Part shown: piece after piece, positions 1-64,000 of the stretch
Layout: each line of letters opens with the position of its first letter
Numbering within the stretch: position 1 is the first letter of the stretch
NCBI RefSeq assembly: GCF_004114975.1
Contig: NZ_CP030051.1
Coordinates: forward strand, 4,030,001-4,094,000
Direction of reading: 5' to 3'
Origin: Bradyrhizobium guangdongense
Lineage (GTDB): Bacteria > Pseudomonadota > Alphaproteobacteria > Rhizobiales > Xanthobacteraceae
DNA length: 64,000 bases
Translations under genes and position numbers: made by a program
Notes under the pieces: generated by a model
Seen by the model: only the letters and a program-made list of their open reading frames with translations
What the model was told of the DNA's origin: nothing
Databases searched by the model: none

Positions 1-877
1 CGTCGGATCCGGCAGGAGAATTGCCGGCATAGCGGCCGTCCTCGTCATAGGACACCTGCCGGGCATTCTGCAGCGCCCGCCCCCGGCCGCGGCTTGAGGC
101 CGACAGTTCCGAGGTTGCGTTGATCGAGGCGACGTCCGCCGAGGTATTACCGAGGCTGTAGGGCCGCCCCTCCGGCATCGGGACTTCGCCCCGGATGGCG
201 CCACGGCTAGAGGACGGCAGCTCCGGCACGAAGGGCCTTGCCGAGGCGACCCGGACCATCGAAGGCGACGGGGCCGGAACGCCGGTGCGCAGGGTCGCCA
301 TCAACTGGCGGTCGTCGGAGCCTTCGAGCGGCGCCCGGCCGACATATTCGACCCGGACCTTCGCAACGCCATTGCCTTTGAATTCAAGTAGTTCGGCGGC
401 TTTGTTCGAGACGTCGATGAGACGGTTGCCGTGATAGGGGCCACGATCATTGACGCGGACGATCAGCGACTTACCGTTGGAGAGGTTGGTCACGCGCGCA
501 TAGGACGGCATCGGCAGGGTCGGATGCGCCGCCGTCAGGGAGCCCATGTCGAACACTTCGCCATTGGCGGTCAGACGGCCGTGGAAATCGTCGCCGTACC
601 AGGACGCCATACCCTCGGCCCGGTAGTTGACGTCCTCCTCCGGCACATAGGTCCGGCCTCCCACCACATAGGGCTTGCCGACGCGATAGGTGCCGCCGCC
701 CTTGGGGACGGGATCGCCCCAGGCCACGACGCGCGGGCTCGACGACACGCCGTATTTGGGATCGACCCGGCTGGCGAACTTGTTGGAGGAAGCGCAATTG
801 GCGAGCGCGAGGCAAGTGCCGACCACCGCAACGCTGCGCGCGGCCCGCACCACCGAATCTGACCGTCGGATCCCCAT
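1..877 (-). CDS. rlpA: RlpA-like septal lytic transglycosylase lipoprotein (partial)
   Basis: Reading the minus strand from ATG at 877 gives an open frame of about 292 codons with no stop before the left edge, so the C-terminus is missing. Residues about 10-25 form a lipoprotein signal ending in a lipobox (LANC), so the protein should be anchored in the outer membrane. A double-psi beta-barrel follows, with the RlpA hallmark ASWYGDDFHGR and TANGE, then RVNDRGPY and RLIDVS. RlpA proteins cleave naked peptidoglycan glycan strands at the septum. The start was chosen because the lipobox lies directly behind it; an SD-like GGGG sits just upstream. The C-terminal SPOR domain often found in the family lies outside the window, if present. 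Confidence 0.88.
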   Translation of the reverse strand, partial: MGIRRSDSVVRAARSVAVVGTCLALANCASSNKFASRVDPKYGVSSSPRVVAWGDPVPKGGGTYRVGKPYVVGGRTYVPEEDVNYRAEGMASWYGDDFHGRLTANGEVFDMGSLTAAHPTLPMPSYARVTNLSNGKSLIVRVNDRGPYHGNRLIDVSNKAAELLEFKGNGVAKVRVEYVGRAPLEGSDDRQLMATLRTGVPAPSPSMVRVASARPFVPELPSSSRGAIRGEVPMPEGRPYSLGNTSADVASINATSELSASSRGRGRALQNARQVSYDEDGRYAGNSPAGSD

Positions 878-1243
878 TCGCCCCAAATACCATTTCGCCG
901 GAGACGGCCCCAATCCGCTTGGCTGCGGAGAGCATCGTCCGGTCCTCAAGCTCCGCGGCGGCCCACCACCGTCCCAGAGGTGGTAACGATAACGCAACCC
1001 GAACACGGCGGAAATGGGGAGCTCACAGCGTTCGCGCCGGGATGGTAAACAGGACGTCTAGCATTCTCCGTTGATCTACGGGGCGCGAGGGCCTCCGCAC
1101 CGCCTCCTCTGTGCCAGTCCCGCACAAGCTGTTGCGCCAAAAGCTCACTCGACCCCTGATATCACGCGCTTCACCGGAATTCTTTTGACTGTGCAAGGTC
1201 GCCCGCGTCTTCTCGCGTGCAGGGGCGGGATTGGAATTTAACG
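878..1243. other. Intergenic region upstream of rlpA, no gene seen
   Basis: This 366-base stretch separates leftward rlpA from a small rightward frame. Frames that cross it are rich in Arg, Pro and Ala and have neither a ribosome site nor recognisable protein character. It probably holds the rlpA promoter, but no clear promoter boxes can be picked out by eye. Confidence 0.5.
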
Positions 1244-1333
1244 ATGATCGAGACGGTTTCGGCACTGATGGGTCTGGTAAGCGCGGGGATCTTCCTGGCC
1301 CATGCGTTTGAAGGCTACCGCACGAGGGCCTGA
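1244..1333 (+). CDS. Small one-helix membrane protein (29 aa)
   Basis: ATG at 1244 opens a 29-codon frame with a continuous hydrophobic stretch (ALMGLVSAGIFLAHAFE) and a short basic tail. A GGAA ribosome-site-like sequence lies about 8 bases upstream. It reads like the tiny single-helix proteins common in Bradyrhizobium intergenic regions. No function is known. It could be chance coding, but the clean hydrophobic-then-basic composition supports a real gene. Confidence 0.45.
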   Translation: MIETVSALMGLVSAGIFLAHAFEGYRTRA

Positions 1334-1436
1334 CGGCACTCGCGCGGGCGACATTGCATCACCTCTTCAAGACGGCGCGTTCGGACAATTTTAATCAATC
1401 CGATCGAGCATCGAAGACGAGAGCAGCAGGTGTCCC

Positions 1437-1535
1437 ATGCGCAAACATGACCTCGTATCCGATGGCTTTCTGGCTTTGACCGCTGGCGGTCTGGTCCTGC
1501 TCTGCTCGAGCCTCGTGGCCTTGGCCTTCGGCTGA
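1437..1535 (+). CDS. Small one-helix membrane protein (32 aa)
   Basis: ATG at 1437 follows GCAGG by 6 bases and opens a 32-codon frame ending in TGA at 1533. A charged start (MRKHDLVSD) precedes one hydrophobic segment (LALTAGGLVLLCSSLVALAF). It lies 100 bases after another micro-protein of the same kind. Function unknown. Confidence 0.4.
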   Translation: MRKHDLVSDGFLALTAGGLVLLCSSLVALAFG

Positions 1536-1572
1536 TCCATCGAACCCAAGAATGCCGCGGCGTGCGCGCCGC

Positions 1573-1860
1573 TCAGCGCAACCCCAGCGGCGATCTGCGA
1601 TAGAGGCTGCCGCGCGCTTCACCGAGGCAAACGAAGCTGCCGTCGAAGCCTTGGGCATAGAGCTTCTGCCCCTTGCGGTAGTAGACGCCCTTCCTGAAAT
1701 CCAGCCATACCACGACGTCGCCGGGGCAATGCCGCTGGGCCTGCGCCTCAAAGCGGAACGGCGTCAGCGGTGTCGCGGAGACCTTGCCGGCGCCGAGAAC
1801 AATCGCTGCGCTCGCGAGCGCGAGCCTGCCAATCCATTTGCCAAAGCCGCCGCGCAGCAC
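1573..1860 (-). CDS. Small secreted protein with WLDFRKGVYY motif (95 aa)
   Basis: The protein has an N-terminal signal peptide (hydrophobic residues about 11-28, cleavage likely near KVSA-TP). The mature part of about 65 residues contains two cysteines (HCPGD and FVCLGE) and the phrase VVWLDFRKGVYYRKGQ. This pattern recurs in small periplasmic proteins of Bradyrhizobium and relatives, where a cell-surface or periplasmic role is assumed but not shown. The paired cysteines could form a disulfide. It lies next to the ATPase inhibitor gene on the same strand, 60 bases downstream. Confidence 0.65.
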   Translation of the reverse strand: MLRGGFGKWIGRLALASAAIVLGAGKVSATPLTPFRFEAQAQRHCPGDVVVWLDFRKGVYYRKGQKLYAQGFDGSFVCLGEARGSLYRRSPLGLR

Positions 1861-1920
1861 GGCCCGTCTCCCCTCAGCTCCCTGCGGTACGCCACGATAG
1901 CACGAAGATCGTACGCCGAA

Positions 1921-2250
1921 CTAACCGGCCTGCCGCGATGCGGCCTCGAGCTGCGCCAGCGCCTGATGCAGGCACTCCTGGAGTTTCTGCGCGACCTGCT
2001 CGCGGGAAATCCCCTTGGCAGCGAGGTCGGCCGAGACCTTGTTCAGGGTCTCGTCCATCGTCTGGCTCGCCAGATTCTCCGTGACCAGCGCAGTCGCGTA
2101 AGCCGCCGCCGCGTCGCCCTCGAGTCCGAGCTGGCCGGCGGCCCACAGCCCGAGCAGCTTGTTCGACCGCGCCGCGGCCTTGAACATGAGCTCCTCCTCG
2201 TGGGCGAATTTGGCCTCAAAGCCCTGCTCGCGCTTGTCGAACGTGGTCAT
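1921..2250 (-). CDS. F1F0-ATPase inhibitor subunit zeta (DUF1476)
   Basis: This 109-residue protein begins MTTFDKREQGFEAKFAHEEE and continues FKAAARSNKLLGLWAA, the hallmark of the DUF1476 family. In alphaproteobacteria these are the zeta subunits that bind the F1 part of ATP synthase and block ATP hydrolysis by inserting an N-terminal helix. The start at 2250 follows GGAG by 6 bases; an upstream in-frame ATG at 2397 would add 49 residues without family character. The C-terminal half is a predicted helical bundle. It stands alone, not in an ATP synthase operon, as is usual for the family. Confidence 0.88.
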   Translation of the reverse strand: MTTFDKREQGFEAKFAHEEELMFKAAARSNKLLGLWAAGQLGLEGDAAAAYATALVTENLASQTMDETLNKVSADLAAKGISREQVAQKLQECLHQALAQLEAASRQAG

Positions 2251-2489
2251 GGTCAGCTCCATTTGCGTTGTGCCGAGGGGATCCCGATGGGGAGTGAAAT
2301 TCTCCGTGGTTCTCGTCAATTGAGGATCATTTGAAGCTTCCGACCGAAGGCAGGCGCCGTCAAGCCGCCGGTCGGACCGGGGCGGCGGCAGCGTCACGTT
2401 CGGACCAGCTCCAGCGCCTAAATGATATATTTACGATTCGTTAAGCAGACTCACGGCCGCATGATCCCGGGAAAATCGAGAGCCGATGC

Positions 2490-2717
2490 ATGAACAGAGA
2501 GCTTCGGGAATTTCGACGGCTTGAGCGCGTGTGCCTGGAGCAGGCCGCGCTGTCGACCATGGACCTCGCGCGGTCGGGCCTGCTCAAGGTTGCCGATGAT
2601 TGCCGCCTCGCGGCCGAAGCCATCGAGTCACAGCCGGTGCATCGCGGGGCCATCGGCCTCGCCGTCGAGGCCCTCAGGCTGGTGCTGACGGTCGCCCGCC
2701 CTCCCCGCCGGCACTGA
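2490..2717 (+). CDS. Small helical protein of unknown function (75 aa)
   Basis: The frame encodes a mostly helical 75-residue protein (RLERVCLEQAALSTMD, LLKVADDCRLAAEAIE). The pattern resembles small host proteins in which one helix carries a Cys and Gln and a second packs as a coiled-coil hairpin. No signal peptide, enzyme motif or helix-turn-helix is visible. The preceding 90 bases are AT-richer than the surroundings and could hold a promoter. Chance coding cannot be excluded. Confidence 0.45.
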   Translation: MNRELREFRRLERVCLEQAALSTMDLARSGLLKVADDCRLAAEAIESQPVHRGAIGLAVEALRLVLTVARPPRRH

Positions 2718-2738
2718 CGCCTGGCCGGGCAAGTCCGA

Positions 2739-2930
2739 TCAGCCTTTCGCTGCAGCCGCCTCTCGCGCCAGCCGCTCGGCCTTCAGCCGCTCGCGATTGG
2801 CGTGAAATGCCTTCTGCGCCTCCTCATGGTCGCGCATGGCCTTCTCGGCCTCTATCCGGCGAGCCGCATCGCGGGCCTGGCGCTGTTCGGGAGTCAGGGG
2901 TTTGCGTCGGAAGGAAAGGTCTTCAGTCAT
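2739..2930 (-). CDS. Small charged helical protein under an EcfG-type promoter (63 aa)
   Basis: The protein is almost one continuous charged helix (LTPEQRQARDAARRIEAEKA, then NRERLKAERLAREAAA), as in small cytoplasmic stress proteins of Bradyrhizobium. The ATG at 2930 was chosen because a perfect GGAAC-N16-CGTT promoter lies at 2939-2963 on the same strand. That promoter places the transcript start within a few bases of the ATG, so the mRNA may be leaderless. An in-frame extension to 3077 would cross the promoter and a dispersed repeat and has no protein character. Function unknown. Confidence 0.6.
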   Translation of the reverse strand: MTEDLSFRRKPLTPEQRQARDAARRIEAEKAMRDHEEAQKAFHANRERLKAERLAREAAAAKG

Positions 2931-2938
2931 GCCGAGGC

Positions 2939-2963
2939 AACGCGGCGGTGAGGAAAAGGTTCC
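2939..2963 (-). promoter_or_regulatory. EcfG (general stress sigma) promoter, perfect match
   Basis: On the minus strand GGAAC (2963-2959), 16 bases, then CGTT (2942-2939) match the alphaproteobacterial EcfG consensus exactly in both boxes and spacing. The downstream ATG is at 2930, only about 9 bases after the -10 box. Confidence 0.6.
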
Positions 2964-2979
2964 ACTTCGCCCAAATCCC

Positions 2980-3002
2980 GAAAACAACCCCATGCACAGT
3001 AG
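2980..3002. repeat. Dispersed 23-bp repeat, copy 1
   Basis: These 23 bases, which contain CAACCCCATGCACAGTAG, recur exactly and in the same orientation at 56516-56538, 53 kb away. Both copies are non-coding or lie at the extreme 5' end of a doubtful frame. Copy 1 lies just upstream of the EcfG promoter at 2939-2963. A 23-base exact match is not expected by chance in a window of this size. Confidence 0.75.
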
Positions 3003-3122
3003 GTGGTGCACGTCGGAGCAAGGACTTACCGGCCCAACCGACCCGCCCCAGCAAAAACCCTTTGACGCGTCGGGCAAAACAGGAGCATAATGCTATTATT
3101 CCGAATTTTGAGGAACAAGGTT

Positions 3123-4394
3123 CTAGTCGAAATAAGTCGTATAGATCGGGTCGGTGCTCGCCTGGAATACGGAAAGCCCCTGCGGCATCGGCAGCGCCGC
3201 GTGTTGCGACAGGCTCAACAGCTGATCCTCAGCTTGTTTGATCGGCAAGAACTGCCATGGCGCGTCCACGCAGGCAAACATGCCCGACGATCGCTGCAGC
3301 AAGCGGAAACCCGATATCGTACCGTCGAAAAAGGTGGCTTGGTTGGCGTGGAATGGGCGCCATTTCTGGCGCTCGGAGTCGGTCCAGTCTGCCTGGACGA
3401 TGGCACCGGAAGCTGAACCCGTCAGGTACCGGTTGGTCGCAGTGAAGCGCATGCGGAAGCAGCCGCACTGGTCGCCGGACAACCGCTCGAACGCCACACT
3501 CTGCCCGGCGTCCTTGCCGAATCCGACCGTCTCGCCCGGACCGGCCTGCAATCGATAATCGAGGGTCTCGTCATTCGCATCCGCGACGGCCACCCTCATC
3601 CAGCCAAGGTCGGTCGTGGTTGGCGTAACGTCGAAACGTCGAGCCGGAAGAGCTCGTGCTGCGCTCGCCGCCAGATCCTGCCACTCGGTTTGTGCTTCGG
3701 TGAGGCCCAGTTGGGCGATGAATTCCGGAGCGTATTCCACGTCCTGGCTCAAGGCGCGCGCGACACTGGCGGCATCGTCACCGAACGCCCTCCAGGCGCC
3801 TTCGACCTGCTCGAACACCGTGGTGGACTGAAGCATCGCCTGCTCCATCGGTCCCTGCGACTCGTAGGGGTCGACGTCCCAGATATTGTATTGTCGGTCG
3901 TATTGGACGATCCGCTGCACGATGACCTGAATCTGGGATGACAGCTGGTCGACGAGGACGGCGAGCGCCGCCCAGGTCTGCCTCTGCTCGCGAGCCTGCG
4001 AAACCAGGGCGTCGATGATCGAGACGGCTTGCTGCCGACTCTCGGGCTTGACGTCCGCGTTCGCGAGCAAGGCGCGCAGCGTTTGGCACGACGCCGAGGC
4101 GAGCGTGGAATAGCGCTGCAGGGCATTGATCGCTGCGATGGCCTGAGGCCGGACGGTGCCGAACCATCGTGCCGCCATCTGATGGGCGTCGGCACAGCAG
4201 CGTACCAGTGCCGCATCGGAGCCGCGTCCCGCAAGACGCATGTAGATGTTGACCCCCGACTGAGTGTCGGGAAGATCAAACAGCTTGAACATGATCCCGT
4301 CAGGTGCGCCGACATTGGCGAACGAGGCGACAAGTTCGGTGATGCGGGCCGGTCGCAGGCTTGAACCGGGTTGCTTGACGCCTACGTCACTCAT
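3123..4394 (-). CDS. Uncharacterised protein: long helical N-terminal region plus lectin-like C-terminal domain (423 aa)
   Basis: ATG at 4394 follows a strong AGGAGG by 8 bases. Residues about 1-235 are predicted to be long amphipathic helices with little charge patterning (SIIDALVSQAREQRQTWAAL, LVDQLSSQIQVIVQRIVQYD), as in helical-bundle pore-forming toxins. Residues about 255-420 change to beta-rich sequence with repeated aromatic blocks (FRMRFTATNRYLTG, QKWRPFHANQATFFDGT, GFRLLQRSSGMFACVD), as in beta-trefoil or fascin-like carbohydrate-binding domains. No signal peptide is visible. I do not recognise the family. The toxin-plus-lectin reading is inference from architecture only. It lies beside a broken NTPase gene and the left end of the integrated element. 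Confidence 0.7.
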   Translation of the reverse strand: MSDVGVKQPGSSLRPARITELVASFANVGAPDGIMFKLFDLPDTQSGVNIYMRLAGRGSDAALVRCCADAHQMAARWFGTVRPQAIAAINALQRYSTLASASCQTLRALLANADVKPESRQQAVSIIDALVSQAREQRQTWAALAVLVDQLSSQIQVIVQRIVQYDRQYNIWDVDPYESQGPMEQAMLQSTTVFEQVEGAWRAFGDDAASVARALSQDVEYAPEFIAQLGLTEAQTEWQDLAASAARALPARRFDVTPTTTDLGWMRVAVADANDETLDYRLQAGPGETVGFGKDAGQSVAFERLSGDQCGCFRMRFTATNRYLTGSASGAIVQADWTDSERQKWRPFHANQATFFDGTISGFRLLQRSSGMFACVDAPWQFLPIKQAEDQLLSLSQHAALPMPQGLSVFQASTDPIYTTYFD

Positions 4395-4573
4395 CTCCAA
4401 TCCTCCTGCTCAATCCGATCATGAAAGGGATCACGCCCCCGATCGGCTGCGGCCGCCGGGCCTTCGCTGGCCGGGTAGGCCACCTGATTTGCTGCTTCAT
4501 CAGCCGGGCGTCCGGATGGGAACGACGTTTGCACCCTTTGCAGCGCTAACTGCGTATGCGGCCCAGGCCTCCA

Positions 4574-4771
4574 TCAGCTCGCGACGCTTCGATAAGTCTT
4601 GCCAACGCCCCAAGGGCCACTCAGCAACACGGCATAATCGAAATCGCTGCCTTGATCGCAATAGTCCCTCCGCACACATTGAATCCGGGCGACACTACAC
4701 AACTCATTCGCGCTTTTATGCTTCTTTCGCGGCGAGCCCTTTTTGACGATGGGCTTTGAGGGGTGCTGCAC
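4574..4771 (-). pseudogene. Fragment of a KAP/P-loop NTPase gene
   Basis: A 65-codon minus-strand frame contains FDYAVLLSGPWGVGKTY at residues 44-60. This is a P-loop (GPWGVGKT) in the setting typical of KAP-family NTPases. The frame ends five codons later; the rest of the NTPase, including Walker B, is absent downstream. The part before residue 40 has no family character. It appears to be the relic of a larger gene, destroyed before or during rearrangements beside the tRNA-Ser site. KAP NTPases are often membrane-associated and some are linked to phage defence. Confidence 0.5.
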
Positions 4772-4927
4772 GTCCTTTGCCTGGTCACCGCCGCGACAGT
4801 TCGAATGTACCTGCCCCGTTCGGGCGAATCTTAAATTGCTAGACGCGTTTCAGAGGGCTGCTCTGGTTAGTCGACGCTGGTGAGTCAAAAGTTGAAAATG
4901 TTGAAATAAATGGATTTTTCGGCCTTG

Positions 4928-4949
4928 ACTGGCGGAAGGGGTGGGATTC
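4928..4949. repeat. attL core (22-bp direct repeat)
   Basis: The 22 bases match 23263-23284 exactly and correspond to the last part of tRNA-Ser(UGA): T-loop 3' half, T-stem, acceptor 3' strand, discriminator G, CCA and two further bases. Identity stops at 4950, which marks the crossover segment. This copy is a fragment; the full tRNA is at the other end. Confidence 0.85.
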
Positions 4950-5062
4950 AAAACAGTCTCCGCAGACATCCGAAGATGTACAAAAAGGCCTTATTTTCTC
5001 GAAGAAATTGCAAATTCGTCGTCTAGACACATCCGAAATTGTCCTCTATGTTCCAGCGCTAG

Positions 5063-5084
5063 TTTGTACGTAGAATTGTACAAA
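5063..5084. promoter_or_regulatory. Inverted repeat TTTGTAC-N8-GTACAAA before the integrase
   Basis: Arms at 5063-5069 and 5078-5084 are perfect 7-base inverses. A third copy of GTACAAA lies at 4978-4984. All sit in the AT-rich stretch between attL and the integrase start at 5099. They could be integrase arm-binding sites or an operator for integrase control. Confidence 0.4.
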
Positions 5085-5098
5085 GCCGGAGCATCACC

Positions 5099-6373
5099 GT
5101 GGCACGCGGCACAAATAAGCTCTCAGCGAAATTTATTGAACGCAAGGATCTGAAGCCCGGCCTCTACGGCGACGGCAACGGGCTCTATTTGCAAGTCAGC
5201 CCGTCCTACACAGAGGGAGATAAGCCGACCAAGAGCTGGGTCTTCCGATTCATGATCCGCGGCCGGGCTCGGAAGATGGGGCTCGGCGACATCGATCAAG
5301 TCAGCCTCAAGGACGCTCGCAAGCTGGCGCAGGCAAAGCGCCTGCTTGTTGTTGACGGCATCGACCCCATCGAGGACCGGAACGCCCGTAAGACCGCGCT
5401 GGTAGCCGAGCACGAGGCTCAGAAGGCCAAGGCAACAACCTTCCGCCAAATGGCTGAGTCCTACATCAAGGCCAACCAGGCCGGCTGGAAGAGCGCCAAA
5501 CATGGTGCTCAATGGGTGGCGACGCTGGAGACCTACGCCTATCCTACGATCGGCAACCTGCCCGTTGCTCTGGTTGATAAGAACCACGTCTTGAAAATCC
5601 TGGAGCCGATCTGGACAACCAAGACCGAAACGGCCAGCCGCGTTCGCGGACGCATCGAGAAGGTGCTCGACCGCGCCAAAGCGATGGGCCTCCGCGACGG
5701 CGAGAACCCTGCTCGGTGGACCGGCCACCTAGACCAGCTATTGCCCCGCAAATCTCAGGTGTCCCCCGTGGAGCACTTCGCTGCCCTGCCCTACAAGCAA
5801 TTGCCGGCGTTCATGGCGAAGCTTCGCAAGCGCGACGGCGTCAGCGCCCGCGCGCTTGAGTTCACCATTCTCAACGTCACGCGGACCGCCAACACGATCG
5901 GCGCCAAGTGGTCGCAGATCGACACCGAGGGAAAAACCTGGACGATTCCAGGCGAGCTGATGAAGGGCAAGAAGGGCAAGCGCCGGCCGGATCATGTAAT
6001 CCCCCTGTCTGATCGCGCCGTCGAGATCCTCGAAAACCTTCCTCGTGAGAAGGTTTTCGTTTTCCCTGGCGCCAAGGAAGGCGCTGGCATCAGCAACATG
6101 GCGATGGCGGAAACCCTCAAGGAAATGAAGGTTGATGTGACCGTGCACGGCTTCCGCTCCACGTTCAAGGATTGGGCCTCTGAGCAGACATCCTACGCTA
6201 ACGAGCTGACCGAAATGGCGATGGCTCACATTGTCAGCGACAAGACCGAGCGGGCTTATCGCCGGGGCGATCAGCGGGAGAAGCGCGTTCGTCTGATGCA
6301 GGACTGGGCGGACTACTGTGCGAGCGGCAGTTCCGTGCAGGATAACGTTGTGCCGATCAGGGTCCCGGCATGA
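5099..6373 (+). CDS. Tyrosine recombinase/integrase, P4 type
   Basis: The 424-residue protein has the N-terminal arm-binding domain of P4-type integrases (residues 1-95: LKPGLYGDGNGLYLQVSPS, WVFRF, MGLGD, LKDARKLAQAKRLL), a core-binding domain (about 110-205) and a C-terminal catalytic domain. Visible catalytic residues are R262 (TRTAN), HGFR at 350-353, H377 and Y387. It should cut and rejoin DNA at the tRNA-Ser 3' end. The start is GTG with GGAG upstream. It sits 150 bases inside attL and points into the element. The next gene overlaps its stop by 4 bases. The usual TRSGE box reads TRTAN here, a mild deviation. Confidence 0.93.
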   Translation: MARGTNKLSAKFIERKDLKPGLYGDGNGLYLQVSPSYTEGDKPTKSWVFRFMIRGRARKMGLGDIDQVSLKDARKLAQAKRLLVVDGIDPIEDRNARKTALVAEHEAQKAKATTFRQMAESYIKANQAGWKSAKHGAQWVATLETYAYPTIGNLPVALVDKNHVLKILEPIWTTKTETASRVRGRIEKVLDRAKAMGLRDGENPARWTGHLDQLLPRKSQVSPVEHFAALPYKQLPAFMAKLRKRDGVSARALEFTILNVTRTANTIGAKWSQIDTEGKTWTIPGELMKGKKGKRRPDHVIPLSDRAVEILENLPREKVFVFPGAKEGAGISNMAMAETLKEMKVDVTVHGFRSTFKDWASEQTSYANELTEMAMAHIVSDKTERAYRRGDQREKRVRLMQDWADYCASGSSVQDNVVPIRVPA

Positions 6374-6906
6374 GCAAAGAGATGATTGCCGAGATCGAGC
6401 GGTGGCGTGACAACCTGAGGGATGCCGCTAGCAGCACACTGAATGGCGGCGACGCCAGGACCGTCCGCGGTCTCTCGAAAATGCAGCGGCGCAATCCGCG
6501 CGATATTCCCGAGGCGGAACGGAGGATAATCGAGCGTGCGCGAAATCAGCTCTCCTCGCTCGACGAGTTGCTTAAGATCGCACAGTCGCTGCCGCACGAT
6601 CATCAGCGTGAGCACATGCTGCACTCATTATGGACCGCGGTCGGCGCGACGTTCGTGATCGCCAACCGAGCGCACGTAAATCCCATCGAGCAGGAGATCG
6701 TGCACAAAAGAACGGAGAAATCTCGTCAAGTTAAGAAAGTAAAAACCCATGATCCGCAAGCGGAGCGCATTAAGGCCGCGATAGCGAAGGCAGAAGAGGA
6801 AGACAAGAACAAGCCCGCTTGGGGCAAAAAGACCCGGATCGAAAATTCTGTTTCGAAGAAACTGAATATCTCCAGCAGGACCGTCCGCAGCTATTTCGGA
6901 AAATAG
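6370..6906 (+). CDS. Hypothetical protein with helix-turn-helix-like C-terminus (178 aa)
   Basis: It overlaps the integrase stop by ATGA and so is translationally coupled. The N-terminal 120 residues are helical and charged with no recognisable family. The last 35 residues (KKTRIENSVSKKLNISSRTVRSYFGK) look like a helix-turn-helix: a helix, a turn at NIS, then a recognition helix SRTVRSYF. A DNA-binding role in control of integration or the early region is plausible but inferred. No membrane segment or signal is visible. Confidence 0.7.
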   Translation: MSKEMIAEIERWRDNLRDAASSTLNGGDARTVRGLSKMQRRNPRDIPEAERRIIERARNQLSSLDELLKIAQSLPHDHQREHMLHSLWTAVGATFVIANRAHVNPIEQEIVHKRTEKSRQVKKVKTHDPQAERIKAAIAKAEEEDKNKPAWGKKTRIENSVSKKLNISSRTVRSYFGK

Positions 6907-6959
6907 CTCGGAAGCTCTGGATAGAAGGTGGCTCGATTGGCCGCCGGACATAAGCGAAA

Positions 6960-6998
6960 CCTCTGCGAACGCCGAAATTGTTCGGTTCAACGCAGAGG
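6960..6998 (+). promoter_or_regulatory. Hairpin that sequesters the alpA ribosome-binding site
   Basis: CCTCTGCG (6960-6967) pairs perfectly with CGCAGAGG (6991-6998). A nested CCGAA/TTCGG stem (6972-6976 and 6981-6985) closes a 4-base loop. The right arm contains AGAGG, the Shine-Dalgarno sequence for the ATG at 7005. When folded, the site is masked, so translation of the AlpA-like regulator could be controlled by RNA structure. Confidence 0.5.
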
Positions 6999-7004
6999 AC
7001 CAAA

Positions 7005-7202
7005 ATGTCAAAGCGATTTCTCCGCCTGCCCCAGGTCATGGAGGCAACCGGCATGCGCCGCTCGGCCATCTATGCAGGTATGGAGCATGGCGACTTCCCC
7101 AAGTCATTCCAGATCGGTACTCGGGCAGTCGCTTGGGCCGAAGACGATATTGATGCTTGGAAGCGCGCGAAACTCGAGGCCGCCGGCAAGGAGTTTGCGT
7201 AA
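7005..7202 (+). CDS. AlpA-family transcriptional regulator/excisionase-like
   Basis: The 65-residue protein begins MSKRFLRLPQVMEATGMRRS and has the winged-helix pattern of AlpA/phage regulators (LPQVMEATGMRRSAIYAGMEHGDFPKSFQIG, a turn, then VAWAEDDIDAWKRAK). AlpA proteins bind DNA near att sites and activate the integrase or early promoters of P4-like elements and satellites. ATG 7005 is preferred over an upstream start at 6978 because AGAGG lies 6 bases before it and the family starts here. The ribosome site lies in a hairpin arm (6960-6998). Confidence 0.85.
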   Translation: MSKRFLRLPQVMEATGMRRSAIYAGMEHGDFPKSFQIGTRAVAWAEDDIDAWKRAKLEAAGKEFA

Positions 7203-7205
7203 CCC

Positions 7206-7523
7206 ATGCCCTTCAAAATGCGAAACCCGGCGCTGGCGGGCACCGGGGATCGCGAGAAACTTGACCAACGGCGATCGGTCACTCGCGAAAATAGCCCCCA
7301 CGAAGTTTGTCCGCAAGATGTAATTGCGCGCATCCCGAAAAGCCGTCGTGAAGAGATTTGGCTCGCGGTTCGCCTGTTTAATGGCGTCGCCAAGCTCGAA
7401 GTTCGAATCTATAAGCTCGACGGCGAGCGCAATTGGCGACCGACCGAGCGACAGTTCGCAATCCCGAAGTCTGCTCTGCTTCCGCTGAGGGACTCACTCC
7501 TCCTGGCGGAGGCCCATCTATGA
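7206..7523 (+). CDS. PC4/p15-like single-strand DNA-binding protein (probable)
   Basis: The 105-residue protein has a disordered N-terminus of about 45 residues followed by a beta-rich block (EIWLAVRLFNGVAKLEVRIYKLDGE, RQFAIPKSALLPLRDSLLLAE). This block has the layout of the PC4/p15 coactivator fold: four strands, a basic hairpin, then a helix beginning after a Pro. Bacterial and phage PC4-like proteins bind single-stranded DNA in replication or recombination. The assignment is from pattern only. It starts 3 bases after alpA and its stop overlaps the next start (ATGA). Confidence 0.5.
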   Translation: MPFKMRNPALAGTGDREKLDQRRSVTRENSPHEVCPQDVIARIPKSRREEIWLAVRLFNGVAKLEVRIYKLDGERNWRPTERQFAIPKSALLPLRDSLLLAEAHL

Positions 7524-7834
7524 GCCGAGAACACCTCCCCAACCGCCGCCAGAACCAAACTCTCGAATTCGAGCGCGACGGCATTGGCATTCGGCTGACA
7601 CTTGGCTTCAGAGAGAACGGCGAAATCGGCGAACTCTTCTTGAACAGCGGACGGTCGGACTCGATGCTCGACGTGTTGCTGAGTGATGCCGCAATTATCG
7701 CATCACTTGCTCTGCAATTTGGCGTCCCCCTTCGGCAGATTGTGCACGCAATCAAGCGTGATCACCTCGGAGTCGCCTCCTCTCCTATCGGCGCTGCTCT
7801 TGACCGCATTTGCCCACCAGAGGTGCCGAAATGA
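7520..7834 (+). CDS. TSCPD-domain protein (ribonucleotide-reductase C-terminal-like)
   Basis: The 104-residue protein contains GEIGELFLNSGRSDSMLDVLLSDAAIIASLALQFGVPLRQIV. This is the core of the TSCPD domain seen at the C-terminus of class II ribonucleotide reductases and as a free-standing protein in phages and islands. The usual CPDC-type cysteines of the reductase version are absent; a single Cys lies near the end (RICPPE). The role of free-standing TSCPD proteins is not known. ATG 7520 overlaps the previous stop, with GGCGGAGG upstream; an earlier in-frame start at 7433 would overlap the neighbour by 90 bases. Confidence 0.65.
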   Translation: MSREHLPNRRQNQTLEFERDGIGIRLTLGFRENGEIGELFLNSGRSDSMLDVLLSDAAIIASLALQFGVPLRQIVHAIKRDHLGVASSPIGAALDRICPPEVPK

Positions 7835-8058
7835 GCAGGGCTCACTTGATGGTGTCGGATCCGAACGTCCGCACTCAGCTGCAGTTGGCCGGGCTGCGCT
7901 TCATGTGGAGTCGAGCTCGCTGGTTGGCGAGCGAGGCACATAGCATGGGCGTGGGACTGAAAAGCGGGCGGCTGACGTCCAGAGACGTCGACGCTCGGCT
8001 CGAGCAGATGGGCGCCCTCGATCTGGTGTACCCCGAACTGATGCGGGGTTACGAATGA
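7831..8058 (+). CDS. Small hypothetical element protein (75 aa)
   Basis: It starts at the ATGA overlap with the preceding gene and ends at the ATGA overlap with the RepA-like gene, so it is part of one translationally coupled early operon. The sequence is amphipathic helical (LRFMWSRARWLASEAHS, RDVDARLEQMGALDLVY). No motif is recognised. Its tight placement directly before the ATPase suggests a helper role in replication or its control, which is inference. Confidence 0.65.
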   Translation: MSRAHLMVSDPNVRTQLQLAGLRFMWSRARWLASEAHSMGVGLKSGRLTSRDVDARLEQMGALDLVYPELMRGYE

Positions 8059-9068
8059 ATGTGGAAGAGCCGGAGTGTAAGCGCCCGTTCGTCCTGTACG
8101 CGGACCTAAACGCCACAGAGAGCAAGGGCTGGTTGGTTCACAAGATGCTCGGGTCCGGCGAGCTGAGTGCCTTCTACGGTCCTCCAGGATGCGGCAAGGG
8201 CGTTATCATCCAGGATATGGCTCTCCACATCGCTGCAGGCCACGAGTGGCACGGCCGACCCGTGACGCGGGGGGCTGTGGTCTACGTCGCGCTGGAGCGC
8301 AAAAAGCTGGTCGAGCGGCGCGCGATTGCGTTTCGCAATCGGTACGGATTTGAAGATCTTCCCTTCGCTGTCGTCGGCGGCGTCTATGATTTCCGATTGC
8401 CGGCCACTGCCAGGCATCTGGCCGACATCTGCCGTCAGGTGGAAGAATTCACGACGGAGCGCGTTGTGCTGGTCATAATCGACACGGTGTCCCGCGCCCT
8501 CGCCGGGGGAGATGAAAACAGTTCCAAGGACATAGGCGGCGTGATTACTACTGTTGCACGCCTCCAAGAGCTTACCGAAGCTGCCGTACTGCTGGTCCAT
8601 CACATGCCTCATGAGGTAGAGCGCATGCGCGGCCACGGCGCCCTGCTCGGAGCCGTCGACACCACCGTCGCCGTTGCAAGATCTGGAGCGGTACGCACCG
8701 CGAAGGTCATCAAGAGCAATGATGGAGAAGAAGGCGAAGGCATAGCTTTCACAGTTGGGAGCGTACAAATCAGCCCCGACGGCACGACAGCAGCTATTGC
8801 TGTCCCGCAAGTCACAACGACCGTGGGACGCGCAACAAAGATCAGCGGCAACCCGCGGGAGCGGAGAGCCCTTCAGGCGTTGAGCGAAGCGGTGATCACC
8901 AACGGCCGGCCTGCTCCTCAGAGTTTCGGGCTGCCCGTGACCACGAACTGTGTGAGTCTGGATGAGTGGCGGCAAGAGCTACATCTCCGAGACATCATCG
9001 AAAGCACAGATAAAAACCCGCGAGCATCCTTCAAGCGCATAAAGAACGGCATGGCCGCGAAGGCATGA
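8055..9068 (+). CDS. RepA-like AAA ATPase (replicative helicase/primase-associated)
   Basis: The 337-residue protein is a RecA-fold ATPase of the AAA_25/RepA type. Walker A is GPPGCGKG at residues 42-49 and Walker B VVLVIID at 137-143. VHHMPHE-RMRGHGALLGAVD (about 181-202) is the family's sensor region. Such proteins unwind DNA or load helicase in plasmids, prophages and satellites. After residue about 245 there is a Thr/Arg-rich linker and a short C-terminal domain that could bind DNA. No separate primase domain is seen. A dense GTAGC repeat cluster begins about 40 bases downstream and could be its origin. Confidence 0.8.
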   Translation: MNVEEPECKRPFVLYADLNATESKGWLVHKMLGSGELSAFYGPPGCGKGVIIQDMALHIAAGHEWHGRPVTRGAVVYVALERKKLVERRAIAFRNRYGFEDLPFAVVGGVYDFRLPATARHLADICRQVEEFTTERVVLVIIDTVSRALAGGDENSSKDIGGVITTVARLQELTEAAVLLVHHMPHEVERMRGHGALLGAVDTTVAVARSGAVRTAKVIKSNDGEEGEGIAFTVGSVQISPDGTTAAIAVPQVTTTVGRATKISGNPRERRALQALSEAVITNGRPAPQSFGLPVTTNCVSLDEWRQELHLRDIIESTDKNPRASFKRIKNGMAAKA

Positions 9069-9106
9069 TCGGGATCCGGGAAGACATGGTTTGGGCAGCG
9101 TAGGCC

Positions 9107-9200
9107 GTAGCATGCGTAGCACCCCTAAAGGGGTGTGCTACGCTACGCTACGTAGCCCCCGTAGCAATGCTACAGAATGCTACGCTTTGCTACAGGCTAC
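9107..9200. repeat. GTAGC/GCTAC pentamer cluster with hairpin (origin or packaging-site candidate)
   Basis: Eleven copies of GTAGC or its inverse GCTAC occur in 94 bases: GTAGC at 9107, 9116, 9152 and 9161; GCTAC at 9137, 9142, 9147, 9169, 9179, 9189 and 9196. Two structures stand out. One is a hairpin of 12 pairs with a 2-base bulge (9114-9125 against 9130-9143, loop TAAA). The other is a perfect palindrome GCTACGTAGC (9147-9156). It lies between the RepA-like ATPase and the terminase, the usual place for an iteron origin or for a packaging start. No convincing gene occupies 9069-9550. Confidence 0.65.
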
Positions 9201-9550
9201 AGAGGTGTCGGGGGACGGGACCACTGCCCTGCTCCCGCGACGCATCGGCGGGCCCATCGCGACCGGAGGGCTCGCCCGCGGGGACGGCACCCGCGCCGTC
9301 CAGCGCGCGGCGTGTGATGCCAGGATCGAGATGTTCTGCATCGCGCAGGCGGATACATCATCCGCCATGGCTACCGGATTTCCTTGGACAAAACGCATTC
9401 ACGAACTAGTTACGCGCAAGCCTACGTACAAAAGAATGCTTGAGCGCAACGGTTTTTCGCGCTAGGTTCTGATCGTCGGCCATCGTGCCGGCGTGCCCAT
9501 GGCGGTCGCTGACCGAGCGGGCTTCCAACGAATGTACTGGAAGCTGAACC

Positions 9551-10162
9551 ATGGGCCGTCGTTCCCACAACTCACGCTGCAAGCTCTGCACTCATCCGGA
9601 ACGCGCCCGGATCGAGATGACGCGCCTTGCTGGCGTCGGCCTTGATGCCATCGCGGCCCAGTTCGATGTGAGCAGGGACAGCATCTGGCGACACATGAAG
9701 GACCATGTGTCCGAGGACGACAAGGCCGCGTACCTGGCCGATATCCCGCTGCAAGAACTGCTGGCCAAGGCCGCCGATGAGGGCCTCAGCCTGCTGGATT
9801 TCTTCAAGATCGTGCGGGCCACGCTGATGAAGCAATTCCAGCTGGCCGCATCGGTCAACGATCGACGGGCTGTTGCGTCTCTGGCCGGCCGGCTGAACGA
9901 GGTCTTAGTCTCGATCGGAGGCGTAACCGGTGAGATGCTGAGGCTCGCGCCCTCCTCCATCACGAATAACACCGCCGTCTTCGTTAATTCCCCCGTCTTC
10001 GCAGACCTGCAGGCCATGCTCGTAAGCAAGCTGGCTGGCCATCCTGAGGCTCTGAGCCGCGTTGTGGAGGGGCTTCAGGAGCTGGAGGCGAAGACTGCAC
10101 CCGTCCCAGGCGGCGCAATGTTGATCGACGCCAAGTCCCTGGAGGCAGCCCATGCAGCCTAG
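9551..10162 (+). CDS. Terminase small subunit candidate
   Basis: The 203-residue protein starts with a Cys/His block (CKLCTHPERARIE). A helix-turn-helix follows (VGLDAIAAQFDVSRDSIWRHMKDHVSED, about residues 28-55), and then a helical region of the type used for ring assembly. Small terminases recognise the packaging site and load the large subunit. The position directly before the large terminase, with a 11-base overlap, supports this. The CxxC near the N-terminus could bind zinc. ATG 9551 has GGAAG upstream. A plain regulator is the alternative. Confidence 0.7.
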   Translation: MGRRSHNSRCKLCTHPERARIEMTRLAGVGLDAIAAQFDVSRDSIWRHMKDHVSEDDKAAYLADIPLQELLAKAADEGLSLLDFFKIVRATLMKQFQLAASVNDRRAVASLAGRLNEVLVSIGGVTGEMLRLAPSSITNNTAVFVNSPVFADLQAMLVSKLAGHPEALSRVVEGLQELEAKTAPVPGGAMLIDAKSLEAAHAA

Positions 10163-11486
10163 CTCGGTGTATGGGCAGCTTGCCGCGGCGCTCCAGGAAA
10201 GCTGGCGCATGAAAGCGCGCCCTGAGCAGCTGCCACCTAAGGATTGGACGGGCGATGGCCGAGCTACAGGCTGGCTGGCCCTCCCCGGCAGAGGTTGGGG
10301 CAAAACTTGGGTCGGTGCGAACGTCGTCAATGAGATGGCGAATACCGTGAGCCGAATTGCCTTGATCGGCGCGACCGCGAGCGACGTGCGTGACACGATG
10401 ATCGAGGGCGAATCCGGTGTCCTGCGAACGGCACCGAACTGGTTCAGGCCGAGCTACGAGCCCTCAAAGAGGAAGCTTGAGTGGCCGAATGGCGCGACCG
10501 CCCTCGCCTTCAGCGCCGAAGAGTCAGAACGCCTCAGAGGACCGCAGTTTTCGTTCCTTTGGGGTGACGAGGCGTGCGCATGGGAAAACGCGCAGCAAAC
10601 TTGGGATATGGCGCAATTTGGCTTGCGCATCGGATCGCGTCCTCGTTGGTTGATCACAAGCACACCGCGGCCAACCAAATTCCTGCGCGATCTGCTGGCT
10701 CGTGAAGGTCACGACGTTGTCGTCAGCCGCGGAAGCACATTCGCTAACGCGAAAAACCTCGCCCCGTCCTTCCTCGAGGCCATCGAAGCGAGGTATGGCG
10801 GCACGCGCCTTGGCCGGCAGGAGATCGAGGGCGAAGTTCTCACCGACACGCCTGGTGCGTTGTGGCAGATGGACTGGCTTGATCGTGACAGGGTGTCCCG
10901 AGCACCTGAGCTTAGGCGCATCGTGGTCGCAATTGATCCAGCTATCTCAACGAACGAGGGTTCGGACGAGACTGGCATCATCGTGGTTGGTATCGGTGGC
11001 GACCGTCATGGCTACGTCCTTGAGGACCTCTCAGGCCGTTATCAACCGCACGAGTGGGCGACCATCGCAGTTGCTGCCTACAGCCGGCACAAAGCTGACC
11101 GCATCGTCGGTGAGAAGAATCAAGGCGGCGATATGGTCCAGTCGACCATACGCATGGTGGATCCAAACGTCAGCTTCAAGCCTGTGCACGCAAGCAAGGG
11201 CAAGTTCGTCCGAGCCGAACCGGTGAGCGCTCTATATGAGCAGCGGAAGGTGCACCACGTCGGCTCGTTCCCGCAGCTCGAAGATCAGCTCTGCACCTTC
11301 ACGTCGGACTTCGACCGCGGCCGGTCCGGCTACTCGCCCGACCGGCTCGATGCGTTGGTTTGGGGATTGTCCGAACTGATGGTCACGAGCCCGCCTCCGA
11401 TGACTTTCGCGCCGCCAATAGTCTTCACCAGGCCGCGCGATCCGTTTGCCGCCCCGCACCTTGCGGGCGGCCCCGAGTACAACTGA
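10152..11486 (+). CDS. Phage terminase large subunit
   Basis: The 444-residue packaging motor has an N-terminal ATPase and C-terminal nuclease. Walker A is GRGWGKT at residues 46-52 and Walker B FLWGDE at 135-140, with coupling motif ITSTPRP (about 168-174). The RNase-H-like nuclease acids are D262 (VAIDPA), E321 (GEKNQGG) and D400 (RLDALVW). All key residues are present, so it should be active. Length matches the family. The start has GGAGG upstream and overlaps the small subunit. No portal or capsid gene follows, which is unusual. Confidence 0.92.
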   Translation: MQPSSVYGQLAAALQESWRMKARPEQLPPKDWTGDGRATGWLALPGRGWGKTWVGANVVNEMANTVSRIALIGATASDVRDTMIEGESGVLRTAPNWFRPSYEPSKRKLEWPNGATALAFSAEESERLRGPQFSFLWGDEACAWENAQQTWDMAQFGLRIGSRPRWLITSTPRPTKFLRDLLAREGHDVVVSRGSTFANAKNLAPSFLEAIEARYGGTRLGRQEIEGEVLTDTPGALWQMDWLDRDRVSRAPELRRIVVAIDPAISTNEGSDETGIIVVGIGGDRHGYVLEDLSGRYQPHEWATIAVAAYSRHKADRIVGEKNQGGDMVQSTIRMVDPNVSFKPVHASKGKFVRAEPVSALYEQRKVHHVGSFPQLEDQLCTFTSDFDRGRSGYSPDRLDALVWGLSELMVTSPPPMTFAPPIVFTRPRDPFAAPHLAGGPEYN

Positions 11487-11505
11487 ATCTTTAAGGAAAA
11501 ACCCA

Positions 11506-11772
11506 ATGGCAACATTCGCAACAAACCTCACGACCCCGGCGAACGCGATCGTCAGCGCCCTCGCAACCGCATCGAGCAACGCCCAGACGCTGGCAACCAA
11601 CATCGCGCAGGGTCTTCCCGGAACTACTCTTGTCGGTCTAGCCAGCAAGAACTTGTCGCAGCTTTTCGATCAGCGTGTGGCACTCGCCAACGCCATGCAA
11701 GACTTGGCCCGCGCTCAGCAGGAATTCGTGACGATCGCAAGCAACATCGCGGCGCTCGGGACGCTGGATTGA
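11506..11772 (+). CDS. Small helical phage protein (88 aa)
   Basis: ATG 11506 has AAGGA 10 bases upstream. The protein is Ala/Thr/Asn-rich and almost wholly helical (ANAIVSALATASSNAQTLATNI, LANAMQDLARAQQEFVTIASNIAALG). It follows the large terminase and is immediately before a coiled-coil protein. A minor structural or chaperone role is plausible from context only. It is far too small to be a capsid protein. Confidence 0.7.
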   Translation: MATFATNLTTPANAIVSALATASSNAQTLATNIAQGLPGTTLVGLASKNLSQLFDQRVALANAMQDLARAQQEFVTIASNIAALGTLD

Positions 11773-11774
11773 TC

Positions 11775-12380
11775 ATGAACGCGATCGAAAAACAGCAGCA
11801 AGTTGCTCGGGACCTTCGCGAAAAGCTCCATGAGGCGGAGAAGCGTCAGACCGAACTCGTGGCCGAGCGCGACAAAATCTCCTATCTGGCATTGACCGGC
11901 GATGCCCCAGCCCGGAAGCGCCTGTCCGTCGTGAATGCCGAGCTCTCCGGCCTTACCGGTGAACTCGCCAGCATCGAGGCTGCGCTGGTCGAAGCCGCAA
12001 AGCGGGAGAAGGCCGCTGAAGAGGCGCAGTTCGCCAAGCGCCGAAGCGATGATGCGCTCGCGGCGGAAGTGCTGCTGTCCGAAGCTGAGGCGTTCGCCTC
12101 GGCGCTGGACGATGCGTTGAAAACGGTACGTCAGACCGCGAGCGAGCTCGAAGCCAAGCTCAACCAGATCAGACGTTCGATTGGGGCTGGTCCGACGGCG
12201 GATAGCATCAGAACAAACCTACGCCGCGCGCTGGTATCGGCTGCGATGGGCGGCCCGATGCATATCGTTCATCTCGCTCCCGGCGAGCGCGTGACGCTGG
12301 CCGAGCTTGCCGCGCCGTGGGCGCGCTCCATCCGCAACCGCATTCAGGCTTTAACGGGAAACGCGGCGAACGCCGCCTGA
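11775..12380 (+). CDS. Coiled-coil phage protein (201 aa)
   Basis: Residues 1-130 form long heptad-rich coiled coils (IEKQQQVARDLREKLHEAEK, TGELASIEAALVEAAKREKA, ASELEAKLNQIRRSI). The C-terminal 60 residues are globular and end in a short helical tail. It resembles scaffold or tail-assembly proteins in build, but no family is recognised. ATG 11775 lies just after the previous stop; a TTG at 11769 overlapping that stop is a possible alternative start. Confidence 0.68.
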   Translation: MNAIEKQQQVARDLREKLHEAEKRQTELVAERDKISYLALTGDAPARKRLSVVNAELSGLTGELASIEAALVEAAKREKAAEEAQFAKRRSDDALAAEVLLSEAEAFASALDDALKTVRQTASELEAKLNQIRRSIGAGPTADSIRTNLRRALVSAAMGGPMHIVHLAPGERVTLAELAAPWARSIRNRIQALTGNAANAA

Positions 12381-12390
12381 GGACAACAGC

Positions 12391-12816
12391 ATGCACGCAC
12401 TTCATGAAGACAAGGCTGGCCGCGAGATCATCGAGCTCGCCAAGGCGATCAACGCCGGCACCAGCGGAAATCACAGATCAAAAAGCGAATGGTACAAAGT
12501 GATAAAGAGCCTTGCTGAACGCCAGCGGCAGACCGACGAGACCCCTGAACAGGCATTCACCAGGTTCGTCACCGCGAGCGAAGATGGCAAGGCGTTGTTC
12601 AAGGCCATGCGCAGCGCAGGAGGTCCGGACTGGGATCCTCCGGCGCCGAAGCTGATGGTGATCAAGTCCGACTCCGCATACGCCGAGCTGCGGCGCATTG
12701 CCGAGCGGATTCAGAAGGATGAGCCAGCACTGACGCGCGAGCAGGCATTTGTAAAAGCGTACAACAGCAATCCGGATCTCGCTCAACGCGCCAAGTCGGA
12801 GCGGTCAGTCGCGTGA
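12391..12816 (+). CDS. Hypothetical phage protein (141 aa)
   Basis: ATG 12391 follows GAGGA by 8 bases. The protein is helical and charged, with repeated short helices ending in Phe (EQAFTRFV, REQAFVKAYNSNPDLAQRAK). The C-terminal phrase on a bacterium-like AYNSNPDLA pattern recurs in phage head-region proteins. No enzyme motif is visible. The next gene overlaps its stop by 4 bases. Confidence 0.68.
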   Translation: MHALHEDKAGREIIELAKAINAGTSGNHRSKSEWYKVIKSLAERQRQTDETPEQAFTRFVTASEDGKALFKAMRSAGGPDWDPPAPKLMVIKSDSAYAELRRIAERIQKDEPALTREQAFVKAYNSNPDLAQRAKSERSVA

Positions 12817-13073
12817 GCCGGGCCCTGGAGCGATTCCGAGAGCTGGTCCGGGAGCAGCGTGCTGCGTTACCACGGAAAGAGCGGAACGCGAGCTCCGTTT
12901 ACGAGGTCGCGTCACTACGGCAGGTAATGGAGCAGACCCGATTGGAGCTCGCCGCTGGAATAAAACACGACGAGCGCGAACTAGCTGGGGTGATCGCTCT
13001 CGCTAACGAGAAAGTCGCGGCGGCTCCGGTCAACAAGCCCGGCAAGGCACGCTTTCGGGGCTTAGGCAGATAG
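12813..13073 (+). CDS. Small charged phage protein (86 aa)
   Basis: It begins with GTG inside the GTGA overlap with the previous gene. It is helical and rich in Arg/Glu (ERFRELVREQRAALPRKERN, RQVMEQTRLELAAGIKHDER) with a basic C-terminus (KPGKARFRGLGR). No family is recognised. Coupled expression with its neighbours suggests a role in assembly. Confidence 0.62.
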   Translation: MSRALERFRELVREQRAALPRKERNASSVYEVASLRQVMEQTRLELAAGIKHDERELAGVIALANEKVAAAPVNKPGKARFRGLGR

Positions 13074-13080
13074 GTGATGC

Positions 13081-13323
13081 ATGAGCATCGAATCTGACGG
13101 CTTCAAGGTGCTCGAACAAGCGGCGCTGACGATGCTTGACGCGGTCGATGAAGAAGCTGTCATCGAGTTTTACCGCGAACAACTGGAACGCGCGTTGCGT
13201 GCAAACCTCGGCGATGATCGCGGCAAGTCGTCTTCTCTTGCTGACCAGTTCGTCGAGATCATCCGCAGCCGGCGACTCGAAATTGAGCGCGCCCGCGGCT
13301 CTAATCCGACTGGGGTGCAGTGA
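13081..13323 (+). CDS. Small acidic phage protein upstream of tape measure (80 aa)
   Basis: The acidic helical protein of 80 residues (FKVLEQAALTMLDAVDEEAVIEFYREQLERALR) ends where the tape-measure gene starts (TGATG overlap). In many phages the gene just before the tape measure encodes a tail-assembly chaperone, and size and position fit that. No frameshift product linking it to a second frame is evident. Confidence 0.62.
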   Translation: MSIESDGFKVLEQAALTMLDAVDEEAVIEFYREQLERALRANLGDDRGKSSSLADQFVEIIRSRRLEIERARGSNPTGVQ

Positions 13324-15302
13324 TGGTTCCATCGTTCGAAGTAGGCGCGATTTTCAGGGTCTTGGACGAGGCGTCCCCGACCCTGAAAAGGATCCTGGCG
13401 CAGGTGCGCGAGCTCACCAAGGCAGTCGAGAGCGCGAAAAAGAGCATCGCCGGTATCGGTGCCATGCCGGCACTTGGCGCGGCGATCGGCGAGGCACAGC
13501 GGCTTGCTACCGCATGGGGCGAAGTCTCCAAGGCGGCATCATCAGCCAATCGTGCAATCGGTCGCGCCACGAAGCGAAGCGGCGCGCTGGCTGCGGCCGG
13601 TCCTAACGCGATCAATGATACCAATGCCCTCGCGGGAGCCTATGCCAATCTCGCCACACAGATGGCGGCGGCTCGCGCGGCTGGAGGTGGCTGGCGTGCT
13701 GGCTTGCCACCGCCGCCACGTGCGGGGGGCGGTGGCGCAAGCACGGCTGCGGCCGCGCGGGGGCGTAGGCTCGCGCATGGTGGCGGCGCCGGAGCCCACA
13801 TCGGCGGCCCATCGGTCGCCATTCCCGGCGGAAGCCACGTCAACTTGCGCGGAGGCGCAGCAGCTGCCCTCGGATTGGCCGGCTACGGCGCCTATGAAGC
13901 CGCCCAGATGGAAGATGCCGTCTTCCAGCTGATCTACCACTCTGGGCTGGAGCAGAACGACACCAACCGGAGCAAGTTTCGCAACATCCTGCAGGACTCG
14001 ATGGCGGAGAGCGGCTACTCGCTCCATGACATCGCCGAATCTGCCAAGCAGGAAATCCGCATGTTCCAGGGCACGCCTGGCGGCGGGATTGACGTTCTGC
14101 CGGAGATGCTGCGGGCGGCCACCATCGAGTCGCGGCTGAAGGGCGAGAGCCCCGAAGAGTCGATGAAGGCGCTGATCGGCTTGGCGCATATGACCAAGCA
14201 GTACAGCCCCGAGGCCATCAAGAAGCTGGCACCGGCATTCGCGTTCCTGTCGACGGCCAATCCTGGCTCGCTTGGCTCGATCGAGCGGGCGGCCGGCTAT
14301 GCCGTCCCGCTGCTGCAGTCGGGTCTCGAGATCGACCCGATGCAGTCGCTTTTGCTCGGCACCGCGCTGACCCGCGCCGGCGCCACGTCGACCAAGTCAG
14401 GCACATGGCTGCGCGAAATGGCGCTGCGGGCCATGCCTGGTACGTCGATGATGAGCAAGATGGCCTTCAAGAAGCACGAGGAGTCGCTTCGCGAGCTCGG
14501 CCTGGTTGACGAGAACCACAAGCCCACGTGGTTCACCGACGGCAAGCCAGACCTCCTCAAGATGCTGGACATCGCCGGGGCCAACGCGCCAAAGATCCCG
14601 TTGGAGCGCCGTGCGGGCCTTGAGCGGCAACTGTTCGGGGCCCAGGGCGGCGGCGGCTTTGCTCTGCTGGCGGACCCCGCCGTGCGCGAGCAGGTGCTGG
14701 CACTGCAGAAAGAGATGAACTCGCCTGAGTTCAAGAACCGCTATGCTGGTTTTGCCGAAGCCTACAAGCAGGGCTCGACGGTCCAGAACGCGCGCACCGC
14801 CATCGCCGAGTTCAACAACACGATGATGGATATCGGTGCCCATGTGCTGCCGCCTCTGAATCATGCGTTGCGCGATTTTAAGTCGGTGCTGGAAGGCATT
14901 CGCGGCCTCTTGCCGAAGCCGCCCGCTGGCGGCGACTCTACGCTGCTCGGCGCTCGCGCGATGGAAGGCGCGGCGCTCGGTGCGGGCGTTGGGCTCGTTA
15001 CAGGCGGTCCAGCCGGTGCGGCCATAGGCGCTGCAGGCGGCGGCGTGCTCGGTACTGCTGCTGGCTTCATCGAGCAGTACAACGACAAGTTCAAGCTGGG
15101 CTTCGACAAGGGCGGCACCTACACATCCCCGGGGAAGACCGGGAAGCCAGCCGAGAAGATCGTGGTCACGCCGCCGGTCAACCTCTCGATCAATCTCGAC
15201 GGCCGCACGGTGGCGCAGGTCATCGCGGACAAGCTTGCCGAGTTCGGCCGTTATCAAACTGACACAGCCGCAGCCAATGGCGGCGTTGTATTCGGACCAT
15301 AG
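13323..15302 (+). CDS. Tail tape-measure-like protein (659 aa)
   Basis: The protein opens with a helical segment (LDEASPTLKRILAQVRELTK). A Gly/Ala-rich linker (about residues 115-180) precedes a long helical middle with phrases typical of tape-measure proteins (MKALIGLAHMTKQYSPEAIK, LLQSGLEIDPMQSLLLGTAL, GTWLREMALRAMPG). A hydrophobic Gly/Ala stretch lies near 545-585 (GAALGAGVGLVTGGPAGAAI). Such proteins set tail length and help DNA cross the membrane. The ATG at 13323 overlaps the previous stop. It is medium length for the family. No tail tube or baseplate gene is recognised next to it. Confidence 0.82.
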   Translation: MVPSFEVGAIFRVLDEASPTLKRILAQVRELTKAVESAKKSIAGIGAMPALGAAIGEAQRLATAWGEVSKAASSANRAIGRATKRSGALAAAGPNAINDTNALAGAYANLATQMAAARAAGGGWRAGLPPPPRAGGGGASTAAAARGRRLAHGGGAGAHIGGPSVAIPGGSHVNLRGGAAAALGLAGYGAYEAAQMEDAVFQLIYHSGLEQNDTNRSKFRNILQDSMAESGYSLHDIAESAKQEIRMFQGTPGGGIDVLPEMLRAATIESRLKGESPEESMKALIGLAHMTKQYSPEAIKKLAPAFAFLSTANPGSLGSIERAAGYAVPLLQSGLEIDPMQSLLLGTALTRAGATSTKSGTWLREMALRAMPGTSMMSKMAFKKHEESLRELGLVDENHKPTWFTDGKPDLLKMLDIAGANAPKIPLERRAGLERQLFGAQGGGGFALLADPAVREQVLALQKEMNSPEFKNRYAGFAEAYKQGSTVQNARTAIAEFNNTMMDIGAHVLPPLNHALRDFKSVLEGIRGLLPKPPAGGDSTLLGARAMEGAALGAGVGLVTGGPAGAAIGAAGGGVLGTAAGFIEQYNDKFKLGFDKGGTYTSPGKTGKPAEKIVVTPPVNLSINLDGRTVAQVIADKLAEFGRYQTDTAAANGGVVFGP

Positions 15303-15315
15303 GAGTTTGAGCCGC

Positions 15316-15933
15316 GTGACGAAAACAAAGCGCACGGCTCGCGCAGAGACTGGCGGTGCCGCGGATGTACCGGAGCCGCTGGTCTGCGCACCTAAACGAG
15401 CTCGGGGTCGTCCACAGAAAACTGCCGAGCCTGGCCTACCGGAACGATGGGAACGGGACGATGTCGTTCAGGCGGTGCAGGAGGTCCTAGACGCGCTAGA
15501 GGCGCCGCCCATCGACCCAGAGGCCAGGATAGCGCTTCAGCGCTACTACGTCCGCTGCGAGATGCTGCGGAAGGTCGACAAGCGGTACTCGGAGGACGGT
15601 CGGTCCCGCATCACGCTGTTGGTTCGAACGATCATTGAGTCCGAGGGCAACGAAAACGCCCTGGTCGAGCCCGTCCTCGTGGCCGTGAATTCCGTCCTGC
15701 GCCCAGGCTGGACCGGCAAGGGGCTCGCCTTCATCGAGGCATTCGACGGCTTCCCGTTTGTGACGACGCTCGAGACTATGCGCGGCCTCAATCTGTTCAA
15801 GGAAGAGAACCTGGGCCAGTACCTCGGCATGGTTCTGCACAACCGACTCCTTTCGCTTCTCGGTCCGCCAGAAGCTTTGTCGGCCGAAAAGCCAAAACGT
15901 AAACCTGCGCGGCCACTCCGGCGCGCTGCATAA
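15316..15933 (+). CDS. Unknown phage protein with AT-hook-like N-terminus (205 aa)
   Basis: GTG 15316 follows AGGAG by 10 bases; an earlier in-frame start at 15235 lies inside the tape-measure gene. The basic N-terminus contains KRARGRPQK (about residues 27-35), an RGRP core like an AT-hook that binds the minor groove. The rest is a helical domain (DDVVQAVQEVLDALE, FVTTLETMRGLNLFKEE) and ends in a second basic tail (KPKRKPARPLRRA). No family is recognised. DNA binding is inferred from the basic ends. Confidence 0.68.
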   Translation: MTKTKRTARAETGGAADVPEPLVCAPKRARGRPQKTAEPGLPERWERDDVVQAVQEVLDALEAPPIDPEARIALQRYYVRCEMLRKVDKRYSEDGRSRITLLVRTIIESEGNENALVEPVLVAVNSVLRPGWTGKGLAFIEAFDGFPFVTTLETMRGLNLFKEENLGQYLGMVLHNRLLSLLGPPEALSAEKPKRKPARPLRRAA

Positions 15934-15950
15934 ATCGAAGGATTGTTTCT

Positions 15951-16901
15951 ATGCGAAAGCTTCTCTTTTTAGTCGTTGCTCTAGCCGCGCTGATCGGAGG
16001 TTCGGTAAGCTCGTTCGGCGGGATGATGATGCTGGGGGTGGGCACATCATCCACGTATCAAGGACCTGGAGATATCGTTGGCGGCGCGCTGATTTGGGGA
16101 AGTTGCGCACGAGTCTACAGAGCATCACTGGCGGGTACGAGCACGTCGCTTTGCGATCTTGTGGACACGTCCACGGGAACCACGGCCGTTTGCACACTGC
16201 GCGGGTCAGCCGGCGGCTTTGTTGATCTCACGAATGCCTATTGCCCAGGATCGCTCACCCCAGCAGCTGCCTGTGCAGCGGCGGCTGGTGGCGCTTGCCG
16301 CGTCTCAAAAATCTACGATCAGATCGGTGGTACGCCGGGTTGGGCTAATGCAATAAATTCGCAGCGACCGACACTTGCATTCTCGGCGCTCAACGGTCTG
16401 CCTGGGTGGACATGCACTTCTGTGGCAAATTGTTCGTTGTCTCAGGCAAGCGTGGGTATTACGGCATCTCCGCCGTGGACGATGGTCGCGGTCGGAAAGA
16501 GAACAGCCAATTTCACTACGCTCCAACAGCTGATGGGCTTCGCCTCCGCACCAAACACGGCTCTCGGGTTTGCCGCTTCCGCCAATACGATCACGTTTAC
16601 TGAGAATGGTGCGAATACGATAACCCTGGGCTCGGTAGCTGATAGCTCGTTTCATGCCGTTCAAGCCTATGGGGATACAGGTACCGCGAGCCTTATTTCG
16701 GTGGACGGCGTTGACGGGACTCCGGGAAATGCCGGTACGCAAAGCTTTACATCTAATCTTCCTAGGCTTTCGCGCGCTGCGGGCGGCAGCAGCCTCGACG
16801 GAACGATGATGGAAGCTGGAATTTGGCCCTCTGCATTCGGGTCCACCAATCGCGGGCTCATGAACGGCAATATTCACGGCACCAACGGGTATAATTTCTG
16901 A
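15951..16901 (+). CDS. Secreted alpha-L-arabinofuranosidase B-like (ArfB) domain protein (316 aa)
   Basis: A signal peptide (residues 1-21, KLLFLVVALAALIGG) is followed by a beta-sandwich-type sequence with the opening pattern of ArfB catalytic domains: GPGDIVGGALIWGSCARVYR, then SLCDLVDTSTGTTAVCTLRG, VSKIYDQIGG. Paired cysteines occur throughout (CARVY, LCDLV, VCTLR, NAYC, AACAA, GACR). Gly/Ser/Thr-rich strands fill the second half. The enzyme activity is not established; carbohydrate-binding tail proteins can share this fold. Placed after the tail genes, it could be a receptor-binding protein or a cargo exported by the host. The signal peptide favours cargo. It overlaps the convergent neighbour by 44 bases. 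Confidence 0.55.
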   Translation: MRKLLFLVVALAALIGGSVSSFGGMMMLGVGTSSTYQGPGDIVGGALIWGSCARVYRASLAGTSTSLCDLVDTSTGTTAVCTLRGSAGGFVDLTNAYCPGSLTPAAACAAAAGGACRVSKIYDQIGGTPGWANAINSQRPTLAFSALNGLPGWTCTSVANCSLSQASVGITASPPWTMVAVGKRTANFTTLQQLMGFASAPNTALGFAASANTITFTENGANTITLGSVADSSFHAVQAYGDTGTASLISVDGVDGTPGNAGTQSFTSNLPRLSRAAGGSSLDGTMMEAGIWPSAFGSTNRGLMNGNIHGTNGYNF

Positions 16902-17496
16902 CTCGTAGTTTGCGCCGGTGACGCGCCGTCCCCAATGCAACGAAACCAAAAATCATCATCACCCAAGTGGAAGGCTCAGGGACTGGTGCAGCAATGGAAA
17001 GGCCGCTGCCCTGAAAAAAGAACTGCACTCCATTTACGTCGGCAGGAAGCGTAAACAAGAGACGTATCGGAATCGCCGGACAAACCAAGCCAGGACACAG
17101 TTCCTCATTATTATAAATGAGGTTAAGCAACGGGGGTAACGTTCCGAGCTCAGAAATATCGAACGGCGGTGTCGCCAGGCCCCCAGTCCCGTTCGTCAGC
17201 GAAAATGCTAGGGCCGTGTCTTGGTCGGTGAAGCAGCTATCGTGCTCCACACAGGGGTTAAAAGAGCGAAGGTCAAGATAGTCTGGCGACAGGTAGGCCG
17301 TTCCGAAATCGACGGTGTCACCGAATCCGACGGTATATTTTGGACTGAGAAATACAATGCCGTTGCCTCCGGTTCCGGCAACTCCATTCTGCTGAAATCC
17401 AGAGAGGGAGCTTATGTCGAAGTGCAGACTTGCAGCCTGCGCTGCGTCCGAAGAAAGGCCAAATGCGAAAGCGACGGCATAAAGAAAGAAACGCAT
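16858..17496 (-). CDS. PEP-CTERM sorted secreted protein (212 aa)
   Basis: The protein has an N-terminal signal peptide (MRFFLYAVAFAFGLSSDAAQA). A beta-rich body contains a Cys pair (NPCVEHDSCFT) and a second (LCPGLVC). The C-terminal sorting signal is PEPSTW followed by a membrane helix (VMMIFGFVALGTA) and RHRRK, the PEPxxWA-CTERM layout recognised and cleaved by exosortases. ATG 17496 is preceded by AAGGGGGG; an upstream in-frame start at 17547 adds residues before the signal. No exosortase gene lies in this window, so a host enzyme would be needed. It is an odd passenger for a phage element. Confidence 0.75.
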   Translation of the reverse strand: MRFFLYAVAFAFGLSSDAAQAASLHFDISSLSGFQQNGVAGTGGNGIVFLSPKYTVGFGDTVDFGTAYLSPDYLDLRSFNPCVEHDSCFTDQDTALAFSLTNGTGGLATPPFDISELGTLPPLLNLIYNNEELCPGLVCPAIPIRLLFTLPADVNGVQFFFQGSGLSIAAPVPEPSTWVMMIFGFVALGTARHRRKLRVRNYTRWCREYCRS

Positions 17497-17794
17497 GACA
17501 CCCCCCTTCGAAAAGGGCATTCCACCTTCCCGCCGTGGTTGAGTCAATTCGCCTGAAGTACGATTAAGAGGTTGACTCGCTCGGCTGAGCGCCCGCAGAA
17601 AGAACTCATATGAGCTCAGAGATCATCACCACGTGCATCAACTGCGTCGCGCCGGGAAGCCTCTGAGCAACTCTCATTGTGGTGGCGATGGGAGCAGTGG
17701 CAGCGGTCCAATACGAGCGCCGACAGACTCGCAACTAGCCCAGCGCAAGTAGAACCTCAGAGCACATAACGTTGCTGCGAACCGCACCCTGCCG

Positions 17795-18385
17795 TCACCA
17801 CTGAATCCGCCGCTTACCGTGCGCAATGGGCCGGGGATCCTCCCACGCGATGGCCTCTTGAATTTTTGCCGATAAGGCGGCCAAGTTCCTCAGGTCCTGA
17901 CCGAGCTGATTTTGGGTGACCTCTTGTCGGTTCATCTCATCAAAGCGAAGTGCATCCGTCGTGACCTTCGTCTTGAACACGCGGCCGCTCTCGTGCGTGT
18001 ACCAGAGCGCGTGAGCGTACTCATTTCGCTTTGCATTGATCTTCTCATATCGATCGATCACCTCGTCGAAGATGGCAGGCTTTTCGGCATGCACATGCGA
18101 GTTTTGCAGAACGGCTCGCATCGCCTGGATCTTGCTTTCAGCCATACGCATCGACCGAAATGCTTGCCGAGCAACGTCGTCTGACCTACTCGGTAGCAGG
18201 ATTAGACGACCATAGAAGATCGCTAGATGCTCTTCGACGTGGACAATCGCTGCAACGAACTGTCCTACCAGCGCGGCTATTTCTGGATTTTCGATGCCGA
18301 GCGCCCAATCACCAGCTGGAAGCTTGTCATTGTGCGGCCGCTCGCGGCCCACGCGCACGGAACCTCTAGTGCGAGGAATATTCAT
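17795..18385 (-). CDS. HEPN-like protein (196 aa), RNEYAH motif
   Basis: The protein is mostly helical. It contains KINAKRNEYAHALW, a match to the R-N-x3-H catalytic motif of HEPN RNases, placed after two long helices (SKIQAMRAVLQNSHVHAE, FDEVIDRYEK) as in that fold. HEPN proteins often act as toxins or antiphage RNases. No partner nucleotidyltransferase or obvious antitoxin is adjacent. It shares the element with a second RNxxxH protein at 19315-19863. Start ATG 18385 has only a weak ribosome site. The RNase role is inference. Confidence 0.6.
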   Translation of the reverse strand: MNIPRTRGSVRVGRERPHNDKLPAGDWALGIENPEIAALVGQFVAAIVHVEEHLAIFYGRLILLPSRSDDVARQAFRSMRMAESKIQAMRAVLQNSHVHAEKPAIFDEVIDRYEKINAKRNEYAHALWYTHESGRVFKTKVTTDALRFDEMNRQEVTQNQLGQDLRNLAALSAKIQEAIAWEDPRPIAHGKRRIQW

Positions 18386-18871
18386 GGCTTAGATCCGAAC
18401 CTCGGTGTGGCGTCATCGGATAGAAGGAGAAGGGGCTTCATACTGCCGGGCCTCGCTTCTGCCAGCTTTTCTCCTTGTTTCTTTTCCAGCGTCCCTGGCA
18501 TTCTATCTGTGATCAGCGCATCGGAATATATTGGCCCGACGGCTTTGCTTGGGGCTCGGACTTCGGGGAATTGTCCGGCGCGGCCACCGTAGCTTGCAGT
18601 ATGCGCGCCGCAATCAAACTCCCGTATTAAGCTTGATGCCTGCGCTCCGGGTTTAATCTGGAACCGACACGTCGACAAACCTCTTGCCGACTTAGGCGAC
18701 GAAGCTATATTTCGGGCAGACGCCGAATCGACCCAATCTGAGATTTGGCGCCCCCGTCCTTTTACTGTTGGGGATGGGTAGCGCGGCACCGCTTGAGGTT
18801 CGAAGACCGAGCGTGATTGGGGGCTCTTCGGACCACTCATTCCCCTATTGTCAAAAGAGGAGAAGCTCGCG
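18386..18871. other. Non-coding stretch inside the element
   Basis: Between the leftward HEPN-like gene and a rightward small gene lie 486 bases without a convincing frame. A leftward frame of about 165 codons crosses it but is Ser/Arg/Pro-rich, lacks a ribosome site and starts inside the next gene. Promoters for both flanking genes probably lie here. Confidence 0.45.
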
Positions 18872-19171
18872 ATGCGCATCGCAGCTTATAGCGGTCACGC
18901 GCCCGGTCACGTCCGCAAGACTTTTCAAGATGCATTCTTTGCAATGCTGGATTGGAGAGGCGAAGGCCCGGTGCCAATGGTCCAATTCGAAGTCGACTAC
19001 CAGCCGGAGCTCATCAGCATTGATGAGGCATGCACGCTCGTTTCGCGTTGCAGCGACATCATGCCCGGGATGATGGTCGATGAATTGGCGGAGTACGGCG
19101 GCTTGAAGAGCCGAACGTATGCCGCTGGTGCTCAGGCCATGAGGCGCTGGTTGAAGAGCTGGCAGTCTTGA
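18872..19171 (+). CDS. Small hypothetical cargo protein (99 aa)
   Basis: ATG 18872 lies 9 bases after AGGAG. The protein is soluble and mixed alpha/beta (MVQFEVDYQPELISIDEAC, MMVDELAEYGGLKSRTYAAG). No family, signal or DNA-binding motif is recognised. A TTG at 18848 would add 8 residues but has no ribosome site. It is flanked by leftward genes, so it has its own promoter. Confidence 0.55.
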   Translation: MRIAAYSGHAPGHVRKTFQDAFFAMLDWRGEGPVPMVQFEVDYQPELISIDEACTLVSRCSDIMPGMMVDELAEYGGLKSRTYAAGAQAMRRWLKSWQS

Positions 19172-19314
19172 CGCATCTCAAGGCGCAGCAGCTGAGCTCG
19201 GGCACAATCAGCGTGTAGCCGAGACAGTTTGCCGACCATGCTGTCGACGCTATGGGCTCGGGCTCGCAAGAGTCCGGGCCCTTTCGAGCACATCTAATCG
19301 ATAGCCCAGTTGGA

Positions 19315-19863
19315 TCAGTCCGAGTTGCTGTCCGCATCGGCTTCTCCAGCCAGCGGCTCTTCGCTAAGCGCCTGCTCGTATATAATTCGATCCACCCGCG
19401 CTTTCATGGCGTTGATGCAGTCAAGGGCAGCGTCTCGATATCGAGTCTGGTTATCAGTCGCAGATCTCCAGCTCGACAGTTGCCGACACAGTTTCGCGAT
19501 GTGTTCCGAGTTAAAATAGACAAAGCGGGTAGTATGAGCGAACGCGTTCCTTATGTCGGCGATCGTACGCAGGTCATTTCGAACCTCTGGTTCAATAAGG
19601 CCGAACATGTAGGCCACGTCGATTTTCGGTTTAAAGTATTTTAAGGGCCCGCCAAGTACTCGCTTGGCTTCGTTGTCAGTCAAAGGGCGCCCGCCAGCGA
19701 GCAACAGCTTTTCAAGCCAGTCCTCAACCAGCCCAGCAGTAACTAATGCGTTTCCAGCTTCCGTTTGCCGGCTGAGAATTTGGAGCAGGTCGTCTTTCGT
19801 AAACGAAGCGGAAGATCCAGTAGAGCTGTATTTCCCGGTTTCAGCCGACAACTTCTTCGTCAT
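19315..19863 (-). CDS. HEPN/MltR-like protein (182 aa), RNAFAH motif
   Basis: Residues about 85-115 read YFKPKIDVAYMFGLIE, then LRTIADIRNAFAHTTRFVYF. This matches the core of MltR-type proteins (mannitol operon repressor family), a HEPN-like helical fold, with the RNxxxH motif conserved. The C-terminal region is helical and ends in an acidic tail. MltR in enterobacteria represses mannitol uptake, but prophage-borne relatives are uncharacterised. ATG 19863 has GAGGG upstream. It precedes nothing on its strand; a ribbon-helix-helix gene lies 23 bases upstream on the same strand, so the two may form a unit. Confidence 0.65.
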   Translation of the reverse strand: MTKKLSAETGKYSSTGSSASFTKDDLLQILSRQTEAGNALVTAGLVEDWLEKLLLAGGRPLTDNEAKRVLGGPLKYFKPKIDVAYMFGLIEPEVRNDLRTIADIRNAFAHTTRFVYFNSEHIAKLCRQLSSWRSATDNQTRYRDAALDCINAMKARVDRIIYEQALSEEPLAGEADADSNSD

Positions 19864-19886
19864 CAAACCCTCGCTGAAAAACTAGA

Positions 19887-20087
19887 TTATTTCCCCCTCG
19901 CCTTCAGCCCCAGCTCCACGAGGCGGCGGATGGCTTCGGAGCGACCGGGAGCGTCTTCTTGCTTTGCTGCCCAATCGTCTACGGCCTTCCTCATCTCGGC
20001 CGACAAGCGGATGGCCGTAACCGGATCCTGGCCTGTAGCCGGCCGACCTGGGCGTTTTCGTACTACGTTTTTCTTTGACGCTACCAT
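19887..20087 (-). CDS. Ribbon-helix-helix DNA-binding protein (66 aa)
   Basis: The protein has a basic N-terminus (KKNVVRKRPGRPATG). A strand (VTAIRLS) and two helices (AEMRKAVDDWAAKQE, RSEAIRRLVELGLKA) follow: the MetJ/Arc ribbon-helix-helix fold with the usual R-L-S strand and SEAIRRL second helix. Such proteins are repressors and often antitoxins. It lies 23 bases upstream of the MltR/HEPN-like gene on the same strand, so it may repress and neutralise it; this is inference from order only. The ATG at 20087 lacks a visible ribosome site and follows an AT-rich stretch. Confidence 0.75.
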   Translation of the reverse strand: MVASKKNVVRKRPGRPATGQDPVTAIRLSAEMRKAVDDWAAKQEDAPGRSEAIRRLVELGLKARGK

Positions 20088-20185
20088 AAAAACGTATTAC
20101 ACTTATGGGGCTTGAAAAACAAGCGGCCCGCACGGCTGCGCTAACAGCAATGCAGGCCTAACCCGACCATCAGGAGTCTAATCAA

Positions 20186-20740
20186 ATGGCCAAGGCTACC
20201 GAGCGTGTTAGCACGCCACCCACAAGCGCGTCCGGAATTTCACACAACAGCAGAGACAGGGCGCTCGTAGAGGCGTTCAAACATATCGTCGTCTGTGATG
20301 ACGCAATCGACGAACTCATGCGTCGTTATGGCGATGACCACGGAGATCGCGAAGATTCCAAGAGCTGGGAGGCCCAGCGCAACGAGGACATCGAGACGCT
20401 CGTGAACACGCCAGCATCAACGGCTGAGGGGTTACGAGCGAAGGCCTCGGCGATGCAGATCCGGACGATTGCCGACAGTTACGAGGATCATGGCGGCATC
20501 GGGACTTCGCTGGCTGCAGACGTCCTGCGGACCGCACTGTTGAAGGACGGCGCCTTTGCCCTCTCTTCCGACATCTACGAGGACGTTCTGCATCTCATCG
20601 CCTTTGGCGCCGCCATCGATCGAATGGCCAGCTCGTTCCCTGCGGAAGACGACAACACGTTATTTTACACGCTCGGTGCGAAGATCATGGAGCACGCCAA
20701 GGCGATCCAAAACCGTCTGCACGCTGCCCACGAAGAGTGA
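20186..20740 (+). CDS. Hypothetical element protein (184 aa)
   Basis: ATG 20186 follows CAGGAG by 9 bases. The protein has an acidic/helical composition (VVCDDAIDELMRRYGDDHGD, IASSFP-AEDDNTLFYTLGAK) and a Ser/Thr-rich N-terminus ending at ISHNS. It is transcribed away from the ribbon-helix-helix gene and shares its 100-base promoter region with it. No motif is recognised. Similar lengths and composition occur in hypothetical prophage genes of rhizobia. Confidence 0.65.
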   Translation: MAKATERVSTPPTSASGISHNSRDRALVEAFKHIVVCDDAIDELMRRYGDDHGDREDSKSWEAQRNEDIETLVNTPASTAEGLRAKASAMQIRTIADSYEDHGGIGTSLAADVLRTALLKDGAFALSSDIYEDVLHLIAFGAAIDRMASSFPAEDDNTLFYTLGAKIMEHAKAIQNRLHAAHEE

Positions 20741-21142
20741 ACCTGCCACAGAGCAAGGTAGGTTTCCGATTCAATTCCTGAAGTGGCTTATGCACGGTGA
20801 CAGCAAAAGGCCCGCCGCTTGGCGGGCCTAAGCACTCCCAGCGCTCGAATCCGCAATTGGATCGGCAGCCGGGAGCATTGGGGGCTGGAAAGCGAGCCGT
20901 GCCATGTTCCGCCACTAATGACAATGCGTGAAACCCCGGAGTCCGGTAGTTCTCCGGAGTCCATTTTCGGAACGGGGTGTTCTACCGTGCGAACACCGGC
21001 GAGATTTAAGTACCCTCCAATTTCAAGTTGCCCGGGATGGCCGTAGCAGGGCTCGAACCACTCTGCGGCCTTTCCCTATTCTCGCTTCTCTGCTGCACAA
21101 CCAATCTAGGACACGGCGGCTCCCGCCGATTGATAATCCGAC
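20741..21142. other. Non-coding stretch inside the element
   Basis: No gene is seen. It holds a perfect 8-bp hairpin (20809-20828), two direct copies of CCGGAGTCC (near 20935 and 20953) and a short T-arm-like string near 21048 that does not belong to a complete tRNA. Confidence 0.45.
20805..20828 (-). terminator. Hairpin with T-run on the minus strand
   Basis: GGCCCGCC (20809-20816) and GGCGGGCC (20821-20828) are perfect inverses with a 4-base loop. On the minus strand the stem is followed by TTTT. No minus-strand gene is seen just upstream of it, so its client is unknown. It could also end the rightward gene at 20740. Confidence 0.4.
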
Positions 21143-21373
21143 ATGACAAAGTATTTCTTTGACATCCATGACCCCCAAGGGGACATCGTCGACGATGAAG
21201 GTGTTGAACTTTCTAGCTTGGATGATGCACGCAGGGAGGCCCGGCAAACCATTGGAGAGGCGGGGCGAACCTTGATGGCGAAGGGAGTCGACGGGCGAGT
21301 AGTGGTGCAAGTTAGGGTCCAAACAGGCCCAGTGCTGACCGTGACGGCGGCGTTCGAAACGATCGACAACTAA
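21143..21373 (+). CDS. DUF6894-type small protein (76 aa)
   Basis: The protein begins MTKYFFDIHDPQGDIVDDEG and continues with LSSLDDARREARQTIGEAGR, then VVVQVRVQTGPVLTVTAAFE. This is the DUF6894 pattern: a YFFDI strand, a D-x-E-G turn, an EAR helix and a closing V-R-D/V strand. The family is very abundant in Bradyrhizobium and has no known function. A strong terminator follows at 21502. Confidence 0.8.
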   Translation: MTKYFFDIHDPQGDIVDDEGVELSSLDDARREARQTIGEAGRTLMAKGVDGRVVVQVRVQTGPVLTVTAAFETIDN

Positions 21374-21501
21374 TGACCCCTTAGAGCACGGTGCGGGACT
21401 TCGCCATATGCCGCTTAGATGGGCTCGCCAAAACGCCTCATCTCGCATAGGTTTCTGGCGCGCTCGGTCTGCCGGGCGCAACCTACAGTCCAAACAAACT
21501 T

Positions 21502-21537
21502 ACCCGCCAATTCCCCAAGTTCGGCGGGTTTTTCTTT
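21502..21537 (+). terminator. Rho-independent terminator
   Basis: ACCCGCC (21502-21508) pairs with GGCGGGT (21523-21529); the loop is 14 bases and a T-rich tail (TTTTTCTTT) follows. It lies 130 bases after the DUF6894 gene. Confidence 0.6.
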
Positions 21538-21652
21538 GGGGGGCGCCGGTTCACGCTGGCGGGCCTAAGGCGAATCAAGCCCCCGCACGCGGTACGAAGG
21601 CCGGAGAGACGGCCCCGGCTCGCAGGGGCTTGGGGGTATGGGCCGGTGCCGC

Positions 21653-22072
21653 TCAGGAAACAAAAGGCCCCAGCTCCCGGGCAATGGGGAGAGCTAGGGC
21701 CCGCCTGCTCTGTGCGCTTTGTTGGAATGAAACGCGTCGGGGAAACGTGGAAACATCGGCAAAGTTCCCTTCATGAAGAAGGGCTTTTCGGCTCCCTAGG
21801 ATTGCCTGTTCGGTGCCATTGCTGCCGGCGACAATGCAGGACCCGCGCATGCCGCAGGCTGTGCAGACGAACCGCGGCTCGAGCTGCGAGATCCTGATCT
21901 CGTCCGGCCACCGGTCGACGTACTCGGCTGGCAGCTTGACGTTGTGGCTGCAGCGATAGTCCTGGCAGAACACCATCAGATCGCGCACACCCGTCGATCG
22001 CAGATCGCCTAGCGTGATCTTGAGCGGGCGGCCATCGGGTTCGGTGCGGTCCTTGTGTCGAGGGCGTGGCAC
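21653..22072 (-). CDS. Small zinc-ribbon-like protein with an anomalous C-terminal extension (139 aa as read)
   Basis: Residues 1-80 match a small Bradyrhizobium family: LGDLRSTGVRDLMVFCQDYRCSH, RWPDEIRISQLEPRFVCTACGMRG, with four cysteines suited to one zinc site. Usual members end soon after CG-x-RG. Here the frame runs about 60 residues further into Ser/Arg-rich sequence and over a terminator hairpin (21658-21701), so the tail is probably not native and a frameshift or deletion is likely. Start is GTG 22072. Confidence 0.6.
   Translation of the reverse strand: MPRPRHKDRTEPDGRPLKITLGDLRSTGVRDLMVFCQDYRCSHNVKLPAEYVDRWPDEIRISQLEPRFVCTACGMRGSCIVAGSNGTEQAILGSRKALLHEGNFADVSTFPRRVSFQQSAQSRRALALPIARELGPFVS
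21658..21701 (-). terminator. Terminator hairpin overlapping the 3' end of the zinc-ribbon frame
   Basis: An imperfect stem (21666-21678 against 21688-21701, containing AGCTC/GAGCT and GGCCC/GGGCC) is followed on the minus strand by TTTTGTTT. It falls inside the last codons of the leftward frame, which suggests that the true gene ended earlier. Confidence 0.5.
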
Positions 22073-22190
22073 GACGCCATCGAAGCGCGGTGCTGGCGAG
22101 AGTCAAATTGTCGATCTGTAGCGGGTCGAAGTTAGCTTAAGCTACTGCCGCTCGTGGGGGGTGGAAAGCGGCGGTTCGCGCTGGCGGCTT

Positions 22191-23027
22191 TCAATCTTCT
22201 CCCGTCAACTCGTTCCATCGTCCAACTTGTACGTCAATGTAACCGGTTGGATAGGAGCGGCCTATGAGATCGAATGCTGTGTCACCCGCGGTGTGTACGG
22301 CCAGTACTGCGGCTGCCGGCAGGGGTGAAGTCACGCGCAAGTCGAAAGCATTCTTATCGGGGATAGCCCCACGCGAGCGGGCAAAGGTCGCGATCACCGC
22401 GCGAGCGGCACTATAACCGGCATCCGCCAGCTTTACTGGTACCGCCAATTCGACAACTCGCGGTCGGCCAATGAGCGCCAAACGCGCCAACATGGCTTCA
22501 TCGCGCACGAACATCGAGGCCACCTCACCTCCCCAATACTTCGTGAGCGGATCTACACCACCATCGCGGACGTCTACCGGATGGGAAGTCATCCAAAACC
22601 GGTTAATCCTGATCTCGCGCTGCTCGCTTTGGAACGGGCTCCGCGAGTAGAGATCGCTCGCCAAGTCGTTCGTGATCGCTCCCGATGCGACAATGGCCGC
22701 CAACCTTCGCTGAAGCGATTCTGGTGTCGAGAGATGCACACCATCGCACCGCAGAGTTTCAACCTCGACGTCCGTTAGCCTGGTATAGTGCCAAGCGCGG
22801 ATCGTGCGCTGCTCCATAGTCCTCGCGAGAGCTTCAGCGAACTGCACGAAATTCTGAGCGTGTGGGTTGCCCGGGCGAACTAGCGACCGGTTACGGCCCA
22901 AATCGTGATCTAAAAAGACACACCGTTCAGATTCGAAATAGCTCAGCATCAAATCAGCATTGGCCCCGAGTCCTTGAATGAGCCTCGAATCGAAAGTGTC
23001 GGCATTCCAAACGTCGACAACTGTCAT
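22191..23027 (-). CDS. Uncharacterised protein, possibly ADP-ribosyltransferase-like (278 aa)
   Basis: Residues about 78-105 read RAWHYTRLTDVEVETLRCDG, then VHLSTPESLQRRLAA. This resembles the opening of ADP-ribosyltransferase-like folds (an H-Y-T strand, a helix, then a G-[IV]-x-[LP]-S turn). Later blocks are INRFWMTSHPV, YWGGEVASMFV and VVELAVPVKLAD. A catalytic acid cannot be assigned with confidence. It is the last gene before the tRNA, a position where satellites and prophages keep accessory or defence genes. I do not recognise a named family; the fold guess is inference. Confidence 0.5.
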   Translation of the reverse strand: MTVVDVWNADTFDSRLIQGLGANADLMLSYFESERCVFLDHDLGRNRSLVRPGNPHAQNFVQFAEALARTMEQRTIRAWHYTRLTDVEVETLRCDGVHLSTPESLQRRLAAIVASGAITNDLASDLYSRSPFQSEQREIRINRFWMTSHPVDVRDGGVDPLTKYWGGEVASMFVRDEAMLARLALIGRPRVVELAVPVKLADAGYSAARAVIATFARSRGAIPDKNAFDLRVTSPLPAAAVLAVHTAGDTAFDLIGRSYPTGYIDVQVGRWNELTGED

Positions 23028-23262
23028 CTATCCGATCCAGAAGAGGACTTCGCGAACCACGAAAAGAGCTCCGCCGAACGAATCTTGGCAAGCCCCTTCG
23101 TTGTTCCTCGCGACGGCGGGGTCACAGGATGGTGTAGGCGATGAGGCCCAGCATCATCCCCAAAATAAAACCGTGTAACGCGGCCACAGGCGTCTGCGCA
23201 TTGTACGTTCGTTTGTGCGCTGAAGGGCGCGAACAGAGATAACCTATTGATGTTATTGGAGA

Positions 23263-23284
23263 ACTGGCGGAAGGGGTGGGATTC
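23263..23284. repeat. attR core (22-bp direct repeat)
   Basis: It matches 4928-4949 exactly. Here it forms the 3' end of the intact tRNA-Ser(UGA), so integration kept the tRNA functional. Confidence 0.85.
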
Positions 23285-23354
23285 GAACCCACGGTACCCT
23301 TGCGGGCACGCCGGTTTTCAAGACCGGTGCCTTAAACCACTCGGCCACCCTTCC
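23265..23354 (-). tRNA. tRNA-Ser (anticodon UGA)
   Basis: On the minus strand a 7-bp acceptor stem (GGAAGGG/CCCTTCC), D-arm, anticodon stem CCGGT/ACCGG with loop CTTGAAA (anticodon TGA at 23318-23320), a long variable arm, T-arm GTGGG/CCCAC, discriminator G and an encoded CCA (23265-23267) are all visible. The length of 90 bases with CCA and the long variable arm are those of serine tRNA. It reads UCA and related serine codons. Its 3' end is the att site of the element. Confidence 0.95.
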
Positions 23355-23637
23355 CTCGCGGAGCGATCAGGCACTTAGCCTAGAGGACGAACCAACGCAA
23401 CGCGAACTTGGACCCAGATAGGACCCGAATGGTTCAGGACCCGGGAAACCAGTAGCGAAGGCCGGAGAGCGTCGAGGTCAGCGCCTCATCCGTCGGCTTC
23501 GCAGGCGTTCCAACTCTTTCTCCAGGCAAACGCGTCACGTCCATTCGCGGTGCCCCTCGCCTGCCGCTTCGCATGACCGCGTGATCCGCACTTTCCCGGG
23601 GGTGCGCCAGTCGCTCCATTCAGTGGAGGTTCAGGGC

Positions 23638-23662
23638 GGAACACCTATTCACCCCTTCAGTT
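23638..23662 (+). promoter_or_regulatory. EcfG-like promoter, one mismatch
   Basis: GGAAC (23638-23642), 16 bases, then AGTT (23659-23662) fit the EcfG consensus except for one base of the -10 box. The next start is the GTG of a micro-protein at 23699. Confidence 0.3.
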
Positions 23663-23698
23663 GCAGGGCGGTCCGCAACGTTGTTCGCGAGGATTGAA

Positions 23699-23797
23699 GT
23701 GAGACGGAGTGATCCATCCTATATCGTCATCGGCGCGACGATCGTGGTCGTGCTGACGACCTGGTACGGCTGGATCGCAAGAGCAGCGGCGGGCTGA
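23699..23797 (+). CDS. Small one-helix membrane protein (32 aa)
   Basis: GTG 23699 follows GAGGA by about 5 bases and opens a 32-codon frame. A charged start (RRSDPS) is followed by one helix (YIVIGATIVVVLTTWYGWIA). It lies in the host region directly beyond the tRNA and behind a candidate stress promoter. Function unknown. Confidence 0.4.
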   Translation: MRRSDPSYIVIGATIVVVLTTWYGWIARAAAG

Positions 23798-23877
23798 ACC
23801 CGCCGACCAAACTCGGAGTCAACGTTCCCAGGAACCTCTACCGAGGTCCGTCCGCCGAGCGTCGCATCTTTCCACCC

Positions 23878-23909
23878 AAAGAAAACGCGGCGCTCCAAAG
23901 GGCGCCGCG
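23878..23909 (-). terminator. Rho-independent terminator of the secreted-protein gene
   Basis: CGCGGCGC (23886-23893) and GCGCCGCG (23902-23909) are perfect inverses with an 8-base loop; on the minus strand TTTTCTTT follows. It lies 27 bases after the stop of the gene at 23936. Confidence 0.7.
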
Positions 23910-23935
23910 CAAGACCGTTCGTCGGCTACGTCGGC

Positions 23936-24310
23936 TCAGTAGCCGCAGGACGCGCAGTTCATCTGCACCGGGGCGTAGTAGGAATAACCCGGCGAGACCA
24001 TCTCGACGCGTTGGCGCGTGGCGTATTGCGGCGGGATGCGCTCGTACTGAACGCTCGGCGGCGCCACCATCACGGTCTGCGGCACCATCACGGTACGGTA
24101 CTGCGCCGGCGTGCGATGCGCGACGGTCGCGCCTGGCGACACCATCACGGTCTCGTCGACGGTGCGGTATTGCGGCGGGACGTATTGCTGCTGATAGCAG
24201 GTCTGGCACGGCGGCGGCGCGTAGCAATTGTAGCAGCCGGCCGAGGCTGCGCCGGTCATCGAAATCGCGGCGATGGCTGTTGAGAAAACGACAGCGAGAG
24301 TACGAGACAT
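23936..24310 (-). CDS. Secreted Tyr/Gln/Val-rich repeat protein (124 aa)
   Basis: A signal peptide (residues 1-24, ending GAASA) precedes a mature chain with clustered cysteines at both ends (GCYNCYAPPPCQTCY, then NCASCGY). Between them are imperfect repeats built on PPQYRTV-x-ET/QTVMV-(S/A)PG (about residues 42-100). Such short repeat proteins in Bradyrhizobium are assumed to be surface or periplasmic. ATG 24310 begins directly at the signal; a longer in-frame start at 24460 would bury it. A clear terminator follows. Confidence 0.72.
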   Translation of the reverse strand: MSRTLAVVFSTAIAAISMTGAASAGCYNCYAPPPCQTCYQQQYVPPQYRTVDETVMVSPGATVAHRTPAQYRTVMVPQTVMVAPPSVQYERIPPQYATRQRVEMVSPGYSYYAPVQMNCASCGY

Positions 24311-24415
24311 TGTGGTGGTGCCCCAATTGCCCAAAATGGATTTGCGAAGGTCGCGCGCAATATACGCCGCAAATTCCGGGGCTGCCGAACTTCGTCGAGG
24401 CATCCTTAATGCGAA

Positions 24416-24435
24416 CGGCCGGCTCTCGCCGGCCG
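24416..24435 (-). terminator. Possible terminator downstream of ilvD
   Basis: CGGCCGGC (24416-24423) and GCCGGCCG (24428-24435) are perfect 8-bp inverses with a 4-base loop, 49 bases after the ilvD stop. The T-run is poor, so rho-independent action is uncertain. Confidence 0.4.
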
Positions 24436-24483
24436 CTAACAGCTTGTTGACCATCCGCACTGCCGCCCGAAGCGGGGCAGCGC

Positions 24484-26334
24484 TCAGTTCGGGCGGCGCT
24501 TCACCTCGCGCACGGCGCCGCGCGCCGCGCTGGTGGTGAGCGCGGCATAGGCCTGCAGCGCGGTCGAGACCTGGCGCTTGCGGGCGGCGGGCTGCCAGGC
24601 GGCATCGCCCTTCGCCTCCTCCGCGGCACGGCGGCTCGCGAGCTCCTCGTCGGAGATCTCGAGATTGATGCTGCGGTTCGGAATGTCGATGGCGATGCGG
24701 TCGCCGGTGCGCACCAGAGCGATGTTGCCGCCTTCCGCCGCTTCCGGCGACAGATGGCCGATCGACAGGCCGGACGAGCCGCCGGAGAAACGGCCATCGG
24801 TGACGAGGGCGCAGGCTTTGCCGAGGCCCATCGATTTCAGATAGCTGGTCGGATACAGCATCTCCTGCATGCCGGGGCCGCCGCGCGGGCCTTCATAGAT
24901 GATGACGACGACTTCGCCGGCGAGAACCTTGCCGCCGAGGATTCCTTCGACGGCCGCGTCCTGGCTTTCGAACACGCGCGCGGGGCCGGAGAATTTCAGG
25001 ATGGAGGAATCGACACCGGCAGTCTTCACGATGCAGCCGTCCTGCGCGAGGTTGCCGTAGAGCACGGCAAGGCCGCCGTCCTTGCTGAAGGCGTGCGCGA
25101 GATCGCGCACGGCGCCCTTCTCGCGGTCGGTATCGAGCTCGTCGTAGCGGCGCTCCTGGCTGAACGCGACCTGGGTCGGGATGCCGCCGGGCGAAGCGCG
25201 ATAGAAGGTGCGCACCGTCTCGCTCTTGGTCCGCTTGATGTCCCAGCGCTCCAGCGCCTCTTTCATGGTCGGCGCATGCACGGTCGTCACGGAGGTGTCG
25301 ATCAGGCCGGCGCGGTCGAGCTCGCCGAGAATGCCGAGGATGCCGCCGGCGCGATGCACGTCCTCGACATGCACGTCGGCGACCGAGGGAGCGACCTTGC
25401 AGAGCACGGGCACCCGGCGCGACAGACGGTCGATGTCCTGCATGGTGAAGGCGACCTGCCCTTCATGCGCGGCGGCGAGCAGATGCAGCACGGTGTTGGT
25501 CGAGCCGCCCATCGCGATGTCCAGCGTCATCGCATTCTCGAACGCCTTGAAATTCGCGATGTTGCGCGGCAGCACGGAGGCATCGTCCTGCTCGTAATAG
25601 CGGCGGACGAGATCGACGATGGTGTGGCCGGCCTCGACGAACAGGCGCTTGCGATCGGCATGGGTCGCGACCACGGTGCCGTTGCCGGGCAGCGCGAGGC
25701 CGAGCGCCTCGGTCAGGCAGTTCATCGAGTTGGCGGTGAACATGCCCGAGCAGGAGCCGCAGGTCGGGCACGCCGAGCGCTCGATCACCTTGACGTCTTC
25801 ATCGCTGACCTTGGAATCGGCCGCGGCGACCATGGCATCGATCAGGTCGACGGCCTTGGTCTTGCCCTGCAGCTTGACCTTGCCGGCCTCCATCGGGCCG
25901 CCCGAGACGAACACGGCGGGAATGTTGAGCCGCAGCGCTGCCATCAGCATGCCGGGCGTGATCTTGTCGCAATTGGAGATGCAGACGAGGCCGTCGGCGC
26001 AATGCGCGTTGGCCATGTACTCGACGCTGTCGGCGATCAACTCGCGCGACGGCAGGCTGTAGAGCATGCCGTCATGGCCCATCGCAATGCCGTCGTCGAC
26101 CGCGATGGTGTTGAACTCCTTGGCGACGCCGCCGGCCTGCTCGATCTCGCGGGCGACGAGCTGGCCGAGGTCCTTCAGGTGGACGTGACCGGGCACGAAC
26201 TGGGTGAAGGAGTTGACCACCGCGATGATCGGCTTGCCGAAATCGCCGTCCTTCATGCCCGTCGCGCGCCAGAGGCCGCGCGCGCCCGCCATGTTGCGGC
26301 CGTGGGTGGTGGTGCGGGAGCGATAGGCTGGCAT
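24484..26334 (-). CDS. ilvD: Dihydroxy-acid dehydratase IlvD
   Basis: The 616-residue enzyme converts 2,3-dihydroxy-isovalerate and dihydroxy-methylvalerate to the 2-keto acids of valine and isoleucine synthesis. Family motifs include [20 protein letters not shown] at the start, [12 protein letters not shown] (cluster Cys 122) and [19 protein letters not shown] (Cys 189, 192, 195), then [14 protein letters not shown] and [15 protein letters not shown] near the end. Length and cysteine pattern are those of the enterobacterial-type Fe-S enzyme. ATG 26334 was chosen because family alignment starts here; an upstream extension of 32 codons is Pro/Arg-rich noise. Confidence 0.96.
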
Positions 26335-26493
26335 GGCGGTTTCCGTCCTCGGGTTGACCCGGCCGGGCGAAAAAATGGAAGCCGCCTCAGGCCTTTCCGG
26401 CCGGATAGCGCACGGGCCGGGCGGGCGCAACGGGAACTTGGGCCGGACAGGGCTCCCCTGCTCCCTGCGCGGGCTCTTCGTGGCTTGGATGCC

Positions 26494-27351
26494 CTACTGC
26501 AAGGTCGGATCCAGACGGTCGCGCAGCCAGTCGCCGATCACCGAGACCGCCAGCGTGGTCACGACGATGGTGGTGGCCGGCGCCAGCATGATCCAGGGCG
26601 CCCGGGTCAGGTATTCGCGGCCGTAGCCGACCATGTTACCGAGGCTGGTCATCGGCGGCTGCACGCCGAGGCCGAGGAAGGACAGGCCCGACTCCATCAG
26701 GATCACCTCGGGAAAGACCAGCGTGGTCGAGACGATCAGGGTAGAGGCGATGTTGGGCAGGATGTGGCGCAGGTAAATCCGCGACGGCGTCGCGCCGAGC
26801 TGGCGGACCGCGGCCGCGTAGCCCTGCGCATTGGCGGAGATGGCAAGACCGCGAGCGATGCGAGCATAGCGCTCCCAGCCGAACAGGCCCATCAGGCCGA
26901 TCAGAAGCAGCAGCGAGTTGCCGAAGAAGGCGAGCACGGCAAGCGCCATGATCAGGAACGGCATGCTGGCCTGGAAGTCGGTCAGCATCAGCACGAACTG
27001 CTCGACGGCCCCGCGAAAATGCGCCGCGAGGAAGCCGAGCGTGGTGCCCACCACGGCCGAGATCGCGGTCGCGCCGAAGGCGATCAGCAGCGAGATTCGG
27101 ATCGAGACGAGCAATCGCGACAGCACGTCGCGGCCGAGCTCGTCGGTGCCGAGCCAGTGCGCGACATTGCCGGGCGCCGCGAGCCGGTTGCGCAGGTCGA
27201 ACTGGGTGTAGCCATAGGGCGCGATCTTCTCGGCAAGCGCCGCGATCACCAGCATCGCGACGATCCAGGCGATCGCCAGCACGACGGACACCGGAATGGC
27301 CGGCAGGCGGATGCGGCGGATCGTCGTGTCTCGCAGCGTGGCGTCGGTCAT
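26494..27351 (-). CDS. Oligopeptide-type ABC importer permease (DppC/OppC-like)
   Basis: The 285-residue permease has an N-terminal membrane helix (IPVSVVLAIAWIVAMLVIAAL), then the OppC-type N-domain (APYGYTQFDLRNRLAAPGNVAHWLGTDELGRDV) and five further helices. The coupling EAA loop reads YAAAVRQLGATPSRIYLRHILPN. It pairs with the DppB-like permease whose stop overlaps its ATG (ATGA). It is the last gene of the leftward operon. An in-frame upstream extension beyond the overlap is Arg-rich noise. Confidence 0.92.
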   Translation of the reverse strand: MTDATLRDTTIRRIRLPAIPVSVVLAIAWIVAMLVIAALAEKIAPYGYTQFDLRNRLAAPGNVAHWLGTDELGRDVLSRLLVSIRISLLIAFGATAISAVVGTTLGFLAAHFRGAVEQFVLMLTDFQASMPFLIMALAVLAFFGNSLLLLIGLMGLFGWERYARIARGLAISANAQGYAAAVRQLGATPSRIYLRHILPNIASTLIVSTTLVFPEVILMESGLSFLGLGVQPPMTSLGNMVGYGREYLTRAPWIMLAPATTIVVTTLAVSVIGDWLRDRLDPTLQ

Positions 27352-28277
27352 GCATGCGCTCCTTTGGCGCGCAGCCGCGGGTCGAGGAAGCCGTAGAGGA
27401 AATCGACGACCAGGTTCGAGGTGACCATGGTCAGCGCCACCAGCAAGAGAATGCATTGCACGACCGCGAGGTCGCGGTTGGCGACGGCAACGACGAGCAG
27501 GCGCCCGACCCCCGGCCACGAAAACACGCTTTCGACCACGACCGCGCCGGCGATCAGCGTGCCCACCATGAAGCCCAGAATGGTGACGGTCGGGATCGCC
27601 GCGTTCGGCAGCGCGTGCGAGGTCACGACCTTGCGCCACGGCACGCCCTTGGCCGAGGCCGTGCGGATATAGGGCTGGCCCAGCACCTCCAGCATGGCGC
27701 TGCGGGTGAAGCGCGCCAGCACGGCGGCGCCGCCGAGGCTGAGCGTCGCGATCGGGAGGATGGCGTGACGCCAGCTGTCCTGCCCGCCGGACGGCAGCCA
27801 GCCGAGCTGCACCGCGAAAACGAGGACGAGCAGCAGCGCAAGCACGAAACTCGGCACGGTGAAGCCGGCGACCGCTGTCATCATCACCGCACGATCGATC
27901 GCCGACCCCCGATGCAGCGCGGCGTAGATGCCGGCGGGAATGCCGAGCGCGACCTTGAAGACGAAGGCCGGCAGCGTCAGCGCCAGCGTCGCCGGAATGC
28001 GCTCCAGCACCAGCTCGATCGCGGGGCGCCCGTCGCGCATGGAGCGGCCGAGCTCGCCCTTGGCGATGGCGCCGAAGTAGTCGAGATATTGAAACCAGAT
28101 GGGATCATCGAGGCCCCAGGCCTTGCGGAAGGCGGCGAGCACCTCCGGCGGCGCCTCCGGTCCCAGGATCATCAGCGCCGGATCGCCCGACAGGCGCAGC
28201 ACGACGAAGGCGAAGGTGACGACGAGCACGATCGTCAAGGCCGCGCGTCCGATGCGAATGGCCAGATATCGTCCCAT
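27348..28277 (-). CDS. Oligopeptide-type ABC importer permease (DppB/OppB-like)
   Basis: The 309-residue permease starts with the OppB N-terminal helix (GRYLAIRIGRAALTIVLVV) and R-LSGDPA. The central LGRSMRDGRPAIELVLERIPAT block and the EAA loop YIRTASAKGVPWRKVVTSHALPNA are typical. About six membrane helices are visible. It is translationally coupled (ATGA) to both the upstream ATPase gene and the downstream permease gene. Substrate is likely a peptide or similar solute, but cannot be read from the permease. Confidence 0.93.
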   Translation of the reverse strand: MGRYLAIRIGRAALTIVLVVTFAFVVLRLSGDPALMILGPEAPPEVLAAFRKAWGLDDPIWFQYLDYFGAIAKGELGRSMRDGRPAIELVLERIPATLALTLPAFVFKVALGIPAGIYAALHRGSAIDRAVMMTAVAGFTVPSFVLALLLVLVFAVQLGWLPSGGQDSWRHAILPIATLSLGGAAVLARFTRSAMLEVLGQPYIRTASAKGVPWRKVVTSHALPNAAIPTVTILGFMVGTLIAGAVVVESVFSWPGVGRLLVVAVANRDLAVVQCILLLVALTMVTSNLVVDFLYGFLDPRLRAKGAHA

Positions 28278-29263
28278 CAGGCCGCATCCCGCGTTTGCGC
28301 GCCTGTCACGAGATGGCAGGCCACCTGACGGTCACTGCCGACGGCGGAGAGAACAGGCACCTCCCTCGCACAACGCGCGATGGCGCGCGGGCAGCGCGGA
28401 TGAAAGGCGCAGCCTTGGGGGCGCGCCGCCGGGTTCGGCGGATCGCCTGCCAGCACGATGCGGCCGGCGCTGCGTCGACCGGGCGCGGGCGAGGCCGAGA
28501 CCAGCGCCTGCGTGTAAGGATGCTCCGGGCGCGCAAACAGGTCGTCGGCGCTACCGATCTCGACGATGCGGCCGAGATACATCACAGCGACCACATTGCT
28601 GATCTGCCTGACGACGCGCAGATCGTGGCTGATGAACAGCAGCGTGAGCCCAAGCTGTGCCTGGAGATCGCAGAGCAGGTTCACCACCTGCGCCTGGATC
28701 GAGACGTCGAGCGCGCTGACCGGCTCGTCGCAGACGAGGAAATCCGGCTTCGTTGCCAGCGCCCGCGCCAGCACGATGCGCTGGCGCTGGCCGCCGGAGA
28801 GCGCGCCGGGATAGCGCGCGCCATGCGCCGGCGTGAGCTCGACGGACTGCAGCAATTCACGGACGCGCTCCTCGCGCTCGGGCGGTGTGCCGAGACCATG
28901 AATGTCGAGGGGCTCGCGGATTTGCGTCGCGACCGGCAAGCGCCGGTCCAGTGCGCCGAGCGGGTCCTGAAAGATCATCTGCATGCGCGCCCGCTGCGCC
29001 CGCCACGCCTGTGTTCCCAGCACGGCCATCGGCTTGCCGTCGAACCTGACATCGCCACGATCAGGCGCCTCGAGGCCGAGCACCATACGGCCCGTGGTCG
29101 ATTTGCCCGAACCGGACTCGCCGACGAGGCCGAGCGTTTCCCCCTTGCGGATGCTGAGCGAGACGCCGTCGACGGCATGAACGGCCGCGGCTCGGCCGAA
29201 CATTCCGGAGCGCATGGCGTAGCTGCGCGAGATCGCGGACACCTCGACGAGCGGCGGGCTCAT
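28277..29263 (-). CDS. ABC importer ATPase (DppF/OppF-like)
   Basis: The 328-residue ATPase has Walker A GESGSGKS (residues 48-55), signature LSGGQRQR (155-162) and Walker B FLVCDE. The C-terminal oligopeptide ATPase extension carries the CAFHPRCPRAIARC cysteine block that binds an iron-sulfur cluster in relatives. ATG 29263 overlaps the stop of the D-type ATPase (ATGA); the in-frame extension before it is Arg/Cys-rich noise. It forms a heterodimer with the neighbouring ATPase to power the permease pair. Confidence 0.94.
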   Translation of the reverse strand: MSPPLVEVSAISRSYAMRSGMFGRAAAVHAVDGVSLSIRKGETLGLVGESGSGKSTTGRMVLGLEAPDRGDVRFDGKPMAVLGTQAWRAQRARMQMIFQDPLGALDRRLPVATQIREPLDIHGLGTPPEREERVRELLQSVELTPAHGARYPGALSGGQRQRIVLARALATKPDFLVCDEPVSALDVSIQAQVVNLLCDLQAQLGLTLLFISHDLRVVRQISNVVAVMYLGRIVEIGSADDLFARPEHPYTQALVSASPAPGRRSAGRIVLAGDPPNPAARPQGCAFHPRCPRAIARCAREVPVLSAVGSDRQVACHLVTGAQTRDAA

Positions 29264-30243
29264 TCGGCAGCGATCCCGAGCAGTGCATGGCGTGAGGCTT
29301 CGGCACGGATGCAGGCGACGGCGCGATGGTCCGCGATCGGCGCGAGCGTCGGAGCCGCAGCGCCGCAAGCTTCAGCAGCAAACGTACAACGCGGCGCAAA
29401 GGCGCAGCCATCAGGCATGTGCGCGGGATCGGGCACGGTGCCTGGGATCGCGGTGAGACGGCGGCGTGGTCCGTCGAGCGGCGGCAGCGCGCCGATCAGC
29501 CCCTGCGCATAGGGATGCACGGGGTCGGCGAAGAGCTGGTTGCTGGGCGCCTGCTCCACGATGCGGCCGGCATACATTACAGCGACGCGGTCGCAGTTCT
29601 CGGCGACGACGCCGAGATCGTGGCTGATCAGCACCATCGCCATGCTCATCTCACGGCGGATGCTGGAGAGCAGCTCCAGAATTTGCGCCTGGATGGTGGC
29701 ATCGAGCGCCGTGGTCGGCTCGTCCGCGATCAGCACGTCAGGATTTCCAGCGAGCGCCATCGCGATCATGATGCGCTGGACCTGGCCGCCGGAGAACTCG
29801 TGCGGATAGGCCGACAGCCGCCGGCCTGCATCGGGAATGCCGACAAGGTTCAGCAGCCGCAGCGCTTCGGCCTTCACCGCCTCGCCAGAGAGATCGCGAT
29901 GCAACGCCAGCGCCTCGCAGAGCTGCTTTCTGATGGTCAGCACGGGATTGAGCGCGCTTGCCGGGTCCTGGAAGATCATGGCGATCCGCCCGCCCCTGAT
30001 CCGGTCGAGCTCGGAGGTCGGCGCGTCAACAAGTTCGCGCCCATCGAGCCGGACAGAGCCCGTGACCTTCGCATGCCGCGGCAACAGGCCGAGCGCGGCA
30101 AGCCATGTCACCGATTTGCCGGAACCGGACTCCCCGACGAGGCCGAGAGCCTCGCCCTTGCTCAGAGCGAGATCGACGCCGCGCAGGACGGCCACGCCGT
30201 TGAAGGCGACGCTCAGGCCCTGGATGCTGACCAGCGGCGCCAC
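29260..30243 (-). CDS. ABC importer ATPase (DppD/OppD-like)
   Basis: The 327-residue ATPase has Walker A GESGSGKS (37-44), signature FSGGQVQR (150-157) and Walker B VLIADE. The C-terminal extension has [14 protein letters not shown]. The signature Ser-Gly-Gly-Gln is kept with F in place of L. It starts 4 bases after the binding-protein stop, in the same leftward operon, and overlaps the F-type ATPase. Confidence 0.94.
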
Positions 30244-30246
30244 GGC

Positions 30247-31884
30247 CTAAGCCTCGAAATTGCCGGCGCGGAAATCCATCGCGAACGCCGGCGAGGCCTT
30301 CCACTTGATGGACCCCGGCTTGGCCGTGAAGGTCGCGTTCTGGTGCAGCACCGTGTAGGCGGGGTCTTCGCGCTCGGCGATCTCCAGCATGCGGCGGAAC
30401 GCCTTCTTGCGCGCCGGACGATCGGTCGAGGTCTCCAGGAATTCGGAGAGCTGGTTCAGCTCGGCGTTGGTCCACTCCCCGATCTGCTGCTGCTGGCCGT
30501 TCGGGCCATGCTGGGCGACCAGCGACGACACCGGATCGTTGAAGGCGGCCGAGTTCGACCAGTCCCGCACCGCCCGGGTCGGCGCGCGCTCCATGATCTG
30601 CGACCAGTTTTCCTTGGTCTCGATTTGGACATTGAGACCGACCGATTTCCACATCTCGACCAGCACCTGAGCGGTCGCGACCTGGTTGGTATAGTAGTTG
30701 TTGAGCAGGCGGTACGGGATCGGATCGCCCTTGTAATTGGCCTGCTTCAACAGATCCTGCGCGAGCTTGGGATCGTAAGCCGGCACGTCCCAATCGGCGT
30801 TGAACATGTCGCCGTAGAATTCCCACTGCAGGCCCTTCGGCACGCGGGTGCGGCCGGCCCACAGGCTGTCGACGATGGCCTGGCGATCGATCGCGTGGGT
30901 GAAGGCACGGCGCACCAGCGGGTTGGCGAGCACGGCGTGGTTCTTGTCGAACACCGTCAGGCGGTGATTGAGGATGGTGCCGCCCTGCACTTCGAACGCG
31001 GAGTTCTTCTCGATGCCGGCGATCTGATCCGGCGGGATGTCGCAGGCGAACTGGTATTCGCCCGACAGCAGTCCGTTGATGCGACTCGCAACCTCGGGCA
31101 CCTCGAGGAAGCGGATGCGCTTGAGCGGCGGACGGCCGCCCCAATATTCGTCGTGGGCCTCCAGCGTCAGCGACACGTCGGGCTTGAGCTCGACGACCTT
31201 GTAGGGGCCGGTGGTCACAGGCTTGCGGGCCCAGTCGAGATAGCTTGCGGATTCATCCCAGGCGCGGCGGTTCATGATGTCGGAGCCGTAGCGCGACAGC
31301 CGGCCCTCAATGGTGACGTCGGGCGTCGCGTTGTAGAAGCGCACCGTGTACTTGTCGACGGCGTCGACGCGGACGAGGTCCGGCCAGATGCGGCGGGCAA
31401 CGGCCGGCACATCAGGCGGCAGCTCCTTGCCCGGACGTGGCGTCGGGATTTTCTCGAAGGCCTGGATGGTCGAGCGGCTCTTTGCCTCGGTCTCGCCGAA
31501 CATGCGCTCGCGGCTGAAGGTGAAGACGACGTCTTCGGCGGTGAGCTCGTCGCCATTGTGGAATTTGACACCCTTGCGCAGCTTCACTTCCACGGTCTGG
31601 TCGTCGATGCGGCGCCATTCGGTGGCGAGACCCGGCACGGCTTCGAGGTTGCCGCGCCAGTTCTTGGAGATCAGCCCTTCCCAGATCGAGGAGAAGAACA
31701 CGCGCTCGCCGACATTGGACTGCTCGCGCAACACGTCGAGCACGTTGGCATTGGTGACCTTCTGCACCGCGATCGTCACCGACGGACGATTGTCCCCTTG
31801 CGCCATGGCAAAGCGCGGCAGCAGCAGCATGCCGGCGGCAGCGCCGCCGGATTTCAGGATGGTGCGACGGGTGAACTTGCTCAT
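30247..31884 (-). CDS. ABC importer periplasmic binding protein, SBP_bac_5 family
   Basis: The 545-residue protein has a Tat-type signal (FTRRTILKSGGAAAGMLLLP). The family-5 binding fold follows, with GLATEWRRIDDQTVEVKLRKGVKFHNGDELTAEDVVFTF conserved in its N-lobe. Binding proteins of this family take peptides, glutathione, nickel or opines. Tat export suggests folding before export. The substrate is not evident. The TIM-barrel isomerase just upstream hints at a sugar-like or opine-like substrate rather than a peptide. Confidence 0.93.
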   Translation of the reverse strand: MSKFTRRTILKSGGAAAGMLLLPRFAMAQGDNRPSVTIAVQKVTNANVLDVLREQSNVGERVFFSSIWEGLISKNWRGNLEAVPGLATEWRRIDDQTVEVKLRKGVKFHNGDELTAEDVVFTFSRERMFGETEAKSRSTIQAFEKIPTPRPGKELPPDVPAVARRIWPDLVRVDAVDKYTVRFYNATPDVTIEGRLSRYGSDIMNRRAWDESASYLDWARKPVTTGPYKVVELKPDVSLTLEAHDEYWGGRPPLKRIRFLEVPEVASRINGLLSGEYQFACDIPPDQIAGIEKNSAFEVQGGTILNHRLTVFDKNHAVLANPLVRRAFTHAIDRQAIVDSLWAGRTRVPKGLQWEFYGDMFNADWDVPAYDPKLAQDLLKQANYKGDPIPYRLLNNYYTNQVATAQVLVEMWKSVGLNVQIETKENWSQIMERAPTRAVRDWSNSAAFNDPVSSLVAQHGPNGQQQQIGEWTNAELNQLSEFLETSTDRPARKKAFRRMLEIAEREDPAYTVLHQNATFTAKPGSIKWKASPAFAMDFRAGNFEA

Positions 31885-31914
31885 GAGAATGACCCCAGCC
31901 CTCTGCGGTATCTG

Positions 31915-32730
31915 TTATTCAGCGAGACCGAGCGCGGCGAGATGGGAAGCGCCCTTGCGAACGTCGTCATGATTGCGCAGTTCGAGAATCAGCCGCGGAT
32001 CGGAATTCAGCCGGCCCAGTGCACGGAACACCGCGACCCACGGGATATTGCCCTCGCCCGGTGCCCAATGCCGGTCGGCGAAGCCGTCGGTGTCCTGCAA
32101 GTGCACATGCGTCAGCATGTCGCCGGCGGTCTCGACGTAATAGTCGACCGGCGGCGCACCCGTGGAGACATGGGCATAATTCGCATGACCGGTGTCGAGC
32201 GAGACGCGGACCTTCCCGCTTTCGAGCGCCTTGGCGAGGCGCACGCGGTCGCGCGGATCCTTGTCCTCGATGTTCTCGATGACGATCTCGCAGCCGATCG
32301 TCTCGGCGCGCGCGATCACCTCGGCCAGTGTCGCCTTGACGCGCTCGACGATGTTGGCGCGGTTATCAGGATAGAGATCGAGATTGTTGTGATCCCAGGT
32401 CGTGAACGGCGAGTGCACCACCATCTGCGTCGCGCCGAGAAATTCAGCTGCCTCGAGACCCTGAAGCAGGCGCTTGGTCACCGCCTGGCGGATCATCGGA
32501 TCATGGCTGTCGATCTTGAAGCCCCAGAACGGGCCGTGAATGCCGAGCCGCCCGGTATGCCCGGAGAGCATCTGCTTGATGTTGCTGGCCGCACTGCGCC
32601 AGTCTCCGTCGAGCAGATCGGCGCGGAAGAAATCCTGGATTTCGAGATCGCGCTGCCGTTCGAGAAGCCAGTCACGGTGGGCGGGGATCGATTTGATGGA
32701 CAGTGCGGCGCCCAACACCGGCTTCGACAT
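31915..32730 (-). CDS. Sugar-phosphate isomerase/epimerase family TIM barrel
   Basis: The 271-residue protein shows the xylose-isomerase-like barrel: IHGPFWGFK, VVHSPFT, EIVIENIEDKD, VRVSLDTGHANY, THVHLQDTDG and LILELRN. Glu/Asp/His residues on successive strands (E in IENIED, D/H in LDTGHAN, H in HVHLQD, E in LELRN) form the expected metal site. ATG 32730 has GGAGC upstream. It is the first gene of the leftward importer operon, 30 bases before the binding protein, so it likely acts on the imported compound. Confidence 0.85.
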   Translation of the reverse strand: MSKPVLGAALSIKSIPAHRDWLLERQRDLEIQDFFRADLLDGDWRSAASNIKQMLSGHTGRLGIHGPFWGFKIDSHDPMIRQAVTKRLLQGLEAAEFLGATQMVVHSPFTTWDHNNLDLYPDNRANIVERVKATLAEVIARAETIGCEIVIENIEDKDPRDRVRLAKALESGKVRVSLDTGHANYAHVSTGAPPVDYYVETAGDMLTHVHLQDTDGFADRHWAPGEGNIPWVAVFRALGRLNSDPRLILELRNHDDVRKGASHLAALGLAE

Positions 32731-33170
32731 GGCTTGCTCCTTCAACGTCGACGATGACGGGAGCAGCGCTAGACCAGTTCAATGACAGGGCGGTGAAATG
32801 GCGGTTCCGCGCACCACGCAAGATGTGGACATCGTGTCGCGCGCATGCATCGTTCCGCGCGTGCAGACGCACGCATTCGCGCGCCGATCAAGCACGATTC
32901 AGTCCGTAGTGATCCGGAATGGAATCCTAACCATCCTTCGCGTACATCGCACGACATCGATCGGCGGCCACTTCCACGGGCATCACCCTCTGATCGCGCA
33001 ACATGGGGTTGGGGGACCACATGGGGCGGGGGATTGAAGGCTGGGGCAAGGTGACGAGGTCCGGACTCCTAGGCACTCCGGACCTCGGAACTTTCATGAT
33101 TGAACGCAATTTCGCGCCGCCGGCTTTGAGCCGCGCGGCGCGAAGTCGTTTCAGTACCTCGTTTACACGC
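32731..33170. other. Intergenic region upstream of the importer operon
   Basis: No gene is seen in these 440 bases. A perfect 10-bp inverted repeat, GAGGTCCGGA (33056-33065) and TCCGGACCTC (33077-33086), with an 11-base loop lies near the end of the DUF1236 gene. It lacks a T-run, so it may be an operator or a weak terminator. The importer promoter should lie between it and 32730. Confidence 0.5.
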
Positions 33171-34457
33171 CTAGCGCGTTTGCGGCTCGAGCGTCACGGT
33201 GCAGTCGCCCTGCCCTTGCGTCGCGACCACGATATCGCCGGCCGCTGCGCCGAGCGGGATCGGAGCGGATGAGCCGCCGCCGGGCATCTGAACCGTCACG
33301 CTCAGCGAATCCGTACGTGCGCTCGAGCCCACCGTCGACGGTTCGACTTCGGTCACGTTGCCCGAGGCGTCGCGACGCATGATCCTGCAATTCACATTGC
33401 TGCCGCCGGCCGCAGCCATGCTCGAGGATGCGCCGCTGCTCATCTGCGCACGGGCCCGAGACGGATCCCGCGGCACCTCGCTGACGATGCGATGCGTCCG
33501 CGGCTCCACGATGACGACGTCATCATCCGTGGCGAAATACTCGTAGTCGCGATATTCGGGCTCGATCGAGACGATCTCGGGCGGCAGCCGATAGAGACGC
33601 ACGCGCGGGGGAATCGTCTCGCCGACCCGGATCGAGATGTTCAGGTTGCGCTCCGGCTCGGCCAGATGCTCGCGGCTCAATCGTTCCGAGATTTGCACCT
33701 GCTTCTCCGACGTCACCCGGGCCTGCTGATTGACCTGCGTGTTGGTCTGAGTGGTCTGGTTGGCTTGATTGGTTTGCGTGCCCGTCGCGGGCGGTGCGCT
33801 CTGCGCGTTGTTGGTCGGGGCCGTCCGGCTGGTGTCGGTTGCGGTGGCCGGCCGGTTGCCTTGCTGCGCGGGCTGTTGCTCCGCAGCGTTCCGCGGCGGC
33901 TGGCTCTGGTTGCGCTCGTTCTGGTTGGTCGCAGCTCCCGTGCGCTCGTTCTGCTGGCCGGCGGGACCGCTCTTGGATTTCTCGGACTCGGCCGTCGATT
34001 TCTGCGGTGCAGACTTGTCCTGCTTCGTCTCGGCGCGGTTCTTGTCGGCGTCATGGCCCGGTTTTGCGCTCTCGGCCTCCCGGTTGCGATCCTTCGACGG
34101 CTCGCGGGATTCCTGTGCCTGCTCCTTCGCATTCGGCGCGTTGCGCTCGGCGGCATTGGTCGGCTGACGCTTGTCCTCGCTGGCCTCATGCTTGGCGCCG
34201 CCCTTCTCCTCGCGGCCCGGACCCTGCAGTTTCTCCTGGGCACCCTGCGCGTGCTCTTGAACACGCTCTTGGGCTCGTTCTTGGCCGCGCTCCTGGACAC
34301 GCTCCTGGGCCGCACCGCCATGCTGCGGCGCCGCGCCTTTTGCCGGTTCCTCGGTCCGTTTCGGCTCGTCCTTCCGCTCCGGCGCCTGCGCATAGGCAAT
34401 GCCGGATGCGAGCATAAGGCCGATGGCCGCGGTCGATAACATCAAGTGCTTACGCAT
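33171..34457 (-). CDS. Secreted DUF1236 protein with a long low-complexity middle (428 aa)
   Basis: A signal peptide (MRKHLMLSTAAIGLMLASGIAYAQ) is followed by about 230 residues of charged and polar low-complexity sequence. These include degenerate QER-x-QE repeats (about residues 50-75) and a QT/NQ-rich stretch near 215-235. A DUF1236 domain follows, with VRLYRLPPEIVSIEPEYRDY and YEYFATDDDVVIVEPRTHRIV. A Cys pair lies at the C-terminus (NCRIMRR, DCTVTLEP). DUF1236 proteins are periplasmic and unexplored. ATG 34457 follows GAGGAGAGG; the EcfG promoter at 34494-34518 lies 37 bases before it. Confidence 0.85.
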   Translation of the reverse strand: MRKHLMLSTAAIGLMLASGIAYAQAPERKDEPKRTEEPAKGAAPQHGGAAQERVQERGQERAQERVQEHAQGAQEKLQGPGREEKGGAKHEASEDKRQPTNAAERNAPNAKEQAQESREPSKDRNREAESAKPGHDADKNRAETKQDKSAPQKSTAESEKSKSGPAGQQNERTGAATNQNERNQSQPPRNAAEQQPAQQGNRPATATDTSRTAPTNNAQSAPPATGTQTNQANQTTQTNTQVNQQARVTSEKQVQISERLSREHLAEPERNLNISIRVGETIPPRVRLYRLPPEIVSIEPEYRDYEYFATDDDVVIVEPRTHRIVSEVPRDPSRARAQMSSGASSSMAAAGGSNVNCRIMRRDASGNVTEVEPSTVGSSARTDSLSVTVQMPGGGSSAPIPLGAAAGDIVVATQGQGDCTVTLEPQTR

Positions 34458-34493
34458 GGTCCCTCTCCTCGACAATTCGCAACAACAGACGCG

Positions 34494-34518
34494 AACGTTC
34501 TGTTGCAGCGAATGTTCC
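34494..34518 (-). promoter_or_regulatory. EcfG (general stress sigma) promoter, perfect match
   Basis: On the minus strand GGAAC (34518-34514), 16 bases, CGTT (34497-34494) match the consensus and spacing exactly. With a transcript start near 34487, the leader to the ATG at 34457 is about 30 bases and includes a strong ribosome site. Confidence 0.7.
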
Positions 34519-34563
34519 TGAGTAGGAACGCCGCTATCCGTTCATGAGAAGTTCAGGTTGCGC

Positions 34564-34947
34564 TTACATTGCGTCCTTCAGCGTCAGCTTCGCGGTGAAG
34601 GTCACGCTGGTCTTGCCGACAAGCGCCATGCCGTCGACCTCGGCGCCCCCCGCCGAGTAGTCACCCGAGAAGCCGCAGGTGACCTCCCTGCCGCCAAAGG
34701 CCAGCGTCTTACCGACGGCTTCGGTATGCTGATTGACGATCATGTCGCCGCGCCACTTGCCGTTCCGGAACGTGTAGCTGCCGGTGTAGTAGAAATAGCT
34801 GTCGCCGCCCATGATGCGCCCGTCGCAGAGCACGACCACGCCGCGCGCCTGTCCGCGCTTGCCGTCACGCATCTCGATGTCGAAGATGTAGAGGCCGTTG
34901 ACGACCTCCGTCTCTTCGCCAGCTTCCGACCCGCCCCCGCCGGACAT
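34564..34947 (-). CDS. GrlR-family regulatory-like protein (127 aa)
   Basis: The core reads NGLYIFDIEMRDGKRGQARGVVVLCDGRIMGGDSYFYYTGSYTF. This matches the beta-barrel of GrlR, which binds and inhibits the GrlA activator of enteropathogen type III secretion. Rhizobial members exist without GrlA and their role is unknown. ATG 34947 follows GGGAG; an in-frame TTG at 34965 would add 6 residues. It lies between the DUF1236 gene and nadE on the same strand; there is no secretion-system gene nearby. Confidence 0.72.
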   Translation of the reverse strand: MSGGGGSEAGEETEVVNGLYIFDIEMRDGKRGQARGVVVLCDGRIMGGDSYFYYTGSYTFRNGKWRGDMIVNQHTEAVGKTLAFGGREVTCGFSGDYSAGGAEVDGMALVGKTSVTFTAKLTLKDAM

Positions 34948-34983
34948 CAGATCATCTCCCGACAATCGCGATCGCCCATACCA

Positions 34984-37017
34984 TCAGCCCGGCACGTTCC
35001 GCTCGAGATCCTCGAGCCAGGCCGCCGCGCTGGAGTCCGACGGCGCACGCCAGTCGCCGCGCGGCGAGAGCGAGCCGCCGGCGGAGACCTTCGGTCCGTT
35101 CGGCATCGCCGAGCGCTTGAACTGGCTGAAGGCGAAGAAGCGACGCAGGAACACCTCGAGCCAGCGGCGGATCTCGGCCAGATTATATGCCTTGCGCTTG
35201 TCCGCCGGGAACGCCGGCGGCCATTCACCGCTGGCGATGTCCTTCCAGGCATGCAGCGCCATGAAGGCGATCTTGGACGGCCTTAAGCCGAAGCGCAGCG
35301 TGTAGAACAGATTGAAGTCCTGCAGCTCATAGGGCCCGACCGAGGCCTCCGTGCTCTGCGGCTTCTCGCCCGGCTCGGCCGGAACCAGCTCCGGCGAGAT
35401 CTCCGCCGACAGGATCGAGGCCAGCGTCCCGTTCACGTCGCCGCTGAACTGCTTTGAGGCGATCACCCAGCGGATCAGGTGCTGGATCAGCGTCTTCGGC
35501 ACGCCCGCATTGACATTGTAGTGCGCCATCTGGTCGCCCACGCCGTAGGTGCACCAGCCGAGCGCGAGCTCGGAGAGATCGCCGGTGCCGATGACGATGC
35601 CGCCATGATGATTGGCCAGCCGAAACAGATAGTCCGTGCGCAGGCCCGCCTGCACGTTCTCGAAGGTGACGTCGTAGACCTTCTCGCCCGTGCCGAAGGG
35701 ATGGCCGATGTCCTTCAGCATCTGCGTCGCGGTGGTGCGGATGTCGAGCTCCTGACCGGTCGTCTTGAGCGCCTTCATCAGCGCGAGCGCGTTGGTCTTG
35801 CTCTCGCTGCCGGTGGCAAAGCCCGGCATGGTGTAGGCAAGGATGTTCTCGCGCGGCAGGCCGAGCAGATCGACGGCCTTGGCGGCGACGATCAGCGCGT
35901 GGGTGGAATCGAGGCCGCCGGAGACGCCGATCACGACACGCTTGGTGCCGGTCGCGCGCATGCGCTGCACGAGGCCGGCGACCTGGATGTTGTAGGCTTC
36001 GTAGCAATCCTGCTCGAGCAGGCTTTCATCGCTCGGCACGAACGGAAAGCGCTCGATCTTGCGCAGGAAACCGATGTCGGTGGCCGGCGGCTTCAGCGCG
36101 AAGCTGATCTTGCGGAAATTGCCTTCGCGCTGCCGGCGATTGTCGTCGAACGTGCCCATCAGGGCGCGCTCCTGCCGGAGCAGGTCGAGATCGACGTCGG
36201 CATAGGTGACCTGACCGCCCTGGCGGAACCGCTCGCCCTCGGCGAGGAGCACGCCGTTCTCATAGATCGAGGTCTGGCCGTCCCAGGCGAGATCGGTGGT
36301 GGATTCGCCCGCGCCGGCAGCCGAATAGACATAGGCCGCGAGGCAGCGCGCCGAGCTCGACTGGCACAGCAGCGCACGCGAGCGCGCCCGGCCGATCGTG
36401 ATCGGACTGCCCGACAGGTTGATCAGCACAGTGGCGCCGGCGAGCGCGAGCTCCGAGGCCGGCGTCACAGGGATCCACATGTCCTCGCAGATCTCGACGC
36501 CAATGGTCAGGCCAGGGACGTCGTCGGCTGCGAACAGCAAGTCGGTCCCGAACGGCGCGTTGAACTTGCCGATGCGGATGGCCTCGCCCGCAATGCCGGC
36601 GCCTGAGGCGAAATGGCGTCCTTCGTAGAATTCACGATAGGTCGGCAGATAGCTCTTGGGCACGACGCCGAGCACGTTGCCGCGATGGATGACGACGGCA
36701 CAATTGTAGATCCTGACGCCGAAGCGCAGCGGCGCGCCGACGATCAGGACGGTCATGAGCGCCGCGGAGGCCTCAGTGATCGTGACAAGGGCCCGCTCGA
36801 CCGCGTCGAGCAGCGGGTCCTGCTTCACCAGATCCTCGATCGCGTAGCCGGACAGGCACAGCTCCGGAAATACGGCAACCGCCACCGCCTGGTCATGGCA
36901 GGCGCCCGCCGCCGCCAGAACGGCCTTCGCATTGGCAGTAGGATCGGCCACATGAGACGTGGTGACGCAGGCCGCGACGCGCGCAAATCCGTGGGCGTAG
37001 ATCGAGTGGAAACTCAT
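34984..37017 (-). CDS. nadE: Glutamine-dependent NAD(+) synthetase
   Basis: The 677-residue enzyme has an N-terminal nitrilase-type glutaminase (residues 1-280), with Glu in FPELCLSGY, Lys in VPKSYLPTYREFYEGRHF and Cys in GVEICEDMWIP as the triad. The C-terminal ATP-pyrophosphatase synthase domain has GVSGGLDSTHAL (about 375-386) and GTGDLSELALGWCTYG. It amidates deamido-NAD using ammonia from glutamine. ATG 37017 was chosen as the family start (MSFHSIYAHGFARVAACV); the upstream extension is noise. pncA, another NAD gene, lies 1.3 kb away. Confidence 0.96.
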   Translation of the reverse strand: MSFHSIYAHGFARVAACVTTSHVADPTANAKAVLAAAGACHDQAVAVAVFPELCLSGYAIEDLVKQDPLLDAVERALVTITEASAALMTVLIVGAPLRFGVRIYNCAVVIHRGNVLGVVPKSYLPTYREFYEGRHFASGAGIAGEAIRIGKFNAPFGTDLLFAADDVPGLTIGVEICEDMWIPVTPASELALAGATVLINLSGSPITIGRARSRALLCQSSSARCLAAYVYSAAGAGESTTDLAWDGQTSIYENGVLLAEGERFRQGGQVTYADVDLDLLRQERALMGTFDDNRRQREGNFRKISFALKPPATDIGFLRKIERFPFVPSDESLLEQDCYEAYNIQVAGLVQRMRATGTKRVVIGVSGGLDSTHALIVAAKAVDLLGLPRENILAYTMPGFATGSESKTNALALMKALKTTGQELDIRTTATQMLKDIGHPFGTGEKVYDVTFENVQAGLRTDYLFRLANHHGGIVIGTGDLSELALGWCTYGVGDQMAHYNVNAGVPKTLIQHLIRWVIASKQFSGDVNGTLASILSAEISPELVPAEPGEKPQSTEASVGPYELQDFNLFYTLRFGLRPSKIAFMALHAWKDIASGEWPPAFPADKRKAYNLAEIRRWLEVFLRRFFAFSQFKRSAMPNGPKVSAGGSLSPRGDWRAPSDSSAAAWLEDLERNVPG

Positions 37018-37146
37018 CGAGCAGAGGACCCTTAAATTCTGTTGGAGCTGCCGGCTCCGGACTCTATTTAGCCCATCGCCATGGCCACGTGCAGGCCATC
37101 CGCGATCATGCATAACGGATTTGCAGCCTCGCCGGTCCTTTCGACC

Positions 37147-38265
37147 TCAGGCGCTGCGCGCCAGCACGCTGGGCTGGTCGTCGCGCAGCCATTCGGCGAT
37201 CCGGGGCCATGCGTGGGCGTGCGTCCTCGCACCCATGAACAAGCCGAGATGGTTGCTGGGTTCGGATGCCGCGGCAACGAGGGCCGACGGCGTGCCGAGA
37301 AGGCTGGCCGTCGCAAGCGCCTGCGTGGCCGGCACGACGTCGTCGTCGAGCCCGGCCAGCAGGAAGACCGGCGCCTTGACATCTTTCAGGTCGATCACGC
37401 GGCCGAGCGCCGTGAAATTGCCGGAGGCGATGCGGTTCTCCCGGAAGATCCAGTTGACGATCTGGAGATAGTAGGTGCCGGGCAGATTGAGCGTCTCGGC
37501 GTTCCAGCGGTCGAATCGCGCGAGCAGGGCCGCGCCCTCCTCGTCCGACAGGTCTCTCTGCAGCGCCACGGCGATGTCATCGCGGTCAGGCGCCTTCGAC
37601 CAGACATGCAGCATCTCGTCGCCGCTGACATTGCCGCCGCCGCGCGCGACGAGCTGATCGTAGACCATCTCGGGCGCGCTGCGGGCAAGTTGCGACAGCC
37701 GCGACTCGACCGAGAGATCGACGGGTGCCCCGACCAGAACCAGCCGCCGCACCTTGGCCGGAAACCGCGCCGCATACAGCAGTGACAGCCAGCCGCCCTG
37801 GCACAGGCCGACCAGATCGACGGGAGCGCCGATCTCGTCGACGGCGACATTGAGATCGCCGAGATAGCTGTCGATCGAGAGATGACGCATCTCGGGCGAG
37901 GCCGAGCGCCAATCCGTGAGATAGATCCGGTCGATGCCGCCACGTTGCAGCGACTGCACCACGCTGTGGCCGGGTGCGAAATCGGCGATCTGGGCCCGAT
38001 GCAGCGCATAGGGCGCGCAGACCAGCGCCGGCTGGCCGGTTCGCGCCCGCGAGCAATCGCGCAGACGCATGGTGGCCAGCTCGAGGGCTACGCTGGCGGG
38101 CGTGGTCCAGGGGAGCTCGCCCTCGCCCTGCTCTTTGGAGCCGCGTTCCAGCCACCAGAAGCAGGCGTCCATGGCAAGCCGTGCCGCTGCAAACGGCCAC
38201 AACAAGGGGGCCTCGGGCGCATGCCCCTTTTCACCTGGCGGCTTTCCGGTCTTCTCCGCCATCAT
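37147..38265 (-). CDS. Alpha/beta hydrolase, PHA-synthase-like with cysteine nucleophile
   Basis: The 372-residue protein has an alpha/beta hydrolase fold. The nucleophile elbow is GLCQGG (about residue 155) with Cys where lipases have Ser, as in polyhydroxyalkanoate synthases (G-x-C-x-G). Asp in LLAGLDDDVVP and His in SNHLGLFMG complete a possible triad. It is shorter than class I PhaC (about 590 residues) and lacks its N-terminal domain, so synthase activity is uncertain; a depolymerase or thioesterase role is possible. It lies between nadE and pncA. ATG 38265 or 38262 fits. Confidence 0.75.
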   Translation of the reverse strand: MMAEKTGKPPGEKGHAPEAPLLWPFAAARLAMDACFWWLERGSKEQGEGELPWTTPASVALELATMRLRDCSRARTGQPALVCAPYALHRAQIADFAPGHSVVQSLQRGGIDRIYLTDWRSASPEMRHLSIDSYLGDLNVAVDEIGAPVDLVGLCQGGWLSLLYAARFPAKVRRLVLVGAPVDLSVESRLSQLARSAPEMVYDQLVARGGGNVSGDEMLHVWSKAPDRDDIAVALQRDLSDEEGAALLARFDRWNAETLNLPGTYYLQIVNWIFRENRIASGNFTALGRVIDLKDVKAPVFLLAGLDDDVVPATQALATASLLGTPSALVAAASEPSNHLGLFMGARTHAHAWPRIAEWLRDDQPSVLARSA

Positions 38266-38278
38266 GACCGCATCATCC

Positions 38279-38905
38279 TCATAGGAATGCCTCCAGGCTG
38301 ACGGCGGAAATGTCGAGCTCCCTGAAGCTGCGATGGGTCGCCGCGACCGAGCCGTCGAGATCGATCCCACGACAGGCGTCCTCGATCACGGCAACCTCGA
38401 AGCCCGCCTTGCGCGCATCCTCCGCGGAAAAGCGGACGCAAAAATCGAGCGCGAGGCCGGCGACGAAAACGGTGTTCAATTCGCGTTCGCGCAGATAACC
38501 CAGCAGGCCTGTCGGCGTTCTCTTGTCATTCTCGAACAGCGCCGAATAGGAATCGATGCCGCGACGAAACCCTTTGCGCACCACAAGGCTCGCCCGCCTG
38601 ACGTCCAGATCCCTATGGAATTCGGCCCCGGCCGTGCCCTGGACGCAATGGGTCGGCCAGAGCACCTGGGTGCCGTAACCGAGCTCGATGGTCTGGAACG
38701 GCTGCTTGCCCGCATGGTTCGACGCGAATGAGACGTGGTCGCCCGGATGCCAGTCCTGCGTCAGCACCACATTGGCGAATTTTTGGGCGATCCGGTTGAT
38801 CGCGGGGACGACCTTCTCGCCGCCGGGAACGGCAAGCGCCCCACCTGTGCAAAAATCGTTCTGCACGTCGATCACCAGCAGCACGTCGCGGTCGGATATC
38901 TTCAT
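38279..38905 (-). CDS. pncA: Nicotinamidase (PncA)
   Basis: The 208-residue enzyme hydrolyses nicotinamide to nicotinate for NAD salvage. Motifs: VIDVQNDFCTGGAL (catalytic Asp), DWHPGDHVSFASNH (metal Asp/His), WPTHCVQGTAG, RKGFRRGIDSYSA and VAGLALDFCV (catalytic Cys). The start at 38905 aligns with family members; an in-frame ATG at 38917 (adding MDPA) is equally possible. It is leftward and 13 bases from the hydrolase gene, so the two may be co-transcribed. Confidence 0.93.
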   Translation of the reverse strand: MKISDRDVLLVIDVQNDFCTGGALAVPGGEKVVPAINRIAQKFANVVLTQDWHPGDHVSFASNHAGKQPFQTIELGYGTQVLWPTHCVQGTAGAEFHRDLDVRRASLVVRKGFRRGIDSYSALFENDKRTPTGLLGYLRERELNTVFVAGLALDFCVRFSAEDARKAGFEVAVIEDACRGIDLDGSVAATHRSFRELDISAVSLEAFL

Positions 38906-39154
38906 TGCAGGGTCCATGTCATCCGCGCGGCGCACCCGCGGCAGGCCGCTCTTGCCAGTGTCGATCTTCCGGCGCCGCTTCGCAACCGCCCGCGATCCAG
39001 GCCGGCCAATCCCTCCATGCAACGCTTTGGACTGGTCCGTGTTGACTAGCCGCACCCAAGGACGGATTCTCCGATGCCCGTATCGTACGGATCGGGGCGA
39101 AGGAGTGGAGGATAAGGGTTCCCGTGACTGCGTGGCCACGGTGACCCATTGGTC

Positions 39155-40123
39155 ATGAATATCGGCAAGACAGGAAACATTCTTCTCGCCGATATCGGCG
39201 GCACCAATGCGCGGTTCGCCCTGAGCAATGGCGAGCAGATCGGGCGCATCGACTATGTCAAGGTCGCCGATCATCCGACGGTCCGAGAAGCCATCGCCGA
39301 CGTGCTGCGGCGGGCCGACAGCGAGAAGCCGGTGCGGGCCGTGCTGGCTGTGGCTGGTCCCGTCACCAACAACCGCTGCGTCATGACCAACAGCCCATGG
39401 GTGATCGACGGGAACGAGCTTCAGCCGGCGCTCGGCTTCGACAGCGTCCACGTGCTAAATGATTTCGAGGTGGTGGCCTGGTCCCTGCCCGCCTTGCAGC
39501 CGGCCGACCTGATCCCGCTCGGCGGCCAGGACGGCATGCAAGGAGAACCGCTGCTCGTCGTCGGGCCGGGGACCGGTTTTGGCGTCTCCTGCCTGGTCGA
39601 GCGCCATGGCTCCCGGCTCGCCGTCGTCACGGAGGCCGGTCACGCGACCCTTCCGGCGGAGAACGAACGCGAGGAGCGCGTGATCGCATCGATGCGCCGG
39701 CGCTTCGGCCACGTCTCCATCGAGCGCGGCGCCCTCTCCGGCTCCGGGCTGCAATCGCTCTACGAAGCGCTGGCCGAAGTCGATGAAGCCCAGGTGCCGC
39801 AACGCGATGCGGCGGGTATCACCAAGGCGGCGCTGGACGGGAGTTGCGAACTCAGCCGCGCGACGCTGGAGATGTTTTGCGCCATCCTCGGCTCGGTCGC
39901 CGGCAATCTCGCAGTAACCTTCGGTGCCAGAGGCGGCGTCTACATCGCCGGCGGGATCGTGCCGCGCTTTCCGGAATTCCTCGCCGCCTCCGCGTTTCGC
40001 GCGCGGTTCGAGGCCAAGGGACGCTTCCAGGATTATCTGCGCAACATTCCGACGCGTCTCGTCACCAAGCCGGACGCGAGCTTCGTCGGCCTGAAGATGT
40101 TTGCCGACCACATTGCGGATTGA
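39155..40123 (+). CDS. glk: Glucokinase
   Basis: The 322-residue kinase of the bacterial Glk family shows LLADIGGTNARFAL (phosphate-binding loop), VAGPVTNNRCVMTNSPWVI, LNDFEVVAWSLPAL (catalytic Asp), VVGPGTGFGVS and EAGHATLPAENERE; the C-terminus has VYIAGGIVPRF. It phosphorylates glucose with ATP. ATG 39155 is preferred to the TTG at 39149. No clear ribosome site precedes it. It is transcribed away from pncA. Confidence 0.94.
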   Translation: MNIGKTGNILLADIGGTNARFALSNGEQIGRIDYVKVADHPTVREAIADVLRRADSEKPVRAVLAVAGPVTNNRCVMTNSPWVIDGNELQPALGFDSVHVLNDFEVVAWSLPALQPADLIPLGGQDGMQGEPLLVVGPGTGFGVSCLVERHGSRLAVVTEAGHATLPAENEREERVIASMRRRFGHVSIERGALSGSGLQSLYEALAEVDEAQVPQRDAAGITKAALDGSCELSRATLEMFCAILGSVAGNLAVTFGARGGVYIAGGIVPRFPEFLAASAFRARFEAKGRFQDYLRNIPTRLVTKPDASFVGLKMFADHIAD

Positions 40124-40266
40124 GCGCCTTCCGCCCCTCGCAGCACCCGGCCGGCGAATTCACAGTGATCGCGGCCAATCCGCGGTTCCATGAACAATCG
40201 CGCTTGCCCGCCGGCCTGCAATGGGAAACAATTCGCGCGTGTGTGGCGTGAGTACGGGGGCGTGAC

Positions 40267-40470
40267 ATGCGTAAGCAGGATGTGGGCTTCGATTATCATC
40301 GCTATCACCGGCTATTGACCGAGGCGGACGACGACGACAAGCGCATGGCGCTGATCGAGCTCTTGATCGAGGAAAAGGCCCGGGACCGGCTGGCTGCCCA
40401 GCGTGCCTCGGACCGCGCGGCCATGACCGCCCACACCATCGCGACGGTGCTGCGAGCCGGCCGCAACTAA
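40267..40470 (+). CDS. Small conserved helical protein (67 aa)
   Basis: The sequence MRKQDVGFDYHRYHRLLTEA, followed by KRMALIELLIEEKARDRLAAQRASDRAA, forms two charged helices. I recognise this layout from Bradyrhizobium small proteins but know no function. It is soluble and 140 bases after glk on the same strand. Confidence 0.65.
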   Translation: MRKQDVGFDYHRYHRLLTEADDDDKRMALIELLIEEKARDRLAAQRASDRAAMTAHTIATVLRAGRN

Positions 40471-40611
40471 GACTTGCAGAGTCTCTCGCTCGGCGCCGCC
40501 AATCGGCTACGATTGCGGTTCCGTTAAGGATCCCTGGCAATCCTGTGTCAAACTTTTTGCACTAAGAGTTCCCCTCACCTGATGCAATTCAGGATCAACA
40601 CAAAGGGGGGA

Positions 40612-40773
40612 ATGAACATGAGCACGATTTCGCTCGCCGAAATGCCGGCGGCCGTCAGCACCAAGTCGGGCGACTATTCTTTCAAAGCCATTGTCATCTT
40701 CTGCAGCATGGGGCTTCTCGCCTCGATCAGCCTGATGGCGCACGGCATCGATCTCAGCGCCGGCCTGATGTAA
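40612..40773 (+). CDS. Small one-helix membrane protein (53 aa)
   Basis: ATG 40612 follows AAGGGGGG by a few bases; a second ATG at 40618 is possible. A polar N-terminus (AEMPAAVSTKSGDYS) is followed by one helix (FKAIVIFCSMGLLASISLMA). A strong bidirectional terminator follows 24 bases after the stop. Function unknown. Confidence 0.6.
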   Translation: MNMSTISLAEMPAAVSTKSGDYSFKAIVIFCSMGLLASISLMAHGIDLSAGLM

Positions 40774-40796
40774 GACACGGACCGATCTTTCGTCCC

Positions 40797-40827
40797 AAAT
40801 GGCCGCCCCTTTTCGGGCGGCCATTTT
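40797..40827. terminator. Bidirectional rho-independent terminator
   Basis: AAATGGCCGCCC (40797-40808) and GGGCGGCCATTT (40815-40826) are perfect 12-bp inverses around a 6-base loop, with T-runs on both strands. It separates the rightward membrane protein from the leftward response regulator. Confidence 0.85.
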
Positions 40828-40835
40828 CGTTGATG

Positions 40836-41213
40836 TCAGTGCGGCACCTTGGCGGCCGCATCGGGAAACAGCGAGTCGATCATGGTCTTGAGCTGGTCGA
40901 GCGCGATCGGCTTGCGCAGGATCGGCCGGCGACGGAGCAAGGACGGCAGCAATTCCGGCCCGTAGCCGGTCGCGAAAAGGAACGGCTTGCCGCGTCGCTC
41001 GATCAGATCGGCGACGGGATCGACGTAAACACCCATCAGATTGATGTCGAGGATCGCGAAATCGTACTGCGCCGTCATCGCGAAGGCACTCGCATCGCGC
41101 ACATTGTCCGCTTCTGCAACGACATGGTGGCCCAGCTCCTCCACCATCTCGGCGATCATCATCCGGATCAACGCCTCGTCTTCGACCAGGAAAACGGAGA
41201 GTCCGTCCGCCAT
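40836..41213 (-). CDS. Stand-alone response-regulator receiver protein (125 aa)
   Basis: The single receiver domain has acidic residues in VFLVEDEAL, phospho-acceptor D56 in FAILDINL, Thr in FATGYG and K101 in LRKPIA. No output domain is attached. Such proteins accept phosphate from hybrid kinases or control other kinases. The start ATG 41213 is where the domain begins; the in-frame extension to 41327 is unlike the family. No partner kinase is adjacent. Confidence 0.87.
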   Translation of the reverse strand: MADGLSVFLVEDEALIRMMIAEMVEELGHHVVAEADNVRDASAFAMTAQYDFAILDINLMGVYVDPVADLIERRGKPFLFATGYGPELLPSLLRRRPILRKPIALDQLKTMIDSLFPDAAAKVPH

Positions 41214-41323
41214 TTCAACCTCGCAGCCACCTTGCGAAGCTAAGCATACCCGATTGCAGAAAGCATTCACGAATTCGTGGCAGGCGCCGTTAATTTCAGC
41301 GCGCACAATCCGATCCAACTTGA

Positions 41324-42130
41324 TCAATCCAGGCCGCGCTCATGGCTGAGGCGAACCATCTCCTGGATGAACACCTCCTTCTGCTTGTCGTCGAGGCTCG
41401 AATACAACGGTTCGGCGGCATCGGCGACATTGCGCTGGTCTGCGGCGCGATCGATCAGGAACTGCGCCTCGTTGCGCATCTGCTCGATGATGTCGTCGGG
41501 GGGATCGCGCTTGGCGCGCGCAATGCGCAGGTTGAGCCGCTCCGCGCCGTTATGCCCGAGGTAGTGCATCGCGCTGGAGAAGCCGAACCAGTGCTTCTCC
41601 TGCTCCGGCGTCAAGTTGAGCTCGGTCTTGATGCGTTCGATATAGGAATCGCTGTTGGCGACGATCTGCTCAGCGGTCAGCTGGGGCGCGCCGGTCTGGG
41701 TCAGGACCGTGACGTCCTTGTTGTCCTTGTTGTCCTGCGGAGCGTTCTTGGCTTCCTTGGTCGCCTTGCCAGCCTTGCCGCCTTTCGCGCTCTTGGCATC
41801 CTTGTCCTTGGCGCCGGGCTGCTTGGAGTCCTTGGACGCGTCCTTGTTCGCATCCTTCGGAGCCGGCGCCTGATTGCCGTTATTATTGTTGACGCCGAGC
41901 ACGCCGGTGAAGACGCCGACCACGCCGCCAATGGCGCCGCCGAGGACGCCCCCAACGGGACCTGCCGCCTTGTTGCCGGCTGCGGCCCCGTCCTGGACGC
42001 CCTTGACCAAACCTTGTGCATTGGCAACGGCAGCCGCACCGATCAGCAAGGTCAGGACGGAACCGAGCGCGAGCCATCGTCGCAGGCCAAGCCGCGCAGG
42101 CGGCGCCGGGTTGATCATTTGGGTCTCCAT
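41324..42130 (-). CDS. Periplasmic LTxxQ-motif (Spy/CpxP-like) protein (268 aa)
   Basis: An N-terminal hydrophobic signal (LGLRRWLALGSVLTLLIGAAAV) is followed by a Gly-rich hydrophobic stretch (VGGVLGGAIGGVVGVFTG). A long Lys/Asp/Ala-rich linker (about 85-140) comes next, then the Spy-like helical domain with IKTELNLTPEQEKHWFGF (the LTPxQ motif). Spy/CpxP proteins are periplasmic chaperones that respond to envelope stress. Start ATG 42130 has AAGGAG; ATG 42118 is also possible. Confidence 0.78.
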   Translation of the reverse strand: METQMINPAPPARLGLRRWLALGSVLTLLIGAAAVANAQGLVKGVQDGAAAGNKAAGPVGGVLGGAIGGVVGVFTGVLGVNNNNGNQAPAPKDANKDASKDSKQPGAKDKDAKSAKGGKAGKATKEAKNAPQDNKDNKDVTVLTQTGAPQLTAEQIVANSDSYIERIKTELNLTPEQEKHWFGFSSAMHYLGHNGAERLNLRIARAKRDPPDDIIEQMRNEAQFLIDRAADQRNVADAAEPLYSSLDDKQKEVFIQEMVRLSHERGLD

Positions 42131-42600
42131 GTCGATTTGCCTGCTCCTTATGAAGCGGCAGGCCTCCTGCCGGTTGCAACTCTACCGTTTTCGCCACGCG
42201 GAGGTCTAGGCGCGGACAATCTCTGTCCCCGTCTGGAAGACCATTCCTTGAAAGATCTTGGCCCCGACGCTGTTATGCAGGCTTATCAGGAACTGCGGCG
42301 TAATTGCGCACCGACCTCTAGCGCACGATTCACCCGATGTGTGCGTCGCAAAAAGCGGCGGTGGCGGGCGGTCGACGCGTGCCGCGGCCTTGCCGGACAC
42401 AACGTTAGTACTAGAGCGCGGAGCGTCCGGCTTTCTCGACAGACGCAATCAATCATGATCTGATCGCGCTACCAATTCTTCCCGCGTCTCTCCGTGACTT
42501 GCGGATGGCGCCAATAAGAAACTCCAACAACGAAATGAGAGACTCGGAAGAGTCAGAGGAAACGACAGAACAATAAAACACACCAAGGCGAGGAAACGAG
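42131..42600. other. Intergenic region upstream of the sugar importer
   Basis: The 470 bases between the leftward Spy-like gene and the rightward importer contain no convincing gene. A short CGGCAGG/CCTGCCG hairpin lies near 42155-42171. A promoter for the importer operon should lie in the AT-richer segment before 42601, but boxes are not clear. Confidence 0.5.
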
Positions 42601-43941
42601 ATGTCACGCAAGAGACTGACGCGACGTCAATTTGTGGCTGCCACTGCAATGTCCTCCGCGGCGCTGATCACGGCGCCCTATGTCCGGGGCGCTTACGCCG
42701 CCGGCAAACTCTCGATCGGCTTCTGGGACCATTGGGTGCCAGGCGCCAACCAGGCTTCGACCGATCTCGTCAACGAATGGGCGGCGAAGGAGAAGGTCGA
42801 GGTTTCCATCGACTACATCACCAGCAACAACAAGAAGATCGAATTGACGGCGGCGGCCGAAGCGCAGGCCAAGTCCGGTCACGACATTCTTCAGATGCCG
42901 AGCTGGTGGCCGCATGCCTATTCGGAGAATCTCGAGCCGCTCAACGACGTGATGGAGCCGCTCATCAAGCAGAATGGCGAGGTGAACGGCACCGTTAAAT
43001 ATCTCGCGCAATCGGGCGGCAAATGGCTCGCGGTGCCCGCCACGCCGGGCAGCCAGATCAAAGGCCCCTGCTCGCGCATCGACCTGATGAAGAAGTACGC
43101 CAATATCGACGTGCAGGAAATGTATCCGGCCGGCGGCCCGCCCAAGGCTGACAACTGGACCATGGATACCTTCCTCAAGGCTGCGGAAGCCTGCCAGAAG
43201 GGCGGCTTCCCCTTCGGCATCGGCCTCGGCGAAACCACCGACAGCGTCGATACCGCCGGCGCGATCTTCCAGGCGTTCGGCGCCGAGCTCGTCAATGCCA
43301 AGGGCGACATCACGGTCAAGACCGACCAGGTCCGCCAGGCCATGGAGTACTACAAGAAGCTGATCGCGTTCCTGCCCGCCGACGCGCCGTCCTGGGACGA
43401 CGCCTCGAACAACAAATGGCTGATCTCCGGGCGCGGCGCGCTGATCATGAACCCGCCGAGCGCCTGGGCCGTCGCCAAGCGCGATGCACCGCAGGTGGCG
43501 GAGCAGTGCTGGACCCACGGCTTCCCGGCCGGCCCGAAGGGACGTTTCGCGCCTTTCCTGCCGTACTTCTGGGGCGTCTGGAGCTTCGGCAAGAACAAGG
43601 AAGCGGCCAAGAGCCTGCTGGTTCATTTGTCCTCGCCGGCAGCGATCGAGAAGTTCGTCTCGGTGAGCGGCGGCTATGACCTGCCGGCCTATGCGAACCT
43701 GACGAAGCTGAAGACGTGGGCCGAGGAAGGCCCGCCGAAGGGGACGCTCTTCCACTATCCGGACCCCTACCACCAGCAGACGCTGTCGATCGCAGCATCA
43801 CCGGCGCCGCCGAAGATCGCACAGCAGATCTACTTCCAGGCAACGCTGACCAAGATGGGATTGCGATTTGCCCGCGGTGAAACCCTGGAACAGGCGCTCG
43901 CCTGGGCCGAGGGCGAGTGCGAAGGCTTCATGCGGAGCTGA
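42601..43941 (+). CDS. Sugar ABC importer periplasmic binding protein (family 1)
   Basis: The 446-residue protein has a Tat-type signal (SRKRLTRRQFVAATAMSSAALI). A family-1 binding fold follows, with GHDILQMPSWWPHAYSENLEPLND and the C-lobe WLISGRGALIMNPPSAWAVA. Family-1 proteins bind oligosaccharides or glycerol-phosphate. The start has GAGG upstream. It heads a rightward operon with two permeases, an ATPase and a dehydrogenase. The ligand is not evident. Confidence 0.93.
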   Translation: MSRKRLTRRQFVAATAMSSAALITAPYVRGAYAAGKLSIGFWDHWVPGANQASTDLVNEWAAKEKVEVSIDYITSNNKKIELTAAAEAQAKSGHDILQMPSWWPHAYSENLEPLNDVMEPLIKQNGEVNGTVKYLAQSGGKWLAVPATPGSQIKGPCSRIDLMKKYANIDVQEMYPAGGPPKADNWTMDTFLKAAEACQKGGFPFGIGLGETTDSVDTAGAIFQAFGAELVNAKGDITVKTDQVRQAMEYYKKLIAFLPADAPSWDDASNNKWLISGRGALIMNPPSAWAVAKRDAPQVAEQCWTHGFPAGPKGRFAPFLPYFWGVWSFGKNKEAAKSLLVHLSSPAAIEKFVSVSGGYDLPAYANLTKLKTWAEEGPPKGTLFHYPDPYHQQTLSIAASPAPPKIAQQIYFQATLTKMGLRFARGETLEQALAWAEGECEGFMRS

Positions 43942-44081
43942 ACGGCGAACGAGCGTGGCTTGCGCGACCCGCGCAGGCCCGCCCCAACCGCTGCACTCTC
44001 CTCCTCATGACGGCGAAGCCGATTCTGAAGGACCGGCTCCGCCGTTCGACCGTTGACCAGGAATGATCCAAGGAAGCTGAT

Positions 44082-45020
44082 ATGGCCGATGTCGTCGTTG
44101 AGCGAGGTCGCGTCGCCCGTGCGACGGGCGCGCGGAAGGGATCGAGCCTGCGCAATGCGCTCGGGCGCAAATCGACGGTCGCGTTTTTCCTGACGCTGCC
44201 GCTGATCCTGCTGATCGTGTTGCTCGTGCTCTATCCCGCCTTTTATTCGCTCTATCTGGCGACATTGAACAAGGCCATGACGAAATTCGTGGGCCTCGGC
44301 AACTTCACCTTCCTGTTCAAGCGCGAGACGTTCTGGATGGTGGTGAAGCAGTCCTGCATCTTCGCCATAACCGCCGTGATCTTCAAGGCGTTGATCGGCT
44401 TCATCGTCGCGCATTTCGTCCACAACATTCCCGGCAGGAAGCAGCGCAAATGGCGCGGCATGCTGCTGGTGCCCTGGGTGATTCCGCCGGCGATGAGCAC
44501 GCTGGCCTGGCTTTGGCTGTTCGACCCCTCCTACAGCGCCTTCAACTACACCCTCTCCTTCTTCGGTGTCGGCCCGATCCCCTGGCTCGGCGAAACCTTC
44601 TGGGCGCGCTTCTCCGTCATCCTCGTCAACGTCTGGTACGGCGCGCCGTTCTTCCTGATCATGTATCTCGCCGCGCTGAAATCCGTGCCCGACCAGCTCT
44701 ATGAGGCTGCGGCGATCGACGGCGCCAATTGGTGGCAGAAGATCTGGTACGTCACGCTGCCGATGATGCGCAACATCATCGCCATCACGACGCTGTTCTC
44801 GCTGATCGTGACCTTCGCCAATTTCGACATCGTGCGCATTCTGACCTCCGGTGGCCCACTGGATACGACGCATCTGTTCGCGACCTGGGCATTCCAGGTC
44901 GGCATCCAGAGCAGCGACATCCCCCTCGGCGCCTGCGTCTCGCTGTTCATGGTGCCGATCCTCGCCGTCGCAGCGATCTTCATCCTGCGCGATGTCTCCA
45001 AACGCGGGAACGAAGCCTGA
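44082..45020 (+). CDS. Sugar ABC importer permease (MalF/UgpA-like)
   Basis: The 312-residue permease has six or so membrane helices, starting [29 protein letters not shown]. The EAA loop ([26 protein letters not shown]) couples to the ATPase. CUT1 class. It follows the binding protein by 140 bases and its stop overlaps the next permease start (TGATG). Confidence 0.93.
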
Positions 45021-45925
45021 TGAGCACGATGGCAATCGACAAGGCCGGGCCTACCCGCAAGCTCGGCAGCATGAGCCGCGACCGCGCCTGGGCGCTGCGC
45101 TGGTCCTATTTCTTCCTGGTGCTGTTTGCGATCTTCTTCCTGACACCGCCGGTCTACATGCTGATCACCTCGCTGAAGAGCAGCGCGGAGATTTCGGCGG
45201 CGACCAATCCGTGGTGGGTGTTTCATCCCACCCTGTCGAACTATGTCGAGCTCCTGAGCTCGAACCAGTTCCTGCGCTTCTTCTGGAACTCGTCGATCAT
45301 CTCCATCGCGGTGGTGATCGTCACGATGATCATCAGCATCCCCGCGGCGTTCGCGCTGGCGCGGATGAAGTTCTGGGGCTCGGCGACGCTCGCCACCGGC
45401 GTCTTCCTCACCTATCTGATCCCGGACAGCCTTCTGTTCATTCCACTGTTCAAGATGCTCGGCGTCATGCAGGACCTGACCGGCATCACGCTGCTGAACC
45501 GCTGGTATGTGCTGGTGTTCATCTATCCGACGCTGACTGTGCCGTTCTGCACCTGGATCATGATCGGTTATTTCGCATCGATCCCGAAGGAGCTCGACGA
45601 GGCCGCGATCATCGACGGCGCGTCCTGGCTGCAGACCTTGCTGCGGATATTCATCCCCGTCGCGCTGCCCGGGCTGATCGCCGCGACAATCTTCGCCTTC
45701 ACCGTCTCGTGGGCCCAGTTCCTCTATCCCCTGGTGTTCACGACATCGATCGACCAGCTCGTGCTGCCGGTCGGCATCACCACGACACTGATCAAGGGCG
45801 ATGTCTTCAACTGGGGCCAGATCATGACCGGCGCGCTGCTCGGCGCGGCGCCACCGCTGATCATCTACGCCTTCCTGATGGACTACTACATTGCCGGCCT
45901 GACCGCCGGCGCGACGAAGGGTTGA
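45020..45925 (+). CDS. Sugar ABC importer permease (MalG/UgpE-like)
   Basis: The 301-residue partner permease begins [30 protein letters not shown]. Its EAA loop is [28 protein letters not shown]. Start ATG 45020 overlaps the preceding stop; an open in-frame stretch before it belongs to the other permease's region. It forms the membrane heterodimer of a CUT1 importer. Confidence 0.93.
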
Positions 45926-45945
45926 AATCGAGAGGTTCAAGTTCA

Positions 45946-47046
45946 ATGGCGGACGTTTCTCTGCGCAAGGTGATCAAGCGGTATGACGATGTCGAAGCGG
46001 TGCGCGGCATCGACCTTGATATCGCCGACCATGAATTCATCGTCCTGGTCGGCCCCTCCGGCTGCGGCAAGTCGACCACGCTCCGCATGATCGCCGGCCT
46101 CGAGGACATCAGCGACGGCGACATCATGATCGGCGGCGACGTCGTCAACGACGTGCCGCCGAAGGACCGCGACATCGCGATGGTGTTCCAGAACTACGCG
46201 CTGTATCCGCACATGACGGTCGCCGAGAACATGTCGTTCGGGCTGCGGCTGAAGCACTATCCCAAGGCCGAGATCAAGGCGCGGGTGACCGAAGCGGCGC
46301 GCCTGCTCGACATCACCGATCTGATCGATCGCAAGCCGAAGCAGCTCTCCGGCGGGCAGCGCCAGCGCGTGGCGATGGGACGCGCGATCGTGCGCAACCC
46401 GAAGGTCTTCCTGTTTGACGAACCGCTGTCCAATCTCGACGCCAAGCTGCGCGTGCAGATGCGGATCGAGATCAAGAAAGTGCACCAGAAGGTGCGCACC
46501 ACGACCGTCTACGTCACCCACGACCAGGTCGAGGCGATGACGCTGGCCGATCGCGTCGTGGTCATGAACAAGGGCCGCATCGAGCAGATCGGCACGCCGA
46601 ACGAGCTCTATCACAAGCCGGCGACGCGCTTTGTCGCGGGCTTCATCGGGTCGCCCGCGATGAACTTCATTCCGTGCCGGCTCGAGGATGCCGCCGGCAC
46701 GCTGCAGGTCCGCCTGACCGACCGCATTGCCTTTGCGCTGCCGCCGGCCCGCGCCGCCCGCTACAACGCGCTGCCGCGCACCGACAAGCTCCTGCTCGGC
46801 ATCCGCCCCGAGCATCTCACCGAGTCGCACGCGCATCTGGATCCCGGTGTCGAGACCTTCGATACAGTGCTCGATGTCACCGAGCCGATGGGGATGGAGA
46901 CGCTGGTCTATTTCGGGCTCGACGGCACGCCGGTGTGCGGCCGCGTCAATCCCAACGCCGGCGCCAAGGACGGAGCAACCATGCGTTTGGCGATGGACCT
47001 CAACAATATGCACCTGCTAAACGAGGAGACCGGCGTCGTGCTGTGA
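45946..47046 (+). CDS. Sugar ABC importer ATPase (MalK/UgpC-like)
   Basis: The 366-residue ATPase has Walker [10 protein letters not shown] (36-44), signature LSGGQ (134-138) and Walker B VFLFDE (154-159). The C-terminal OB-fold regulatory region is typical of CUT1 ATPases ([18 protein letters not shown]). It follows the permease by 20 bases. An upstream in-frame stretch belongs to the permease region and was not included. Confidence 0.94.
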
Positions 47047-47079
47047 CGCCGGCCGAAGAATGCGAGCAGGCGGGGAGCG

Positions 47080-48069
47080 ATGACGACCAACAAGAAGAAG
47101 ATTTTCGTTACACAAACTTTGTCGCAAGGGGCACGCGCTCTCCTCACCCAGCGGGACGATATCGAGCTCATCGAGTTTCCGAACCTGATCTCCGCCAAGG
47201 ACTTCGAAGCCCTGCTGAAAAGCCATGCCCCTGTTCATGGCGTGGCGCTCGGCGCTACCGCCTTCGGCGAGACCGAACTCGAGGCGGCCCGCGACATGAA
47301 GGTGGTGACGCGGATCGGTGTCGGCTACGACGCCGTCGACGTGCCCGCCCTGTCCCGCCGCAAGGTGCCGCTGATGGTCGCAGGCAGCGCCAACTCGCCC
47401 TCGGTGGCCGAGCAGGCGCTTTTCATGATGCTGACGCTGGCCAAGCGCGCCAATGAGATGCATTCCTGCGTCAAGGACGGCAGATGGGCCGAGCGCCTCG
47501 GCATGCTTCCCTTCGACCTCTACGGCAAGACCGTGCTGATCGTCGGCTTTGGCCGCATCGGCACGCGCACCGCCAAGCGGTGCCTCGCAATGGAAATGAA
47601 CGTGCAGGTCTACGATCCCTACAAGCCTGCGGCGGAGATCAAGGCCGCCGGCTGCGAGCCGGTCCCTGACCTCGACGCCGCCCTGCCCAACGCCGATTTC
47701 GTCACCATCCATTGCCCGAAGACGCCGGAGACCATCGGCCTGTTCGACGCTGACAGGATCGGCCGGATGAAGCCGAAATCCTATCTCATCAACACCGCGC
47801 GCGGCGGCATCGTGAAGGAAGCCGCGCTGTACCACGCGCTCGTCTCAGGCAAGCTTGCCGGCGCCGGCATCGACGTGTTCGAGGTTGAGCCGCCGCCGGT
47901 CAGCAACGCGCTGTTCGCGCTGCCCAACGTCATCATGGCCCCGCATGTCGCCGGTGTGACCGTTGAGGCTGTCAGCCGCATGAGCGAGCAGACCGCGCGC
48001 AATATCCTGAGCGTGCTGGACGGCGATCCCATCAGGCAGAACATCATCAATCCCGACGTTCTTGCCTGA
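47080..48069 (+). CDS. D-2-hydroxyacid dehydrogenase (phosphoglycerate-dehydrogenase-like)
   Basis: The 329-residue enzyme shows the NAD-binding GFGRIGTRTAKRC loop, RGGIVKE (catalytic Arg region), DVFEVEPP (Glu) and PHVAGVT (catalytic His). Substrate could be a sugar-derived 2-hydroxyacid. It lies 33 bases after the importer ATPase in the same operon, so it may act on a metabolite of the imported sugar. A serine-synthesis role is less likely because regulatory ACT domains are missing. Confidence 0.86.
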   Translation: MTTNKKKIFVTQTLSQGARALLTQRDDIELIEFPNLISAKDFEALLKSHAPVHGVALGATAFGETELEAARDMKVVTRIGVGYDAVDVPALSRRKVPLMVAGSANSPSVAEQALFMMLTLAKRANEMHSCVKDGRWAERLGMLPFDLYGKTVLIVGFGRIGTRTAKRCLAMEMNVQVYDPYKPAAEIKAAGCEPVPDLDAALPNADFVTIHCPKTPETIGLFDADRIGRMKPKSYLINTARGGIVKEAALYHALVSGKLAGAGIDVFEVEPPPVSNALFALPNVIMAPHVAGVTVEAVSRMSEQTARNILSVLDGDPIRQNIINPDVLA

Positions 48070-48235
48070 GGACAATCCGAAGGCGGCCAATCTACCCGCC
48101 TTCGGACAGCCAGAATGCGTCCCATTTTGGTGCAGATCGGGCCCCAACTCAGCCTTAATCAAACCCGCGTAATGTACCCGGCCGCGGCGGCAGTGGGACA
48201 GACTTTGCCGGCCGCGTCGAGCTGGAGGATGGACC

Positions 48236-48703
48236 TTGTCAGAGATCGACCCGACCGACCACGCGCTGGCGACCATCGCGAGCATTTTGGAGCACCCCGA
48301 GCCCGTTCTCGTCGTCCGCGACCGCGAGACGGAAACGGCGGCTGCCGATGATCATGTGGTCGCAGACGAGCATCATGCCTCCGACGAGCATCCGGTGGTC
48401 GAGGAGCAGCCGCTGGTGCCTGAGCACACCGACGCTGAAGGCTACTCCAAGGTCGGTCCCGGCCCCATGGCGGCGATCCGCCTGAAATGGACGGTCCATC
48501 GCGGCGATGACGGCGAGTATTACGTGCACGAGACCATCGGCGAGCAGTCCGCGCCCGTGGTCAGCGGCCCGATGACCAGCGAGGCCGCCGTACGCTTCGT
48601 CGACGAACACGAGGATGAAGCACATCGGCGCTTCGAGCTGCTGCGCAGCGAGATCGCCGGCCGCAGCTCGCTCGCCGACTACGAGCGCAAGGGCGAAGCG
48701 TAA
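48236..48703 (+). CDS. Acidic hypothetical protein (155 aa), TTG start
   Basis: The frame starts at TTG 48236, 7 bases after GGAGG; no in-frame ATG fits the conserved beginning (MSEIDPTDHALATIAS if initiated there). The N-terminal 60 residues are acidic and His/Glu-rich (HVVADEHHASDEHPVVEEQ). The remainder is mixed alpha/beta (AAIRLKWTVHRGDDGEYYVH, PMTSEAAVRFVDEHEDEAHR). No family is recognised. It is followed by a terminator. Confidence 0.65.
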   Translation: MSEIDPTDHALATIASILEHPEPVLVVRDRETETAAADDHVVADEHHASDEHPVVEEQPLVPEHTDAEGYSKVGPGPMAAIRLKWTVHRGDDGEYYVHETIGEQSAPVVSGPMTSEAAVRFVDEHEDEAHRRFELLRSEIAGRSSLADYERKGEA

Positions 48704-48726
48704 CACACGCGAGAGGCCTCCGTTCA

Positions 48727-48752
48727 CCTCTCCCCGTCGGGGAGAGGTAAAA
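48727..48752. terminator. Terminator-like hairpin between convergent genes
   Basis: CCTCTCCCC (48727-48735) and GGGGAGAGG (48739-48747) are perfect inverses with a 3-base loop, followed by TAAAAC. It lies between the rightward acidic protein (ends 48703) and the leftward DUF1993 gene (ends 48763). Confidence 0.5.
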
Positions 48753-48762
48753 CACCCAGCCC

Positions 48763-49272
48763 TTACTTCCTGCCCAAAAAGTCCTTCTTCGCGAGCTCGA
48801 CGCCGGCGTGCCGCAACAGGTCGTAGGCCGTCGTGAGGTGAAAGAAGAACTGCGGGACGCTGTTGGTGAGCAGCAGCGTCCGTCCGGTGAAGGGCAGCTC
48901 GGTCCCGTTCTTCAGCCTGAAGAAGACCTTCAGCTCCGCGGCCGCATCGATCTCGGCGCGCGGCAGACTCTCGATGAATTCGATCGACGTCGCAATGCGC
49001 GCCTGAAGCCCGGCCATGTCGTGCTCCAGCGGCGGCAGCGCGACCGGCTCACACTGCGCCAGCAAGGCCGGCGCAACGGTGGCGTGGCGGCAGGCCTCGC
49101 CGACCTGCTGCGCCAGATCGTACATGTTCGGCGCCAGCCGCATCCCAAGCAAGACAGCCGGATTGAACTTGCGCGTCTCGGCATACGCAACGCCCTTGTC
49201 GAGGAGGACGGACAGGTTGCGCAGGTAAGGCACGAACAGGCCGACCGAGGCCTCGTACATCGAAATCGTCAC
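48763..49272 (-). CDS. DUF1993 family protein (169 aa)
   Basis: The sequence TISMYEASVGLFVPYLRNLSVLLDKG, with ETRKFNPAVLLGMRLAPNM and PQFFFHLTTAYDLLRHAGVELAKKDFLG, is the DUF1993 pattern: a DinB-like four-helix bundle. Family members are thought to be metal-binding or stress-related but have no proven role. GTG 49272 gives the family's usual M-T-I-S-M start with AAGGAA upstream; an upstream ATG at 49359 would add noise. Confidence 0.86.
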   Translation of the reverse strand: MTISMYEASVGLFVPYLRNLSVLLDKGVAYAETRKFNPAVLLGMRLAPNMYDLAQQVGEACRHATVAPALLAQCEPVALPPLEHDMAGLQARIATSIEFIESLPRAEIDAAAELKVFFRLKNGTELPFTGRTLLLTNSVPQFFFHLTTAYDLLRHAGVELAKKDFLGRK

Positions 49273-49372
49273 GCCAATATTCCTTTCAATTCCGCCTCGC
49301 CAGACACCGGCATCTGGTTTAAATCGACCTCGCGGGCTGCACAATGACAGCTTGGGCATGGGTGGAAAAGAG

Positions 49373-50167
49373 ATGACCGTTCGAATGACTGTTCGAATTC
49401 TGGCGGCTTTGGCCGTGACGTTGCTGGCTAACCTCTCAGCTTACGCGCAGCAGCCGGCTCCCTCGCGCCTCGACGAGATCATCAAGCGCGGCACGTTGCG
49501 CGTCGGCATGACCGGCGACTACAAGCCCTTCACCTATCTGGACAAAGCCACGCAGCAGTTCTCCGGCTTCGACGTCGACATGGCGGAGGCGCTCGGCAAG
49601 GCGCTCGGCGTCAAGGTCGAGTTCGTGCCAACCGCCTGGCCGAAGCTGATGAAGGATTTCGAGGCCGATCAGTTCGACATCGCCATGGGCGGCGTCTCCG
49701 TGACCCTTGATCGGCAGAAGAAGGGCTTGTTCTCGACGCCGATCATGCGCGAGGGCAAGACCCCGATCGCGCGCTGCGCCGACACGGCCAAATACCAGAC
49801 GCTTGCCGACATCGACAAGAAAGGCACCCGCGTCATCGTCAATCCCGGCGGCACCAATGAGCGTTTTGCGCGCGCCAACGTCAAGGACGCCGACATTACG
49901 GTCTTTCCCGACAACACCAAGATCTTCGACCAGATCGCCAAGGGCAATGCCGATCTGATGATGACGGATGCCTCCGAGACGCGTTACCAGCAGAAGCAGC
50001 ATGCCGGCGTGCTCTGCGCGGTCCATCCCGACAAGCCGTTCGACTTCTCCGAGAAGGCCTATTGGCTCCAGCGCGATATGGCGCTGAAGGCCTTTGTCGA
50101 CCAGTGGCTGCACATCTCCATGGAGGACGGCAGCTACAAGAAGATCTATGCCGCCTGGTTCGACTAG
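49373..50167 (+). CDS. pheC: Periplasmic cyclohexadienyl dehydratase (PheC-like)
   Basis: After a signal peptide (ILAALAVTLLANLSAYAQ), the chain follows the periplasmic cyclohexadienyl dehydratase pattern: RVGMTGDYKPF, GFDVDMAEALGK, PTAWPKLMKDF, VNPGGTNERFARANV, DLMMTDASETR, CAVHPDKPFDFSEKAY and VDQWLHI. The enzyme converts prephenate or arogenate to phenylpyruvate or phenylalanine outside the cytoplasm. The fold is that of amino-acid binding proteins, so a transport function is the alternative, but no permease or ATPase is adjacent. ATG 49373 was preferred to ATG 49358. Confidence 0.8.
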   Translation: MTVRMTVRILAALAVTLLANLSAYAQQPAPSRLDEIIKRGTLRVGMTGDYKPFTYLDKATQQFSGFDVDMAEALGKALGVKVEFVPTAWPKLMKDFEADQFDIAMGGVSVTLDRQKKGLFSTPIMREGKTPIARCADTAKYQTLADIDKKGTRVIVNPGGTNERFARANVKDADITVFPDNTKIFDQIAKGNADLMMTDASETRYQQKQHAGVLCAVHPDKPFDFSEKAYWLQRDMALKAFVDQWLHISMEDGSYKKIYAAWFD

Positions 50168-50168
50168 C

Positions 50169-50669
50169 ATGCGGCTGATGATCGCGTTCGTGGCCGCGCT
50201 CGCGCTGGCCGCGCCTGGCACCGCATCGGGCCAGACGCCGTTCACACCGGCGAAAGGTCCGGCGTGCAAGGACCAATCCAAGGAGTTCGTCGGGGCGTGG
50301 ACCTGCCCCGGGCCGGCCGGCTACGTCGTACATTTCTTCGACGAGGGCAACGTCGTCTCGCTGACGATCGCGCCCAGGCGCTCGATCGACAAGGTGCAGG
50401 AGCCGACCGCGCAATGGCGCGGCGCCGGCAAGGTGTTCGGCGACAAGGTCCAGTGGATCATGCGCGCGGGTGTGCCGAAGGCCGCCGTGATCCGCACCTG
50501 GAGCCGGGTCGGTGACGACGAGCGGGAAGTCCAGGAGTTCTCGGTGTTCGCGATCAACGGCGAGAAGGCCTGCCTGTTCGGCGCGGTCGAGGTCCACACC
50601 GACAAGGCCAACGACGTTGCGCTGGCTCGCGCCGAGCAGGCCGCGGATTCCCGCTGTCCGGAGAAATAA
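50169..50669 (+). CDS. Secreted protein, function unknown (166 aa)
   Basis: ATG 50169 starts one base after the PheC stop. A signal peptide (LMIAFVAALALAAPGTASG) precedes a mature chain with three cysteines (GPACKDQ, WTCPGPAG, ACLFGAVE, plus a terminal RCPEK) and a beta-rich body (GYVVHFFDEGNVVSLTIAPRR). It is likely periplasmic. The tight spacing suggests co-expression with pheC. Confidence 0.7.
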   Translation: MRLMIAFVAALALAAPGTASGQTPFTPAKGPACKDQSKEFVGAWTCPGPAGYVVHFFDEGNVVSLTIAPRRSIDKVQEPTAQWRGAGKVFGDKVQWIMRAGVPKAAVIRTWSRVGDDEREVQEFSVFAINGEKACLFGAVEVHTDKANDVALARAEQAADSRCPEK

Positions 50670-50842
50670 CTCCCGGTCGCGGCGGCCGGTCGCATCGGGA
50701 CGTCAACTCCGGACCGCGTTCGGCGTTATTGAACCCGAAACCGCCGCAGGGCGACTCATAGCGTGACCGTGATCTGGATCACTTTTCGCGGTTGGACCGG
50801 GGCGTAACCCTCGGTGCGGGACCACCTGTTCGGGAGATGCAA

Positions 50843-51688
50843 ATGAGGAAGCTGTTGGCCACGGCCGCATTCCTTTTGGCGAGCACCGCCGCGCAAGCGC
50901 AGTACACGTTCGAGTATGGCGGCCGCACCATCCGGATCGATCCCGACCGTGGCACCGTGTCCATCCCCGGCGTCTACGACAACACCGGCCAGGGCAAGGC
51001 CAAGAAAGCCAAGAAGAACGACACCAAGCCGGACCAGCAGCCCCCGCAGCAAGCCAAGGTCGATCCACAGACGCCGGCCGCGCCCGCTCCGCCGCCAGCG
51101 GCCGCCGCAGTCGAGCCGGCCCCGGCGCCTGTGGCCGCGGTGCCGGTCCCCGCTCCACCGGCTCCGCCTCCCGCGACCGCAGTCAATCCTGCGCCCGCCG
51201 ACGCCGCAGCACTCGTTCCACCCCCGCCCCCTGCTCCGGTCGAACTACAGACCACTCCCGCCGCGCCGTCACCACAGGCGCCAGCTGCGGCTGCCGCACC
51301 GCCAGCACCACCTCCGCCCGCGCCCCCTCCCGTTCAGGCCGCTGCCGTCGCGCCGCCGCCACCCGCCGCTGCGGCTACGCGTGATCTCAACTCGCCGCTC
51401 GGCGTTTGGCTCACCGAGGAGAAGGAGGGCAAGGTCCGCATCGAGCAATGCGGCACCAACCTCTGCGGCTATTCGGTCGACAGCAAGACGAACCAGAACG
51501 GCGAGCAGGTCCTGATCAACATGAAGCCCGGAAGGGACCAGAAATGGTCCGGCCGCATCCTCGATCCCAACAGCGGCTCGACCTACGATTCGACGATCTC
51601 GCTGAAGGGCACGGACCGACTGCTCGTGCAGGGCTGCGCTTTCGGCGGCATGTTCTGCGGCGGCCAGACCTGGACCCGTGTGAACTGA
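50843..51688 (+). CDS. Secreted DUF2147 protein with Pro/Ala-rich linker (281 aa)
   Basis: A signal peptide (LLATAAFLLASTAAQA) is followed by a short beta region. Residues about 60-190 are a Pro/Ala-rich linker with repeated PAP, PPP and AAAA runs. The C-terminal DUF2147 domain reads LGVWLTEEKEGKVRIEQCGTNLCGYSV, then WSGRILDPNSGSTYDSTISLKG. DUF2147 domains are periplasmic beta-barrels of unknown role. The linker could span the cell wall. ATG 50843 follows GGGAG. A terminator lies at 51715. Confidence 0.82.
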   Translation: MRKLLATAAFLLASTAAQAQYTFEYGGRTIRIDPDRGTVSIPGVYDNTGQGKAKKAKKNDTKPDQQPPQQAKVDPQTPAAPAPPPAAAAVEPAPAPVAAVPVPAPPAPPPATAVNPAPADAAALVPPPPPAPVELQTTPAAPSPQAPAAAAAPPAPPPPAPPPVQAAAVAPPPPAAAATRDLNSPLGVWLTEEKEGKVRIEQCGTNLCGYSVDSKTNQNGEQVLINMKPGRDQKWSGRILDPNSGSTYDSTISLKGTDRLLVQGCAFGGMFCGGQTWTRVN

Positions 51689-51714
51689 TCAACCGCGACG
51701 TGGCGAGACACGCC

Positions 51715-51738
51715 AAGGGCCCGCGAGCCGGGCCCTTT
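51715..51738 (+). terminator. Terminator after the DUF2147 gene
   Basis: AAGGGCCCG (51715-51723) and CGGGCCCTT (51729-51737) are perfect inverses with a 5-base loop. A short T-run (TTTGCTTG) follows. Confidence 0.55.
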
Positions 51739-51863
51739 GCTTGCGCGCAATATTGATGCGATGTGCGCCAGCTCACACGGAGCTTTGCGCGCGTGACAGC
51801 GCTCACATCGCCGCTTCCGCGCCCGTGACACGATCCCTGCACGGTCAACCCAAGGGGCGTGTC

Positions 51864-52220
51864 ATGAACGGAATTCGCAAAGGTCTCTTCGCCACCATCG
51901 TCGCCATCGCCTTCCCCCTCGGGCAAGCGAATGCGGCCGGCTCCGCTTTCGACGGCACCTGGAATGTGCGCATCGCGTCGTCGAGCGAGACCTGCGGCAA
52001 CGGCGCAACCGTCGCGATCGGCATCAGCAACGGTCAGATCGCCTCGAGCAGCGCAGCCGTGACGGCGTCCGGTAAGGTCGCCGACGCCGGCAGCATCAAC
52101 GTCACCTTGGGCGCGGGCATCAAGCACGCGGTCGGATCCGGCCGGCTGAGCGGCACCTCAGGCTCCGGCACATGGCGCGGGGCCATGTGCTCGGGCACGT
52201 GGACGGCGGAGCGGATGTAA
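51864..52220 (+). CDS. Small secreted protein (118 aa)
   Basis: ATG 51864 follows AAGGGG. A signal peptide (LFATIVAIAFPLGQANA) is followed by GSAFDGTWNVRIASSSETCGNG and Gly/Ser/Ala-rich strands ending WRGAMCSGTWTAERM. The pattern of a GTW start and a closing GTW with one Cys pair resembles small periplasmic beta-barrel proteins of rhizobia. Convergent with the cupin gene 10 bases away. Confidence 0.7.
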   Translation: MNGIRKGLFATIVAIAFPLGQANAAGSAFDGTWNVRIASSSETCGNGATVAIGISNGQIASSSAAVTASGKVADAGSINVTLGAGIKHAVGSGRLSGTSGSGTWRGAMCSGTWTAERM

Positions 52221-52230
52221 CCGGCCGCCG

Positions 52231-52635
52231 TCAGCCGAGCGGCGCCGAATACTCGGCGTCCGTGACCGGCTCGAGCCACGTCGAGAACACGCCGTCGAGC
52301 GCCTCCTGCATGGCGATGTGGCACATGCTGTTACCAGGCGTGGCGCCGTGCCAGTGCACTTCCCCCGGCGGGATCCAGACGGTGTCGCCGGGGCGGATTT
52401 CCTTGACCGGGCCACCCTTGGTCTGGACGCGGCCCACGCCGGAAATGACGTAGAGCGTCTGCCCGAGCGGATGATGGTGCCAATTGGTGCGGGCCCCGGG
52501 CTCGAACGAGACGCGCGAGACGTTCAGCCGCGCCGGCGCGGGCGCCATGTTGATGGGATCCTGCAGCACGGTGCCGGTGAAGTGTTCCTTGGGCGCGCGG
52601 CGGGTCGGCCGCGCACCTGCGAGCGTGATGTCCAT
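52231..52635 (-). CDS. Cupin-domain protein (134 aa)
   Basis: The conserved cupin motifs are present: GARTNWHHHPLGQTLYVISG (metal His residues) and GDTVWIPPGEVHWHGATPG (second metal His). The fold binds a metal and may act as a small dioxygenase, isomerase or (R)-mandelonitrile-lyase-like enzyme. ATG 52635 has GAGGA close upstream. It lies 17 bases downstream of the RraA-like gene on the same strand, suggesting a shared pathway. Confidence 0.86.
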   Translation of the reverse strand: MDITLAGARPTRRAPKEHFTGTVLQDPINMAPAPARLNVSRVSFEPGARTNWHHHPLGQTLYVISGVGRVQTKGGPVKEIRPGDTVWIPPGEVHWHGATPGNSMCHIAMQEALDGVFSTWLEPVTDAEYSAPLG

Positions 52636-52652
52636 GGGGTCCTCGTTTCCTG

Positions 52653-53351
52653 TTACTTCTTGCTGGCGGCGTAGCGCGCCTTGGTTTCGGCGTTCATGGG
52701 ATAGAGGCCCGGCAGCACAGTGCCGCTGTTTACCTCGTTGACGATCCAGGCTTCCATCCGCTCCTGCTCGACGCCCTCGTTGAGGACGTGATCGAGCATG
52801 GCCTGCGGAATCAGCACGCAGCCATCCTGGTCGGCGACCACGATGTCGTTCGGAAACACCGCAACGCCGCCGCAACCGATCGGCTCACCCCAGCCGACGA
52901 ATGTGAGGCCTGCAACCGACGGCGGCGCGGCGTAGCCGTCGCACCAGACCGGCAGGTTGGTGCCGAGCACGCCCTCGACGTCACGCACCACGCCATCGGT
53001 GACGAGCGCGGTCACGCCGCGCTTGACCATGCGGGCGCAGAGGATGTCGCCGAAGATACCTGCGTCGGTGATGCCCATGGCGTCGACCACGGCGATGCAG
53101 CCCTCCGGCATCGCCTCGATCGCGGTGCGGGTCGAGATCGGTGACGACCAGGATTCCGGCGTCGCCAGATCCTCGCGCGCCGGCACGAAGCGCAGCGTGA
53201 AGGCAGGTCCCACCAGGCGCGGCAGGCCCGGGCGCAACGGACGTGCGCCGCGCATCCACACATTGCGCAGGCCCTTTTTCAGCAGGACCGTGGTGATGGT
53301 GGCGGTGGTGATGCCGGCGAGGGTCTTGCGGGCTTCGGGGGACAGCGACAT
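52653..53351 (-). CDS. RraA-family protein / 4-hydroxy-4-methyl-2-oxoglutarate aldolase-like
   Basis: The 232-residue protein has GPAFTLRFVPAREDL, CIAVVDAMG, ITDAGIFGDILCARMVKRGVTALVTDGVVRD (catalytic Asp/Arg region of HMG aldolases) and FPNDIVVADQDGCVLIP. RraA proper is a small inhibitor of RNase E; longer members with the G-D-x20-R-D pattern are aldolases or dehydratases. This one has the latter pattern, so an aldolase role with the adjacent cupin is favoured. Divergent from pxpB, sharing 248 bases of promoter region. Confidence 0.8.
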   Translation of the reverse strand: MSLSPEARKTLAGITTATITTVLLKKGLRNVWMRGARPLRPGLPRLVGPAFTLRFVPAREDLATPESWSSPISTRTAIEAMPEGCIAVVDAMGITDAGIFGDILCARMVKRGVTALVTDGVVRDVEGVLGTNLPVWCDGYAAPPSVAGLTFVGWGEPIGCGGVAVFPNDIVVADQDGCVLIPQAMLDHVLNEGVEQERMEAWIVNEVNSGTVLPGLYPMNAETKARYAASKK

Positions 53352-53599
53352 GGACGAGAACGAGCTCCGAGGTGCAGGAAAGAACGCGCGCATCTTGCGA
53401 GCCGCAGCCCTTGCGTCAAGGGCCAAAGCCCTGACGGGAACGCGACCCTGCCGGGCTGTTATGCGACACGATAACAAGGCTTTATCGGATGCCCTTGCAT
53501 TAATTTATTGGACTTGCGGGCGCATTTACGCGAAGCAGGGGTAACGCGGAACTGAAAGGCCGCGCCCGCGCTTTTCCAAAGGCCCGATTACGACAACTC

Positions 53600-54331
53600 A
53601 TGGCCGAGACGCTCCCCCCGCCCCGCCTTCTGCCCAGTGGCGACAGCGCCGTCACGGTCGAGTTCAGCCGCACGATCGACGACGCCGCCAACGAGCGCGT
53701 GCTCGCGCTCGACAAGGCGCTTGCAACAGCGTCCATCGAGGGAATCTCGGAGACGATTCCGACCTATCGCTCGCTGCTGGTGCATTACGATCCCGGCAGG
53801 ATCGGCTTTGACGCGCTCGGCGAAAAGCTGCTTGCGATCGCTGGTCAGCCCCTGCCGCCAACCACGAAAGCGCGGCGCTGGCGGATTCCCGTCGCCTATG
53901 GCGGCGAGCACGGCATCGACCTCGAGGACGTCGCGAAAGCGCTGAACACCACGCCCGACGATATCGTCGCCCGTCACGTCGGCGGCGACTATCGCGTCGC
54001 CATGATCGGGTTCACCCCGGGTTGGTCCTATCTCAGCGGCCTCGACAAATCGCTGCACATGTCGCGGCGGCAGAGCCCGCGACTATTCACGCCCGCAGGC
54101 ACGATCTCGATCGGCGGCATCCAGGCCGGGATCCAGTGCCTGGCCGCGCCGAGCGGCTGGCACCTGCTCGGCCGCACGCCGGTGCGCACCTATCAGCTCC
54201 ACCGTAACCCGACCTTCCTCACCGAACCGGGTGATCGCGTGACGTTTTTTGCCATCGACCACAAGACGTTCGAGGAACTGGATCGCGCCGCCGAAGCCGG
54301 CGAGATCATCGCCGAGCGGGCCGACGCATGA
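53600..54331 (+). CDS. pxpB: 5-oxoprolinase subunit PxpB
   Basis: The 243-residue protein carries the KipI/PxpB hallmarks: SGDSAVTVEF, PTYRSLLVHYDP, VAMIGFTPGWSYLSGL, PRLFTPAGTISIGGIQAGI and PSGWHLLGRTPV. With PxpA and PxpC it hydrolyses 5-oxoproline (pyroglutamate) to glutamate using ATP. The stop overlaps pxpC (ATGA). Relatives in Bacillus were first described as kinase inhibitors (KipI), but the three-gene operon supports oxoprolinase. Confidence 0.93.
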   Translation: MAETLPPPRLLPSGDSAVTVEFSRTIDDAANERVLALDKALATASIEGISETIPTYRSLLVHYDPGRIGFDALGEKLLAIAGQPLPPTTKARRWRIPVAYGGEHGIDLEDVAKALNTTPDDIVARHVGGDYRVAMIGFTPGWSYLSGLDKSLHMSRRQSPRLFTPAGTISIGGIQAGIQCLAAPSGWHLLGRTPVRTYQLHRNPTFLTEPGDRVTFFAIDHKTFEELDRAAEAGEIIAERADA

Positions 54332-55365
54332 GCCGGCTCGTCGTCGCCAGCATTGGACCAGCCAGCTCCGTCCAGGACGGCGGACGCCACGGCGCGCAAC
54401 GCTATGGCCTGACGGTCAGTGGCGCCATGGACCGGCTGGCGCTCGCGGCCGCGAACACGCTGGTCGGCAATGATCCGTCCGCAGCCGCCGTCGAGATCGG
54501 CCCGTTCGGTGCGACCTTCACCGCCAGAGATGGCGCCGTGCGCGTTGCGATTGCAGGCGCGCCGCGCAATGTCGACGTGGCCGGAAAACCGGTTGCGTTG
54601 GACACGTCCGTCACGCTGAAGGACGGCGAGACGCTGACGCTGGGGTTTGCCCGCGGCGGTGCGTTCACGTACCTGGCCATCGAAGGCGCGATCAAGGGCG
54701 AGCCGGTGTTCGGCAGCCTCGCGGTCAATGCCCGCGCCGGTCTCGGCAGCCCCTACCCGCGCCCGCTTCAGGCCGGCGACGAGTTCACCGTCGATGCCGC
54801 GAGCGGCGCGCCGGAACTGCGCATCGAATTGCCGAAGCCGGTGAGCGGCCCGATCCGCGTCGTGATGGGGCCACAGGACGACGAATTCGACGACGCCAAC
54901 AAGGCGCTGTTCCTGAGCAGCGAATGGAAGATCTCGGCGACATCGGACCGCATGGGCTACCGGCTCGAAGGTCCCGCGATCCAGCATCTGCACGGCCACA
55001 ACATCGTCTCCGACGGCACCGTCAACGGCAGCATCCAGGTGCCCGGCAACGGCGCACCGATCGTGCTGATGATGGACCGCGGCACCTCGGGCGGCTATCC
55101 CAAGATCGCGACCGTGATCACGGCCGATGTCGGGCGCCTCGCCCAGACCTCGGCGGGCACGGCGTTCCGCTTCAAGGCCGTCACCATGGCCGAGGCGCAG
55201 GATGAGGCGCGCAAGTTCGCACAGCTGATCAAAAGCTTGCCCGATCGCCTGCGCTCGTCGGACACGGTCGAGCTCAACATCGAGGTGCTCAGCGACGCCA
55301 ACGTTGCGGGGCATGCGGTGAATGCCATGGATGCCGGGACCTGGCAGGTCACGGCGGAGCCGTAA
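54328..55365 (+). CDS. pxpC: 5-oxoprolinase subunit PxpC
   Basis: The 345-residue protein has the KipA/PxpC pattern: SSVQDGGRHGAQRYGLTVSGAMD, AANTLVGN, GSLAVNARAGLGS, PIRVVMGPQDDEF, SDRMGYRLEGP and GTVNGSIQVPGNGAPIVLM. It forms the carboxyltransferase-like complex with PxpB. Coupled to pxpB by ATGA overlap, and followed 27 bases later by pxpA. Confidence 0.93.
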   Translation: MSRLVVASIGPASSVQDGGRHGAQRYGLTVSGAMDRLALAAANTLVGNDPSAAAVEIGPFGATFTARDGAVRVAIAGAPRNVDVAGKPVALDTSVTLKDGETLTLGFARGGAFTYLAIEGAIKGEPVFGSLAVNARAGLGSPYPRPLQAGDEFTVDAASGAPELRIELPKPVSGPIRVVMGPQDDEFDDANKALFLSSEWKISATSDRMGYRLEGPAIQHLHGHNIVSDGTVNGSIQVPGNGAPIVLMMDRGTSGGYPKIATVITADVGRLAQTSAGTAFRFKAVTMAEAQDEARKFAQLIKSLPDRLRSSDTVELNIEVLSDANVAGHAVNAMDAGTWQVTAEP

Positions 55366-55392
55366 GGACGAGGCCAAAGGCGGAGAGCAACC

Positions 55393-56163
55393 ATGAAGAC
55401 GATCGATCTCAATTGCGACCTCGGCGAAGGTTTGGGCGCCTGGGAGATGGGCAACGACGCCGCCATGATTGAGCTCGCAAGCTCGGTCAACGTCGCCTGC
55501 GGCTTTCATGCCGGCGACCCCGACATCATGCGGCGGACGGTCGAGCTTGCGAAGGCACGCGGCGTCTCCGTCGGCGCGCATCCTGGATATCGCGACCTGC
55601 ACGGCTTCGGCCGCCATCCGATCGCGGGGCTGAAGGCGTCCGAGATCGAGAACCTCGTCGCCTACCAGATCGGCGCCCTGCAGGCGATCGCGACGGCCGC
55701 CGGCCACAAGGTGACGCATGTGAAGGCGCATGGCGCGCTCTCCAACGTCGCCTGCGAGGACGACATGACCGCGAAGGCGATCGCTGCCGGCATCAAAGCG
55801 GTCGACCCCAGCCTGATCTTCGTCGTGCTGGCCAACTCGAAACTGGTCAAGGCCGGCGAAGAAGCCAACCTGCCGATGGTGCATGAGGTGTTCGCCGATC
55901 GCGCCTATGAGGACGACGGCAATCTGGTGTCGCGCAAGAAACCGGGCGCGGTGCTGCACGATGCCAAGGCGATCGCCGAGCGCGTGGTGCGCATGGTGCA
56001 GGACGGCGCAGTGGTTTCGGTGACCGGCAAGGTGATCAAGATGCGGACGGACACCGTGTGCATCCACGGCGACACGCAGGGCGCGGTCGAGATCGCGCGG
56101 ACCTTGCGTCAGGCCTTGAAGGATGCGGGCATCGAGGTGGCGCCGTTCAAGCGCGGGGCGTGA
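55393..56163 (+). CDS. pxpA: 5-oxoprolinase subunit PxpA (LamB/YcsF family)
   Basis: The 256-residue protein has [67 protein letters not shown] and [15 protein letters not shown]. This is the ATP-dependent lactam-opening subunit. It completes the pxpBCA operon for pyroglutamate use or detoxification. Confidence 0.95.
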
Positions 56164-56475
56164 TCAGAACGAGTGCGCCGACAGCGTGCCGAACACGAGC
56201 ATGGCGATCAGCGCACATGCGCCGTAGATCCCGAGGTGATGCGCGCTCGCTTTGGCTCTGCGGGACAGCGATCGCGCATAGAGATGGAGTCTGGCTTCCG
56301 CCGACAATTCCCGGATGGTCGATTTCCAACGCACCATGCGCTGAGTATGAACGATCGGACGCGACGGCTGTAAGACCATCGCGCAAATAGCGACGAAAGC
56401 GCGATTGGGCGCCACTTCGCAGTAGAAAATTCTCCGGACCGGCCGGTTCCAAGAATCCCATTCGTTCAAGTTCAT
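56164..56475 (-). CDS. Hypothetical protein with C-terminal membrane helix (103 aa)
   Basis: From ATG 56475 the frame gives a soluble basic N-terminal part (NEWDSWNRPVRRIFYCEVAP), an Arg-rich middle and one C-terminal hydrophobic helix (LGIYGACALIAMLVFGTLSA). No ribosome site is evident. The frame remains open up to an ATG at 56529 that lies inside the dispersed 23-bp repeat. Low-confidence gene; it meets pxpA tail to tail. Confidence 0.35.
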   Translation of the reverse strand: MNLNEWDSWNRPVRRIFYCEVAPNRAFVAICAMVLQPSRPIVHTQRMVRWKSTIRELSAEARLHLYARSLSRRAKASAHHLGIYGACALIAMLVFGTLSAHSF

Positions 56476-56515
56476 GGCAAATGGAACCGGGTCGAGTTCC
56501 CACCAGCCGAAACGT

Positions 56516-56538
56516 GAAAACAACCCCATGCACAGTAG
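56516..56538. repeat. Dispersed 23-bp repeat, copy 2
   Basis: Exact match to 2980-3002 in the same orientation. It lies between the doubtful membrane protein and the flavoprotein stop. On the minus strand it contains GTGCATGGGG, which supplies an ATG to the hypothetical frame. Confidence 0.75.
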
Positions 56539-56595
56539 AGGACCGTCACCGGCACGTTGCGCCGCGTCGGCGATTCATGGAGGTCGCCCTGAGGC

Positions 56596-58212
56596 TTAGT
56601 AGACGTCAGCCTGGAAGCGGCCCTTCTTCTTGAGGTCGGCGACGAAGCTGACGGCCTCGTCGGTCGAGCGCGCGCCGAACTGGGCGACGATGTCGACCAG
56701 CGCCCGCTCGACGTCTTTGGCCATGCGCTTGGCATCGCCGCAGATGTAGAGATGCGCGCCTTCCGCAAGCCACGTCCACACTTCGCGGCCGAGCTCGCGC
56801 ATGCGGTCCTGCACGTAGAACTTCTTCTCGCCATCGCGCGACCAGGCCAGCGACAGGCGCGTCAGAAGCCCCGAGGTCTTCATCGCGTTGAGCTCGTCGC
56901 GATAGAAGAAATCGCAATCGCTGCGCTGATGGCCGAAAAACAGCCAGTTCTTGCCTTGCGCTCCGGTCGCCTTGCGGTCGAGCAGGAAGGCGCGGAACGG
57001 CGCAATGCCGGTGCCCGGGCCGATCATGATGATCGGCGTCTTCGGATCCCGCGGCAGGCCGAAACCGTGCGCCTTCTGCACATAGACCTTGAGCTTGTCG
57101 CCTTCGTTGATGCGCTCGCCGAGGAAGGTCGAGGCGACGCCGAGGCGCTTGCGCTTGCCGATGACGTAGCGGACGGAATCGACCGTCAGCGACAGCTTGC
57201 CGGGCGTCGCATTGTGCGACGAGGAGATCGAGTAGAGCCGCGGCTGCAGCGGCTCGAGCGCCTCGACAAAGGCTTCCGGATGCGGCCGCGTGCCTGAAAA
57301 CTTCTGCAGCGCGGCCATCACGTCCAGCGTCGCGGCATCGCCGTCGGGATCCTCGCCCTGCGCAAGTGCCCTCGCCTTTTCGCGCTGGGCGCCGCCGGTG
57401 ATGAAGGAGAGCAGCTCGAACAGCTTGTCCGGCGCCGGCGACAGCGAGACGTCCTCGACCAGCGCCTCGCGCAGCGTCTTGTTGTTGACTTTGGTGGTGT
57501 GGGAAGCGCCGAGCAGCGCGATGATCTGGTCGACGAGGCCAAGGTCGTTGCGCGCGAACACGCCAAAGCTGTCGCCGACAACGTAGTCGAGCTTGCTCTC
57601 GGAGAGATCGAACTCGACGTGATAGGTCTCCTTCTCCGAGCCGGGCCTGTTGAGCAGACGCCGCGACAGGAAGGTCGCCTCTGCCGGATTTTCGCGCGCG
57701 CGGCCGAGTTCGGCCTTCACCTCAGGCGCGGCCGGGGCGCTCGCGGCCGGAGCGGCTGCTCCCCCGGCAGGCTTCGCGGCCGGCGCCTTGTCGATCTCCT
57801 CGAACAGCTGCTTGAGCATCCGCGCCGTCTCCTTGCCGCCGGGGGCGCAGAGGTTCAAGCGCGCTTCGCTCTTGTTGGCGATCGAATCCGAATAGTCGGC
57901 GCAATTGTAGCCGCACTGGCCGCAATCCTGCTGCGCCATCGCCGCCATCATGCGGCGGCGGAGCGGCCGCCCCTCGGCGAGCTTCATGCGGTCGGCGATC
58001 GGCATCGCCGGATCGTGCCATGGCGCCTCGCCATCGTCGCCGTCGCCTTGCGGCGAGAGCACGGCGCCGTTCTCCGCCGGCGACAGTGGCGTCGAGCCGT
58101 CGAGGCCGAGCATGCCGACGAGAAACCCGTTCAGCCACAGCCGTTGTCCCTCGCTGAAGGGAGCGTTCGGCGGGATGATCTCGAGCTTCGGTGGGACGGG
58201 CATCTGGGTCAT
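56596..58212 (-). CDS. Fe-S flavoprotein reductase, CysJ-like without flavodoxin (electron donor to nitrite/sulfite reductase)
   Basis: The 538-residue protein lacks the flavodoxin domain of CysJ. Instead, residues 97-122 hold CGQCGYNC and LCAPGG (Cys 97, 100, 104, 122), like the 4Fe-4S site of RnfB-type Fe-S domains but with CX2CX3C in place of CX2CX4C. A Pro/Ala linker (about 145-170) leads to a FAD domain (RLYSISSS at 325-332) and NADPH domain (GPGTGIAPFR at 398-407, then YICGDAKRMAKDV). It should pass electrons from NADPH through FAD and the cluster to the siroheme enzyme, whose stop overlaps its start (ATGA). Confidence 0.87.
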   Translation of the reverse strand: MTQMPVPPKLEIIPPNAPFSEGQRLWLNGFLVGMLGLDGSTPLSPAENGAVLSPQGDGDDGEAPWHDPAMPIADRMKLAEGRPLRRRMMAAMAQQDCGQCGYNCADYSDSIANKSEARLNLCAPGGKETARMLKQLFEEIDKAPAAKPAGGAAAPAASAPAAPEVKAELGRARENPAEATFLSRRLLNRPGSEKETYHVEFDLSESKLDYVVGDSFGVFARNDLGLVDQIIALLGASHTTKVNNKTLREALVEDVSLSPAPDKLFELLSFITGGAQREKARALAQGEDPDGDAATLDVMAALQKFSGTRPHPEAFVEALEPLQPRLYSISSSHNATPGKLSLTVDSVRYVIGKRKRLGVASTFLGERINEGDKLKVYVQKAHGFGLPRDPKTPIIMIGPGTGIAPFRAFLLDRKATGAQGKNWLFFGHQRSDCDFFYRDELNAMKTSGLLTRLSLAWSRDGEKKFYVQDRMRELGREVWTWLAEGAHLYICGDAKRMAKDVERALVDIVAQFGARSTDEAVSFVADLKKKGRFQADVY

Positions 58213-60005
58213 GCTGTGACTTCCGCTTCGGCGAGTTTGCGTAAGGCTTCACCGTCATGGCGACGGGAGAAGGTCAGGAACGTTTCTTCAGGCGAGGCGC
58301 GGTTGGCGAGATAGGCCTTGAGCAGACCTTCGACCGTCTTCGGCACATCCTCGGCCCTCACGTCGTGGAACACTTCCTGCCCGATATCGGCATCGGGGCC
58401 GAAGCCGCCGCCGGTGAAGAGATGATAGCCCTCGACCTGGTCGTCCTCGCTCGCACCCGGCACCTTGGCCGCGATCAGGCCGATGTCGGAGATGTAGTGC
58501 TGCGCGCAGGAATGGTGGCAGCCGGTCAGATGGATGTTGAGCGGCGTGTCGAGATTGACGCGCGCGTCGCACCAGTCGCCGATCGCGGCGGCATGACGCT
58601 TGGTGTCGGACGCAGCGAACTTGCAGCCGGCATTGCCGGTGCAGGCAATCAGGCCGGCCCGAACGTTCGAAACTTCGGTGGCCAGCCCGAGCTTCTCGAC
58701 CGCAGCGGTGACGAGCGCGACGTTCTCGTCGCGCACGCCCGAGATCAAGAGGTTCTGCCAGACCGTCAGCCTGACATCGCCGTCGCCGAGATCCTGCGCG
58801 ATCTTGGCCAGCCCACGCATCTGCTCGCAGGTGAGCTTGCCGACCGGTAGCGCGACGCCGACCCAGTTGAGGCCGGCCTGCTTCTGCCTGTGCACGCCGA
58901 TATGGGCCATGCGGTCGCACAGCGGGCGCGGCGCCAGCGCCTCGGCCGGTACACGCGCGAACGGCTTCTTGAGGCGCTCCTCGACCAGCTTGAGGAAGCC
59001 GTCGTGGCCCATGGTGTCGAGCACGTATTTCAGCCGCGCCTTGTTTCGGTTGGTGCGGTCGCCATGCTCGATGAAGACGCGCACGATGGCATCGGCAACC
59101 GCGGTCGCGTCCTCGGGGCGAACGACGATGCCGGAATATTTCGCAAAATCCTTGTGCCCGGTGATGCCGCCGAGACCGAGCTTGAACCAGACACCCGGCT
59201 CGACGCCGAAACCGTCCCTCACCTCGACCGCGGTGAAGGCGATGTCGTTGGTCTCCTCAAGCGCTGCGATCTTGCCGGCGCCGTCGAAGGCAACGTTGAA
59301 CTTGCGCGGCAGGCCGAACAGCGAGCGGTCGTTGAGGATGTGGTAGTGCCATTCGCGCGCATAGGGGCGCGTGTCGAGCAGCTCCTGCGGATCGACGCCG
59401 GCGGTCGGCGTGCCGGTGACGTTTCGGATGTTGTCGGCACCGGCGCCGCGCGAGCAGAGGCCGATGTCCTGGACGGCTTCGATCAGCTTGACCGCGTTCT
59501 TCGGCTCGATCTCGCGGATCTGGAAGTTGGCGCGGGTGGTGACATGGGTGTAGCCGCCGCCACAGCTTTCCGCGATGTCGGCAAGGCCCGACATCTGCCA
59601 GTGCTTCAGGATGCCGTTGGGAATACGCAGGCGCGCCATGTAGGAGGTCTGCGCCGGCGCCACCCAGAAGATGCCGTAATAGCGCCAGCGGAAATTGTCC
59701 GCTGGCGTCGGATTGGCGTTGTTGCGCGCCTGGTCCTTTAGCCGCTCATAGGCATCGAACGGATGCATCTCGCGCTTGAACTTCTCCTGGTCGGTGAGCT
59801 TCTTGCCCGCCGCAATGAGCTTGTCCTGCGCCTTGATCGCCGCCGCATCCGGACCTGACGGTTCCGCGGGAGCGCCTACGGCAGGCGCGCCGCCGGCCGC
59901 GAAGGCGCGCCCGACACGCCCGACCTGCATGCCGGACATGAAGCCTTCGAGATAGCGCTTCTGCTCGTCGGAGAAATCGGCCGTGGGTGCTGTATCGAGT
60001 TTCAT
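58209..60005 (-). CDS. nirA: Ferredoxin-type nitrite/sulfite reductase (siroheme, 4Fe-4S)
   Basis: The 598-residue enzyme has two ferredoxin-like nitrite/sulfite reductase half-domains. Siroheme and cluster ligands are C455 and C461 (CTGNAGCKFA) and C496 and C500 (GCHHSC). TRANFQIREI and NVTGTPTAG are family motifs. The product reduces nitrite to ammonia (or sulfite to sulfide); the NasTS regulators and nitrite channel in this locus favour nitrite. ATG 60005 was chosen over an upstream start at 60041. It lies 13 bases after the channel gene and overlaps the flavoprotein gene. Confidence 0.9.
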   Translation of the reverse strand: MKLDTAPTADFSDEQKRYLEGFMSGMQVGRVGRAFAAGGAPAVGAPAEPSGPDAAAIKAQDKLIAAGKKLTDQEKFKREMHPFDAYERLKDQARNNANPTPADNFRWRYYGIFWVAPAQTSYMARLRIPNGILKHWQMSGLADIAESCGGGYTHVTTRANFQIREIEPKNAVKLIEAVQDIGLCSRGAGADNIRNVTGTPTAGVDPQELLDTRPYAREWHYHILNDRSLFGLPRKFNVAFDGAGKIAALEETNDIAFTAVEVRDGFGVEPGVWFKLGLGGITGHKDFAKYSGIVVRPEDATAVADAIVRVFIEHGDRTNRNKARLKYVLDTMGHDGFLKLVEERLKKPFARVPAEALAPRPLCDRMAHIGVHRQKQAGLNWVGVALPVGKLTCEQMRGLAKIAQDLGDGDVRLTVWQNLLISGVRDENVALVTAAVEKLGLATEVSNVRAGLIACTGNAGCKFAASDTKRHAAAIGDWCDARVNLDTPLNIHLTGCHHSCAQHYISDIGLIAAKVPGASEDDQVEGYHLFTGGGFGPDADIGQEVFHDVRAEDVPKTVEGLLKAYLANRASPEETFLTFSRRHDGEALRKLAEAEVTA

Positions 60006-60018
60006 GGACTGAATGGAC

Positions 60019-60849
60019 CTACTCTGCTGCCTGGACCGCAACCTGCGCCACGTCGGCGACCGGCTTTGCGGGCTTGTACGTCGTGTAGAGCGCGAGGCCG
60101 GTGAAGACGAAGCCGCCGACGAGATTGCCCAAGGTCACGGGAATCTGATTCCACAGCCACCAGTCGGCCACGCTGACCTTGGCGCCGAGCATCATCCCGG
60201 TCGGGATCACGAACATATTGACGACGGCATGCTCGTAGCCGAGCGCGAAGAACAGGAAGATCGGCAGCCAGGTCGCCGCGATCTTGCCGACCGTGGAGGT
60301 CGAGGTCATCGCCATGACGACGCCGAGACAGACCAGCCAGTTGCAGAGGATCGCCTTGACGAACACCGAGACCATGCCGGCGGTGCCGATTGCGGCATTG
60401 GCGATGGTCTTGGCCTCGGCGACCGCAACGATCTTCGCGGCGACGCCGGTGACCTCGAGCTTGCCCATGTTGGTGAGCGAGATCGCGATCAGTGCGCCGA
60501 CGGCGATGCTGCCGAGCAGATTGGCGAGGAAGACCCACGACCAGTTGGCGATGACCGCATTCCAGCTGGCCTTGCCTTCGAGGCGCGCGAGCGGAACGAT
60601 GGCAAAGCTTCCGGTGACGAGCTCGAGGCCGAGCAGTACGATCATCACAAGACTGACCGGAAAGATCAGCGCGCCGACGATGGGCTGGCCCGTCGTGACC
60701 GCGCCGGTCAGGGCGAGCGTCGTGGCCGCGCCCAGCAGCGCACCTGATATCGCGCCGCGGATCACGATATCGCGCGGGGCCAGCGCCAGCTTCTTCAGGC
60801 TGGCATCGACCATCGAGGCCACAACATCGGAGGGTTTCGCGTAATCCAT
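60019..60849 (-). CDS. Formate/nitrite transporter (FNT) family channel
   Basis: The 276-residue protein has six membrane helices with FNT features: GALLGAATTLALTGAVT, LGLELVTGSFAIVPLARLEGK (the EL-TGS motif), AILCNWLVCLGVVMA and LFFALGYEHAVVNMFVIPTGMM (helix 5 region). FNT channels move nitrite, formate or hydrosulfide. Its place before nirA indicates nitrite uptake. GGAG lies 7 bases before ATG 60849. It is the first gene of the leftward operon behind a possible sigma-54 promoter. Confidence 0.92.
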   Translation of the reverse strand: MDYAKPSDVVASMVDASLKKLALAPRDIVIRGAISGALLGAATTLALTGAVTTGQPIVGALIFPVSLVMIVLLGLELVTGSFAIVPLARLEGKASWNAVIANWSWVFLANLLGSIAVGALIAISLTNMGKLEVTGVAAKIVAVAEAKTIANAAIGTAGMVSVFVKAILCNWLVCLGVVMAMTSTSTVGKIAATWLPIFLFFALGYEHAVVNMFVIPTGMMLGAKVSVADWWLWNQIPVTLGNLVGGFVFTGLALYTTYKPAKPVADVAQVAVQAAE

Positions 60850-61199
60850 ATCGCAGCTCCAGCTTGCCGCGCGAAAGGCGGCGTCAACGGGTGAAACGGA
60901 CGGTGATCGCGGGGAGCCGGTTGCAGGCGCATCAGCACCTCGCCGGAGCCCGGAGCGATCCGATCAGCCTCGTTGCTGCGGAAATCCACCATGGACTTGG
61001 AGTCGCCGGCGTCCACGCCTGGCGGCTTGGGCTCTCCTATTCAAGGAGTGTGCCAACGCAGCAAAAGCCGCAAAACCAATTGAAATCAGCGATTTAGAGT
61101 TTGGTGCAATGCATGAAGTGGATCGGGGTTCATGCTGCTTCGGGCAGCAATGGCCCAAAGATTGAGCTTCGAATCGATGTGATTAATACTTGAGCAGAC
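60850..61199. other. Leader/promoter region of the nitrite operon
   Basis: No gene is seen. The region holds a sigma-54-like promoter (61040-61056, minus strand) and should hold the NasT-binding leader RNA. I find several small GC stems on the minus strand (for example GGCG/CGCC near 61010-61021 and GGTG/CGCC near 60923-60938), but cannot assign the paired hexaloops of the ANTAR motif or a clear poly-U terminator. Confidence 0.45.
61040..61056 (-). promoter_or_regulatory. Sigma-54-like promoter upstream of the nitrite operon
   Basis: On the minus strand TTGGCACACTCCTTGAA matches the -24 box TGGCAC perfectly and the -12 box TTGC in three of four bases (TTGA). The spacing between boxes is correct. 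It lies about 190 bases before the channel gene start, which leaves room for a regulatory leader. Sigma-54 control would place the operon under NtrC. Confidence 0.4.
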
Positions 61200-62363
61200 C
61201 TACCGAGCCCGGCGGGCGACTTCAAACGCGCCCAGATAACCAGCGATGTCCCTGACATCGAATGCGGGTCCGGCAAAGGCGCCGAACGGGGTGCTGGCCT
61301 GCCCTTCTCCGCCATGCCCGAGGGCGGCATCGTAGAGGTCAGACCGGAACACAGCCATGGCGGTCTTGAGGGCCTCTGCGCTCAGCGCTGTCTGCCCCCA
61401 GCGCACCATCTGCGCGTAAAGCCATGCGGCCTGAACCGGGTCCGGGCGCCCCGCCCCTTCGCGACCGACCAGGAGATAGCGCCCGCTCTCGCGCACCGTG
61501 CCGTCGGGAGAAATCTTCAGGCGCCCGGTGAGCGAGCGCTGGATCAGCTCGGCATCCACACCAAGGCGCTCGGGCTGCGCCAGGATCTGCGCCGCCTCGG
61601 TCAGGTTCTCCGGGCCCTCGATGAACTCGGCCGCCTTGACCGCCGCGCGGACCAACGCCGCAACCACGTCCGGATTCTTGTCGGCCCAGACCTGACGCAC
61701 CGCCAGCACCTTCTCGGCCGCGCGCTCCAGGATGTCGGACACGAAATGCAGGATGTGGCCGATGCCGAGGTCGACCGCAATCGAGTTCCAGGGCGCGCCG
61801 ACGCAGAAGGCATCGACGTGTCCGCTCCTGAGGCTGTCCACCATGTAGGGTGGCGGCAGCACCACGAGGCGAACATCCTCGTCGGGATCGACGCCGGCCG
61901 CGGCCATCCAGAACCGCAGCTGGTAATTGTGGGTCGAGAACGGGAACGTCATGCCGAAGGTCAGCGGCTCGGCGCCTTGCTTGCGCCTGATGGCAACGAC
62001 CTTCGCCAGCGCCTTTGCCGTGGCGAGCGGATCGAAACGGTCGCCCTCGATCTCTTCCATCAGCGCGGCATGCAGCGCCGGCGACACTGTGATCGCATTG
62101 CCGTTGATGCCGAGATTGAAGGGGGCTGCAATCGGCACCTTGACGTGGCCGAGCCCGAGCGAGGATGCGATCGCGACCGGCGCCAGCAGATGCGCAGCGT
62201 CGAACAGGCCGATGTTGAGCTTGTCGCGCACATTGGACCAGGAGACCTCGCGCACCAGCTCGACCTCGAGCCCTTCGGCGGCGGCAAAGCCCTTGTCGAC
62301 GGCGACGATCAGGGCCGCAGCATCGACCAGCGGGATGAACCCGATGCGGAGGGGACCGGTCAT
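61200..62363 (-). CDS. nasS: NasS-like nitrate/nitrite sensor (NrtA/CmpA family)
   Basis: The 387-residue protein resembles periplasmic nitrate-binding proteins but has no signal peptide, as expected of cytoplasmic NasS. Features: LRIGFIPLVDAAALIVAVDKGF, VSWSNVRDKLNIGLFDAAHLLAPVAIA, FPFSTHNYQLRFWMAAAGV, DAFCVGAPWNS. NasS binds NasT and releases it when nitrate or nitrite is bound. ATG 62363 overlaps the nasT stop (ATGA), so the two are made together. Confidence 0.9.
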   Translation of the reverse strand: MTGPLRIGFIPLVDAAALIVAVDKGFAAAEGLEVELVREVSWSNVRDKLNIGLFDAAHLLAPVAIASSLGLGHVKVPIAAPFNLGINGNAITVSPALHAALMEEIEGDRFDPLATAKALAKVVAIRRKQGAEPLTFGMTFPFSTHNYQLRFWMAAAGVDPDEDVRLVVLPPPYMVDSLRSGHVDAFCVGAPWNSIAVDLGIGHILHFVSDILERAAEKVLAVRQVWADKNPDVVAALVRAAVKAAEFIEGPENLTEAAQILAQPERLGVDAELIQRSLTGRLKISPDGTVRESGRYLLVGREGAGRPDPVQAAWLYAQMVRWGQTALSAEALKTAMAVFRSDLYDAALGHGGEGQASTPFGAFAGPAFDVRDIAGYLGAFEVARRAR

Positions 62364-62950
62364 TTCAGCATCTCCGACGCGGTGATGATCGATTGGGCGA
62401 TCTCGCCGATTTTCTTCTTCTCGCGCATGGCGGTCGAGCGCAGCAGCACATAGGCCTCGTCCTCGGTGAGGCCCTTCACCTTCATCAGGATGCCCTTGGC
62501 CTTCTCGATGATCTTGCGATCCTCGAGCTGCGACTTGGTGCGCTCCAGTTCCTCCTGGAGCTTGGCGAAGGCGTTGAACCGCGACACGCAGAGGTCGAGG
62601 ATCGGCTTGATGCGCTCCTTCTTCAGCCCGTCGACGATATAAGCGGACACCCCCGCCTCGACCGACGCCTGGATCGAGGCTGAATCGCTCTGGTCGACGA
62701 ACATGGCGATCGGCCGCTTCACGGCACGGCTGACCTGGAACATCGCTTCCAGCACGTCGCGACTGGGGTTTTCCAGATCGATCAGGATGATGTCGGGATC
62801 CACCGCATAAATACGGGCAAGAAGGCTCTGCATCTCGCGGATATGGACGACCTCGGTGAATCCGGCCTCCCGCAATCCCTCCTCGAGGATCGCGGCGCGG
62901 ACCGGGCTTTCGTCGACGATCACGATTTTGGGCGACTGGTCGGCGCTCAT
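62360..62950 (-). CDS. nasT: NasT-like ANTAR response regulator
   Basis: The 196-residue protein has an N-terminal receiver-like domain (VIVDESPVRA, D58 in IILIDLENP) and a C-terminal ANTAR RNA-binding domain (RKIIEKAKGILMKVKGLTEDEAYVLLRSTAM). NasT binds paired hairpins in mRNA leaders and stops termination, so nitrate assimilation genes are expressed when NasS frees it. It is coupled to nasS and lies about 1.5 kb upstream of the target-like nitrite operon, on the same strand. Confidence 0.92.
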   Translation of the reverse strand: MSADQSPKIVIVDESPVRAAILEEGLREAGFTEVVHIREMQSLLARIYAVDPDIILIDLENPSRDVLEAMFQVSRAVKRPIAMFVDQSDSASIQASVEAGVSAYIVDGLKKERIKPILDLCVSRFNAFAKLQEELERTKSQLEDRKIIEKAKGILMKVKGLTEDEAYVLLRSTAMREKKKIGEIAQSIITASEMLK

Positions 62951-63061
62951 GGCTCACTCACGGCAGGTGATTCATCCATAGCACGCCGGAACGCCCTGCA
63001 AAGGGTTGTAATTATGGGCAATTGGGACTAGCTCAGGCCGGTCAATCAGGCAGATTTGGAT

Positions 63062-64000
63062 ATGGATCAGACGGCTGCGCCCAAGGTCAGCTTCGTGTCA
63101 CTCGGGTGTCCCAAGGCATTGGTGGATTCCGAGCGCATCATTACGCGCCTGCGTGCGGAAGGCTATGAGCTCGCCCGCAAGCATGACGGGGCCGACATCG
63201 TCATCGTCAACACCTGCGGCTTCCTCGACAGCGCCAAGCAGGAATCGCTTTCGGCGATCGGCGAAGCCATGGCCGAGAACGGCAAGGTGATCGTGACGGG
63301 CTGCATGGGCGCCGAACCGGAAGCGATCGAGCAGGCCTATCCCGGCGTGCTCTCCATCACGGGCCCGCAGCAATATGAGAGCGTACTCGATGCCGTGCAT
63401 CGCGCGCTGCCGCCGGCCCACAATCCGCATCTCGACCTGGTGCCGCCGCAGGGCATCAAGCTGACGCCGCGCCATTACGCCTATTTGAAGATCTCCGAAG
63501 GCTGCAACAACCGCTGCACCTTCTGCATCATCCCGAAACTGCGCGGCGATCTCGTCTCGCGTCCGGCCAATGACGTGCTGCGCGAGGCCGAGCGCCTGGT
63601 CGGCGCCGGCGTCAAGGAGCTGCTGGTGATCTCGCAGGACACCTCGGCCTACGGCGTCGATCTCAAATATGCCGAGAGCCCGTGGAAGGATCGTCAGGTC
63701 CGCGCGAAATTCCTCGACCTCGCGCGCGAGCTCGGTGAGCTCGGCGCCTGGGTTCGTCTGCAATATGTCTACCCCTACCCGCATGTCGACGAGGTCATCG
63801 CGCTGATGAACGAGGGCAAGGTGCTGCCCTATCTCGACATCCCGTTCCAGCATGCCAGTCCCGAAGTGCTGAAGGCCATGAAGCGCCCGGCGGCGCAGGA
63901 CAAGACGCTGGCGCGCATCAAGCGCTGGCGCGAGGAATGTCCCGATCTTGCTTTGCGCTCGACCTTCATCGTCGGCTTCCCCGGCGAGACCGACTCCGAC
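63062..64000 (+). CDS. rimO: Ribosomal protein S12 methylthiotransferase RimO (partial)
   Basis: The frame runs 313 codons to the right edge and is cut. The N-terminal UPF0004 domain has its cluster cysteines ([30 protein letters not shown]). The radical-SAM motif CNNRCTFC follows (about residues 149-156), then [13 protein letters not shown] and IVGFPGETD. RimO adds a methylthio group to Asp of ribosomal protein S12. The missing C-terminus should include the TRAM domain. ATG 63062. Confidence 0.95.

Follow-up and report, generated by a model that had tools for sequence, protein, structure and literature searches.

The first satellite-encoded tape measure proteins (TMPs) shown to function are those of the Vibrio PLE satellites, in a 2026 report. 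These satellites have a TMP of their own, from which chimeric tails are built; according to that report, deletion of tmp cuts transduction by 96–99% in PLE1 and PLE4 (PMC12987554). PLE1, PLE4 and PLE11 of Vibrio cholerae are described as integrated elements of ∼18 kb that have a contractile-tailed helper and carry TAC with the TMP (PMC10803314, PMC12987554); the word 'terminase' is absent from the main text of the latter paper. Gram-negative PICIs of the EcCICFT073 type have a specific att site, int, alpA, rep followed by the replication origin, and sometimes terS, in an account that mentions neither terL nor a TMP where it describes them and nowhere uses the term 'large terminase' (PMC6092414). 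Both TerS and TerL are reported for the cf-PICIs and MulchRoom/MiniFlayer, which also encode a major capsid protein and a portal and borrow tails, MiniFlayer having its own fibre (PMC10690885); tmp genes are among those predicted for some cf-PICIs (PMC12987554). Putative E. coli satellites of the RepA_N type are described as att-bounded, mostly by tRNAs, with a TMP, an incomplete tail set and capsid genes but without terminase (PMC10448857). AH14b, a 16.8-kb Pseudomonas satellite that uses its helper's capsid, has integrase, AlpA-like and primase genes, and its authors found neither terminase nor structural genes (PMC4936722).

The island studied here, in a 64-kb window (the whole stretch of DNA that was analysed), resembles each of these in part. 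It shares integration, size and an own TMP with the PLEs, although it is likened to them by gene content, whereas their TMP has been shown in chimeric tails, and no TAC is detectable in the window. Its layout is that of the Gram-negative PICIs with terL and a TMP in addition; it has the TerS and TerL of the cf-PICIs without a recognisable capsid or portal, is the reverse of the E. coli elements in having terminase without capsid genes, and differs from AH14b in its terminase and TMP. The original prediction held that known satellites usually have neither TerL nor TMP, which needs amending, as cf-PICIs carry TerL with capsid genes (PMC10690885) and PLEs carry TMPs (PMC12987554). What is new is a complete TerS and TerL plus a TMP without capsid, in Alphaproteobacteria; among open-licence papers we found no published case of TerL and TMP without capsid in one satellite. 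We conclude that the island is probably an integrated phage satellite laid out like a PICI, with its own packaging motor and TMP and a borrowed shell.

The island extends over 18.3 kb (4928–23287) and its ends are a 25-nt direct repeat of the 3′ end of a tRNA-Ser gene. The attL-like copy (4928–4952) is identical at 24 of 25 positions to the attR-like copy (23263–23287), with an exact stretch of 22 nt, and the tRNA-Ser(TGA) gene (23265–23354, minus strand) is the integration target. Comparison with relatives at this tRNA, as proposed with the original prediction, shows the flanks without the island in three of them (G018, G009, G013). Frames and family scans bear out the predicted order of int, alpA, RepA-like ATPase, repeats, terS, terL and TMP, all intact between the att repeats. 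The predicted overlaps of a few bases are seen in the frames at six junctions: int/g2, g6/rep, terS/terL, g10/g11, g12/g13 and g14/TMP.

As in PICIs, an integrase gene lies at one end beside the specific att site. The tyrosine integrase (5099–6373, plus strand, as are the other genes described here up to g16) matches the Pfam families Phage_int_M (6e-31) and Arm-DNA-bind_3 (1e-16) and has the R, H-x-x-R and Y motifs that we take to be characteristic of such enzymes, at positions 261, 350 and 386. It overlaps by 4 bases with g2 (6370–6906), which has no assigned function, no Pfam match and a best PHROG value of only 0.016. An AlpA-type regulator/excisionase, also a PICI feature, follows (6978–7202; PF05930, 2.2e-19), and then a RepA-like AAA_25 replication ATPase (8055–9068; PF13481, 2e-35; phrog_906, 2e-42). 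Directly after rep, where PICIs have their origin (PMC6092414), is an iteron cluster (9101–9205) that we presume to be the replication origin. The dense repeats reported there are real: 11 copies of GTAGC/GCTAC fall within 105 nt, whereas no other 105 nt of the 64 kb hold more than 2, and none of 1000 first-order resamples of the intergenic sequence exceeds 4.

The terminase genes come next. TerS (9551–10162) is weak by family model (PHROG 0.18) and is identified by homology to the genes that relatives have before terL, the best match being to G012 (E 3e-82). TerL (10152–11486) matches Terminase_6N (4e-30) and Terminase_6C (4e-18) and has the Walker A/B motifs and the acidic residues of the nuclease. 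The TMP (13320–15302) is an intact frame of 660 aa, weak by PHROG (4.6e-4); it has relatives among proteins that bear the name tape measure and among the TMPs of phages with a sheath. In having its own TMP the island, which we infer to be a satellite, resembles the PLEs.

In agreement with the predicted absence of portal, capsid, tube and baseplate, PHROG and Pfam scans list no family of these kinds, nor a sheath, for the island proteins scanned. An own major capsid, protease and portal, as in cf-PICIs, were not found with PHROG, Pfam or phmmer with phage proteins; nor were the portal and capsid genes that accompany terL in a complete temperate phage recognised by these means. Among 91 proteins of six elements (the island, G081, G508, G314, G303 and G171), scanned at a threshold of 1e-3, no capsid or portal is among the PHROG matches listed (the best 25 of 41 families), and 29 unassigned proteins of these elements match three families at 0.01, none a capsid or portal. 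A 'virion structural protein' match at 0.0016 occurs among the 29. No TAC, neck or scaffold-like gene is detectable in the window; beside the TMP, g10–g14, g16 and 20186–20740 reach a probability of at most 0.6% when compared by hhalign with a TAC alignment of 10 rows. The loci with neither portal nor TMP were inspected by eye and searched by phmmer with 352 phage head- and tail-region proteins; TerL was the sole match, although a diverged portal or capsid could escape this search, since the portal and capsid of the complete Bradyrhizobium phage G186 were matched only by their own queries.

The lineage of TerL bears on whether the island could be a decayed prophage, in which a complete phage lost its head, tube, sheath, baseplate and lysis genes and TerL and TMP were left by chance. 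The island TerL lies in an 11-member clade (support 100/99), and in none of its members was a recognisable portal or capsid gene found after terL in the sequence examined, which ends with the contig 948 and 2841 bases after terL in L003 and G073. The ten other members, 56–66% identical to the island TerL, are all on chromosomes or MAG contigs; the best 80 IMG/VR loci reach at most 55%. Grouping of the island TerL with that of G186, a pair chosen once the first tree was known, is rejected (p-AU 4.1e-7). Of the viral TerL loci that extend at least 1.8 kb past the gene, 61 in all, 58 have an ORF of at least 400 aa that starts within 1200 nt; among the 13 loci that we labelled portal-less, 3 have one. 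Of these three ORFs, that of G253 matches a membrane fusion protein, that of G172 TPR proteins, and that of G083 a polysaccharide lyase (1.7e-5, below cut-off). Among the portal-less loci G193, G173, G175 and G002, terL has dN/dS of 0.03–0.05 at dS of 0.67–0.94; the integrase of G173 is not visible in the stretch examined.

Because no portal or capsid is recognised in the TerL clade and grouping with the complete-phage TerL is rejected, the sequences make a satellite, rather than a prophage that lost its head, the most likely reading. Decay does have precedents, as TMPs that are broken and incomplete sets of virion genes occur in the genus (G088, G317, G238, G236, G027), and the TMP also occurs in complete phages. 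We nevertheless consider it improbable, given the TerL clade, the intact core frames with their short overlaps, the differing histories of TerL and TMP, the recurrence of the core at other tRNA genes with exact att repeats, and the distance of ∼19 kb between TerL and TMP in the complete G186 prophage. Of the two alternatives originally offered, the satellite is supported by the att-bounded recurrence of the core and by a TerL lineage found only in loci with no recognisable portal after terL, and clean loss of the head module is not supported, as TerL and TMP differ in history and none of the 10 other clade loci shows a head module in the sequence examined. The TerL clade offers a sequence handle for locating satellites of this sort.

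Related elements without shell genes occur in other soil bacteria. The core of int, AlpA-like, rep, terS and terL recurs in att-bounded elements of 15–18 kb at other tRNA genes, with exact att repeats of 45–57 nt. Counted without shuffle control, 12 loci are att-bounded elements of 11.5–18.3 kb at tRNA genes, 5 without TMP (G193, G002, G175, G270, G083) and 7 with a whole or broken one; for G303, G171, G183, G243 and G298 (G011 and G213 being left out) the repeats are no longer than in shuffled controls. Since elements with the same core exist without it, the class can do without a TMP. Similar TMP elements lie at further tRNA genes, in one case outside the genus, and G171 and G508 combine a TMP with weakly TAC-like genes and with Neck1-like genes, no capsid having been found. 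The co-occurrence of TerL and TMP is partly ascertained, as the search was seeded with both.

The TMP has a history of its own. We expected the TMPs of these elements to be monophyletic, but the tree, built by a quick method and with long branches at L141, L245, L166 and L244, shows no such clade; the island TMP is mixed with those of sheathed phages. As this history differs from that of TerL, the element is a chimera, and from the trees it looks as if the packaging core came from a satellite-associated lineage and the TMP was acquired from phages with whose tails it has to be compatible.

The TMP block might instead be a functionless passenger on a working int–alpA–rep–terS–terL core, as the relatives without TMP, the mixing with phage TMPs and the missing TAC could suggest. 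The family-2 TMPs of the small elements G183, G314 and G081 are also less constrained, with dN/dS of 0.41–0.70 in pairs with one of them (0.39–0.57 for phage–phage pairs), but in the same-family small loci G243, G320 and G011 the values are 0.23–0.31. Of the 22 loci examined in the genus, 5 have a broken TMP, whereas frames are intact in 12 of the 17 loci other than complete phages, plus G508, and the TMPs of PLE satellites are reported to be functional (PMC12987554). We regard a passenger TMP as unlikely.

For the satellite that we favour, the chimeric tails built by PLEs with their own TMP suggest how the element may work. A contractile-tailed helper phage, by infecting or inducing, would lead AlpA and Int to excise the element, which RepA would copy from the iterons. 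The element's own TerS and TerL would pick out satellite DNA and drive it through the helper portal into procapsids of the helper, and its TMP would replace that of the helper, with helper tube, sheath and baseplate assembling around it into a chimeric tail. No helper came to light when this genome was searched for two families: Phage_sheath_1 had no match and the only Terminase_6C was the island's. That TMP and terminase poison the helper's tail or packaging instead of serving satellite particles is very doubtful: satellites and prophages are reported to block tail assembly (Tai, PMC11364771; Rta, acting on TMP, PMC12987554), but TerL retains ATPase and nuclease residues, and a full-length TMP would fit incorporation better than poisoning.

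More tentatively, the island may represent a 'DNA-path' class of satellites that own the parts in contact with DNA as it leaves and enters (the TerS/TerL motor and the TMP) but use an inert shell from elsewhere, the motor being inherited within satellites and the TMP swapped to suit each helper tail. Relatives would, as part of the same proposal, also own a portal, Neck1, TAC-like or short scaffold-like protein, and swapping would perhaps also evade helper-encoded superinfection exclusion acting on the TMP. These alphaproteobacterial TMP elements, here with a complete terminase and no capsid, suggest that satellites more widely reprogram the tails of their helpers.

On the strand that carries terL and TMP, frames between the two reach 203 aa, close to the predicted ceiling of about 200 residues. 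The longest is g11 (11769–12380), coiled-coil-like by eye, with homologs that follow terL in G073 and precede TMP in G508; it had two matches in the protein collection, one being itself, and neither it nor g12 of G073 has relatives in the viral contigs searched. The small g10 (11506–11772) and g12 (12391–12816) have homologs in G073 (53%, and 50% over 128 aa), g12 being without the N-terminal part of its homolog. No function is assigned to g13 (12813–13073; Pfam DUF7623 at 0.013, below cut-off, and no PHROG match) or to g14 (13081–13323; no Pfam match, best PHROG 0.067), which overlaps the TMP by 4 bases. The accessory region (15951–23027, both strands) encodes a PEP-CTERM protein, an RHH-like regulator and proteins of no assigned function, with no defence cargo above a weak AbiD match (0.0065). 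Between it and the TMP lies g16 (15316–15933), a conserved protein of no assigned function that is also present in the elements of G283 and G083.

The island at 4928–23287 is probably a satellite that uses its own terminase and tape measure protein (TMP) with the shell of a helper. It is bounded by a 25-nt repeat, 24/25 identical, of the tRNA-Ser(TGA) 3′ end, giving an element of 18,335 bp with 22 nt of exact repeat. Pfam comparisons make the identities of the integrase, AlpA, the AAA_25 ATPase and the large terminase (TerL) certain; the family-model matches of the small terminase (TerS) and TMP are weak, and their identities are backed by homologs. The Walker A, Walker B and acidic nuclease residues of TerL are present, and 11 GTAGC/GCTAC motifs cluster immediately 3′ of rep. 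The longest frame between terL and TMP encodes 203 aa, and Pfam and PHROG scans of the island proteins gave no match for a capsid or portal and none for a tube, sheath or baseplate. In three relatives both flanks and the tRNA are present and the island is absent, the tRNA being separated from the matched left flank by 1.2 kb (G018), 3.8 kb (G009) and 4.5 kb (G013) of non-island DNA; a fourth, G002, has an integrase-like gene of a different kind at this site. To the left of the island (window 3123–4394, minus strand) lies a gene for a 423-aa protein with a weak, below-cut-off resemblance to Bacillus_HBL (0.0055); the matched flank of G018 stops short of it.

Elements in other genomes are likewise bounded by att repeats at tRNA genes: G193 (15,417 bp, 52-nt repeat), G002 (18,126, 57), G175 (15,555, 54), G270 (16,158, 47), G083 (15,467, 49), G081 (16,695, 45) and G508, from another genus (14,542, 45). 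The repeats at the tRNA end are only 15–19 nt in G314, G088, G320 and G317, and are weaker evidence of a boundary.

TerL is matched in 28 of 265 genomes of the genus, Bradyrhizobium, 16 of which supplied loci for comparison. By tblastn, 56–66% identity to the island TerL is found in G253, G270, G193, G173, G002, G175, G012, G083, G073 and the Rhodoblastus locus L003, and all others are at most 55% identical. No portal is recognisable downstream of terL in any of these ten loci, although in L003 and G073 the contig stops 948 and 2841 bases past terL. A large ORF lies immediately downstream in 58 of 61 viral loci having sufficient sequence. The window and the ten loci form an 11-row clade (support 100/99), recovered with the same support in a 42-row set from which long-branch rows and most Sphingomonas rows were left out. 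Grouping of the window TerL with that of G186, a complete sheathed prophage, is rejected by a topology test on a pair chosen after the first tree was seen. Two more loci, G172 and G309, represent a second origin. Locus labels were assigned by hand from gene maps. Walker A of the G253 TerL reads GKN, not GKT, and the G002 element has, by eye, an additional fibre-like ORF and an IS-like pair.

In Sphingomonas loci including L006, L010 and L013, genes resembling portal and capsid come, by eye, after a related TerL, with host genes around; these loci are candidate gene transfer agents or, alternatively, clusters maintained by vertical inheritance. Downstream of terL in G309 (L216 14632–16768), a DNA methyltransferase-like gene and partner, read by eye, are possible restriction cargo. 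TerL appears divided into adjoining ATPase and nuclease genes at L163 13931–15392, L166 9078–10624 and L223 7076–8488. Immediately downstream of the split terL in G171 (L166 10561–10977) and G303 (L163 13596–13934) is a short protein resembling a phage scaffold C-terminus (Pfam 3.8e-7, below cut-off; PHROG 0.0026), with no recognisable capsid gene; it recalls the SaPI scaffold mimics described in PMC12409344.

Head genes were also sought with 352 phage queries (206 ORFs of ≥250 aa located behind terL, taken from viral loci and from two loci of complete phages, plus 146 proteins of complete-phage loci) against 2374 frames from 19 stretches at 1e-3. Nothing but TerL was matched in portal-less stretches without TMP; in the window TerL and TMP were matched, and in G081, G508 and G171 a TAC-like, Neck1-like or c6-type tail gene as well. 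The control stretch G186 gave 14 matched frames, its portal and capsid being found solely through their own copies, so that the search detects close relatives only.

Two TMP alignments, A1 and A2, match 17 and 22 of 265 genomes. A search seeded with TMP collected 22 genus loci including the window, short-frame matches in G172, G045 and G025 lying outside the set. Five are complete phages with a sheath cluster (G186, two in G083, G070, G053), and TMP is broken in five (G088, G317, G238, G236, G027). The other 12 have an intact TMP frame and are not complete phages: the window, G303, G283 (interrupted by a contig end), G171, G081, G314, G183, G243, G320, G011, G213 and G298. They are heterogeneous, with a portal in G183 and a head protease and fibres in G213; no tube or sheath was found in G243, G320, G011, G213 or G298, judged by lack of likeness to the phages compared and by eye. 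The G508 element combines TAC-like, Neck1-like and TMP genes with a homolog of g11, the 203-aa protein gene, and no terL was seen in it. The G320 element (L226 6465–17992), which L224 (G243) resembles, carries a primase, TMP and a capsid–protease fusion (phrog_4523, 2.5e-161); no terminase was seen, and it is a mirror image of the window element.

In a tree of 74 rows, 10 of them labelled, the five TMPs from small elements require 4 changes among the labelled rows, at least 3 of these changes forced, which is no fewer than with shuffled labels. This scatter indicates that phages and satellites exchange TMP, or that the elements arose more than once. Such mixing is expected of a part fitted to a helper tail; a TMP block that is a functionless passenger would give the same picture. 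Weaker constraint in the family-2 TMPs also counts toward a passenger (dN/dS 0.41–0.70 for pairs including a small element, 0.39–0.57 between phages), which we nevertheless consider unlikely. For the window TMP against others dN/dS is 0.22–0.35, values that are rough at dS 0.9–2, and for the family-3 small loci 0.23–0.31. TerL gives 0.03–0.05 at dS 0.67–0.94 among G193, G173, G175 and G002; three of these four share one tRNA-Arg site, where the elements may have been inherited together.

If the island is a satellite with its own TMP, that protein would, by analogy, work as in the PLEs of Vibrio. According to PMC12987554, these satellites encode TMP and TAC, PLE11 particles contain satellite tail proteins, and tmp deletion costs PLE1 and PLE4 96–99% of transduction. 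No sheath match was found in the window's genome. In G213 the TMP neighbours on a 20-kb stretch (L225) resemble, by eye, TAC, baseplate hub and spike genes, a likeness to PLE11.
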